A stretch of DNA of 42,806 nucleotides from Gallionellales bacterium RIFCSPLOWO2_02_FULL_57_47. Its GTDB lineage: Bacteria > Pseudomonadota > Gammaproteobacteria > Burkholderiales > Gallionellaceae. The stretch lies in the NCBI GenBank assembly GCA_001801175.1, contig MGWZ01000022.1:58537-101342 (forward strand), written 5' to 3'. The number at the start of each line of letters is the position of its first letter. Position 1 is the stretch's first letter. A model generated the notes under the pieces. That model did not search any database. It was not told the origin of the DNA and saw only the letters and a program-made list of their open reading frames with translations. Positions 1 to 42,806 of this stretch are shown piece by piece. A program made the translations under genes and the position numbers.

Positions 1-440
1 GCCGCGTGGCAGGCAACGCACTTCGTCAACGTGTTGGATGCCATTTTCAGCAGCTCCGGTGCAGGTTTTCCGTCTTCCGCTGCCTTGGCTATTTCGTCCA
101 TCTCATGGTGTACGCTCAAACCCAGCTGTTTGAATTCCATCGGCAGTTTAGCCATCAGTACCGGATTGACGTCAGCCGCCGAAGCCATGCCCGCGCTGCG
201 TGCGGCTTTGCCGATGCGCTGCAGATCGCCCTGATTGGCGCCCTCCAGTATCCCCTGCGTTGAAGCCAGCAGTCCGCGCATTTCGGACAATATCAGTTCA
301 CGCTCGCCGGCTTCCAGCACCACTGCGGTTCTGTTATCGGTCCCCGCAGTGGTGTTGCCGCGTATGAAGAACCAGCCAAATACCGCAACGGTGACTATCC
401 AGAGCAGCAGGGCGATTTGGGCAAGCCTGTTTGACTTCAT
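1..440 (-). CDS. c-type cytochrome, cytochrome c'-like (class II), 3' end cut by window edge
   Basis: The gene reads leftward from the ATG at 440 and runs off the window with no stop, so only about 146 residues are visible. The N-terminus is a basic start (MKSNRLAQ) followed by a hydrophobic segment at about residues 8-27, which is a signal peptide or membrane anchor. After a mostly helical stretch a CVACH motif lies at positions 8-20, a CxxCH covalent haem site. A single haem motif near the C-terminus after about 110 helical residues is the layout of the class II cytochrome c' family, so a periplasmic electron carrier or gas-binding cytochrome is likely. Histidines earlier in the protein (LSVHHEMDE) could matter as ligands, but this cannot be decided here. 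The exact family is uncertain because the end is missing. Confidence 0.75.
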   Translation of the reverse strand, partial: MKSNRLAQIALLLWIVTVAVFGWFFIRGNTTAGTDNRTAVVLEAGERELILSEMRGLLASTQGILEGANQGDLQRIGKAARSAGMASAADVNPVLMAKLPMEFKQLGLSVHHEMDEIAKAAEDGKPAPELLKMASNTLTKCVACHA

Positions 441-539
441 TATGAATTCCTTGCGTAAATTATCGGAGACGCAACATAGAAACATTCTACCCTGCTGTCT
501 GTGCTAAAAATCACACAAGCATCAGGCATGCATTCCTGA

Positions 540-1637
540 TCATTCGCCGTAGCCGATCCGGTAGATCACGCCCGCCTTGTCGTCCGACACCAGCAGCGCG
601 CCGTCCGGCATCACCTGCACGTCCACCGGACGCCCCCACGCAGTCAGCGTTCCCAGCCAGCCTTCCGCAAACGTTTCATAGCTTGCCGCCTTGCCGTCCT
701 TCAGCCGCACCAGCGTGATGCGGTAGCCGATCGGCGGGATACGGTTCCACGAGCCGTGTTCGGCGATGAATATCTGCCTGCGGTAACTCTCCGGAAACAT
801 CCCGCCGGTGTAGAAGCGCATCCCCAGCGACGCGACATGCGGGCCGAGTTCCATCGCGGCAGGAGTGAATTCGCCGCAGGTGCGCTTGCCGCCGAATTCG
901 TCGTCGGAAAGCGCCTTCCCGTGGCAATACGGATAGCCGAAATGCATACCGGGGCGCGGCGCGTGGTTCAGCTCGTCCGGCGGCGCGTTGTTGCCCAGCC
1001 AGTCGCGCCCGTTGTCGGTGAACCACAGTTCATTGGTGTCGGGATTCCAGTCGAAGCCTACCGTGTTGCGCACGCCGCGCGCATATTGTTCGAGTGCAGA
1101 ACCGTCCGGCTTCATGCGAAAGATCGCGGCGTAGCGCGCCGGGTCGGGCTCGCAGATGTTGCACGGCGCGCCCACCGGCACATACAGCAGGCCGTCCGGG
1201 CCGAAGCGGATGAATTTCCAGCCGTGGTGGTTATCGCCGGGGAAGCGGTCGTTCACCACCACCGGTTTGGGCGGATTGCGCAGCCGCGACGCTATGCCGT
1301 CGAAGCGCAGGATGCGGTTCACCTCCGCCACATACAGCGCGCCGTCGCGAAACGCCACGCCGTTCGGCGTGTCGAGGTCGTCGGTAAGGACGATCACTTC
1401 ATCAGCACGCTTGCCAAGGCTGCGATTGGGCAGCGCATAAACTTTGGAGCCGCGCGTGCCGACGAACAGCGTGCCGTCCGGGCTCAGCGCCATCGAGCGC
1501 GCGCCAGGCACGTTGTCGGCATAGAGGGTGATTTTGAAGCCGGGCGGCAGTTTGATCTTGTCCAGCGGCAGGTCGCGGGCGCTGGTGAACAGGCTGGCGG
1601 TTAAAAGCAGGATGAAGACAGCGGCTCTCTGAATCAT
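540..1637 (-). CDS. PQQ-dependent sugar dehydrogenase-like (sorbosone dehydrogenase family) beta-propeller protein, secreted
   Basis: This 365-residue protein begins at an ATG with AGGAGG seven bases upstream; an upstream in-frame start at 1691 would add 18 residues with no Shine-Dalgarno and is not preferred. Residues 1-20 form a signal peptide ending near TSARD, so the product is probably periplasmic. The body has features of the soluble glucose/sorbosone dehydrogenase six-bladed propeller: LPPGFKITLYADNVPGARSM near the start, repeated SPDGTLFVGT / FGPDGLLYVPVGAPCN / MPDGALLVSDD blade motifs, NTVGFDWNP, and FTDNGRDWLGNNAPPDELN, where family members place catalytic and calcium-binding residues. 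Family members oxidise sugars or aldoses with PQQ, but many homologues of this subgroup have no tested substrate. Two imperfect palindromes separate it from polA upstream. Confidence 0.85.
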   Translation of the reverse strand: MIQRAAVFILLLTASLFTSARDLPLDKIKLPPGFKITLYADNVPGARSMALSPDGTLFVGTRGSKVYALPNRSLGKRADEVIVLTDDLDTPNGVAFRDGALYVAEVNRILRFDGIASRLRNPPKPVVVNDRFPGDNHHGWKFIRFGPDGLLYVPVGAPCNICEPDPARYAAIFRMKPDGSALEQYARGVRNTVGFDWNPDTNELWFTDNGRDWLGNNAPPDELNHAPRPGMHFGYPYCHGKALSDDEFGGKRTCGEFTPAAMELGPHVASLGMRFYTGGMFPESYRRQIFIAEHGSWNRIPPIGYRITLVRLKDGKAASYETFAEGWLGTLTAWGRPVDVQVMPDGALLVSDDKAGVIYRIGYGE

Positions 1638-1671
1638 GCTGCACCTCCTAATGACGATGAAAAAACAGCAT

Positions 1672-1722
1672 GTAGGGTGCGTTTCACGCACCAGAATTAT
1701 TGGTGCATTGAATGCACCCTAC
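1672..1722. repeat. 51-bp palindromic repeat, GTAGGGTGC type
   Basis: The outer arms GTAGGGTGC and GCACCCTAC are perfect inverted copies, and an inner GCACC/GGTGC pair extends the stem. It lies between the dehydrogenase start and the next palindrome. Elements beginning GTAGGGTGCG and ending in the inverse are widespread intergenic repeats in bacteria. There is no T-run, so it is not an obvious terminator. Confidence 0.8.
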
Positions 1723-1772
1723 CTTGCTCTATAATGAAATCCAGCCTCTTCACTGCTGCATTTTCAGCCCGC

Positions 1773-1850
1773 GTAGGATGGGTGGAGCGTAGCGATCCCA
1801 TCATTTACTCAACATTGGCGATGGGTATCGCTACGCTCCACCCATCCTAC
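1773..1850. repeat. 78-bp palindromic repeat, GTAGGATGGGTGGAGCG type
   Basis: The left arm from 1773 (GTAGGATGGGTGGAGCGTAG) is matched by an inverse arm ending at 1850, with near-perfect complementarity over about 28 bases and a roughly 20-base loop. It lies six bases beyond the polA stop codon, so it forms a long hairpin in the polA transcript and could protect its 3' end. This repeat type is common between genes in proteobacteria. Confidence 0.85.
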
Positions 1851-1855
1851 AAAAT

Positions 1856-4669
1856 TCAATGCGCCTCATCCCAATTCTTCCCCTCGCCCAGTTCCACCAG
1901 CAGCGGCACGTTGAGTTCGGCGACGCCGCACATCAGCCTGGGCAGCATGTCCTTGACCAGATGCAGTTCCGCCTCCGGCACTTCCAGCACCAGTTCGTCG
2001 TGCACCTGCATGATCAAACGGCTGTGCAGCTTTTCGGTTTCCAGCCAGTGCTGCACTTTGATCATCGCGAGTTTGATCAGGTCGGCGGCGGTGCCCTGCA
2101 TCGGCGCGTTGATCGCGGCGCGTTCGGCGCCCTGGCGCTTCATGCCGTTGCTGGCGTTGATTTCCGGCAGCCATAGCCTGCGGCCGAACACGGTCTCGAC
2201 GTAGCCCTGCTGTTTCGCCTGCTCACGGGTGCGCTGCATGTAGTCGGCGACGCCGGGGTAGCGTGCGAAGTAGCGGTCGATGTAGGCCTGCGCCGCGCCG
2301 CGTTCGATGCCGAGCTGCTTGGCGAGGCCGAACGAGGACATGCCGTAAATCAGGCCGAAGTTGATCACCTTGGCGTAGCGGCGCTGCTCGCTGTCGACCT
2401 CGGCGGGCGCGACCATGAATATTTCGGCGGCGGTGGCGCGGTGGATGTCCTCGTTGTTGGCGAAGGCCTGCAGCAGCCCGGCATCGCCGGACAGGTGCGC
2501 CATGATGCGCAACTCGATCTGCGAATAGTCCGCCGACACGATGCGCGAACCCTGCGGCGCGATGAATGCCTCGCGGATGCGGCGGCCCTCTGCGGTGCGC
2601 ACCGGAATGTTCTGCAGGTTGGGGTCGCTGGAGGCGAGCCGCCCGGTCACTGCCACCGCCTGCGAGTAACTGGTGTGCACGCGCCCGGTTTTCCGATCCA
2701 CCATCTGCGGCAGTTTGTCGGTGTAGGTGGATTTGAGTTTCGCCATGCCGCGGTAGTCGAGCAGGATTTTCGGCAGCGGATAGTCGAGCGCAAGCTCCTG
2801 CAACACTTCTTCGTCGGTGGACGGGTCGCCGCCGGGCGTCTTCTTCTTTACCGGCAAACCCAGTTTATCGAACAGGATTTCCCTGAGTTGCTTGGGCGAA
2901 TTCAGGTTGAACGGCTGCCCGGCGGCTTCATGCGCACGTGCCTCCAGCGCGATCAGCTTCTCGCCCAGCTCGCGGCTCTGGATCTTCAGCAGCTCGCAGT
3001 CGAGCAGCACGCCGTTGCGTTCCATCGTGTAGAGCACATGCATGCTCGGCAATTCGATGTCGCGATACACATGCTGCAAACCCTGCTGCGCCTCTATCTG
3101 CGGCGCAAGCGCCTGGTGCAGTTGCAGCGTGATGTCGGCATCCTCGGCGGCATAGCGCGTGGCGGTGTCAAGATCGACCTGGTCGAAGCAAATCTGCTTC
3201 GCGCCCTTGCCGACCACCTCGGCGTAGCTGATGGTCTTCACGTTGAGATGGCGCAGCGCGAGGTTGTCCATGTCGTGCGGCTTGTGGCTCTCCAGCACGT
3301 AGGATTGCAGCAGCGTGTCGTCGTGGATGCCGGCCAGCGCGATGCCGTGATTGGTGAAGATGTGCAGGTCGTACTTGAGATTCTGCCCGAGCTTTTTGTG
3401 TCTTTCGCTCTCCAGCCACGGCTGGAGTTTTTGCAATGCGACAGCGCGGTTAAGCTGGTCCGGCGCGCCGGGGTAGCGGTGTGCCAGCGGCAGGTAGGCG
3501 GCGTGGTGCGGAGTGATCGCAAACGAGATGCCGACCAGTTGCGCGTTCATCACGTCGAGCCCGGTGGTCTCGGTATCCACACACACCAGTTCGGCGGCAA
3601 GCAGTTTTTCCAGCCAGGCGTCGAGCCGGGCTTCGGTGAGGATCGTTTCGTAGTGCACGTTGTCGGTGCGGGTGGGTTCAGTGCCGAACATATCCTGATG
3701 TGCTACGCCATTCCCTCCCCCTTGCAGGGGGAGGGTTAGGGAGGGGGTAGAAACTTTGCGGACATTACCCCCATCCCAACCTTCCCCCTGTGAGGGGGAA
3801 GGAGCACCGATTTCGCGCAGCCAGGTCTTGAACTCGAAGTGTTCATACAGGCTGCGCAGTTGTTCAGTATCCGGCGGGGGCGGAGCCAGTTCGCTATACG
3901 GCTGCGGCAATTCCACGTCGCATTTCACGGTAAGCAGGCGGCGCGCCTGCGGCAGCCAGTCCAGCGCGCGGCGCAGGTTTTCGCCGACCACACCGCCGAT
4001 TTCATTGGCATGCTGCATCAGGTTATCGAGCGTGCCGTACTGGGCGAGCCACTTCACCGCAGTCTTGGGGCCGACCTTTTCGACGCCTGGCACGTTGTCC
4101 ACCGCATCGCCAGTCAGCGTCAAATAATCGAGAATGCGCTCCGGCGGCACGCCGAATTTGGCGTTCACGCCCGGCACGTCCAGCGTTTCGTTGTTCATCG
4201 TGTTGATCAGCGTCACATGCTCATTCACCAGTTGAGCGAGGTCTTTGTCTCCGGTCGCGACGATGCAGCGAACGCCATCCTGTGTTGCCTGCCGGGCGAG
4301 CGTGCCGATCACATCGTCCGCTTCCACGCCTTCCAGCATCAGCAGGTTCCAGCCGGACGCAGCGATGGCCTGATGCAGCGGTTCGATCTGCCGCGCCAGA
4401 TCGTCCGGCATAGCCGGGCGGTGCGCCTTGTATTCGGGATACCAGTCGTCGCGGAAAGTTTTGCCTTTTGCGTCAAATACGCACAGGATATAATCTGCCG
4501 GGAAATCGTGGCGCAACTTGCGCAGCATGTTGAGCACGCCGTAGATCGCGCCGGTCGGTAAGCCTTCGCGGTTGCGCAGATCCGGCATCGCATGGAACGC
4601 GCGGTACAGGAACGACGATCCGTCAACTAACAGCAACGTTTTACCAAGACTCACTTCGTTCGTTTTCAT
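1856..4669 (-). CDS. polA: DNA polymerase I
   Basis: The 937-residue protein has all three PolA domains. The N-terminal 5' nuclease begins KTLLLVDGSSFLYRAFHAMPDL. The 3'-5' exonuclease keeps its acidic motif in VCVDTETTGLD, so proofreading should be active, unlike in Taq. The polymerase domain shows motif A (DYSQIELRIMAHLSGD), motif B (RRYAKVINFGLIYGMS) and motif C (MQVHDELVLEV). It acts in Okazaki-fragment maturation and excision repair. A glycine- and proline-rich stretch around residues 289-319, in the linker between nuclease and exonuclease, is encoded by a palindromic repeat (3711-3803). The start at 4669 matches the family N-terminus best; an ATG at 4690, overlapping the divergent gene's start, is an alternative with a GGGTGGTG sequence upstream. 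Confidence 0.97.
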   Translation of the reverse strand: MKTNEVSLGKTLLLVDGSSFLYRAFHAMPDLRNREGLPTGAIYGVLNMLRKLRHDFPADYILCVFDAKGKTFRDDWYPEYKAHRPAMPDDLARQIEPLHQAIAASGWNLLMLEGVEADDVIGTLARQATQDGVRCIVATGDKDLAQLVNEHVTLINTMNNETLDVPGVNAKFGVPPERILDYLTLTGDAVDNVPGVEKVGPKTAVKWLAQYGTLDNLMQHANEIGGVVGENLRRALDWLPQARRLLTVKCDVELPQPYSELAPPPPDTEQLRSLYEHFEFKTWLREIGAPSPSQGEGWDGGNVRKVSTPSLTLPLQGGGNGVAHQDMFGTEPTRTDNVHYETILTEARLDAWLEKLLAAELVCVDTETTGLDVMNAQLVGISFAITPHHAAYLPLAHRYPGAPDQLNRAVALQKLQPWLESERHKKLGQNLKYDLHIFTNHGIALAGIHDDTLLQSYVLESHKPHDMDNLALRHLNVKTISYAEVVGKGAKQICFDQVDLDTATRYAAEDADITLQLHQALAPQIEAQQGLQHVYRDIELPSMHVLYTMERNGVLLDCELLKIQSRELGEKLIALEARAHEAAGQPFNLNSPKQLREILFDKLGLPVKKKTPGGDPSTDEEVLQELALDYPLPKILLDYRGMAKLKSTYTDKLPQMVDRKTGRVHTSYSQAVAVTGRLASSDPNLQNIPVRTAEGRRIREAFIAPQGSRIVSADYSQIELRIMAHLSGDAGLLQAFANNEDIHRATAAEIFMVAPAEVDSEQRRYAKVINFGLIYGMSSFGLAKQLGIERGAAQAYIDRYFARYPGVADYMQRTREQAKQQGYVETVFGRRLWLPEINASNGMKRQGAERAAINAPMQGTAADLIKLAMIKVQHWLETEKLHSRLIMQVHDELVLEVPEAELHLVKDMLPRLMCGVAELNVPLLVELGEGKNWDEAH
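3711..3803. repeat. Composite palindrome inserted in frame in polA
   Basis: Two short perfect palindromes, 3713-3735 (CCCTCCCCC / GGGGGAGGG type) and 3780-3802 (CCTTCCCCC / GGGGGAAGG type), flank a spacer. Their inner flanks GGTTAGGGAGGGGGTAG and TTACCCCCATCCCAACC are also nearly inverse, so the whole unit is one large inverted repeat. It stays open in the polA frame and encodes GAPSPSQGEGWDGG...TPSLTLPLQGGGNG. A related unit lies between tpx and gcvPB at 27612-27690. Confidence 0.85.
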
Positions 4670-4688
4670 TTTGACCAGAGGAAATTGC

Positions 4689-5405
4689 ATGAACACACCA
4701 CCCAAATTGCCTACCCCTGTAATGCCCGAGGCATGGAATTCCAAAGAGGCGTGGCGCGTGTTCGGCATTATGTCAGAATTTGTTTCGGCCACCGAACGGC
4801 TTAACCGCATTCATCCCGCCGTGAGCATCTTCGGCAGCGCGCGCACCGGGCCCGGGCAACCCTATTACAAGCTTACCGAGGAAATTGCCCGGCTGCTTTC
4901 CGATGCCGGATTCTCGGTCATTTCCGGCGGAGGGCCCGGTATCATGGAGGCCGCCAACAAGGGCGCGTACTATGGCAAATCGCCCAGCGTCGGCCTGAAT
5001 ATCCAGTTGCCGAACGAGCAGCACAGCAATACCTACCAGAACATCAGCCAGACCTTTCAGCATTTCTTCGCGCGCAAGGTGATGTTCGTGAAATTCGCCA
5101 GCGCGTATGTGGTGATGCCCGGCGGTTTTGGCACGCTGGACGAACTGATGGAAGCCTTGACACTGGTGCAGACCGGCAAGACCCGCAAGATGCCGATCAT
5201 TCTGGTCGGCAGCCAGTTCTGGGGCGGCCTGGTCGAGTGGTTTCGCGCCGCACTGCTGGAGGAAAAAGTCATTAGCCCGGAAGACATGAACTTGATTCAG
5301 CTTATCGATGAACCGCAGGAAGTGGTCAGCGCGATATTCAAGCATTACGAAACACGCGGTTTCGAGCCCTCGGAAGCGGAACGCGAGCGGCAGCTTTATC
5401 TGTAA
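4689..5405 (+). CDS. LOG family (TIGR00730) nucleoside 5'-monophosphate phosphoribohydrolase
   Basis: The 238-residue protein has the Rossmann-type fold signature of the LOG family: VSIFGSARTGPGQPYY near the N-terminus, VISGGGPGIMEAANKGAYYG, and the diagnostic PGGFGTLDELMEALTLVQTGK. LOG enzymes release the base from nucleoside monophosphates; plant and some bacterial members make cytokinins, others recycle purine or pyrimidine nucleotides. The substrate here cannot be told from sequence. The ATG at 4689 is preceded by AGAGGA; a longer reading from 4572 would run back into polA and is not needed. It is divergent from polA with only 19 bases between the chosen start codons, so the two promoters must overlap the opposite gene or each other. 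Confidence 0.92.
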   Translation: MNTPPKLPTPVMPEAWNSKEAWRVFGIMSEFVSATERLNRIHPAVSIFGSARTGPGQPYYKLTEEIARLLSDAGFSVISGGGPGIMEAANKGAYYGKSPSVGLNIQLPNEQHSNTYQNISQTFQHFFARKVMFVKFASAYVVMPGGFGTLDELMEALTLVQTGKTRKMPIILVGSQFWGGLVEWFRAALLEEKVISPEDMNLIQLIDEPQEVVSAIFKHYETRGFEPSEAERERQLYL

Positions 5406-5464
5406 CAGCACATCGTGCTGGCGTTTTCCATTTTTGATGCATGAACTTTCTGGAGGGTTTTTTA

Positions 5465-5773
5465 ATGCATGACATTGATGAAGAGGGCTACCTGATTGAT
5501 CCGCAGGACTGGAACGAGGAGCTTGCCAGGGAATTCGCTCAAAAGGAAAGCATCCAGCTCACGGAAGACCATTGGGATGCGATCCGCTACATGCGCACCT
5601 ATTACGCCGAACACCAGATCGCACCCGATGCGCGCCACGTGATCAAGCATCTTGCAGAACGTATGGGACCCGATTCGCGCAACGCGCTGTTTGAACTTTT
5701 TCCCTACGGTTACGTGAAACAAGCCTGCAAGATTGCCGGCATGAAACGCCCCCGTGGCTGGAGCACCGGCTAG
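5465..5773 (+). CDS. DsrC/TusE-family sulfur relay-like protein lacking the penultimate cysteine
   Basis: The product is 102 residues from the ATG at 5465, which has GGAGGG seven bases upstream; an earlier ATG at 5441 would place that Shine-Dalgarno inside the gene. The sequence shows DsrC-family blocks: DEEGYLIDPQDWNEELAREFA, LTEDHWDAIRYMRTYY, and FPYGYVKQACKIAGMKRPRG. DsrC proper ends in two cysteines, CysB and the penultimate CysA eleven residues later, while TusE keeps only CysA. Here CysB is present (QACKIAG), the CysA position is tryptophan, and the tail is GWSTG. It therefore cannot form the DsrC intramolecular trisulfide and cannot be a canonical TusE. It may be a regulatory or accessory paralogue; its function is unknown. 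Confidence 0.88.
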   Translation: MHDIDEEGYLIDPQDWNEELAREFAQKESIQLTEDHWDAIRYMRTYYAEHQIAPDARHVIKHLAERMGPDSRNALFELFPYGYVKQACKIAGMKRPRGWSTG

Positions 5774-5898
5774 CAGCCCGCAACTTCGCCAGGCTGCAAG
5801 GTTAGACGGAGGCTGCGCGCACGCTTCGCCGTGCTGGCCGCGCAATCCCGCCGCACATCGGCTAGAATGCGCCCATACCAATTCCCCATTCCAAATTC

Positions 5899-6249
5899 AT
5901 GGCAACCACTCCGATGCGCTTCCTGTCTTTATTGCTGCTGGGCGGTTTCAGCATCACCGCCTTTGCAGCAAAGCCGGTTCCCGACAATCTCGAACCGTTG
6001 CCGCCGCCCGCATTTTCCGCCGGGCCCGATGAATATGCCGGCGATGAGCCGGAGGTGAGCATCATCAGGCAAACCGAGCAGACCGTTGAAGAATACCGCG
6101 TCGGCGGCAAGCTATATATGATCAAGGTCACGCCGAAGCACGGGAAGCCTTACTATCTGGTGGACGACATGGGCGACGGCAAATTCTCCCGGCAGGAAAG
6201 CCTCGATTCCGGCCTGCGCGTGCCGCGCTGGGTTATCCGCAAATTCTAG
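5899..6249 (+). CDS. DUF2782 domain-containing secreted protein
   Basis: A 116-residue protein with a signal peptide at about residues 7-23 (FLSLLLLGGFSITAFAA). The mature part carries the DUF2782 pattern: PEVSIIRQTEQTVEEYRVGGKLYMIKVTPKHGKPYYLVDD followed by a basic VPRWVIRKF end. Function is not established. It stands three bases before thrB and near polA; in betaproteobacteria DUF2782 genes commonly sit between polA and thrB, which supports the call and the orientation. Confidence 0.88.
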   Translation: MATTPMRFLSLLLLGGFSITAFAAKPVPDNLEPLPPPAFSAGPDEYAGDEPEVSIIRQTEQTVEEYRVGGKLYMIKVTPKHGKPYYLVDDMGDGKFSRQESLDSGLRVPRWVIRKF

Positions 6250-6252
6250 AAC

Positions 6253-7194
6253 ATGGCGGTTTTTACCACGGTTACCGAGACGGAACTCACCGCCTGGCTG
6301 GGCGATTACTCGCTGGGTCAATTGCTGGAATTGCAGGGCATCGCGTCCGGCATCGAGAACACCAATTACTTCGTCACCACCAGCAATGGCCGGTTCGTGC
6401 TCACGCTATTCGAGAAACTCAGCGCTGACGAGTTGCCCTTCTACCTGAATTTGATGGCGCACCTGGCGCGCCACGGCATTCCCTGCCCCAACCCGGTGGC
6501 GAATCGCTCCAATCAATTCCTGAGCACGCTCAAAGGCAAGCCCGCCTGCATCGTCAGCCGCCTGAGCGGCAAATCCATTACCAAACCGAACAATACGCAG
6601 TGTGCCGTGATCGGCGCGATGCTCGGGCAGATGCATATCGCCGGGCAAAGTTTCTCGCAGGTGATGCCCAATCCGCGCGGCTACGCATGGCGTGCCGCCA
6701 CTGCTCCGCAGGTTCGGCCATTTCTCGATGCGCAGCAAGCCGCCATGCTGGACAGCGAAGTCGCGCTGCACGCAAAGCAGATCTGGACACACGTGCCGCA
6801 AGGGGTGATACACGCAGACCTGTTCCGCGATAACGTGCTGCTGGAAGAAAACCGCGTCGGCGGGCTGATCGATTTTTATTTCGCGTGCAGCGATGCGCTG
6901 CTGTATGACGTGGCGATTACCGTGAATGACTGGTGCATGGATGCCGGCGGCACGCTGGATGCAACCCTCACCCAGGCTTTTTTGCGTGCCTATAATGCGG
7001 CGCGCCCGCTGCTGGACAGCGAACGCGAGGCATGGCCGCTGATGTTGCGTGTCGCCGCGTTACGCTTCTGGCTGTCACGCTTGTTCGACATGTACCTGCC
7101 GCGCGACGGCGAATTGATCCATGCGCACGACCCGCGCCACTTCGAGCGGATACTGAAAAATCACATTGCATCGGCGCAGGCCGTCTGGCTATAG
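6253..7194 (+). CDS. thrB: homoserine kinase, ThrB type II (APH-like fold)
   Basis: A 313-residue kinase phosphorylating L-homoserine with ATP in threonine biosynthesis. It begins MAVFTTVTETELTAWLGDYSLG, typical of the proteobacterial aminoglycoside-phosphotransferase-fold homoserine kinases rather than the GHMP type of E. coli. It contains GIENTNYFVTT, the catalytic-loop motif GVIHADLFRDNVLL (Brenner-type HxDxxxxN) and the metal-binding GLIDFYFACSDALLYDVA. Its length is normal for the family. It follows DUF2782 by three bases and precedes the membrane-protein gene by ten, so the three are probably co-transcribed. Confidence 0.95.
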   Translation: MAVFTTVTETELTAWLGDYSLGQLLELQGIASGIENTNYFVTTSNGRFVLTLFEKLSADELPFYLNLMAHLARHGIPCPNPVANRSNQFLSTLKGKPACIVSRLSGKSITKPNNTQCAVIGAMLGQMHIAGQSFSQVMPNPRGYAWRAATAPQVRPFLDAQQAAMLDSEVALHAKQIWTHVPQGVIHADLFRDNVLLEENRVGGLIDFYFACSDALLYDVAITVNDWCMDAGGTLDATLTQAFLRAYNAARPLLDSEREAWPLMLRVAALRFWLSRLFDMYLPRDGELIHAHDPRHFERILKNHIASAQAVWL

Positions 7195-7204
7195 GGAGGG
7201 CAAC

Positions 7205-7960
7205 ATGGAGATACGCAAACTGAACGCCGCATATGGCTGGCTCTGGATCAAGCAGGGGTACCAGCTCATTATGCGCAACCCGCTGATGTCCTTCACGCTT
7301 GCGCTGATTTTCGGCTTGGTCATGTTTGTCGCGCTCAATGTCCCGCAGCTTGGCCCGCTGCTCGTCGTGCTGCTGATGCCGGTATTCATGGCAGGCTATA
7401 TGCGCATCTGTCGTGCGCTTGAAGAAGAAGAGGAAATCGAGTTGTCGCACCTGTTCATTGGCTTCCAGAAGCATCTGTTGCGACTGGCCGCGCTGAGTGG
7501 CTACACCCTGCTGGGGATGATGATCATTTCGATAGCGATGATCTACATCGGCGGCGACGCGCTCACCACCCTGCTGGACAGCGTTGCGTCCGCCAACGAT
7601 CCGCAGATGCTGGTCGATGCCATGTGGGTAGCCGGGTCGGGCGTGGCGCTCAGCCTGATGGTCGGTTTTGCGCTGGCATTCGTGCTGATGCTGGCGCTGC
7701 AATATGCGCCGATGCTGGTTTTTTTCAGCAACATGGCGCCTTTCTCCGCGCTGCGTGCCAGCCTGTCGGGATCCTTGCGCAACATCATCCCGTACACCGT
7801 ATACAGCCTCATCATGCAAGTGATCGCGCTGGTGCTCAGCCTGCTGCCTTACGGCATCGGCCTGATCGTGTTGCTGCCGCTCGGCCTGACCTCGCTCTAC
7901 GTCAGCTACCGCAACATCTTCCCCTTTGCTGGAGAGATTCAGACTACCCAACCTGGCTAG
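7205..7960 (+). CDS. BPSS1780-family integral membrane protein
   Basis: A 251-residue protein from the ATG at 7205, which follows GGGAGGG at 7195-7201; an upstream in-frame start would overlap thrB and is not preferred. After a conserved N-terminus (MEIRKLNAAYGWLWIKQGYQL) there are about six hydrophobic helices, arranged as pairs around a charged loop (ALEEEEEIELSHLF). This matches the betaproteobacterial BPSS1780 membrane family, whose function is unknown. It is the last gene of the thrB cluster and converges on uvrD, with 68 bases between that hold no clear terminator. Confidence 0.85.
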   Translation: MEIRKLNAAYGWLWIKQGYQLIMRNPLMSFTLALIFGLVMFVALNVPQLGPLLVVLLMPVFMAGYMRICRALEEEEEIELSHLFIGFQKHLLRLAALSGYTLLGMMIISIAMIYIGGDALTTLLDSVASANDPQMLVDAMWVAGSGVALSLMVGFALAFVLMLALQYAPMLVFFSNMAPFSALRASLSGSLRNIIPYTVYSLIMQVIALVLSLLPYGIGLIVLLPLGLTSLYVSYRNIFPFAGEIQTTQPG

Positions 7961-8028
7961 ACCCGCTCGACTGATGCCGCAGTGCGGCGATCCGCATGAG
8001 CAATCTTCAAAACGCAGCGCCACCCCAT

Positions 8029-10341
8029 CTACACTGCGGTCAGCTTCGCATATTCCAGCGCCAGCCATTTGCTGCCCGCGTGCCTGAAATTGACCTGCAC
8101 GCGCGCATCCGCGCCGCCGCCCTCCACACCGGTAATCACCCCCTCACCGAACTTCTGGTGGAACACGCGCTGGCCGATGCGCCATGACCCCTCACCCCCA
8201 GCCGGCTTCGCCCCCCTCGCTGCGCTCTCCCCGCTGGCGGGAGAGGGGTGCGCGTCAGCGCGGGAGAGGGTCGGCGAAGGAACAAATGAATCAAATGTCT
8301 TCCGCGCCGCGAACCTCGGCGTCAGCCAATGCAGCAACCCCTCCGGCAACTCGCGCAAAAAACTCGACGCCATGCCGTAACTCACCTGACCGTGCAACAT
8401 GCGGCTTTGCGCGAAGCTCAGGTACAGCCTGCGCCGCGCGCGGGTGATCGCCACGTACATCAGCCGGCGCTCCTCATCCAGACCGCCGTCCACGTTCTGG
8501 CTGTTCTGGTGCGGAAACAAACCCTCTTCCAGGCCGGTGATGAACACCGTGTGAAACTCCAGCCCCTTCGCGGCATGCACCGTCATCAGGTGCAGCGCGT
8601 CGTCCTGGTCGCCCGCCTGATGCTCGCCCGCCTCCAGCGAGGCGTGGGTCAGAAAAGAGGTCAGGCTGTCGTCCTCGTTCTCATGCACGAACAGCGTCGC
8701 GGCGTTGACGAGTTCGTTCAGGTTTTCCAGCCGCTCTTCGGCTTCGCGCTTTTTGACACCGGTCTCGTTCTGGTAATGCGCAACCAGGCCGCTGTGCTCC
8801 AGCACATGGTCGATGATTTCAGGCAAAGGTAGTTCGCGGGTCGCACTGCGCAGCGACTCGATCAGCGCGACGAACGCCGTGATCTTGCTGCCCATCCTTG
8901 CAGCCGCGTCGAACAGCGTGCCGCCCCGAGACGGTGGGGCGGAGTCCTCTGGTGCGGGAGGGGCGGCTGGGCGGCTACTCCCGACACCGGCTGGCTGCGC
9001 CAGTAACGTGTCGTAGCCGCCGCTATTCATCTTTGCCGCTTCCTGCAACTGCTCGATGCTGCGCGCGCCGATGCCGCGCGTCGGAAAGTTGATGATGCGC
9101 AGCAGCGCGTTGTCGTCGCCGGTGTTTTCCATCAGGCGCAGGTAGGCCAGCGCATGCTTGATCTCCTGCCGCTCGAAAAAGCGCAGTCCCCCGTACACGC
9201 GATACGACAATCCTGCGGACACCAGCGCATGCTCCAGTACCCGCGACTGCGCGTTGGAGCGGTACAGCAGCGCGATCTCCCTGAGATTGATCCCCTCGGA
9301 CTTTAACTGCTTGATCTCGTCGACGATAAACCCTGCCTCGTCCACATCCGTTGCCGCCTCGTACACGCGCAGTTGCTCCCCGCCGTTCTCCGCCGTCCAC
9401 AGGTTTTTGCCGAGGCGGCTGCGGTTATGCTTGATCAGCGCGTTGGCAGCGTCGAGGATGTTGGCGTGCGAGCGGTAGTTCTGTTCCAGCTTGATGACAT
9501 TTTCGATGTGGAAGTCGCGCAGCAGCTCCTGCATGTTGCCGACGTTCGCGCCGCGGAACGCGTAGATCGACTGGTCGTCGTCGCCCACCGCGAACAGCGA
9601 GTTGTTCTTGCCCGCCAGCAGTTTCAGCCAGCGGTATTGCAGCGGGTTGGTGTCCTGAAACTCGTCCACCAGAATATGCCTGAAGCGCTCCTGGTAATGC
9701 TCGCGCAATTGCGCATTGCGCGACAGCAATTCGTAGCAGCGCAGCAGCAACTCGGAAAAATCCACCACGCCCTCGCGCTGGCATTGCGCATCGTACTCGG
9801 CGAAAATCTCCACCTTGCGCCGCGTGTACGGATCGTAGGCCTCCACTTCGTTTGCGCGCAGCCCCTGCTCCTTGCTGGAGCTGATGAAGTTCTGCACCTC
9901 GCGCGGCGGATATTTCTCGTCATCGACATTCATAGCCTTCATCAGCCGCTTGATCGCGGACAACTGGTCGCCGGAATCGAGAATCTGGAAGGCCTGCGGC
10001 AAATTCGCCTCGCGGTGATGCGCGCGCAACATGCGGTTGCATAGCCCGTGAAACGTGCCGATCCACATGCCGCGCGTGTTAATCCCTGTCCTGAGCGCTG
10101 TCGAAGGGGGCAGCATCGCCGACAGCCGCGTCACCATCTCCTTCGACGCCTTGTTGGTGAACGTCACCGCGAGGACGCCGTGCGGACTCACCGCGCCGGT
10201 GTTAATCAGATACGCGATGCGCGTCGTCAGCACGCGCGTCTTGCCGCTGCCCGCCCCGGCGAGAATCAGCGCGGACTGGTGCGGAAGCGTGACGGCGAGT
10301 CGTTGTTCGGGATTGAGGCCGGAAAGCAGGGAGGAATTCAT
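8029..10341 (-). CDS. uvrD: ATP-dependent DNA helicase UvrD/PcrA type (SF1)
   Basis: The 770-residue protein from the ATG at 10341 begins MNSSLLSGLNPEQRLAVTLP, a standard UvrD start; the ATG at 10389 is less likely. Helicase motifs in order are Walker A LAGAGSGKTRV (K34), VDEFQDTN (motif II), GDDDQSIYAFRGA (III), LEQNYRS (IV), TVHAAKGLEFHTVFITGLEEG (V) and YVAITRARRRLYLSFA (VI), then the usual C-terminal FGEGVITGVEGGG...VNF segment. It unwinds DNA 3'-5' in nucleotide excision and mismatch repair. It is about 50 residues longer than E. coli UvrD (720). The excess is made of three stretches encoded by repeats: residues about 78-87, 444-476 and 684-718. Confidence 0.96.
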   Translation of the reverse strand: MNSSLLSGLNPEQRLAVTLPHQSALILAGAGSGKTRVLTTRIAYLINTGAVSPHGVLAVTFTNKASKEMVTRLSAMLPPSTALRTGINTRGMWIGTFHGLCNRMLRAHHREANLPQAFQILDSGDQLSAIKRLMKAMNVDDEKYPPREVQNFISSSKEQGLRANEVEAYDPYTRRKVEIFAEYDAQCQREGVVDFSELLLRCYELLSRNAQLREHYQERFRHILVDEFQDTNPLQYRWLKLLAGKNNSLFAVGDDDQSIYAFRGANVGNMQELLRDFHIENVIKLEQNYRSHANILDAANALIKHNRSRLGKNLWTAENGGEQLRVYEAATDVDEAGFIVDEIKQLKSEGINLREIALLYRSNAQSRVLEHALVSAGLSYRVYGGLRFFERQEIKHALAYLRLMENTGDDNALLRIINFPTRGIGARSIEQLQEAAKMNSGGYDTLLAQPAGVGSSRPAAPPAPEDSAPPSRGGTLFDAAARMGSKITAFVALIESLRSATRELPLPEIIDHVLEHSGLVAHYQNETGVKKREAEERLENLNELVNAATLFVHENEDDSLTSFLTHASLEAGEHQAGDQDDALHLMTVHAAKGLEFHTVFITGLEEGLFPHQNSQNVDGGLDEERRLMYVAITRARRRLYLSFAQSRMLHGQVSYGMASSFLRELPEGLLHWLTPRFAARKTFDSFVPSPTLSRADAHPSPASGESAARGAKPAGGEGSWRIGQRVFHQKFGEGVITGVEGGGADARVQVNFRHAGSKWLALEYAKLTAV
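8188..8276. repeat. CCCTCTCCCGC-type palindromic repeat inside uvrD
   Basis: The unit contains CTCCCCGCTGGCGGGAG and a second GCGCGGGAGAGGG block, plus a long CCCCTCACCCCCAGCCGG...CTCGCTGCG arm. Read on the uvrD strand it gives PSPTLSRADAHPSPASGE followed by [13 protein letters not shown]. About 45 bases of it recur almost unchanged, inverted, in gcvPB (28626-28687). It lies just before the conserved C-terminal segment of UvrD, a disordered linker in family members. Confidence 0.88.
8921..9003. repeat. GC-rich palindromic insert in uvrD
   Basis: A hairpin CCGCCCC (8921-8927) / GGGGCGG (8936-8942) starts a GC-rich stretch read on the uvrD strand as AQPAGVGSSRPAAPPAPEDSAPPSRGG. UvrD homologues lack this proline-rich segment at this point, just before the conserved block ITAFVALIESLRSAT. 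No second copy was found in the window, so repeat status rests on the hairpin and composition. Confidence 0.5.
10085..10108. repeat. CCTGTCCTGAGC-N3-GTCGAAGGG repeat inside uvrD
   Basis: A 24-base copy of a short interspersed repeat. On the uvrD strand it encodes PSTALRTG, between the conserved RLSAML and the conserved MWIGTFHGLC. A 22/24 identical copy is at 27788-27811 in gcvPB, in the same reading frame. Confidence 0.8.
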
Positions 10342-10474
10342 CGGCGAATTATCCCACAGGATGGCAGCATGACGTGCCGATCCGCTCAAGACGATTGATG
10401 CGGCTTAACAAGAAATAAAAAGTTTCCCGGAGAAACGGGGCTACTCATTGCACAATATTCGCGGATTGGAGCGG

Positions 10475-10768
10475 TTATTGCGGCGGAGCGAAGTCACCCA
10501 ATGGCCGAAAACAAAACACAAAACGGCCATCGTCGAAATCCACCGCCAGCGCCCCGCCCCGGTTCAGTGCGTAATCCCAATACCCCCTGGTGGGGCAGCC
10601 TACATGGCATTCGCTGGCATGCGCAGGCGATTCCAGATCGCGTTCGCGGTCATACCAGGACAGCAGCATGTTTTCGCCGAGCTGCCCGTCGGCGACCGCC
10701 GAGGCGCGCTTGAGAGCTGCGTCAAAGTCGGGTGCTGTTCCGGTTGAGGCGATGCGATGTATCTTCAT
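10475..10768 (-). CDS. AF1514 (DUF5619)-like small protein
   Basis: A 97-residue soluble protein, MKIHRIASTGTAPDFDAALKRASAVADGQLGENMLLSWYDRERDLESP..., with two cysteines in ASECHVGCPTRGYWDYALNRGG and an aromatic end FDDGRFVFCFRPLGDF. The pattern DFxxAL...MLLSWYDRxRDxESPxHxSEC resembles the AF1514 family seen in archaea and in sulfate- or metal-reducing bacteria. No biochemical role is established. It lies between uvrD and the phosphodiesterase gene on the same strand, about 100 bases from the latter, so operon membership is uncertain. A weak hairpin (CCCG...CGGG at 10426-10440) followed on the minus strand by AAACTTTTT could terminate it. Confidence 0.7.
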   Translation of the reverse strand: MKIHRIASTGTAPDFDAALKRASAVADGQLGENMLLSWYDRERDLESPAHASECHVGCPTRGYWDYALNRGGALAVDFDDGRFVFCFRPLGDFAPPQ

Positions 10769-10868
10769 GAGTCCTCGGCAAGGTTTTGGTTGTTGCAGAT
10801 CCCGTAAGCACGACGGATGATTTCCCTACACAGCATTCCAGTCCGCAGACCCACCGTGCGAATTCCCT

Positions 10869-11633
10869 TTAAATCTCGAATTCATGCCCGCGCTGCAACA
10901 GCGCCGGCTTGAATTCCGGTATGGCGCCCAGTATTTCGCGAAATGTGTCGCTCTCGCGCCCCGCTTCCAGGTGCACGATGAACAGTTCGACCGGGCGTTG
11001 CAGCGAGCGCATTCCCTGCGCCAGCAGGCTGGCGGTCATGTGGCCGGAGCGCGCCGCGATTGCGGCGTTGGCGTTGAGGAAGGTGTTTTCGACCAGCAGG
11101 TATTTCAGGTTGGCGATGCGGTTCAGCGCCTGCCAGAAATCTTCGCAGTAGGTGGTGTCGCCGCTGTACACGAGGCTGGCTGCGCCACTGTCGAGCTGGT
11201 AGCCGGCGCAGGGCACGGCATGCCGCGCGGGCAGCGCGGTGATTTTCCGGCCATTCAGCTCCACGGTCTCGCCCGGCGCGATCGGCTTGAAGCGGATGCA
11301 GGGGCGCTCGGGCGAGGGCAGCACAGAATAGTCCGGCCAGATTTCGCCGTTGAGGATGTTGCGCCGGATGGCGGAAATGGTCTGGGGCAGGGCATAGACG
11401 GTGAGCGGCGCATCGCGGAAATTGCCCGCTGCATCGGCCAGCATCGGCAGCATGCAGCAATGGTCGAGGTGGGCATGGGTGAGGAATACGGCGTTGATGG
11501 CGATGGCCTGTTGCAGGCTGAGGTCGCCCGCGCCGGTGCCGGCATCGATCAGCAGGTCATCGTCCACCCGGTAGCAGGTGGTGCGCAGGTTGCCGGTGAT
11601 GCTGCCGTTGCAGCCGAGTACGGTTACGCGCAT
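10869..11633 (-). CDS. class II 3',5'-cyclic-nucleotide phosphodiesterase, metallo-beta-lactamase fold
   Basis: A 254-residue protein from the ATG at 11633, preceded by AGGGGC; an ATG six codons upstream lacks a ribosome-binding site. The N-terminus MRVTVLGCNGSITGNLRTTCY and the metal motif THAHLDH (H53, H55, D57, H58) are those of the beta-lactamase fold. Later metal-ligand regions are PARHAVPCAGYQL, VYSGDTTYCEDFW and ENTFLN, and the end HLEAGRESDTFREILG fits class II cAMP phosphodiesterases (PF02112). The product would hydrolyse a cyclic nucleotide, cAMP being likeliest, or a related phosphodiester. It follows phosphoribulokinase on the same strand, but a strong terminator separates them. 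Confidence 0.83.
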   Translation of the reverse strand: MRVTVLGCNGSITGNLRTTCYRVDDDLLIDAGTGAGDLSLQQAIAINAVFLTHAHLDHCCMLPMLADAAGNFRDAPLTVYALPQTISAIRRNILNGEIWPDYSVLPSPERPCIRFKPIAPGETVELNGRKITALPARHAVPCAGYQLDSGAASLVYSGDTTYCEDFWQALNRIANLKYLLVENTFLNANAAIAARSGHMTASLLAQGMRSLQRPVELFIVHLEAGRESDTFREILGAIPEFKPALLQRGHEFEI

Positions 11634-11714
11634 GGATTTGCCCCTGTGCATGTGGTGCCGTTACGAGCAGCTATCTTATTCCAATTTCAATTTTCGGGTG
11701 ATGCTGCGACCGGC

Positions 11715-11751
11715 AAAAAAAAACGGGGAACCGGTTAGAACAGGTTCCCCG
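11715..11751 (-). terminator. intrinsic terminator of the phosphoribulokinase gene
   Basis: A nine-base-pair stem (11724-11732 with 11743-11751, GGGGAACC/GGTTCCCC core) with a ten-base loop is followed, on the minus strand, by nine T residues. It begins about 20 bases after the prkB stop codon. Confidence 0.92.
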
Positions 11752-11770
11752 CAGTTGCAGCTGCAAAAAT

Positions 11771-12661
11771 CTATGTTTTCCTGCACGCGATCATGTTGTG
11801 AATGATCGGCGTAAGGATGATTTCCATCGCATAGCTCATCTTCCCGCCGGGCACCACCAGCGTGTTGGCGCGCGACATGAAGGAGTCGGGAATCATCGTC
11901 AGCATGTACGGGAAGTCCACGCCCTTGGGTTTGCTGAAGCGGATCACCACAAAACTTTCGTCCAGTGTCGGGATGTCGCGCGCAATAAACGGGTTGGAAG
12001 TGTCCACCGTGGCCACGCGCTGGAAGTTGATGTGGGTGCGCGAAAATTGCGGGGTGACGTATTTGATGTAGTCGGGCATGCGGCGCATGATGGTGTCGAC
12101 TGTCGCTTCCGCCGTATAGCCGCGCTCGGCTGCATCGCGGTGTATTTTTTGTATCCATTCGAGATTGACCACCGGTACTACGCCGATACCCAGATCCACA
12201 TATTTCCCGGCATCGACCTTGCCGTCAATAACCAGGCCGTGCAGCCCTTCGTAGAACAACAGGTCGGTTTTTGCCTCGATGTCTTCCCATGGGGTGAATG
12301 TGCCCGGCTTCAGGTCGGTCAGCTTGAAATGGCTATTGTGTTTCTCGGCTTCTTCATCGCTATGCACGTAGTAGCGGCGCTTGCAAGTGCCGGTTTCGCC
12401 ATACTTCTTGAACATTTCCTCGATCTTGTCGAAGTGGTTGGAGCCGGGGCCGAAGTGGCTGAAGGAATTGTTGCCGGCTTTGGCCGCCTCTGCAGCGGCG
12501 GCGCGAAACGCCATGCGGTCCAGGCTGTGCAGGCTGTCGCCCTCGACGACCGCAGCCTTGATTCCTTCACGGCGGAAGATGTTTTCAAAGGCCAGTTTAA
12601 CCGTGGTGGTGCCCGCACCTGAAGAACCGGTGACAGCGATAACGGGGTGCTTGCACGACAT
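11771..12661 (-). CDS. prkB: phosphoribulokinase
   Basis: A 296-residue kinase making ribulose-1,5-bisphosphate from ribulose-5-phosphate, the step that commits carbon to Rubisco in the Calvin-Benson cycle. The N-terminal P-loop VTGSSGAGTTTV (residues 10-21) and VVEGDSLHSLDRMAFR are characteristic, as are NSFSHFGPGSNHFD, the Walker B-like LLFYEGLHGLVIDGK and the VPVVNLEWIQKIHRD segment of the proteobacterial class. Length is normal. AGGAGATATCGCC precedes the ATG. Its presence implies chemolithoautotrophic or mixotrophic growth, but no Rubisco gene is in the window. It is monocistronic by its downstream terminator. Confidence 0.96.
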   Translation of the reverse strand: MSCKHPVIAVTGSSGAGTTTVKLAFENIFRREGIKAAVVEGDSLHSLDRMAFRAAAAEAAKAGNNSFSHFGPGSNHFDKIEEMFKKYGETGTCKRRYYVHSDEEAEKHNSHFKLTDLKPGTFTPWEDIEAKTDLLFYEGLHGLVIDGKVDAGKYVDLGIGVVPVVNLEWIQKIHRDAAERGYTAEATVDTIMRRMPDYIKYVTPQFSRTHINFQRVATVDTSNPFIARDIPTLDESFVVIRFSKPKGVDFPYMLTMIPDSFMSRANTLVVPGGKMSYAMEIILTPIIHNMIACRKT

Positions 12662-12817
12662 GGCGATATCTCCTGAATAATAAGAATAGGGGTTAATTAG
12701 GATGTAATTCTATAACAAAGACCACCGCGCGGCCACCGCGCGTGCCGGGCGACATGGACAAATTTCCTGGCGATTCTGTCCGAACCCTTTATAAATAACC
12801 GTTTTGCGCCAGCTTGA

Positions 12818-15625
<2,808 letters not shown>

Positions 15626-15728
15626 GGGTGGGTCGCAGGGGCGGTTTTTAAACCCGCCCGATGAGTGTTTAACGGGAAGGTTTGAATCCCTCCCCCTACG
15701 GACATCACCACCTGCTTTGGGAGAAAAT

Positions 15729-16214
15729 GTGCGTCTTCTTGTATTGTCAATTTCATTGCTGCTGGCCGCCTGCGGCTTTCAGCTGCGCGGACAGGCGGGC
15801 ATGCCTTTCGATACGTTATATCTGGATGCTGCCAACCCCAATACGCCCTTCATCGGCGAATTGCGCCGCAGCCTGGAAGCCAGCAAGGTGAAACTGGTGA
15901 GCACTGCCGAGCAGGCTGATGTGGTGCTTAACATTGTCAGCGAGATTTACGAGAAGCAGATCCTCACGCTGGGCGGCGACGGGCGCGTGAACGAATTCCG
16001 GTTGAGCCACCGCGTTTCCCTGCGCGCTTATGACCTCAAGCAACAGGAATGGATACCCGCCGAGGAAATCGCGTTGCGCCGCGACTATTCATATGATGAC
16101 TCCCGGATTCTTGCCAAGGAGGCCGAGGAAAACCTGCTTAACCAAAGCATGCGTTCGGACATGGTTCAGCAGATCGTGCGCCGCCTCAGCCGCGCCGGAG
16201 CGCAGCCGAAATGA
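15729..16214 (+). CDS. lptE: LPS-assembly outer-membrane lipoprotein LptE
   Basis: A 161-residue lipoprotein from a GTG at 15729, chosen because GGGAG lies five bases upstream and the signal peptide then starts directly: (M)RLLVLSISLLLAACGFQLRGQ. The lipobox LAAC places the lipidated cysteine at residue 15, and CGFQLRG followed by MPFDTLYLDAANP is typical of LptE/RlpB. LptE plugs and assembles the LptD barrel that inserts lipopolysaccharide in the outer leaflet. Its place between leuS and holA matches the widely conserved order. A longer reading from 15618 would overlap leuS and hide the signal peptide. Confidence 0.93.
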   Translation: MRLLVLSISLLLAACGFQLRGQAGMPFDTLYLDAANPNTPFIGELRRSLEASKVKLVSTAEQADVVLNIVSEIYEKQILTLGGDGRVNEFRLSHRVSLRAYDLKQQEWIPAEEIALRRDYSYDDSRILAKEAEENLLNQSMRSDMVQQIVRRLSRAGAQPK

Positions 16215-16227
16215 ATCATTGAGCGAC

Positions 16228-17256
16228 ATGAAGATAGTCACCAGCGAAGAACTGCCGCGCCACCTTGCCTCCGGCCTCAAGCCGCTCTATGTAGTGTACG
16301 GCGATGCACTGCTGCTGGCGCTCGAGGCGGCAGACAGCATCCGTGCGGCGGCCCGAACTGCCGGGTATTCCGAGCGCGAGACCCTCATCGCCGAACAGCA
16401 TTTCAAATGGGGTGAATTGCGCAACAGCGCGCAAAGCCTTTCGCTGTTTGCCGAGCGCAAGGTCATTGACCTGCGCATCCCGTCCGGCAAGCCCGGCGCG
16501 GAAGGCGGGCAGGCGTTGCAGGACTACGTTGCCAATCTGAGCCCGGACATACTGACGCTGATTTCCCTGCCCAAGATGGACTGGTCCGCCCAGAAGAGCC
16601 AGTGGTTCATTGCGTTGCAGCAGCATGGGGTGATGATTCCCACCGACGATATTCCGCGCAGCGCGCTGCCGCGCTGGATATCCGGCCGCATGAAGCGGCA
16701 GGAACAGGCCGCCGACGAGGCTACGCTTGAATTTCTCGCCGACCGTTGCGAAGGCAACCTGCTCGCGGCGTTTCAGGAAATCCAGAAGCTCGCGCTGCTG
16801 TTCCCGCCCGGACAACTGTCTTTCGAGCAGGTCAAGGATGCGGTAATGGATGTGGCGCGCTACGATATTTTCAAGCTCTCCGAAGCCATGCTGAGCGGCA
16901 ATGCGGCGCGTTTCTCGCGCATACTCGACGGGCTGCGCGCCGAGGGAACCGCCACCGTGCTGGTGCTGTGGGCAATCAGCGAAGATATCCGCACGCTGGG
17001 CAAGGTGCTGCAGGCGGTGCAGCGCGGCGGCAACCTGGGCGATGCGCTGCGCGACATGCGGGTGCGCAGGGACAGGCAGGGAATGATCGAACATGCGGCG
17101 CGCCGACTGAAGTTTCCGCACATCGAGCGCGCGCTGCAGCAGGCCGCGCGGCTGGACAAGACCATAAAGGGCCTGCGCCGGGGCGATGTGTGGGACGAAT
17201 TACTGCAACTGGGATTGCGCTTCGCCAGACGAGAAACCGGTGGCCGGGCACCCTAA
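16228..17256 (+). CDS. holA: DNA polymerase III delta subunit
   Basis: The 342-residue protein starts MKIVTSEELPRHLASGLKPLYVVYGDALLLALEAAD, the standard HolA opening (E. coli HolA has 343 residues). It contains LSLFAERKVIDLRIPSGKPG and the conserved C-terminal helices (FEQVKDAVMDVARYDIFKL, LWAISEDIRTL). Delta opens the beta-clamp ring within the clamp loader. The start is 13 bases after the lptE stop, and the stop TAA shares its last base with the cutA start, so translation is coupled. Confidence 0.96.
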   Translation: MKIVTSEELPRHLASGLKPLYVVYGDALLLALEAADSIRAAARTAGYSERETLIAEQHFKWGELRNSAQSLSLFAERKVIDLRIPSGKPGAEGGQALQDYVANLSPDILTLISLPKMDWSAQKSQWFIALQQHGVMIPTDDIPRSALPRWISGRMKRQEQAADEATLEFLADRCEGNLLAAFQEIQKLALLFPPGQLSFEQVKDAVMDVARYDIFKLSEAMLSGNAARFSRILDGLRAEGTATVLVLWAISEDIRTLGKVLQAVQRGGNLGDALRDMRVRRDRQGMIEHAARRLKFPHIERALQQAARLDKTIKGLRRGDVWDELLQLGLRFARRETGGRAP

Positions 17257-17585
17257 TGAACGGCATATTATTAGTCGTAACCAATATGCCGGATGCGCAA
17301 TCTGCGGCTAAACTTGCGCAGCAGATTATCGAAGCGCGTGCCGCCGCCTGCGTGAACCAGCTTGCCCCGTGTGCCTCGACATACCGCTGGCAGGGCAGCA
17401 TCGAAACCGCTACTGAAGTGCCGCTGCTGATCAAGACCACAAAGGCTGCTTATCCGCGCCTCGAAAAATTGATACGCGAAGGACACCCTTACGAACTTCC
17501 CGAAATCATCGCGGTCTCTGTAGATGCCGGTTTGCCCGCTTATCTGGGCTGGGTGTGCAATGAAACTGAAATAAACAAGGAATAA
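17256..17585 (+). CDS. cutA: divalent-cation tolerance protein CutA
   Basis: A 109-residue protein with CutA1 family hallmarks: NGILLVVTNMPDAQSAAKLAQQIIEARAAACVNQL, STYRWQGSIETATEVPLLIKT, and HPYELPEIIAVSVDAGLPAYLGWV. CutA1 forms a ferredoxin-like trimer and is linked by genetics to copper tolerance; its direct role is not settled. The start codon overlaps the holA stop by one base, and dsbD begins two bases after its stop. The cutA-dsbD pairing is common in proteobacteria. Confidence 0.95.
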   Translation: MNGILLVVTNMPDAQSAAKLAQQIIEARAAACVNQLAPCASTYRWQGSIETATEVPLLIKTTKAAYPRLEKLIREGHPYELPEIIAVSVDAGLPAYLGWVCNETEINKE

Positions 17586-17587
17586 CC

Positions 17588-19402
17588 ATGCGTTCTGTCT
17601 TGCTGCTGTTGCTCTGTATTATCACTCCCGCTTCAAATGCGGAAGGCTTTCTGGATCGCCTGGGCGGTGCCAAACAGCCGGTCTTTCTGCCGCCGGACCA
17701 GGCGTTCGCCCTGGATGTGAGCGTGCGCGATGCGCACACCCTGCAGGCAAATTTCACGATCACCCCGGGATACTATTTATATCGCGACAAAATCAGTTTC
17801 ACAACAAATGACACTGCAATCAAGGTCGCGTCGGTAAAATTACCCAGGGGGGAAATAAAAAACGACCCCAACTTCGGCGCTACCGAGGTCTTTCATAACT
17901 CATTTCAGGCAGAGATCACGCTGGAGCGTGGCGCCACTAACGCCGAAATCATTACGTTGAACGCGAAATATATGGGTTGCAGCGAGCAGGGCTTGTGCTA
18001 TCCGCCCATCACCCCGACGCTGCGCGTCAGTCTGCCCGACGCAAAAACCGGCCTGCTTGCGCCGCCCGTGATGACTGAAGCGCCACCGCCACCGGCCCAG
18101 GCTCCGTTATCGGAAGGCTCGCAAATCGCGCAACTCTTCAAGGGCGGGAATTTCTGGCTGATCATTCCCTTCTTCTTCGGTGCGGGATTATTGCTGGCAT
18201 TGACCCCGTGCGTGTTCCCGATGATCCCGATTCTGTCCGGCATTATCGTCGGGCGCGGCCACAAGATCACCCACATGCACGCTTTCATGCTGTCGCTGGC
18301 TTATGTGCTGGGCATGGCGATCACTTATGCCGCAGTCGGGGTGGCTGCGGGATTTTCCGGCCACCTGCTTTCCAATGCGCTGCAAACACCCTGGGTGCTG
18401 GGCAGTTTCTCTGTTGTGTTCGTGCTGCTATCGCTGTCGATGTTCGGTTTTTACGAGTTGCAGTTGCCTTCTGCATTGCAAAGCAAGCTTACCGATACCA
18501 GCAACCGCCTGCACGGCGGACATTTGTCCGGCGTGTTCGTGATGGGCGCGCTGTCAGCCATTATCGTGGGGCCGTGCGTGGCCGCGCCGCTGGCCGGGGC
18601 GCTGCTGTATATCGGGCAGACGCATGATGCAGTGCTGGGAGGGGTCGCACTGTTTACGCTGGCCATGGGGATGGGCGCGCCGCTGCTGCTGATTGGCGCC
18701 TCGGCAGGGGTATTGCTGCCCAAGGCGGGTGCGTGGATGGAAGCGGTGAAGAGCATCTTTGGCGTGCTGCTGCTGGCCCTGGCGATCTGGATTATCCAGC
18801 CGCTGCTGCCCATCGGCGTGCAAATGCTGCTGTGGGCCGCGCTGCTGATCTTCTCGGGAATCTATTTGCATGCGCTGGATAGCCTGGTGCACAACGCCAG
18901 CGGCTGGCAGAAGCTGGTCAAAGGTATCGGCCTGTTCACCCTGCTGCTGGGAGTGGCTTATCTGGTCGGCGCACTGTCCGGTGCGCCCGACATCCTGCGT
19001 CCGCTGGGCAATATTGGGCGTGCCGAAACGCAAGCGCCTGCCACTGCGCATTTTTCCCGCGTCAAGGACATTGCGGAACTCGATCAGCGCATCGCCCAGG
19101 CGCGCGGCCAGACTGTATTGCTGGATTTTTACGCCGACTGGTGCGTCTCCTGCAAGGAAATGGAGCGCTTCACCTTTGCCGATGCCGCCGTTCAGGCCAG
19201 ACTCAAACCGGCCTTGTTGCTGCAGGCCGATGTCACCGCCAACAGCGAAGCCGACCAGGCCCTGCTCAAACGCTTTGGCTTGTACGGCCCGCCCGGGATT
19301 TTATTCTTTGATACACAAGGGAAAGAACTGGGCGATTTTCGCGTGGTCGGTTATCAGGATGCAGTCCAGTTTTTAAAAACGCTGCAACAGGTTGGGCTTT
19401 AA
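17588..19402 (+). CDS. dsbD: thiol:disulfide interchange protein DsbD
   Basis: A 604-residue inner-membrane protein passing electrons from cytoplasmic thioredoxin to periplasmic DsbC and to cytochrome c maturation. After a signal peptide (residues 1-18) come the periplasmic alpha domain with the redox pair in [13 protein letters not shown] (C131, C137), the eight-helix beta domain with [14 protein letters not shown] and [15 protein letters not shown], and the C-terminal thioredoxin-like gamma domain with [13 protein letters not shown] (C519-C522). All six redox cysteines of the family are present. It closes the leuS-to-dsbD run; aroQ follows after 64 bases. Confidence 0.97.
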
Positions 19403-19466
19403 CACTATTTGTTTATCTTCGCTAAAATTCTGGACAAATCACCCTAATTTACGGCAAACTGCGCAC

Positions 19467-19910
19467 ATGAAAAACATCCTGGTGCTGCATGGACCCAATC
19501 TGAATCTGCTCGGCAGCCGCGAGCCGGATGTTTATGGCCGTGTCACGTTAGACGAAATTAACGCGAGTTTGACGAAATTAACCGAAATGCAGGGCGCAAA
19601 ATTATCCTGTTTACAGAGCAATGCGGAAGCGGTGCTGGTCGAGCGCATTCAACAGGCAAGAGCCGATGGCACGCAGTTCATCGTTATCAATCCCGCTGCG
19701 TTCACCCACACCAGCGTGTCATTGCGCGATGCGCTGGCGGCAGTTTGCCTCCCGTTTATCGAGGTGCATCTTTCCAATGTGTTCGCCCGCGAGGCGTTCC
19801 GCAAGGAATCGTTCTTTTCAGATATTGCCATTGGCGTAATCAGTGGCCTGGGCGCGGCGGGTTATGAATTTGCCGTGCAATTCGCACTAAACTATAAAAA
19901 ACAAGCTTAA
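19467..19910 (+). CDS. aroQ: 3-dehydroquinate dehydratase, type II
   Basis: A 147-residue enzyme for the third step of the shikimate pathway. The start [24 protein letters not shown] with the conserved NLNLLGxREP and catalytic tyrosine region, the [20 protein letters not shown] block with its key histidine, and [19 protein letters not shown] are diagnostic. Length is usual. A longer in-frame start at 19392 would overlap dsbD and lacks a ribosome-binding site. In many proteobacteria aroQ precedes accB-accC, as here; a 141-bp mobile-element-like repeat has entered the gap directly after its stop codon. Confidence 0.97.
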
Positions 19911-20051
19911 GGGAGACTCTAAAAATTCAGAGTTCGCCCAAATGCAAGGCGCGGAAAAAATTTCGCCGCGCCGCATATGTTGGATATGTAAGCAAGAAAT
20001 TTTTTCCGCAACGCAGCAGTTGGGATGAAATGTGGATTTTTAGAGGTTCCC
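19911..20051. repeat. 141-bp MITE-like element with 19-bp terminal inverted repeats
   Basis: The left end GGGAGACTCTAAAAATTCA and right end TGGATTTTTAGAGGTTCCC are inverted with few mismatches. The middle has GGAAAAAATTT and AAATTTTTTCC arms around CATATGTTGGATATG. It begins on the base after the aroQ stop and ends just before the accB Shine-Dalgarno (TAGGAGG). Elements at 35274-35417 and 36321-36461 have the same architecture. It has no coding capacity. Confidence 0.85.
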
Positions 20052-20063
20052 TAGGAGGTCATC

Positions 20064-20498
20064 ATGGATTTACGCAAACTTAAGACACTTATTGAGTTGG
20101 TAGAAAGTTCCGGCATTGCCGAACTGGAAATCAGCGAGGGCGAAGAACGCGTCCGCATCACACGCACCGCCGCATCCGTGATGCAGGCCTATGCGCCTGC
20201 GCCGCAACAACCCATCGCCACCGCCGCACCGGCTGCGGAACCCGCCAAACCAGCGGTAGCTGAAGGCCATGTGGTGAAATCGCCGATGGTCGGCACGTTC
20301 TACCGCTCGGCTTCGCCGGGATCCAAGGCATTTGTGGACGTCGGCCAATCCGTGAACAGCGGAGACACTCTGTGCATCATCGAGGCAATGAAGCTGCTCA
20401 ATGAAATCGATGCGGATCAAAGCGGCGTTATCAAGGCTATCCTTGTCGAGAATGGACAACCGGTGGAGTTCGGGCAACCGTTGTTTGTGATCGGTTAA
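20064..20498 (+). CDS. accB: acetyl-CoA carboxylase biotin carboxyl carrier protein
   Basis: A 144-residue carrier. The N-terminal [32 protein letters not shown] is typical, followed by an Ala/Pro-rich flexible linker (about residues 45-70) and the biotinyl domain [26 protein letters not shown]...[15 protein letters not shown], with the biotinylated lysine at K110 in EAMKL. AGGAGG stands before the ATG. It works with AccC to carboxylate biotin for malonyl-CoA synthesis, the first step of fatty-acid synthesis. Confidence 0.98.
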
Positions 20499-20549
20499 TC
20501 CTGCAATAGCGCAAAATACGCGCCGCACCCAAGTTCGGAGTCAACACTT

Positions 20550-21905
20550 ATGTTTGAAAAAATCCTGATCGCGAATCGCGGTGAAATTGCATTGCGTATT
20601 CAGCGCGCCTGCCGCGAAATGGGCATTAAAACCGTCGTCGTCCATTCCGAGGCGGATGCCGATGCCAAATACGTAAAGCTGGCCGATGAGTCGGTGTGCA
20701 TCGGCCCGGCACCGTCCAGCCAGAGTTACCTGAGCATTCCTGCCATCATCAGTGCGGCGGAAGTGACCGATGCGCAGGCTATCCACCCCGGCTACGGCTT
20801 CCTGTCCGAAAACGCGGATTTTTCCGAGCGCTGCGAAAAATCCGGCTTCGTGTTCATCGGCCCGCGCGCCGAAACCATCCGCCTGATGGGCGACAAGGTC
20901 AGCGCCAAGATTGCGATGAAGAAAGCCGGCGTGCCCTGTGTGCCCGGTGTGGAAGGCGCGTTGCCCGACAATCCCGCCGAGATCATCAAGATCGCGCGCA
21001 CCATCGGCTACCCGGTCATCATCAAGGCCTCCGGTGGCGGGGGAGGGCGCGGGATGCGCGTGGTGCATACCGAAGCTGCCTTGCTGAACGCGGTCACGAT
21101 GACGAAGACCGAAGCACAGGCTGCTTTCAATAATCCCATGGTGTACATGGAAAAATTCCTGGAAAACCCGCGCCACATCGAATTTCAGGTGCTGTCCGAC
21201 CAGCATGGCAACGCGGTTTATCTGGGCGAGCGCGACTGCTCAATGCAGCGCCGCCACCAAAAGATCATCGAGGAAGCGCCCGCTCCATTGCTCAATTCGC
21301 GCCTGCGCAACAAGATCGGCGAACGCTGCGCCGAAGCCTGCCGCAAGATCGGTTATCGCGGCGCGGGCACGTTCGAATTCCTGTTCGAGAACGACGAGTT
21401 TTACTTCATCGAAATGAATACCCGCGTCCAGGTGGAACACCCGGTCACCGAAATGATTACCGGCATCGACATCGTGCAGCAGCAGATTCGCATTGCCGCC
21501 AATGAGAAGCTGGCCTTCAAGCAGCGCGACATTCAATTCAGGGGGCATGCCATCGAATGCCGCATCAACGCCGAGCATCCGTACAAATTTATTCCATCAC
21601 CCGGGCGTATCACCACCTGGCATCCGCCCGGCGGCCCGGGCATACGCGTGGATTCGCACGTGTACGCAAACTATTTTGTGCCGCCCCATTACGACTCGAT
21701 GATCGGCAAGATCATTGCCTACGGCGATACTCGCGAGCAGGCCATGGCGCGGATGCGCACCGCATTGTCCGAAATGGCGGTCGAGGGCATCGAGACCAAC
21801 CTCGCGCTGCATCGCGAATTGCTGCAGGACGCAGCTTTCATGCGCGGCGGCACCAACATTCATTACCTGGAAGAGCGGCTCGCCGAACGCACCAAGGACA
21901 AGTAA
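20550..21905 (+). CDS. accC: acetyl-CoA carboxylase biotin carboxylase subunit
   Basis: A 451-residue ATP-grasp enzyme starting [36 protein letters not shown]. It shows [22 protein letters not shown], the glycine-rich ATP lid [38 protein letters not shown] and the catalytic [24 protein letters not shown]. The length equals the usual 449-453. The stop codon overlaps the prmA start by one base, indicating one transcript with accB upstream and prmA downstream. Confidence 0.98.
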
Positions 21906-22798
21906 TGCCGTGGCTGACCCTCGTCGTTGACACCGACGCCCAACACGCCGAAGCGCTGAGCGACGCGCTGCTGGAACTCGGCGCTCTGTCGGTGGACCTG
22001 CTGGATGCCGATGCCGGCACGCCGGACGAGCAGGCGATCTTTGGCGAACCGGGTGAGCCGCCGCCCGGCGTGTGGCAGCACAACCGCGTCAGCGCGCTGT
22101 TCGACGCTGACCGGGACGTACCGGCCATCCTGCGCCAGGCCGCCGGCAGCATCGGCCTCGAACAAATCCCCGAACACCGCATCGAAACGCTTGCCGACAA
22201 CGACTGGGTGCGCCTCACGCAATCGCAATTCGAGCCGATCCGGATTTCGGCGCGGCTGTGGATCGTGCCGACCTGGCACACCCCCAGCGACCCGGAAGCG
22301 ATCAACATCGTGCTCGACCCCGGCCTCGCATTCGGCACCGGCAGCCATCCCACCACGCGCCTTTGCCTGCGCTGGCTCGATAACAACCTGCAGGGCGGCG
22401 AAAGCGTGCTGGATTACGGCTGCGGTTCCGGCATCCTCGCCATCGCCGCGCTGAAGCTGGGGGCTGCACACGCCGTCGGCATTGATGTAGACTCGCAGGC
22501 GGTGATTTCCAGCCGCGACAATGCCGCCGCAAACCGGGTCGGGAACGTGCAGTTTTATCTGCCCGACAATGCGCCACCGGCAACCTATGACCTGGTCGTG
22601 GCGAACATTCTGACCAACCCGCTGCGTATGCTCGCACCGTTGCTGGCCAATGCGACGCGTCCCGGCGGGCAAATCGTATTGTCCGGCATACTCGAGGAAC
22701 AGGCGCCAGACATGATGAATATCTACCAACAATGGTTCGACCTGAACGCCCCGATTTTCGAGGACGGCTGGGCGTGCCTGTCAGGACGCAGACGATAG
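21905..22798 (+). CDS. prmA: ribosomal protein L11 methyltransferase
   Basis: A 297-residue SAM-dependent methyltransferase that trimethylates ribosomal protein L11. The N-terminal substrate domain has DNDWVRLTQSQFEPIRI, followed by LDPGLAFGTGSHPTTRLCLRWL and the SAM motif VLDYGCGSGILAIAALKLGA, then the active-site motif VVANILTNPLRMLAP. Length is that of the family. It begins within the accC stop codon; accB-accC-prmA order is common in proteobacteria. Confidence 0.96.
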   Translation: MPWLTLVVDTDAQHAEALSDALLELGALSVDLLDADAGTPDEQAIFGEPGEPPPGVWQHNRVSALFDADRDVPAILRQAAGSIGLEQIPEHRIETLADNDWVRLTQSQFEPIRISARLWIVPTWHTPSDPEAINIVLDPGLAFGTGSHPTTRLCLRWLDNNLQGGESVLDYGCGSGILAIAALKLGAAHAVGIDVDSQAVISSRDNAAANRVGNVQFYLPDNAPPATYDLVVANILTNPLRMLAPLLANATRPGGQIVLSGILEEQAPDMMNIYQQWFDLNAPIFEDGWACLSGRRR

Positions 22799-23584
22799 AT
22801 GCCCGGAACAACGCATTGCCCATTTTGCAAAACACGCTTCAAAATTGCCGAAGAGCAATTGGAGACACATCTCGGCATGGTGCGTTGCGGGCATTGCCTG
22901 CAAACCTTCGACGCACGCCCCGGCTTTGTTCCGGACCAGCCCAGCCCGCAACTCGAGTTGCCGATGATGGATGCAGAACTGCCGATACTGGATGCTCAGG
23001 TCTCGACCACCTCCTTCGGCCTGCCCGTACTGCAACCCATGACGCTGGCAGAGCAGGTCGCTATCGTCGAAGACGAGGGCATCGGCGAGTACCAACCAAA
23101 ATACCGCTCATGGCCGTGGGCAATTGCCGCCTTGTCATTGACCATGTTGCTGGTAGCGCAATCCGCCTATTTTTTCCGCGTGGAACTCGCCGCCCGCATA
23201 CCCGGCTTGAAACCCGCACTTGTCGGCTACTGCCGGATACTGAAATGCACCGTGCCGCTGCCGCAAAAAACCGGACTGATAACAATAGAATCATCAGAGC
23301 TCGAGGCCGATCCCAAACATGAAAACCAGATCAACCTGAATGCGCTGCTGCGCAACCGCGCCCCCTACTCACAAACCTTCCCCAGTCTGGAACTCACACT
23401 CAACGACAGCCAGGATAAACCGCTGGCGCGCCGCCTATTCCGTCCGGCGGAGTATTTGCCGCCGCAGGAAAACGAAGCAGCCGGCATGCTGCCCAACCAC
23501 GAACTCAACCTCAGGCTGCACCTCAATATCGGCGATCTCAGGCCGGTCGGTTACCGCCTTGCGGTCTTCTACCCGGGCACCTGA
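22799..23584 (+). CDS. zinc-ribbon and DUF3426 membrane protein
   Basis: A 261-residue protein. The N-terminal zinc ribbon of the MJ0042 type has two CxxC pairs, in CPFCKTRFKIAEEQL and VRCGHCLQTFDARPG. An acidic linker leads to one transmembrane helix (WPWAIAALSLTMLLVAQSAYFF, about residues 103-124) and a C-terminal extracytoplasmic DUF3426 domain (ESSELEADPKHENQINLNALLRNRA...FPSLELTLNDSQDKPLARRLFRPAEYL). Function is unknown. It begins directly after the prmA stop, and prmA-DUF3426 adjacency is typical of betaproteobacteria, so it closes the acc operon. Confidence 0.9.
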   Translation: MPGTTHCPFCKTRFKIAEEQLETHLGMVRCGHCLQTFDARPGFVPDQPSPQLELPMMDAELPILDAQVSTTSFGLPVLQPMTLAEQVAIVEDEGIGEYQPKYRSWPWAIAALSLTMLLVAQSAYFFRVELAARIPGLKPALVGYCRILKCTVPLPQKTGLITIESSELEADPKHENQINLNALLRNRAPYSQTFPSLELTLNDSQDKPLARRLFRPAEYLPPQENEAAGMLPNHELNLRLHLNIGDLRPVGYRLAVFYPGT

Positions 23585-23666
23585 ATTGCTGAACGGTTTG
23601 CCGGATGCGCAATGCAATTTGAAAGCCCGGGTCATTTCCGGCATAATTCCCCCCGCCGTTTAAAGA

Positions 23667-23845
23667 CCAATGGGAGAGCGTGTCAGCCAGTTTCATCACG
23701 GGCTGTGACACCGCCGAAGGCGCAACACCCGCAACCGCTCAGGCACAAGGACTATTGGCACAGGCAAATCTGGAGAGCGTTGGATTATCCAACCACCGAA
23801 GGGGCAGGCAACGCGAGTTGCAATCTCTCAGGTACCGAGGACAGA
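23667..23845 (+). ncRNA. tandem glycine riboswitch
   Basis: Two glycine aptamers lie in series. Aptamer 1 has P1 CCAAT (23667-23671) pairing with ATTGG (23754-23758) and holds GGGAGAGCG, CCGCCGAAGGCGC and CTCAGGCACAAGGACT. Aptamer 2 has P1 TCTG (23769-23772) with CAGA (23842-23845) and holds GGAGAGCG, CCACCGAAGGGGCA and CTCAGGTACCGAGGAC. These are the conserved glycine-aptamer cores, joined by a short linker. A terminator follows within four bases, so glycine binding likely decides read-through into gcvT and the genes after it. Confidence 0.96.
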
Positions 23846-23848
23846 TGG

Positions 23849-23878
23849 GGCGCAGCAGATTTCTGCTGCGCCTTTTTT
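23849..23878 (+). terminator. riboswitch expression-platform terminator
   Basis: A perfect ten-base-pair stem GGCGCAGCAG / CTGCTGCGCC with loop ATTT is followed by six T residues. It sits between aptamer 2 and the gcvT ribosome-binding site, as in transcriptional glycine ON switches. I did not find an alternative antiterminator pairing by eye. Confidence 0.92.
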
Positions 23879-23896
23879 CATTTTTGGAAAGCCAAC

Positions 23897-25048
23897 ATGA
23901 CGTTAAAACAGACTCCGCTCAACGCAGCACACCGCGCGATGGGCGCAAAAATGGTCGATTTCGGCGGTTGGGATATGCCGGTGAACTACGGTTCGCAGAT
24001 CGACGAACATCATCAGGTACGCAATGATTGCGGCATGTTCGACGTGTGCCACATGCGCGTGGTGGATGCGAAGGGCGAGGGCATACGCGCTTTTCTGCGC
24101 TACCTGCTGGCGAACAATGCCGGCAAGCTGACGCTGCCCGGCAAGGCACTCTATTCCGCCATGCTGCGTCCGGACGGCGGCGTGATCGACGACCTCATCA
24201 TCTACTTCATGAGCGAGCAGTGGTTCCGCATCGTCGTGAATGCGGGTACCGCGGACAAGGACATCGCGTGGATGAAGCAGCAGGCCGCAGAATTCACAAG
24301 GCATCTCCCGTCGGGAGATGCGGCGGTTGCCCTTTCTCCCGCAAGCGGGGGAAAGTTGGATAGGGGGAATACGCCCATCACCATCACCTCGCGCGACGAC
24401 CTGGCGATGGTTGCCGTGCAGGGCCCGAATGCGCGCGCCAAGGTGTGGCAGGTGCTGCCGCAAACCAGGGCAGCTACCGAAGGCCTGCAGAACTTCCAGG
24501 CTGCGGATTGCGGCGAATACTTCGTGGCGCGCACCGGCTATACCGGCGAAGACGGTTTCGAGGTGATGCTGCCCAAGGAGAAAGTCGAGGAATTCTGGTA
24601 CGCACTGAACAAGGCGGGTGTGAAACCCATCGGTCTCGGCGCGCGCGACACGCTGCGCCTCGAAGCCGGCATGAACCTGTACGGACAGGACATGGACGAG
24701 AGCGTTGGCCCGCTGGAATCCGGCCTGGCGTGGACGGTGGACCTGAAGAGCGAACGCGATTTCATCGGCAAGGCCGCGCTGCTCGCCAGTCCGACGGTGC
24801 GCAAACTGGTCGGGCTGGTGCTGCTGGATCGCGGCGTGCTGCGCGGCCACCAGAAGGTGCACACCGCGCACGGCGAAGGCGAAATCACCAGCGGCAGCTT
24901 CTCGCCCACCTTGGAGAAATCCATCGCACTGGCGCGCGTGCCGAAAGACGTGCAAATTGGCGATACGGTGCAAGTGGCGATCCGCGATAAAATGCTGGCG
25001 GCGAAAGTGGTGAAGTATCCGTTCGCGCGCAAGGGCAAAGCAGTGTGA
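23897..25048 (+). CDS. gcvT: glycine cleavage system aminomethyltransferase (T protein)
   Basis: The 383-residue protein starts [44 protein letters not shown]; the upstream open frame is riboswitch RNA. Family motifs include [58 protein letters not shown] and [25 protein letters not shown]. It transfers the methylene group from aminomethyl-lipoyl-H protein to tetrahydrofolate. About 20 extra residues (135-158, [20 protein letters not shown]) between the conserved QQAAEF and ITSRDDLAM are encoded by two hairpins at 24301-24355. It is the first gene of the gcv operon. Confidence 0.97.
24301..24355. repeat. two adjacent hairpins inserted in gcvT
   Basis: A perfect palindrome GCATCTCCC-GTC-GGGAGATGC (24301-24321) is followed by CTTTCTCCCGC / GCGGGGGAAAG (24332-24355). 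The second resembles the CTCCCGCnnGCGGGAG core in uvrD, leuS and gcvPA. Both remain open in the gcvT frame. Confidence 0.8.
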
Positions 25049-25143
25049 GCCTGTAGCTCGCAGCGGGTAGCCTGTAGCTTCTGAGGCCGCGCGCAAAGCG
25101 CGCACAGCATTAGCTTCCAGCTACCCGCTACGAGCTACAGGCT
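25048..25143. repeat. 96-bp palindromic repeat between gcvT and gcvH
   Basis: The arms at 25048-25070 and 25121-25143 are 23 bases long and inverted with one mismatch (AGCCTGTAGCTCG type), with an inner GCGCGC/GCGCGC hairpin. The element begins on the last base of the gcvT stop codon. It would form a strong hairpin in the gcv mRNA. It has no T-run. Confidence 0.88.
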
Positions 25144-25171
25144 GTAATCGAATTACCATAAGGAGATTCAA

Positions 25172-25561
25172 ATGAGCAACCCAGCAAACCTGAAATACAC
25201 CGCCTCCCACGAATGGATCAGGAGCGAAGCCGACGGCACCATCAGCATCGGCATCACCCAGCACGCGCAGGAGCTGCTGGGCGACATGGTATTTGTCGAA
25301 AACCCGGCGGTCGGCCGCAAGCTCAAGGCCAAGGAAGAATGCGCGGTAGTGGAATCGGTAAAAGCCGCAGCCGACGTGTACGCGCCGGTTGCCGGTGAAG
25401 TGACGGCGGTGAACAGCGAACTCGACAGCGCCCCGGAAAAAATCAATGCCGATCCGTATGCCGCATGGATGTTCAAAATGAAGCCGGCCAGCGCGGCGGA
25501 TGTGGCCGCGCTGATGGATGCGGCGGCGTACCAGGCCGTTGTCGACAGCGAAGCCCACTAA
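25172..25561 (+). CDS. gcvH: glycine cleavage system H protein
   Basis: A 129-residue lipoyl carrier with AAGGAG before the ATG. It reads [46 protein letters not shown], then the lipoylation site [19 protein letters not shown] with K64 as the lipoyl lysine, and ends with [13 protein letters not shown]. The protein shuttles the aminomethyl group between the P, T and L proteins. No lpd gene is nearby. It is the second gene of the operon. Confidence 0.98.
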
Positions 25562-25562
25562 A

Positions 25563-25643
25563 TCAGGACCGAGGATTGAGGATCGAGGAGCGAGGGAAAA
25601 CCGCTTTTCGATCCTAGATCCTCGATCCTCAATCCTGAGGATC
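25563..25643. repeat. AGGATCGAGG-type palindrome between gcvH and gcvPA
   Basis: The left half (GAGGATTGAGGATCGAGGAG) and the right half (CTAGATCCTCGATCCTCAATC) are inverse over about 28 bases. It starts two bases after the gcvH stop. Its right end, CTGAGGATCG, supplies the only Shine-Dalgarno-like sequence (GAGG at 25637-25640, six bases before the ATG) of gcvPA. A coding relative lies in leuS at 13654-13723. Confidence 0.88.
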
Positions 25644-25646
25644 GAC

Positions 25647-27068
25647 ATGCCCTTCATTCCCCACACCGAGCAGGACATCAAGGCCATGCTCGCCAGCATC
25701 GGCGCGAAAAATATTGACGCGCTGTTCGATGAAATTCCCGCCGCGCTGAAAAGCGGCAAGCTCACTGCCGTCGGCGACGGGCTGAACGAGATGCAGGTGT
25801 CGCGCCTGATGCGCGAGCGTGCCGCACAGGATAGCCAGCCGCTCAACTTCATCGGCGCGGGCGCCTACGAGCACCACATCCCCGCCGCGGTCTGGGAGAT
25901 CGCCACGCGTGGCGAGTATTACACCGCCTACACGCCGTATCAGGCCGAGGCCAGCCAGGGCACGCTGCAAACGCTGTACGAATACCAGACGATGATCGCT
26001 TCGCTGACCGGCATGGATGCGTCCAACGCCAGCCTGTACGACGGCGCGTCCGGTTTGGCTGAGGCGATTCTGATGGCGGTGCGCGCGCACAAGACGTCGC
26101 GGCACGTACTGTTGCCCGCCACCGTCAGCCCGCTGTACCGCAGCGTGGCGCGCAGCATCGTCAGGCTGCAGAACATCGAACTGGTGGAAATTCCGTTCGA
26201 CATTGCGACCGGCACGATAGACTTCAAGGCACTGGAACAATATGCAGGAGCCGATATCGCCGCAATGGTCATTCCGCAGCCGAATTTTTTTGGCGCGCTG
26301 GAAGATGTCGACGCGCTGACCGATTGGGCGCATGCGCAAAATATGCTGGCCATCGCACTGGTGAATCCGCTGACACTGGCCTTGCTGAAAGCGCCGGGCA
26401 ATTGGGGCAGCCCTCTCCCCAACCCTCTCCCGCTAGCGGGAGAGGGGGCAAACGAATCGCTGCGCGAATCCAATATCAGGGGGGCGGACATCGCGGTCGG
26501 CGACGGACAGCCGCTCGGCGCGCCGCTGTCCAGCGGCGGCCCGTATTTCGGTTTCATGTGCTGCAAGCAGGCGCTGGTGCGCCAGATGCCGGGACGCATC
26601 ATCGGCCGCACCGTCGATCTGGACGGCAAACAGGGCTTCACGCTGACGCTGCAGGCGCGCGAGCAACACATCCGCCGCGCCAAGGCAACATCAAATATTT
26701 GCAGCAACCAGGGATTGATGGTGACGGCGGCGACCATCCACATGGCACTGCTCGGCGCGGACGGGTTGCGCCGTGCCGCCGCAGCATCGCATGGCAACAC
26801 GCAATCGCTGGCGGCGCTGGCCTGCGGCGTGCCCGGCGTGAAACGCTTGTTCAGTGCGCCGCATTTTCACGAGGTCGTGCTGCGTCTGCCCAAATCATCT
26901 GCTGCGGTATTGGCCGGCATGGCCGAGCAGGGCGTATCGGGCGGCATCGATCTGCAGCCGTACTACCCGCAACTGGGGAATGCGATTCTGGTTTGCGCCA
27001 CTGAAACCAAAACCGAAGAAGATTTGCAACGCTATGTGGCGGCGTTACGCCACGTCCTTCAGGGTTAA
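25647..27068 (+). CDS. gcvPA: glycine dehydrogenase (decarboxylating) subunit 1, P protein alpha
   Basis: A 473-residue protein from the ATG at 25647 ([31 protein letters not shown]), the usual GcvPA opening. It contains [67 protein letters not shown], typical of the split P protein. With GcvPB it forms the PLP enzyme that decarboxylates glycine. Homologues have about 450 residues; here 24 extra residues (about 254-277, [20 protein letters not shown]...) stand between GNWG and [13 protein letters not shown], encoded by a palindromic repeat. An upstream reading from 25518 would overlap gcvH. Confidence 0.96.
26411..26447. repeat. CCCTCTCCCGCTAGCGGGAGAGG palindrome inside gcvPA
   Basis: A perfect palindrome at 26423-26446 (CCCTCTCCCGC-TA-GCGGGAGAGGG) is preceded by a second CCCTCTCCCC. 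It encodes [12 protein letters not shown]. It belongs to the family also seen in uvrD, leuS, gcvT and gcvPB. Confidence 0.9.
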
Positions 27069-27092
27069 GAGGCATTCGACTGGGAGAACAAG

Positions 27093-27611
27093 ATGAAAAA
27101 TGACGACAAGAAACTAGGCACGACACTCGGCGGAACACCGGTGCAACTGTACGGCGACTTTCCGAAAGTCGGACAGACCGCGCCGGCCTTCTCGCTGGTG
27201 GGCAAGGATTTAAAGGATGTCACGCTGGAAAGTTTCGGCGACAAGCGCAAGGTGCTGAACATCGTTCCCAGCCTGGACACGGCGACCTGCGCAGCTTCCG
27301 AGCGCCGCTTCAACCAGATTGCCGGCGGCCTGGCCAATACCGTGGTGATAACCGTCTCCGCCGATTTGCCGTTCGCGATGGCGCGTTTTTGCGCCAGCGA
27401 AGGGCTGGACAATGTGACCAACCTTTCCGCAATGCGCGGCCGCGAGTTCATGCGCAACTACGGCGTGAAGATCGCCGACGGCCCGCTGGCCGGACTGATG
27501 GCACGCGCCGTGATCGTGCTGGATAGCAAGAATGTGGTGCGCTATACCGAACTGGTCAGCGAGATCAAGAACGAACCCAACTACGATGCGGCGCTGGCCG
27601 CGCTGCAATAA
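27093..27611 (+). CDS. tpx: thiol peroxidase (Tpx)
   Basis: A 172-residue 2-Cys peroxiredoxin of the Tpx class, preceded by GGGAG. It has [31 protein letters not shown], the peroxidatic cysteine in [16 protein letters not shown], and the resolving cysteine in [16 protein letters not shown], the same spacing as E. coli Tpx. It reduces lipid and other hydroperoxides with thioredoxin. It lies between gcvPA and gcvPB, with 24 bases after gcvPA, so it should be expressed with glycine cleavage under the glycine riboswitch; this position is unusual. Confidence 0.96.
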
Positions 27612-27690
27612 CCCAACCCCTCCCGGCCTCCCCTTGTCAGGGGAGGGGCGCCACTTCCCCCTGACAAGGGGGATTGAGGGGGTTGATATT
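27612..27690. repeat. composite CCCCTCCC/GGGGAGGGG palindrome between tpx and gcvPB
   Basis: CTCCCCTTGTCAGGGGAG and TTCCCCCTGACAAGGGGGA are two hairpins, also inverse to each other across a short spacer, flanked by AACCCCTCCC and GGGGGTTG. It starts immediately after the tpx stop. Its composite layout matches the insertion in polA at 3711-3803. Confidence 0.88.
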
Positions 27691-27710
27691 GATATGAAAG
27701 AGTTACATCC

Positions 27711-29267
27711 ATGCTGATTTTTGAACGCTCCCATCCCGGCCGCCGCAACGCGGCACAAGCCCCGCATCACGCCGCAGCAGCCGGCGGCCCTTCGACCGGG
27801 CTCAGGACAGGCATCCCGGCCGCGCTGCTGCGCCAGGACCGGCCGCTGCTGCCGGAAGCTTCGGAAATGGACGTGGTGCGCCACTACACCCGGCTGTCGC
27901 AGAAGAATTTTTCGATCGACACGCACTTCTACCCGCTCGGCTCCTGCACGATGAAATACAACCCGCGCGCCTGCAACACGCTGGCGATGTTGCCGAACTT
28001 TCTGGCGCGCCATCCGCTCGCGCCCGAATCCACCGGGCAGGGCGTGCTGGCCTGTCTGTACGACTTGCAGGAAATATTAAAAGACGTGACCGGCATGGCC
28101 GGCGTGAGCCTGATGCCGATGGCCGGAGCGCAGGGCGAATTTGCCGGCATCGCGATGATCCGCGCCTATCACGATATGCGCGGCGACACGGCGCGCAGCG
28201 AGATCATCGTGCCGGATGCGGCGCACGGCACCAACCCGGCGACCGCGGTGATGTGCGGCTACACCGTGAAGGAGATTCCGACCGGCGCGAACGGAGACGT
28301 CGACCTGGACGCGCTGCGCGCCGCCACCGGCCCGCAGACCGCCGGGTTGATGCTGACCAACCCGTCCACGCTGGGCGTGTTCGAGAAGCGCATCACCGAC
28401 ATCCAGAAGGTCATCCACGACGCGGGCGGCCTGCTGTATTACGACGGCGCGAACCTGAATGCGATCCTCGGCAAGGTCAAGCCCGGCGACATGGGCTTCG
28501 ACGTGATCCACATGAACCTGCACAAGACCTTCTCGACGCCGCACGGCGGCGGCGGGCCGGGCGCGGGCGCGGTGGGTGTGGCGCAACGCCTGCTGCCGTT
28601 CCTGCCGCTGCCGGTAGTCGCAAAACTCCCCTCGCCCGCAGGCGGGGAGAGCGCAGCGAGGGGGGCGAAGCCGGCTGGGGGTGAGGGTATCAACAACGAA
28701 GTATTTCGTTACTTAACAGAAAAAGACCTGCCGCAATCCATCGGCCACCTGTCCGCCTTCAGCGGCAACATCGGCATCCTGCTGCGCGCCTATGTGTATG
28801 CGCGCATGCTGGGCGCGGAAGGCATGCACCGCGTCGCCGAGTTCGCCACGCTCAACGCCAACTACCTGATGGCGGAACTGTACAAGGCGGGTTTCACCGT
28901 CGCCTTCCCACAACGCCGCGCCAGCCACGAGTTCATCATCTCGATGAAGCCGCTCAAGGATGCCACCGGCATCTCCGCGATGGACGTGGCCAAGCGCCTG
29001 CTGGACAAGGGCTATCATCCCCCCACCACCTACTTCCCGATGCTGGTGCCGGAATGCCTGCTGATCGAGCCGACCGAAACCGAATCGAAGGAGACGCTGG
29101 ATGGCTTCGTCGCCGCGCTGAAGGAAATCCGCGACGAGGCGCATGCCACGCCGGAACTGGTGAAGGGCGCACCGCACACGATGCCGGTGCGGCGCCTCGA
29201 TGATGTGAAAGCAGCCCGCGAACTGGACCTGACATGGAAAACCCCCACAAGCACCGCCCCGGTTTAA
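27711..29267 (+). CDS. gcvPB: glycine dehydrogenase (decarboxylating) subunit 2, P protein beta
   Basis: A 518-residue PLP enzyme starting [18 protein letters not shown], the family N-terminus. It has [61 protein letters not shown], and the PLP lysine in [19 protein letters not shown]. Usual length is about 480-500; two repeat-encoded stretches account for the excess: residues about 24-35 ([12 protein letters not shown]) and about 304-326 ([21 protein letters not shown]) just before [14 protein letters not shown]. Both sit outside the catalytic motifs. The last 34 bases overlap the dgkA start, so the genes are coupled. Confidence 0.96.
27788..27811. repeat. CCTTCGAC-N3-GCTCAGGACAGG repeat inside gcvPB
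   Basis: A 24-base copy, 22/24 identical to the inverse of 10085-10108. It encodes PSTGLRTG in the N-terminal segment of GcvPB, in the same frame as in UvrD. Confidence 0.82.
28626..28687. repeat. CTCCCCTCGCCCGC-type palindromic repeat inside gcvPB
   Basis: The element starts CTCCCCTCGCCCGCAGGCGG and ends GGCTGGGGGTGAGGG. Its middle, about 45 bases, is the inverse of the uvrD copy at 8188-8276. It is read as [19 protein letters not shown], matching the UvrD peptide. Confidence 0.92.
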
Positions 29268-29611
29268 CGCACGGCTGGCGCGCCGCGGGCATCGCGCTGC
29301 AGGGCTTGCGCGCCGCGTGGCAACACGAGGATGCGTTTCGCCAGGAAGTTGTTCTCGCGGCGATTGCGATTCCCGCCGCGCTGCTGCTGCCGGTTGCGCC
29401 GCTCGGCAAAGTCATGATGATCGCCAGCATCCTGCTGGTGCTGATCGTCGAACTGCTCAACTCCGCACTCGAAGCGGCGGTTGATTACGTCTCGCTGGAT
29501 CACCACCCGGTCGCCAAGCGCGCCAAGGACATCGCCAGCGCCGCGGTGTTTCTGAGCATCGTGAATGTGCTGGTGGTGTGGGGGTTGGTTATCTACTCCA
29601 GCATGTCCTGA
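29234..29611 (+). CDS. dgkA: diacylglycerol kinase
   Basis: A 125-residue inner-membrane kinase that recycles diacylglycerol to phosphatidic acid. Three transmembrane helices are visible ([64 protein letters not shown]). The family signature is [34 protein letters not shown]. The N-terminal [25 protein letters not shown] amphipathic part is typical. The ATG lies inside the end of gcvPB, a 34-base overlap, suggesting translational coupling to the gcv operon. Confidence 0.95.
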
Positions 29612-29752
29612 TCCAGGACACTCCCGGATTCCGCTGCGCTTCATCCGGGCTTCTTGCTTTGTACATACCCTGGTAGAAGGATGCGGTGATAACCGCATCG
29701 TTCGCGATCGATGCGGTTCGTGCCTCACCGCATCTACGGCGCTCCCACAAGG
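29612..29752. other. intergenic stretch with short palindromes after dgkA
   Basis: No gene is seen. It contains an imperfect palindrome of the CCCGGATT...AATCCGGG type (29623-29649) and two GATGCGGT...ACCGCATC hairpins (29680-29699 and 29710-29734) of similar sequence. No clear T-tract terminator follows dgkA. Together with 29753-30095 it makes a 484-base gene-free zone. Confidence 0.6.
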
Positions 29753-30183
29753 AGATGTAGGGCGGGTCACACCCGCCGAAAACCCGTTAAATGACATGCA
29801 CACATGGCGGGTGTGACCCGCAAACCGGCGGGTGTGACCCGCCCTACGGTGTTATTCCAAAGTTTGGATCAGCCAGCATTCAGTCCTTTAACCGGCACAC
29901 CATCAGATGATAGGTCTTGTAACGCTCGAAGGTTTCCTTGCTGCGATTGACGGCAAAATATTTGTAGAGATGTAGGGCGGGTCACACCCGCCGTAAAACC
30001 CGTCAGATGACGTGCACACATGGCGGGTGTGACCCGCAAACCGGCGGGTGTGACCCGCCCTACGGCGCTATTCCAAAGTTTGGGTCAGCCAGCATTCAGC
30101 CCTTCAACCGGCACACCATCAGATGATAGGTTTTGTAACGCTCGAAGGTTTCCTTGCTGCGATTGCCGGCGAAATATTTGTAG
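29753..30183. repeat. tandem duplication (215/216 bp) of a GGCGGGTGTGACC element plus methyltransferase 3' end
   Basis: Copy 1 (about 29753-29967) and copy 2 (about 29968-30183) differ at roughly 12 positions including one 1-base indel. Each consists of a 91-92 bp palindromic element (GTAGGGCGGGTCACACCCGCC ... GGCGGGTGTGACCCGCCCTAC; 29757-29847 and 29972-30063) followed by about 120 bases covering the end of the methyltransferase gene. Copy 2 is continuous with the intact gene; copy 1 is a stranded fragment. Confidence 0.92.
29880..29967 (-). pseudogene. 3'-terminal fragment of the adjacent methyltransferase gene
   Basis: Read on the minus strand this fragment encodes the last 27 or so codons of the methyltransferase, ending ...SKETFERYKTYHLMVCRLKD and a stop. 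It differs from the intact end (…CRLKG) by a few substitutions (for example AVNRSK instead of AGNRSK). It has no start and cannot be expressed as the enzyme. It arose through the tandem duplication. Confidence 0.85.
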
Positions 30184-30953
30184 TTCGCCTTGTCGAGTTT
30201 TTTGCGTAACAGCTTCTTCGCGATCCAGGTCAATTTCGGGTAGTTGTCGCCCAGGTATTTGTCGAGCGTCAGTCCCACCGGCCTGATGGTGTTGAGCAGC
30301 AGGTCATTGACCAGTTGCAGGTTGGGGCTGACGCGCGCGGTGATATCCTCGTCGCGGATCAGTTCAAACGGCGTCGTCTTGATCTTCCGGTAAAACTCCG
30401 CCATCGGGTGCCCGCCGCCGAAGCTGCCATCGCCGGGGCCGCCATCGCCGTGGTGCGCAGTTTTGAAAAAATCGCAAATCACCAGATGCCCGCCGGGCTT
30501 GAGGATTTTCTGCAACAGCGCGAACGATGCATCCATCGAGATGTACTGGAAGCTCTCGCTGAACAGGGCCACATCATATTGATGTGCATTCTCGTCGACG
30601 GGGAAGTCTTCAAAGCGGCATTCGAACAGGCGGCTTTGTTTGCCGGGGTGCTGCTCCTGATGCTTGCGCACCAGTTTTGCCAGGCTTGCGGAAGGAACGA
30701 GGCCGTCGGCCAGATAGCCGCGCTCAAGCATCTGGCCGAGCACGTGGCCGGTGCCGCAGCCGATGTCCAGTACGCGCACCGGGCCGGGTTGCGGCGGCGG
30801 CAGGGCTCCAATCAGGAAATCCGTGTAACGCTGCTGCGCCGTATCCAGGTTGCCGAGCTTCAATTCGAGATCGGCATCCCACAGCCCGTAATGCAAATCT
30901 TCTACACCCAATATTTGTTGCGTGAGCACCAGACCCAGTTCGCGGCTGTGCAT
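30096..30953 (-). CDS. class I SAM-dependent methyltransferase
   Basis: A 285-residue protein from the ATG at 30953, which has AAAGAGAA upstream; an ATG at 31007 would add 18 residues but overlaps a TATAAT-like sequence that could be the promoter. The Rossmann methyltransferase motif I is VRVLDIGCGTGHVLGQMLERGYLADGLVPS, later FECRFEDFP, YDVALFSESFQYISMD and LKPGGHLVICDFF. The order resembles small-molecule C- or O-methyltransferases, but the substrate cannot be predicted. The lysine-rich C-terminal region (KLTWIAKKLLRKKLDKANYKYFAGN) is unusual. It is alone on its strand beside the metalloprotease gene. Confidence 0.85.
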   Translation of the reverse strand: MHSRELGLVLTQQILGVEDLHYGLWDADLELKLGNLDTAQQRYTDFLIGALPPPQPGPVRVLDIGCGTGHVLGQMLERGYLADGLVPSASLAKLVRKHQEQHPGKQSRLFECRFEDFPVDENAHQYDVALFSESFQYISMDASFALLQKILKPGGHLVICDFFKTAHHGDGGPGDGSFGGGHPMAEFYRKIKTTPFELIRDEDITARVSPNLQLVNDLLLNTIRPVGLTLDKYLGDNYPKLTWIAKKLLRKKLDKANYKYFAGNRSKETFERYKTYHLMVCRLKG

Positions 30954-31083
30954 TTTCTCTTTGGTCAAAGCAGTATCCCGAGTAGCACGACATGTCGTCC
31001 CCGGCATTATATATTCGCTTTAAATTATCAGGAACTTTGTCTTTCGCTACTGGGCAGGTGCATGCAGATGCACGCACCGGGAC

Positions 31084-31848
31084 TCACATCCAGTTGATTT
31101 CCTGCGCGGTCTTGCTGCCGATCAGCGCGTCGTCCAGGCTCGGCGGAGTCTCCGCTTCAAACCGCGACAGCGGCGTGCGCCCTGCCATGATTTCGGCGTA
31201 GCGTTGCGGCAGCAGCGGCGAGGAATCGGGATTGGCGTAGCCGTCCGGATAAAGCGGCTGGTTCGTGGCGGGATCGTACTTGTCGGTGGCGCCCAGCGTA
31301 TGCAGGAATTCATGGGCGATGACCACGTTGTTCTGGTTTGCCATATCGTGACTGGCAAAGAGATTGACCCGCCCGATCAGGCCTTTTTGCAGGCCGGTGG
31401 AATGAGCCAGCCGTTTGCTTTGCGCCGGATCATAATAAAGCAGAAATATTTTGACCTGCGGGCCGGGGCCGACCGTGTCGGTGTTGCGCTGAGTCCACCA
31501 GCGCATTTGCAGGCTCCAGATGATCGCATCCAGCGCACTTCCGTTGCGCGGCGGCGCGGGAGGCTGGGCATCGATTCTGCCGCCCAGCCGGACATCGACG
31601 GAAGCGTTGGCGGAACGGCCATAACGTGCCGCCTCATCGCGCATGAAGGCCTCGACGGGCTTGAAATCCTTCACGGTCAGACTGCGCAGATAATCCGCCG
31701 CAATCGTGCTGCCGTCGCCGTTGATCAGATAGATATTGACCGGCAGCATGTGCTTCCATTCGACCGAACGCGACTTGGCGCGCCAGGCGCCGAGCGCAAC
31801 GCCGGCGAGGATCAGCAGCAGTATGATGATACGGATGGTTTTGAACAT
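31084..31848 (-). CDS. predicted membrane-anchored zinc metalloprotease-like protein
   Basis: A 254-residue protein with one N-terminal membrane helix (IRIIILLLILAGVALGAW, about residues 5-22) and a probable periplasmic body. HEFLHTLGATDKYD gives a zinc-peptidase-like HExxH (H179, E180, H183) with D189 as a possible third ligand or metal neighbour. The preceding block GLIGRVNLFASHDMANQNNVVIAHE is the usual strand before the metal helix. It is not a close match to any protease family I recognise, and the HExxH motif alone does not prove activity. The C-terminus is rich in loops (ATNQPLYPDGYANPDSSP). It is on the opposite strand to pyrC, from which it diverges. Confidence 0.72.
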   Translation of the reverse strand: MFKTIRIIILLLILAGVALGAWRAKSRSVEWKHMLPVNIYLINGDGSTIAADYLRSLTVKDFKPVEAFMRDEAARYGRSANASVDVRLGGRIDAQPPAPPRNGSALDAIIWSLQMRWWTQRNTDTVGPGPQVKIFLLYYDPAQSKRLAHSTGLQKGLIGRVNLFASHDMANQNNVVIAHEFLHTLGATDKYDPATNQPLYPDGYANPDSSPLLPQRYAEIMAGRTPLSRFEAETPPSLDDALIGSKTAQEINWM

Positions 31849-31965
31849 GGACCCTGAAACCCCTGCAAAAATTTTTCGATAAACAGTTAGAAAAGCAGTA
31901 CGCCTGCCTTTGAATTACAATATCGCCATTATAGCCAGGCCAATTCACCCAGCCGGAATTTAACC

Positions 31966-33000
31966 TTGCAGCAACTTACCCTCATCCGCCCCGACGATTG
32001 GCACCTCCATCTGCGCGACGGCGCGCTGATGCAATCGGTGCTGCCGGATACCGCGCGGCAATTCGCCCGCGCCATCGTGATGCCCAACCTCAGGCCGCCG
32101 GTTACCACTGCCGCACAGGCGCAGGCTTACCGCGCGCGCATCCTCGCCGCGCTGCCGGCAGGCGCGAAGTTCGAGCCGCTGATGACGCTATACCTCACCG
32201 ACAACACCGCTGCGCAGGAAATCCGGCGCGCCAGGGAAAGCGGCGCGGTGCATGCGGTCAAGCTGTATCCGGCGGGAGCGACCACCAACTCCGATGCGGG
32301 CGTGACGGACATCCGCAAGGCATATCCGGCGCTGGAAGAGATGCAGCGCTGCGGGATGCCGCTGCTGGTGCACGGCGAAGTCACCGACCCGGCAGTGGAC
32401 ATATTCGACCGCGAGGCGGTGTTCATCGAGCGCGTGATGCTTCCGCTGCTGCGCGACCTGCCGCAACTGCGCGTGGTATTCGAGCACATCACCACGCGCG
32501 ATGCGGTGCAGTTCGTGACGGACGCGCCGGACAACATCGCCGCGACCATCACCGTGCATCACCTGCTGTACAACCGCAACGCGCTGTTCGGCGGCGGACT
32601 GCGCCCGCATTACTTCTGCCTGCCGGTACTGAAGCGCGAGGCACACCGCGAGGCCCTGGGCAAGGCGGCCGTCAGCGGCAACAAAAAATTCTTCCTCGGC
32701 ACCGACAGCGCGCCGCACGCGCAGCACACCAAGGAAACGGCCTGCGGCTGCGCCGGCATCTACACCGCTCACGCCGCCCTCGAACTGTATGCCGAAGCGT
32801 TCGAGCAGCTTGGCGCGCTGGACAAACTGGAAGGCTTTGCCAGTTTTTACGGCGCGGACTATTACCGCCTGCCGCGCAACACCGGCACGATCACGCTGCG
32901 CAAGGAAAGCTGGCAGGCGCCGGACAGTCTCGCATTCGGCGAGCACCGCCTGGTGCCGTTGCGCGCCGGGGAGACGATTGCATGGAAGATGGCTGGCTGA
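31966..33000 (+). CDS. pyrC: dihydroorotase
   Basis: A 344-residue zinc enzyme of pyrimidine synthesis, E. coli-type. The start codon is TTG at 31966; no better ATG or GTG gives the conserved N-terminus [18 protein letters not shown]. The HLHLRDG motif holds the first zinc histidines, [17 protein letters not shown] carries the lysine to be carboxylated, and later [27 protein letters not shown] and [15 protein letters not shown] supply further ligands. Length is normal. A DUF2288 gene follows one base after the stop, so the two are probably co-transcribed. Confidence 0.96.
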
Positions 33001-33001
33001 C

Positions 33002-33319
33002 ATGAATGGAACAGAAACACCCGGCGAGATTTATCGCGCCAAGATCAATCTGGAAACCGCTCAAATCGCGTGGAAAGAGTTGCAGCGATTCTTTGCCGGC
33101 GGCAAGGCGTTGATGGTTTCAGCCGATCTGGATCTGGTCGAAGTCGCATTCCAGATATCCGAGGATAACGCCGCGCAGGTGCAGCAATGGATGGTCGCGG
33201 GCAAGCTGGCCAAGGTTACGGATCAGCAGGCCGCTTCATGGTTCGAAGCGGACGCGATGGTGTGGGCGGTCGTGGTCAGCCCCTGGGTGCTGGTGCAGTA
33301 TTCGGGCCGCCTGCAATAG
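33002..33319 (+). CDS. DUF2288 family protein
   Basis: A 105-residue soluble protein: MNGTETPGEIYRAKINLETAQIAWKELQRFFAGGKALMVSADLDLVEVAFQISEDNA..., with WFEADAMVWAVVVSPWVLVQYS at the end. The ELQRFFAxG...VxxxLDLVxVA pattern matches DUF2288, a small proteobacterial and cyanobacterial family of unknown function. The start lies one base after the pyrC stop, so translation is coupled to dihydroorotase. A longer open frame beginning inside pyrC is an artefact of pyrC coding. Confidence 0.88.
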   Translation: MNGTETPGEIYRAKINLETAQIAWKELQRFFAGGKALMVSADLDLVEVAFQISEDNAAQVQQWMVAGKLAKVTDQQAASWFEADAMVWAVVVSPWVLVQYSGRLQ

Positions 33320-33407
33320 CCGCTTCGCATTGCCTGAACAGCAACAGACCGGAAGTTGATATAGAATCCGGAACGGAATCAATCGGCAATTAACCGGGGA
33401 TGTATCC

Positions 33408-33641
33408 ATGAAGCAACTTAAATCTATTCTGATTGGCCTGGTGATCGGCGCACTCATCGGCCTGGCGCTGGGCGTCAACATCGGCCGTGAAAAACCGCTG
33501 TTCTCCAACCCGTTTGCAGAAGAATCGCTGGCCGACCGGGTCAAGCGTCTGGGCAGCGAAACGCTGGAACAGGGCGGCAAGGCGCTGGAGCAAGGCGGCA
33601 AGGCACTGGAAAAGAAAGCGCAATCATTGCAGGGCAAGTAA
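33408..33641 (+). CDS. small single-pass membrane protein with internal GGKALEQ repeat
   Basis: A 77-residue protein with one membrane helix rich in small residues (SILIGLVIGALIGLALGVNIG, residues 5-25; GxxxGxxxG-like spacing favours helix pairing), then a charged helical tail ending LEQGGKALEQGGKALEKKAQSLQGK, a seven-residue repeat. CGGGGATGTATCC precedes the ATG, with GGGG as the Shine-Dalgarno. I do not recognise a family; the shape resembles small YtxH-like envelope proteins. The repeat in protein comes from a short DNA duplication at about 33567-33605. It converges on the pap gene. Confidence 0.7.
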   Translation: MKQLKSILIGLVIGALIGLALGVNIGREKPLFSNPFAEESLADRVKRLGSETLEQGGKALEQGGKALEKKAQSLQGK

Positions 33642-33752
33642 TTTCAGGCGGCCTCCGGAAAAAAGCCGCATTTGTGATTTTCCCGCGAAGCCCCGCCAGG
33701 GAACAAGCGGGACTAAGAAGCCGGCTTCGCATTACATCGAAAACGAATATCG

Positions 33753-35243
33753 CTACTTGTTGTTCTTCATCGCCGCTTCAATCTGCCGGCACATGGTCTT
33801 CAGTATCTTGATGCGCGCGAAGTATTTGTCGTTGGCTTCCACCAGTGTCCACGGCGCGATCTCGGTGCTGGTTCGGTCAACCATATCGCACACGGCGTGC
33901 TCGTACTCATCCCATTTTTTGCGGTTGCGCCAGTCTTCTTCGGTGATCTTGAAGCGCTTGAAGCCGATTTTTTCGCGCGCCTTGAAGCGTCTGAGCTGCT
34001 CATCCTTGCTGATTGAAAGCCAGAATTTGACCACCACGATCTTGTGCCGCACCAGTTGCGCCTCGAAGTCGTTGATCTCGCTGTAGGCGCGCATCCAGTC
34101 GGTTTCCGAGCAGAATCCCTCAACGCGTTCGACCAGTACACGGCCATACCAGGAACGGTCGAATATCGTTACCCGGCCGCGACGCGGAATGTGCCGCCAG
34201 AAACGCCACAGGTAGGGCTGTGCCCGTTCTTCCTCGGTGGGGGCGGCAACCGGGATAATGTTGTAATAGCGCGCATCCAGCGCGCTGGTGATGCGGCGGA
34301 TCGCGCCGCCTTTTCCGGCAGCATCATTGCCTTCGAACATCGCAATTACGGTGATGTCCTTGAACTTGGGGCTGCGCGTCAACAGCGCGAGCTTGCCCTG
34401 GTATTTCTCCAGCTCGGCCTGAAAATCCTTCTTGTCAATTTTCTGGCTGAGGTCCAGCGTCTTCAGGATATCCAGCTTGTCGATCGAAGGCAGCGGTGGC
34501 GGCGCGGAAACCTCCGTTGTTTTCTTGCCGGCTTCATCCAGGCGCTTGCGGACGGCGTCAAGAATAACCTTGCCCACGGTCAGGCTGCGGTAGCGCGCGT
34601 CAAAGCCCTCAACGATGGTCCACGGCGCCTCGGCCGTGCTGGTGTGGCGGATCACGCTTTCATTCACGGCCTGGAATTTGTCGTACAGCTTGTAATGCTC
34701 CCAGTCGCGTTCGGTGACGCGCCAGCGGGTTTTCGGGTCCTTCTCGAGGATTTTCAGGCGTTTCTCCTGCTTCTCCTTGGATAGATGCATCCAGAACTTG
34801 AGGATCAGCGCACCTTCATCGACCAGCATCGTTTCCAGTCGTCTGGCGCGCTCCAGGCTCTGGTCGAGATCGGCCGTCTTGGTGCGGCCAGCCACCCGGT
34901 TGAGTATCGGCCAGGTGTACCAGGAGCCGAGAAAGACGCCGATCCTGCCCTTGGGCGGCAGTTCGCGCCAGAACCGCCACATCATCGGGCGATCCAGTTC
35001 CTCATCCGATGGCTCGCCCATGCCGTGGGTCTGGATAAAGCGCGGATCCATCCATTCGTTGAGCAGGTTGACGGTTTCGCCCCGCCCCGCGCCATCCGCG
35101 CCGCTGACCAGAATAATGACCGGAAATTTCGCCAGCTTTGCCAGGTCTATCTGCGCTTCCAGCAGGGCTTCGCGCAACGGCGGCACTTCCTTTTCGTAAG
35201 TTTCCTTGTCTATCTTGTGGCCGAGCTCGGCTGATTCAAACAT
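33753..35243 (-). CDS. pap: polyphosphate:AMP phosphotransferase (PPK2 class II, two-domain)
   Basis: A 496-residue protein from the ATG at 35243 with GGGAGAAC before it; a longer frame to 35495 runs into the sixA region and is rejected. Two PPK2 domains lie in tandem. The N-terminal one has a divergent P-loop VSGADGAGRGETVNLLNEWMDPRF and FWRELPPKGRIGVFLGSWYTWP. The C-terminal one keeps the full Walker A FEGNDAAGKGGAIRRI, WRFWRHIPRRGRVTIFDRSWYGRVLVERVEG and the lid RFKAREKIGFKRFKITEEDWRNRKKWDEYE. The two-domain arrangement is that of polyphosphate:AMP phosphotransferase, which makes ADP from AMP and polyphosphate. A ppk1 gene is 1.3 kb away, so this is a polyphosphate locus. Confidence 0.93.
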   Translation of the reverse strand: MFESAELGHKIDKETYEKEVPPLREALLEAQIDLAKLAKFPVIILVSGADGAGRGETVNLLNEWMDPRFIQTHGMGEPSDEELDRPMMWRFWRELPPKGRIGVFLGSWYTWPILNRVAGRTKTADLDQSLERARRLETMLVDEGALILKFWMHLSKEKQEKRLKILEKDPKTRWRVTERDWEHYKLYDKFQAVNESVIRHTSTAEAPWTIVEGFDARYRSLTVGKVILDAVRKRLDEAGKKTTEVSAPPPLPSIDKLDILKTLDLSQKIDKKDFQAELEKYQGKLALLTRSPKFKDITVIAMFEGNDAAGKGGAIRRITSALDARYYNIIPVAAPTEEERAQPYLWRFWRHIPRRGRVTIFDRSWYGRVLVERVEGFCSETDWMRAYSEINDFEAQLVRHKIVVVKFWLSISKDEQLRRFKAREKIGFKRFKITEEDWRNRKKWDEYEHAVCDMVDRTSTEIAPWTLVEANDKYFARIKILKTMCRQIEAAMKNNK

Positions 35244-35273
35244 GATGTTCTCCCGTTTACAAAAAATGGCCTT

Positions 35274-35417
35274 AGAAGCTGTCCTAAAAATTCGCGAGGA
35301 GGGATGGATGCAAGGCGCACGGAACGCAGAAACCGGAATGTACAGAAAGTACATGAGGATTTCGAGTACCGCGCAACGCCGCAGACACCCTCCGCAGCAA
35401 TTTTGAAGACAGCTTCT
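35274..35417. repeat. 144-bp MITE-like element between pap and sixA
   Basis: The ends AGAAGCTGTCCTAAAAATTC and GCAATTTTGAAGACAGCTTCT are inverted with a few mismatches. The centre has GAATGTACAGAAAGTACATGA, a palindromic core. The inner ATGCAAGGCGC block also occurs in the 19911-20051 element. Its right end overlaps the last base of the sixA stop codon. It encodes nothing. Confidence 0.82.
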
Positions 35418-35869
35418 TACAGAAAGTCCGGTGTAATAACCAAACGCAATGTGATCTGTGCCGATCCTTCTCGCTCGCGCCGGCTGAACCACCACAGCGC
35501 GCCTTTTTTTATGCTTAACGCATAATCATTGCAGCCCAGCAATTGTGCGGCGACTTCACCCAGAGTCGGTTGGTGCCCGACCACCAGCACCGTGCCGCCC
35601 GCATCCGGCCAGCGCGCCGCCTGCAGCACGGCTTGTGCGGAAGCTCCGGGCGCAATGGTGGGCGCAAGGGTGAAATGCCTGGTGTACGCCGCAACAGTTT
35701 GTTGCGCGCGGGTCGCCGGGCTGACCAGAATGCGGTGTTCCTCAGGAAGATGCTGGCGCAGAAAGACAGCGACCTTCTCCGCTTGCTTGATGCCCTTTGC
35801 GGTGAGCTCGCGCGAGTGGTCGGGCGCGCCATCCTCCGCTTCAGCATGCCGCCACAGAATCAGTTCCAC
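35417..35869 (-). CDS. sixA: phosphohistidine phosphatase SixA-like
   Basis: A 150-residue histidine phosphatase. The GTG at 35869 is chosen: it follows GGAGGG and yields (M)ELILWRHAEAEDGAPDHSRELTAKGIKQAEKVAVFL, the normal SixA start with the RHG-type motif RHAEAE. A TTG start four codons upstream (giving LEGSV...) would use that Shine-Dalgarno as coding. Other conserved parts are ILVSPATRAQQT and VLVVGHQPTLGEVAAQLLG. SixA-type enzymes dephosphorylate histidines of phosphorelay or PTS proteins; in polyphosphate loci of this kind the target is unknown. It is divergent from the RHH-like gene. Confidence 0.93.
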   Translation of the reverse strand: MELILWRHAEAEDGAPDHSRELTAKGIKQAEKVAVFLRQHLPEEHRILVSPATRAQQTVAAYTRHFTLAPTIAPGASAQAVLQAARWPDAGGTVLVVGHQPTLGEVAAQLLGCNDYALSIKKGALWWFSRREREGSAQITLRLVITPDFL

Positions 35870-35950
35870 ACTACCCTCCAAATATTACAATTCGCATGAC
35901 AGAATATACCGTATACACTGTTACTACTACTTTAATCCGAAGGGAATGAC

Positions 35951-36319
35951 ATGACAACCACCCCAGCAAAAAAAGCGCCCGCGAAAAAAACTGCCGTGAA
36001 GAAAGCGACTGCCGCTGCAAAACCGGCTGCGAAGGAGCCGGTCAAAATGCAGACTGTTCTGGTACCGAAACAAACTGAAAAGAAAGTGAAAAAAAATCAC
36101 AAAGAGAAAGTGGTGCGCGACAGCTTTACGATGCCGCAACGCGAGTACCAGAAGATTGCCGAGATAAAAGCAACCTGCCTGGAAGCCGGACTGCACGTTA
36201 AGAAAAGCGAAATTTTGCGCGCCGGATTAAAGGCATTGGGCGGAATGAATGCAGCGCAATTGAAGCAGTCGTTAGGCAAGCTGGAAAAAATAAAGACCGG
36301 GCGCCCGAAGAAACACTAA
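35951..36319 (+). CDS. Lys/Ala-rich H1-like protein with RHH-like domain and GRPKK tail
   Basis: A 122-residue basic protein preceded by GAAGGGAA. Residues about 5-45 are a histone H1-like Lys/Ala/Pro tail (TPAKKAPAKKTAVKKATAAAK). Residues about 55-105 look like a ribbon-helix-helix unit: VRDSFTMPQREYQKIAEIKATCLEAGLHVKKSEILRAGLKALGG, a beta strand then two helices. The end KIKTGRPKKH contains GRP flanked by basic residues, as in AT-hooks. A DNA-binding or nucleoid role is likely; this is inference from composition. It lies between sixA and ppk1, divergent from sixA, and the gap holds an imperfect TATACCGTATA palindrome (35905-35915) that could be an operator. Confidence 0.75.
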   Translation: MTTTPAKKAPAKKTAVKKATAAAKPAAKEPVKMQTVLVPKQTEKKVKKNHKEKVVRDSFTMPQREYQKIAEIKATCLEAGLHVKKSEILRAGLKALGGMNAAQLKQSLGKLEKIKTGRPKKH

Positions 36320-36320
36320 T

Positions 36321-36461
36321 CTTACTGTGTCACAAAGCGCTGAAGGGCGCATTGCGGCGTTAAAATCAGGCTCAAAATGCTCATTTACTATATGTAAACT
36401 CCGCTTTTTCGCCTGATTTTGCCTTGCGCTGCATCCCTTGATCGCTTTGTGACACAGTAAG
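36321..36461. repeat. 141-bp MITE-like element with perfect 19-bp terminal inverted repeats
   Basis: CTTACTGTGTCACAAAGCG at 36321-36339 is the exact inverse of 36443-36461. The centre is TCATTTACTATATGTAAACT. Length equals that of the element at 19911-20051, but the end sequences differ. It starts two bases after the RHH-like gene's stop. No coding capacity. Confidence 0.88.
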
Positions 36462-36484
36462 ACTAAGCAAACGCTGATCAAATC

Positions 36485-36564
36485 GTCATTGCGAGCGAAG
36501 CGTGGCAATCCAGTTTTTTGATATCAACCGAACTTCTGGATTGCCACGCTTCGCTCGCAATGAC
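36485..36564. repeat. 80-bp palindromic repeat, GCGAGCGAAGCGTGGCAATC type
   Basis: Two perfect 29-base arms (36485-36513 and 36536-36564) contain CATTGCGAGCGAAGCGTGGC and its inverse, with a 22-base loop. It lies just beyond the ppk1 stop and could end or protect the ppk1 transcript. Repeats with this sequence are common in diverse bacteria. Confidence 0.92.
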
Positions 36565-36582
36565 AATCAAATCGGCAATGCA

Positions 36583-38679
36583 CTAAGGACTGTTTGAACT
36601 CGTTTTCTCCGGCGAACCGGCGAGCTGCCTGAGCAATTCGTCCTGGGCACACTTCCGCGTCGCACGGTGCGGGCGCTTGCGCCGGTAATGCCCCTCGCTA
36701 TCCATATCCCAAGCCTGGCTGTTGTCCTGCAGATAAACCTTCAGCCCCTCGTCAATCACGCGCTTCTTGAGCTTCCTGTCGAGCACCGGGAAACACACCT
36801 CGATGCGCCGGAAGAAATTCCTGTCCATCCAGTCCGCGCTGGCGAGATACACGTCATGCTTCAAGTCGTTGCGAAAATAGAAGATGCGCGTGTGTTCCAG
36901 AAAACGCCCGATGATCGAACGCACCCGGATATTTTCCGACAAGCCCTTCACGCCGGGACGCAGTGCGCATACGCCGCGCACAATCAACTCCACCTTCACT
37001 CCCGCATTGGACGCTTCATAAAGCGCGCTGATGGTTTCCGGTTCCAGCAGCGCGTTCATCTTGGCGATGATATGCGCGCGCTTGCCCGCCTTGGCGAGAC
37101 GGATTTCATTCTGGATGGCGCGCAATACTTCAACGTGCAGCGAGAACGGTGACTGCCACAGGTGGTGCAGCTTGCGCGCCTTGCCCAGACTGGTGAGCTG
37201 GCCGAACACCTCGTTCACATCCGCGCACACTTCCTCATTGCAGGTGAACAGGCCGAAGTCGGTGTAGAGCCGCGCGGTGCGCGGGTGGTAATTGCCGGTG
37301 CCGAGATGCACATAGCGGCGCAGCTTGCCGTCCTCGCGGCGCACCACCATCAGCATCTTCGCGTGGGTCTTGTGCCCGACCACGCCGTACACCACATGCG
37401 CGCCCACCTGTTCGAGGCGGGTGGCCCAGTTGATGTTGGCCTCCTCGTCGAAGCGCGCCAGCAATTCCACCACCACCGTCACTTCCTTGCCGCGCTGTGC
37501 CGCGCCGATCAACGCTTCCATCAAAGCCGAATCGGCGCCGGTGCGGTACACGGTCTGCTTGATCGCGACCACGCCCGGGTCGCTGGTGGCCTGCAGGATA
37601 AAATCGATTACCGGCTTGAAGGATTGGAAAGGATGGTGCAGCAGAATGTCGCCCTTGCGGATCGCCTTGAACACGTCCGCGCCCTTTTTCTGGATCACCA
37701 GCGGCACGCCGGGCACGAAATCGGGAAACTTCAGGTCGTCGCGCGCCACCAGGTTGGGGATCTCCATCAGGCGCACCAGATTCACCGGGCCCTGCACGCG
37801 ATACAGATCCTCCGGCGCAAGGTTGAATTCCTTGAGCAACAATTCGGCAATTTGCGGCGAGCAATTGTCGGCGACCTCGAGGCGCACCGCATCGCCGAAG
37901 TGGCGTTGCGGCAACTCGCCCTGCAGGCTGAGGCGCAGGTTTTTCATTTCCTCCTCGTCCACGAACAGGTTGCTGTTGCGCGTCACGCGGAACTGGTAAC
38001 AGCCGAGCACTTCCATGCCGGAAAACAGTTCGCCGACATGCGCGTGCAGAATCGAGGAAAGGAACACGAAGCCGTGCGCGCAGCCGCTGATTTCCGGCGG
38101 CATCGGGATGGTGCGCGGCAATACGCGCGGAGCCTGCACGATGGCGCGCGCCGAATTGCGCCCGAAGGCATCCTTGCCTTGCAGCTCGACGGCAAAATTC
38201 AGGCTTTTGTTGAGCACGCGCGGGAAGGGATGCGCCGGATCGAGACCGATCGGGGTCAGCACCGGTATTACTTCGCGGAAAAAATAATCTTTTACCCAGG
38301 CTTGCTGCGTCTCGTTCCACTGGGTGCGGCGCAAAAACCTGACGCCCTGCCCGGCAAGTGCGGGAATCACGTCTGCGTTGAACAACTGGTATTGCCGCTC
38401 GATCAGCTGGTGTGCCTGCTCGCATACCAGCTTGAGCGTCTGCTTCGCAGTCATGCCGTCTGCACCGGCAGCGATGCCGCCCAGCTTGATCTGCTCCTTC
38501 AGCCCCGCCACGCGTATCTCGAAGAACTCATCGAGATTGCTGCTGACGATGCACAGGTACTTCAACCGCTCGAGCAACGGAATAGCCGCGTCCTCAGCCT
38601 GCGCCAGCACCCGCCGGTTGAACTCGAGTTGGCCGAGTTCCCGGTTCAGGAATTGCTGCGGGACGAATTTTTTAGCCAA
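36583..38679 (-). CDS. ppk1: polyphosphate kinase 1
   Basis: A 698-residue enzyme that polymerises the gamma-phosphate of ATP into polyphosphate. The N-terminus FLNRELGQLEFNRRVLAQAEDAAIPLLERLKYLCIVSSNLDEFFEIRVAGLKEQ is typical. The catalytic domains contain HHPFQSFKPVIDFI, IKQTVYRTGADSALMEALIGAAQRGKEVTVVVELLARFDEEANINWA and the key histidine in VGHKTHAKM (H439), plus YVHLGTGNYHPRTARLYTDFGLFT and SADWMDRNFFRRIEVCFPV. Length is normal (E. coli 688). With pap, it forms a local polyphosphate set. yggX lies 12 bases upstream on the same strand. Confidence 0.97.
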   Translation of the reverse strand: MAKKFVPQQFLNRELGQLEFNRRVLAQAEDAAIPLLERLKYLCIVSSNLDEFFEIRVAGLKEQIKLGGIAAGADGMTAKQTLKLVCEQAHQLIERQYQLFNADVIPALAGQGVRFLRRTQWNETQQAWVKDYFFREVIPVLTPIGLDPAHPFPRVLNKSLNFAVELQGKDAFGRNSARAIVQAPRVLPRTIPMPPEISGCAHGFVFLSSILHAHVGELFSGMEVLGCYQFRVTRNSNLFVDEEEMKNLRLSLQGELPQRHFGDAVRLEVADNCSPQIAELLLKEFNLAPEDLYRVQGPVNLVRLMEIPNLVARDDLKFPDFVPGVPLVIQKKGADVFKAIRKGDILLHHPFQSFKPVIDFILQATSDPGVVAIKQTVYRTGADSALMEALIGAAQRGKEVTVVVELLARFDEEANINWATRLEQVGAHVVYGVVGHKTHAKMLMVVRREDGKLRRYVHLGTGNYHPRTARLYTDFGLFTCNEEVCADVNEVFGQLTSLGKARKLHHLWQSPFSLHVEVLRAIQNEIRLAKAGKRAHIIAKMNALLEPETISALYEASNAGVKVELIVRGVCALRPGVKGLSENIRVRSIIGRFLEHTRIFYFRNDLKHDVYLASADWMDRNFFRRIEVCFPVLDRKLKKRVIDEGLKVYLQDNSQAWDMDSEGHYRRKRPHRATRKCAQDELLRQLAGSPEKTSSNSP

Positions 38680-38691
38680 GGCAGGGGGCCG

Positions 38692-38964
38692 TCATTTCTT
38701 GGGCGGCACATAACCCGGCGGCATCTCGACCACGTCGCCAAAGAAATAATTCTCCATCTGTATGGCGAGATATTTGCGCGCCTGCGGGTCGGCGAGATTG
38801 AGGCGGTTTTCATTCACCAGCATCGTCTGAAACCTGATCCAGCCCTGCCAGGCCTCCTTGGAAACATTTTCAAAAATCCGCTGGCCCAGCGGACCGGGAT
38901 ACATCGGACGATCCAGCCCTTCCGCTTCGCGTCCCAGTTTTACGCAATGCACCATTCTTGCCAT
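38692..38964 (-). CDS. yggX: Fe(II)-trafficking / oxidative damage protection protein
   Basis: A 90-residue protein with the YggX family pattern: [77 protein letters not shown]. The conserved cysteine is C7. YggX helps guard iron-sulfur clusters and iron homeostasis under oxidative stress. It is normally beside mutY in enterobacteria; here it is just before ppk1 on the same strand, 12 bases away, so probably co-transcribed. Confidence 0.96.
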
Positions 38965-39105
38965 GTCGTGAATCTCCGTGTGAATGATTGTGTGCCGTAA
39001 TTATGACACTAACGTGAAACCCGCGCCGCAGGCAATCTTTCGCATGTATCAACCCATGTAAAGATGCAATCCCCCGATGGGAAAGAGGCCGCAACCCGAA
39101 CGGGT

Positions 39106-39135
39106 GCGGCGTTTTGCCGCGCGGCAAAATGCCGC
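39106..39135. repeat. GCGGCGTTTTGCCGC hairpin upstream of the TonB-dependent receptor gene
   Basis: A near-perfect 15-bp inverted repeat (39106-39120 / 39121-39135) followed by ATTTTCTATC lies 67 bases before the receptor ATG, within the 238-base gap that follows yggX. It could be part of a leader or operator; no Fur-type box was seen. Confidence 0.5.
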
Positions 39136-39202
39136 ATTTTCTATCAGGGACATTGCGCCGATAATTGCCGCGCATTTTTCAATAACCAGAGGGAAAACAA
39201 CC

Positions 39203-41464
39203 ATGCAGTTCAAGCGTATAGCAGTCTGTGTCGCGCTGGCGTTTGCGCCAAGCGCGTTTGCGGAAGAAGCAACCGAGGCGACCTTGCCCGATGTCGAGGT
39301 GATCGGAAAGAAAATCCAGCCGCTGCCTGCCTTGAGCGATTCGGCTCTCGGTGGAGCCAACATTACCCGCCAGCGCGCATCCACCAGCGACACGGCAAAA
39401 ATGCTTGACGGGCAACCGGGGGTCAGCCTTTATGGCGCCGGCGGTGTTTCCAGCCTGCCGGTGATTCATGGCATGGCGGATGACCGTGTGCGCGTCAAAG
39501 TGGATGGCATGGACCTGATCTCCGCCTGCGGAAACCATATGAACCCGCCGCTCTCCTACATAGATCCCTCCAATGTCGGCAGCGTCAAGGTATTTGCCGG
39601 CATCGCGCCGGTCAGTGTCGGCGGCGACAGCATCGGCGGCACAATCCAGGTTGCTTCCCACGCGCCGGAGTTTGCGGCAGCCGGAGAGACACTGGTCAAG
39701 GGGCAAATCGGGACCTATTTCCGCAGCAACGGCAATGCGACCACCGAGAATCTTTCGGCAACGGTTGCAGGCGAAAAGCTGAGCGTGAAGTATAGCGGCT
39801 CGAGTGCGCAGTCCGAAGATTACAAGGCGGGAAGCAACTTCAAGACTTCGACGGCGACCAACAACAATGGCGGTACCTTGCCGCTCGACGTGGTTGGGTC
39901 ATCCATGTACAAATCGACGAACCAGGCGCTTGATTTTGCGTTGCGCCAGGAAAACCATCTGGTCGAACTGAAGGTGGGCAGGCAGGATATCCCGTATCAG
40001 GGATTCCCCAACCAGCGCATGGACATGACCGGCAACGACAGCAAGCAGATCAATCTGCGCTACACCGGGCAATATCAATGGGGCGCACTGGAGGCTCGCG
40101 CCTATAACGAAAAGACGCGCCACGTAATGCAGTTTTACGATGACAAACGGTTCTGGTACGTACCCAATTCCACCGCAAGCGCGCCATGTTCGCCCATCGG
40201 CCCCACATGCGCTGCAGGCATGCCGATGGATACCGAAGGAAAAACCACCGGCACACTGGTCAAGGCGGACATACTGCTTTCGGAACGCGATATTCTCAGG
40301 GTGGGCGGCGAGGTTCAGAATTACACCCTGAACGACTGGTGGGATCCATCCGGCGGAGGAATGTGGCCGAATACCTTCTGGAACATCAATAACGGCAAAC
40401 GCGACCGCCTCGCTTTCTTCGGCGAATGGGAAGCGCGCTGGAACCCGCAATGGGTCAGCCAGTTAGGTGTGCGCAGGGAAGAGGTCAAGATGAATACCGG
40501 CACGGTGCAGGGCTATAGCACCAATGGGACCTATCTGGCTGAAGCGACCGCCTTCAATGCCAGAGACCGCCAGCGCACCGATTCGAACTGGGACCTGACC
40601 GCGCTGGCCCGCTTCACGCCGGACAATACGCAGGCATTCGAGGCAGGTTATGCCCAGAAGACAAGATCGCCCAACCTCTATGAGCGTTATACCTGGTCAA
40701 CCGGCGGAATGGCGATGCGCATGATCAACTTCGCCGGCGACGGAAACGGCTATTACGGGGATCCCGATTTGAAGCCGGAAGTGGCGCATACCTTCAGCGC
40801 GACAGCCGACTGGCATGATGCCGCCGAGGAACAATGGGGGATGAAAATCACGCCTTACTACACCAAAGTTCAAAACTACATCGATGCCGTCCGCTGCAGC
40901 ACAACAAACTGTATAGGCTCAAACGCAAATAACCTGAACCGGACAGTTACCACGGGGTTTGTCTACCTTCGATTCGCCAACCAGGATGCCCGCCTCTACG
41001 GCGTGGATATGTCCGGCCACTTCCCGCTGGCGCAAACCGGCGATTACGGCAGCTTCACGGCGAAGGGCGTCTTGAACTATGTCAACGGCAAGAATGAGAC
41101 GACTGGCGACAATCTCTACAACATCATGCCGCTGAACGCGAAGCTGGCGGTGATCCAGAAGGCGGGCAACTGGACCAACACCATTGAGGCGCAGCTGGTT
41201 GACGCCAAGCAGAACATCTCGCAAGTCCGCAACGAGCTCAAGACCAGCGGCTATGGTCTGCTCAACCTGCGCATGAGTTATGAAGTCAAACAGACTCAAT
41301 TTGATATTGGCATAGAGAACGTCTTGAACAGGTTCTACAACCATCCGCTGGGTGGAGCCTACACCGGACAGGGCACGACCATGTCGGGAACCGGGGTCGC
41401 CTGGGGCACTCCCGTCCCAGGCATGGGCCGCTCGCTATATGCCGGGGCAACACTGAAGTTCTAA
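39203..41464 (+). CDS. TonB-dependent receptor, OprC/NosA-like (copper-type motifs)
   Basis: A 753-residue outer-membrane receptor from the ATG at 39203, with AGAGGGA upstream; an earlier reading to 39077 lacks a signal peptide. Residues 1-20 are a signal peptide (MQFKRIAVCVALAFAPSAFA). The plug domain covers about residues 30-160 and holds TSDTAKMLDGQPGVSLYGAGGVSSLPVIHGMADDRVRVKVDGMDLISACGNHMNPP, then SIGGTIQV. The C-terminal end RSLYAGATLKF has the aromatic end of outer-membrane barrels. CGNHM (C109-M113) in the plug and HVM (H307-M309) in the barrel resemble the CxxxM and HxM copper ligands of OprC. The substrate is therefore probably copper, but this is inferred. A terminator follows. Confidence 0.9.
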   Translation: MQFKRIAVCVALAFAPSAFAEEATEATLPDVEVIGKKIQPLPALSDSALGGANITRQRASTSDTAKMLDGQPGVSLYGAGGVSSLPVIHGMADDRVRVKVDGMDLISACGNHMNPPLSYIDPSNVGSVKVFAGIAPVSVGGDSIGGTIQVASHAPEFAAAGETLVKGQIGTYFRSNGNATTENLSATVAGEKLSVKYSGSSAQSEDYKAGSNFKTSTATNNNGGTLPLDVVGSSMYKSTNQALDFALRQENHLVELKVGRQDIPYQGFPNQRMDMTGNDSKQINLRYTGQYQWGALEARAYNEKTRHVMQFYDDKRFWYVPNSTASAPCSPIGPTCAAGMPMDTEGKTTGTLVKADILLSERDILRVGGEVQNYTLNDWWDPSGGGMWPNTFWNINNGKRDRLAFFGEWEARWNPQWVSQLGVRREEVKMNTGTVQGYSTNGTYLAEATAFNARDRQRTDSNWDLTALARFTPDNTQAFEAGYAQKTRSPNLYERYTWSTGGMAMRMINFAGDGNGYYGDPDLKPEVAHTFSATADWHDAAEEQWGMKITPYYTKVQNYIDAVRCSTTNCIGSNANNLNRTVTTGFVYLRFANQDARLYGVDMSGHFPLAQTGDYGSFTAKGVLNYVNGKNETTGDNLYNIMPLNAKLAVIQKAGNWTNTIEAQLVDAKQNISQVRNELKTSGYGLLNLRMSYEVKQTQFDIGIENVLNRFYNHPLGGAYTGQGTTMSGTGVAWGTPVPGMGRSLYAGATLKF

Positions 41465-41484
41465 AGTCACAGCGCAAATAAAAA

Positions 41485-41512
41485 GCCGCCGGAAACCCCC
41501 GGCGGCTTTTTT
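41485..41512 (+). terminator. intrinsic terminator after the TonB-dependent receptor
   Basis: An eight-base-pair stem GCCGCCGG / CCGGCGGC with a six-base loop (41493-41498) is followed by six T residues. AAAA before and TTTT after extend the stem to form a bidirectional-looking terminator. It begins about 20 bases after the receptor stop. Confidence 0.95.
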
Positions 41513-41539
41513 ATCGGTGACGCAATTGTGTGACCCATC

Positions 41540-41837
41540 GTAGGGCGGGTCACACCCGCCAAATCAACCCAGCCCCGTAGGGCGGGTCACACCCGCCAAA
41601 TCAACCCAGCCCCCGCAAGGCGGGTCACACCCGCCAAATCAACCCAGCCCCCGTAGGACGGGTCACACCCGCCAAATCAACCCAGCCCCCGTAGGGCGGG
41701 TCACACCCGCCGATTCAACCCATCCCCCGCAGGGCGGGTCACACCCGCCAATTCAACCCAGCTCCCGTAGGGCGGGTCACACCCGCCGATTCAACCCAGC
41801 CCCGTAGGGCGGGTCCCACCCGCCGATTCAACAGCCC
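41540..41837. repeat. eight-unit array of 37-38 bp hairpin repeats
   Basis: Units start at 41540, 41577, 41615, 41653, 41691, 41729, 41767 and 41804. Each has the perfect hairpin GGCGGGTCACACCCGCC (variants: GACGGGT in unit 4, CCCACCCG in unit 8), then an AAATCAACCCAGCCCCC-type spacer which is itself repeated. It fills the gap between the receptor terminator and the uppP stop, where no gene exists. The same hairpin forms the 91-bp elements at 29757 and 29972. Because the spacers are alike it is not a CRISPR. Confidence 0.97.
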
Positions 41838-41840
41838 AAC

Positions 41841-42668
41841 CTACCCCACCGACCAATTCACCACCCCGCTATACGCCGTCCCCAGCACCACCACCCCGAA
41901 CACGATGCGATACCACGCAAACACCGTGAAATCATGATGGCTGATATAGCGCAGCAGCCAGCGCACACACAGGAACGCGCTGACGAACGAAGCGACCGAA
42001 CCCGCGATAAAAATCCCCAGGTCATCCGCAAGAAACTGGTCGCGGTATTTCACCAGCTCATAAACCGTCGCGGCGGTCAGCGTCGGCACGGCAAGGAAAA
42101 ACGAAAACTCGGTAGCCGCCTTGCGCGACAAGCCGAAAAACAATCCCCCGATAATCGTCGCGCCGGAACGCGACGTCCCGGGAATCAGCGCCATCGCCTG
42201 CGCCAGCCCCATCTTCAGCGCGTCCCGCCAGTGCATGTCGTCCACCGATTCGACGGTGATCCTGTGATCGCGCTTCTCCGCCCACAAAATAAAAATGCCG
42301 CCGATGATGAAAGCCAGCGCCACCGGAACCGGCGAAAACAAATGCGCCTTGATCGCCTTGCCGAACAGCAGGCCCAGAATCGCCAACGGTAAAAAAGCGA
42401 TGAACAGATTGGCGGTGAAGCGCTGCGCGGCCTCCTGCTTCCGCAACAAACCGCCGACCACCGATCCCAGCCTGGCGCGATACTCCCAGCACACCGCCAG
42501 AATCGCCGCAAACTGAATCACGATCTCGAACACCTTGCCGCGCTCGTTGTTGAAGTCGAGCAGATCGCCCGCCAGAATCAGGTGGCCGGTGCTGGAGATG
42601 GGAAGGAATTCGGTGAGGCCTTCGACGATGCCGAGAATGGCGGCTTTAAGCAGCAGAATGGTATCCAT
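41841..42668 (-). CDS. uppP: undecaprenyl-diphosphatase (UppP/BacA)
   Basis: A 275-residue inner-membrane phosphatase that regenerates undecaprenyl phosphate for peptidoglycan and glycan export; overproduction gives bacitracin resistance. Two family signatures are visible: [17 protein letters not shown] (residues about 16-32) and [31 protein letters not shown]. About eight hydrophobic helices span the protein. It ends four bases from the tandem hairpin array, which lies directly beyond its stop codon, and no T-run terminator of its own is seen. Confidence 0.97.
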
Positions 42669-42729
42669 GGTGTTCCTGAACGTATATTTTTATTATACCC
42701 GCGCATTGCGTGCCGCTCCTTGATAGCGT

Positions 42730-42793
42730 GTTGCCTCACGTAAAAAGCTGAGTGAAACCTGATTCGTTGCCTCACCTAAAAAGCTGAGTCAAA
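42730..42793. repeat. two direct 28-bp repeats at the right edge
   Basis: GTTGCCTCACGTAAAAAGCT... at 42730-42757 and a copy at 42766-42793 differ at two positions, with an eight-base spacer and a period of 36. The window ends 13 bases later, so the array may continue. It lies in the uppP upstream region. Confidence 0.75.
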
Positions 42794-42806
42794 TTGCACG
42801 GTTTTC

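Follow-up and report, generated by a model that had tools for sequence, protein, structure and literature searches.

The window, by which we mean the whole stretch of 42,806 nucleotides analysed here, lies on contig C22 in a genome of 2.81 Mb. It carries polA, uvrD, leuS, gcvT, gcvPA and gcvPB, and ten inserts lie within these six genes (three in uvrD, two each in leuS and gcvPB, one in each of the others), at essentially the places where a preliminary description of this DNA had put about ten of them (Table 1). The host is a free-living iron-oxidising bacterium. Among the records listed, which may omit some very near the window's own, the nearest named ones for gcvPB are Gallionella and Nitrosomonadales MAGs, and by these records the genus of the repeat-bearing lineage would be Gallionella. 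The polA insert falls in what we take to be the linker joining the 5′ nuclease to the 3′-5′ exonuclease-like part. The VYTTRADT stretch of leuS presumably belongs to the editing domain, while gcvPB2 lies about 34 residues beyond K272 of the invariant NLHKTF stretch, a residue that we assume to be the PLP lysine.

Table 1. The ten inserts of the window, with positions counted from its first nucleotide.
Insert	Position	Strand	Description
polA linker	3688..3802	(-)	two family P palindromes, CCCTCCCCC/GGGGGAGGG-type, head to head; peptide ...PSPSQGEGWDGG...PSLTLPLQGGGNG
uvrD_C (C-terminal linker)	8189..8262	(-)	type A1 palindrome plus 21-nt extension; peptide of 24 aa
uvrD_mid	8923..9021	(-)	99 nt / 33 aa, GGYDTLLAQPAGVGSSRPAAPPAPEDSAPPSRG
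uvrD_N	10084..10107	(-)	family C, 24 nt (CCCTTCGACAGCGCTCAGGACAGG); peptide PSTALRTG
leuS1	13660..13726	(+)	family D inverted repeat, GATCCTCAATCC units; directly upstream of VYTTRADT
leuS2	14081..14121	(+)	type A1 palindrome; peptide of 13 aa
gcvT	24299..24370	(+)	72 nt / 24 aa; two hairpins
gcvPA	26412..26477	(+)	type A2 repeat, 66 nt / 22 aa
gcvPB_N (gcvPB insert 1)	27788..27811	(+)	family C, 24 nt; peptide PSTGLRTG
gcvPB2 (gcvPB insert 2)	28626..28691	(+)	type A1 palindrome plus the same 21-nt extension as uvrD_C; peptide of 22 aa

The inserts set against orthologues

The six genes were translated, their orthologues searched and aligned, and the insert borders read at the DNA level. Alignment rows are loci of relatives in which some stretch reaches 55% identity and 60% coverage or more, the genome's own loci (L024, L194, L224) being excluded; 61 genomes were searched for uvrD and 41 each for leuS and polA, with up to 30 loci per gene taken into the alignment. 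The relatives displayed at the borders are 73 to 96% identical. Compared with relatives the segments are insertions, they are in frame, as the preliminary description had it, and they leave the frame open. Gaps of 24, 72 and 99 nt stand at insert places in relatives. The insert uvrD_mid is found in the window alone among 30 rows (one row has 6 unrelated residues there) and its site is empty in the four relatives displayed at the DNA level. The same holds for gcvT, whose repeat is the window's alone among 62 rows, five of which carry an unrelated insert in that loop. Likewise, uvrD_N occurs only in the window among 30 rows, a similar peptide adjoining the site in L041; the four relatives displayed have an exact 24-nt gap, and no target-site duplication is seen when its DNA borders are compared with theirs. 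At gcvPB_N, GGC flanks the insert on both sides, which is compatible with duplication or microhomology.

Other inserts are shared. Four of 81 rows, the window included, have gcvPB_N, with identical 24 nt in L114, L115 and L117 and an empty site in L119 and L120. Six of 30 rows, again counting the window, have leuS1, the same insert being carried by L215 and L195. The gcvPA insert appears in 6/70 rows including the window; the five others are repeat-like peptides, one of them in a distant record (L185), and the DNA shows the repeat in L122, L129 and L130 and an empty site in L119 and L116. The presence of the same inserts in independently assembled relatives (L122 for gcvPA; L114, L115 and L117 for gcvPB_N; L215 and L195 for leuS1) rules out an assembly artefact for these three inserts only, those unique to the window being outside the reach of the argument.

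Several sites are filled more variously. At the gcvPB2 site at least 6 aa are present in 14/81 rows, the window included, and the 11 others of these that are listed resemble versions of the same kind of repeat; L119 is empty there, and L114 has a copy without the 21-nt extension that uvrD_C and gcvPB2 of the window have in common. The uvrD_C site holds an A1 copy in L030, also without the extension, and a P-type palindrome in L033 and L029. The leuS2 site has the same repeat in L198, at least 6 aa in 15/30 rows and an unrelated insert of 39–40 aa in 7/30. A further leuS site, at residue 589, is filled in 9/30 rows (six of them long and repeat-like) and empty in the window. Across the genus two places are hypervariable, the polA linker and the uvrD C-tail; repeat peptides are frequent at both, and some relatives carry non-repeat sequence at either place. 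In relatives, then, the segment is missing or other repeat DNA occupies its place. Segments of similar length made of unrelated DNA, which would have spoken against repeat insertion, were found in part at four of the ten sites (gcvT, leuS2, polA linker and uvrD C-tail). The alignments indicate that these four places are generally indel-tolerant.

Hairpins are significant in seven of the ten inserts, with RNA-fold z scores of -5.1 for polA, -3.2 for leuS2, -3.1 for gcvT, -3.0 for gcvPA, -2.9 for leuS1 (computed for 13644-13726), -2.8 for gcvPB2 and -2.1 for uvrD_mid. The scores of uvrD_C (-1.4), uvrD_N (+0.3) and gcvPB_N (+1.7) fall outside significance. The proposal that all inserts form hairpins therefore has to be restricted, and since the two family C inserts, of the 24-nt STGLRTG type, have none, ‘palindromic’ does not fit every family. 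That the inserts avoid conserved sequence is true on average: 6/10 inserts have flanks less conserved than random positions (each with P at or below 0.05; combined P over the inserts 2e-6), a test inflated by the uncertainty of alignment beside gaps, and uvrD_N and gcvPA are exceptions with well conserved flanks. When UvrD, LeuRS and P-protein are aligned to solved chains, the inserts fall at gaps or breaks, which is as fine as this placement goes.

Repeat families across the genome

Whole-genome counts, each controlled with the reversed pattern, disclose many further copies of the repeats: 65 against 3 for palindrome A, 45 against 0 for family C and 115 against 0 for family D, whose matches partly overlap each other. 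The strict A, C and D patterns miss seven of the ten window inserts. We then worked on a sample of 504,193 bases, made of the window and 80 stretches around the listed matches of families A, C and D; it covers matches among those listed, some copies of the genome lying outside. Eighty-six per cent of it is coding according to a dicodon model trained on the same DNA, the gene calls coming from a custom, non-standard codon-model caller. Family A (the CCCTCTCCC palindrome) has 58 copies in this sample, 25 intergenic and 33 in called genes (29 internal, 4 at 3′ ends). Family C has 47, of which 26 are intergenic and 21 in genes, four of these in tandem within one ORF. Family D forms 31 clusters: 10 inside genes, 1 near a start, 7 intergenic and 13 straddling gene ends (10 at 3′ ends, 3 at starts). 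The 65 in-gene copies of A, C and D are spread over 53 called genes. Family P has 13 copies, seven of them in genes.

Each of the ten inserts matches other DNA of its own genome in the 504-kb sample, the best such match ranging in E value from 3e-3 to 4e-22. The weakest is that of uvrD_N (E 3e-3), whose sole match in the sample is gcvPB_N of the window; the strongest links gcvPB2 to uvrD_C (E 4e-22, 95% over 60 nt, on opposite strands). In the sample the polA insert has 15 matches (best 41/41 nt), leuS1 has 25, leuS2 has 53 (best 97.6% over 41 nt) and gcvPA has 87 (best 94.7% over 57 nt), while uvrD_mid is 89% identical over 55 nt to L271, with five weaker matches, and gcvT 91% over 43 nt to L255. 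The preliminary description had all of them matching repeats elsewhere in the window; uvrD_mid and gcvT match only outside it. Pfam, run on the hosts of family A (hosts of C or D alone being outside that check), finds domains in 28 of the 29 non-window genes, one host having none and one being a cadherin-like repeat protein. By these domains the hosts are mostly housekeeping proteins, among them MutL, Mfd, Mur ligase, valyl-tRNA synthetase (ValS), PurL, aconitase, TGT, polyprenyl synthetase, EarP, ComEC, GlnE and apolipoprotein N-acyltransferase.

A search for a mobilising enzyme yielded none. Six Y1_Tnp matches are found in the genome, five of them above the cut-off, and the palindrome A pattern is absent from the six loci, each taken with about 1.5 kb of flank except for a shorter one. 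One of them, L366, holds GTAG repeats. A tie of palindrome A to these RAYT-like genes is unsupported, save for a 35-nt piece of an extended A variant, palindrome missing, at the 3′ end of one Y1_Tnp ORF (C66:1929-1963). Nor is there an excess of tags within 20 nt of A copies: 7/58 have GTAG, against a background of 10%, and 12/58 have CGTC, against 22%.

Frame, orientation and lineage

The 24-nt core of A is open in all three frames, reading NPLPQAGEG in frame 2, SPASGRG in frame 0 and LSRxRERG in frame 1. Copies within genes do not use them evenly: frames 2, 0 and 1 account for 18, 11 and 4 copies in this genome (P 0.012) and for 22, 14 and 4 (P 0.002) in G016, a genome of a second species of the genus, so that the Arg-rich LSRxRERG is the rarest in both. 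The A2 consensus has three of its six frames open, two of them sharing one strand, and it is on this strand that all 23 in-gene A2 copies lie (P 2e-7 against one half; 9e-5 against a filter by stop codons only). A mere preference for the transcribed strand was set aside on the intergenic A2 copies: where a gene reads towards the copy the orientations number 8 and 5, one more copy being without such a gene. Such a bias in genes can hardly be accounted for if the DNA is not translated. The orientation of A1 is less strict, 27 against 18 with five undecided. Per base, A is 0.21 times as dense in coding as in intergenic DNA in this genome; with a second caller the ratio is 0.27 here, 0.56 in G016 and 0.24 in G065, of another genus.

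In G016 there are 57 A copies in 35 stretches (197.5 kb). Genes hold 40 of them (36 internal, 3 at the 3′ and 1 at the 5′ end), while 16 are intergenic and 1 is straddling. The comparison across genomes used a stricter A pattern and a codon model trained for each genome. Within the family, in-gene copies make up 27/46 in the window's genome, 37/52 in G016 and 7/12 in G065, that is 71/110; in other families of the order they make up 0/14 in G139, 1/8 in G107 and 0/6 in G076, that is 1/28 (Fisher P 2e-9, with outgroup samples of 14/56 copies for G139 and 8/19 for G107, and the three outgroup codon models resting on 30 to 52 kb each). Since the sequence beside the palindrome is not the same in the compared genomes, a sequence cause of the coding habit is possible. 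The palindrome itself is present in 36/41 genomes within the genus, with 0 to 140 copies, and in 40/150 sampled across the order.

Ten gene pairs were compared between the window's genome and G016, and that of an EarP-like gene with another gene (29% identity) was dropped as non-orthologous. A lies at the same site in both species in a Mur ligase gene, PurL, an ABC transporter gene and a FadB-like gene, where it is most simply inherited. A MurB-like gene and a nucleotidyltransferase gene have a shared site filled by D in the window's genome and by A in G016. Three further genes, an amine oxidase-like one, an unnamed one and (at its end) an Lnt-like one, have A at a shared site in both species, in frames that differ between them. 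In the ABC transporter gene A sits in the loop of a D inverted repeat. Together with the A1 or P-type palindromes at the uvrD_C site and the presence or absence of the 21-nt extension, this turnover fits repeated insertion at tolerant sites plus conversion in place, two processes that the comparison does not separate.

Origin and meaning of the inserts

Judged by sequence comparison, these stretches are probably copies of short REP-like repeats that are non-autonomous and fall into several families (A1/A2, C, D and P). The repeats would lie between and inside genes, are filtered by translation and are mostly tolerated in loops. A copy landing in a gene would persist only if the frame is kept and no stop codon occurs in that frame and orientation. 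It would preferably encode a flexible predicted peptide rich in Pro, Gly and Ala rather than in Arg, and would mostly sit in a loop or linker as a nearly neutral passenger. After its entry it might be inherited, then changed where it stands, whether lost, invaded by a nested insertion, replaced by a repeat of another family or converted by another copy. The earlier suggestion that spread is still active or only mildly deleterious fits the inserts found in a single species, the 0 to 140 copies per genome in the genus and a coding density about one fifth of the intergenic one. Beyond what the preliminary description contained, the habit is genus-wide, biased in frame and orientation, and marked by different repeat families using the same sites again.

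A more demanding proposal, to which we give a rather low probability, is that the lineage has a process of its own, perhaps one of recombination between palindromes in the DNA, by which repeat cassettes are exchanged and converted at fixed places in core genes, most of them encoding loops. Loops of essential enzymes would then be continually rewritten by interchangeable families in changing frames, the protein frame being kept. As the core palindrome stays outside genes in the three sampled genomes of other families (1/28 copies in genes), the coding habit would, on that reading, be a property of the lineage, not of the repeat. That the inserts serve a purpose is improbable; on this view selection favoured flexible Pro/Gly linkers, or hairpins in the mRNA, at these sites, and the repeats merely supplied them. 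Sites kept filled across species despite changes in sequence (gcvPB2, leuS residue 589, the polA linker) would agree with this, but the hosts are functionally unrelated, some inserts belong to a single species, most rows lack an insert at most sites, and per base fewer copies lie in coding than in intergenic DNA.

Two further explanations would do away with insertion or with the peptides. Removal of the segments after transcription, or their bypass by the ribosome, would leave proteins without them, and stable hairpins at seven inserts might serve such a process; yet it needs no choice of frame, orientation or stop-free reading, and such a choice is observed, which makes it very unlikely. Hardly credible at all is that fast-diverging, low-complexity loops came to look alike by convergence or slippage, with no insertion of repeat DNA. 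The four indel-tolerant places do vary in length among relatives, with non-repeat sequence too, but the DNA of every insert matches other copies in the genome, as in the pair shared by uvrD and gcvPB on opposite strands, and relatives have gaps of 24, 72 and 99 nt.

We regard the repeats, then, as a protein-coding palindromic repeat system of the kind seen in Rickettsia and in intragenic REPs, as these are presented in the parts of the sources used here. Rickettsia palindromic elements are small palindromic repeats found between genes and in frame within unrelated conserved protein genes, their coding copies being tolerated and interpreted as selfish DNA, with units of 105–146 bp (PMC2229807 and PMC10969869, on the work of Ogata et al. 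2000 and 2002). The precedent had been invoked in the preliminary description, and it holds for the traits shared: one repeat occurs both between genes and, keeping the frame, within conserved protein genes, as an insertion relative to orthologues without it. By contrast, the Gallionella units measure 24 to about 90 nt and stand in a free-living host, sister species have the same protein sites taken up by several families, and the repeat sequences are probably different, to judge by those named. GTAG- or CGTC-tagged REPs are short palindromes inside ORFs of several species, where genes for replication and repair hold many of them, and over half of the intragenic ones encode 20 to 30 residues (2013, PMC3733652, in whose main text Gallionella does not occur). 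Family A is similarly a short palindrome within ORFs; unlike them it has no excess of GTAG or CGTC at its borders and no full copy beside Y1_Tnp genes. ORF-bearing MITEs (ERIC, Correia/NEMIS) are also non-autonomous repeats fused in frame to genes, and most of the MITEs reviewed carry terminal inverted repeats and target duplications (PMC2229807, in the part consulted); at the two 24-nt empty sites, of uvrD_N and gcvPB_N, neither inverted ends nor target duplications are clear. In the titles and abstract openings of the open-licence literature we found no report of such repeats in Gallionella or its family. Searching that literature for the repeat strings returned only unrelated papers, and the portions of Gallionella papers that were checked use ‘palindromic’ in the CRISPR sense only.

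In-frame palindromes spreading through core proteins are a trait known best from Rickettsia and, here and there, from other bacteria, at least in the portions of the literature covered here. The present case is set apart by other repeat families, a free-living lineage, a marked restriction to that lineage among the genomes sampled, and the re-use of sites. Being genus-wide in free-living iron oxidisers and biased in both frame and orientation, the system offers a natural experiment on the way in which proteins accommodate junk insertions. The repeats may explain Pro/Gly-rich stretches such as SPASGRG, PLPQAGEG and STGLRTG in annotated proteins of related bacteria, and such stretches could mislead the prediction of domains and structures.

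Inserts of other kinds at the leuS and gcvT sites

At the site where the window LeuRS carries its second repeat insert, seven leuS orthologues (L216-L221 and L223) have an insert of 39-40 residues that is not a repeat. Five gcvT orthologues (L115, L119, L127, L132 and L135) contain an insert, of 22-63 residues and starting with an HPECYA motif, which occupies the same loop as the repeat of the window GcvT.

Further repeats in the window and in its own genome

The GTAG-type repeats (GTAGGGCGGGTCACACCCGCC) are arrayed with a 38-base period, and kindred copies lie elsewhere in the window. A 189-base stretch bearing such repeats is present twice, at a spacing of 216 bases and with 94% identity. 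What looks like one more repeat family is a large inverted repeat with GCTGATCAAATCGTCATTGCGAGCGAAGCGTGGCAATCCAG arms, 41 bases each, separated by a 22-base gap and 88% complementary. As for family D, its inverted repeats often start at the 3' end of a gene, abutting the stop codon (10 of the 31 clusters). Four family C copies of 24 nt each, in tandem and in frame, encode (HFDKLRTG)n within an ORF of 249 codons.

Coordinates of the repeats and of the Y1_Tnp genes
Feature	Location	Position
GTAG-type array	window	41535-41838
Kindred GTAG-type copies	window	29752-30000
Duplicated stretch	window	29779-30183
Large inverted repeat	window	36473-36576
Tandem family C copies	L301	2509-2603
Family D at gene 3' ends	own genome, L322, L323, L326, L328-L333	
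Y1_Tnp gene	own genome, L366	C11:35032
Extended-A fragment	own genome, C66 (L275)	1929-1963
ORF with Y1_Tnp match	own genome, C66 (L275)	1928-2785

Candidate mobilisers

A called ORF containing a Y1_Tnp match has a 35-nt fragment of the extended A variant as its 3' end; the fragment may point to a mobiliser or be a chance capture. Another Y1_Tnp gene (RAYT-like), on contig C11, may be the mobiliser of the GTAG-type repeats of the window, because GTAGGGCG repeats flank it.
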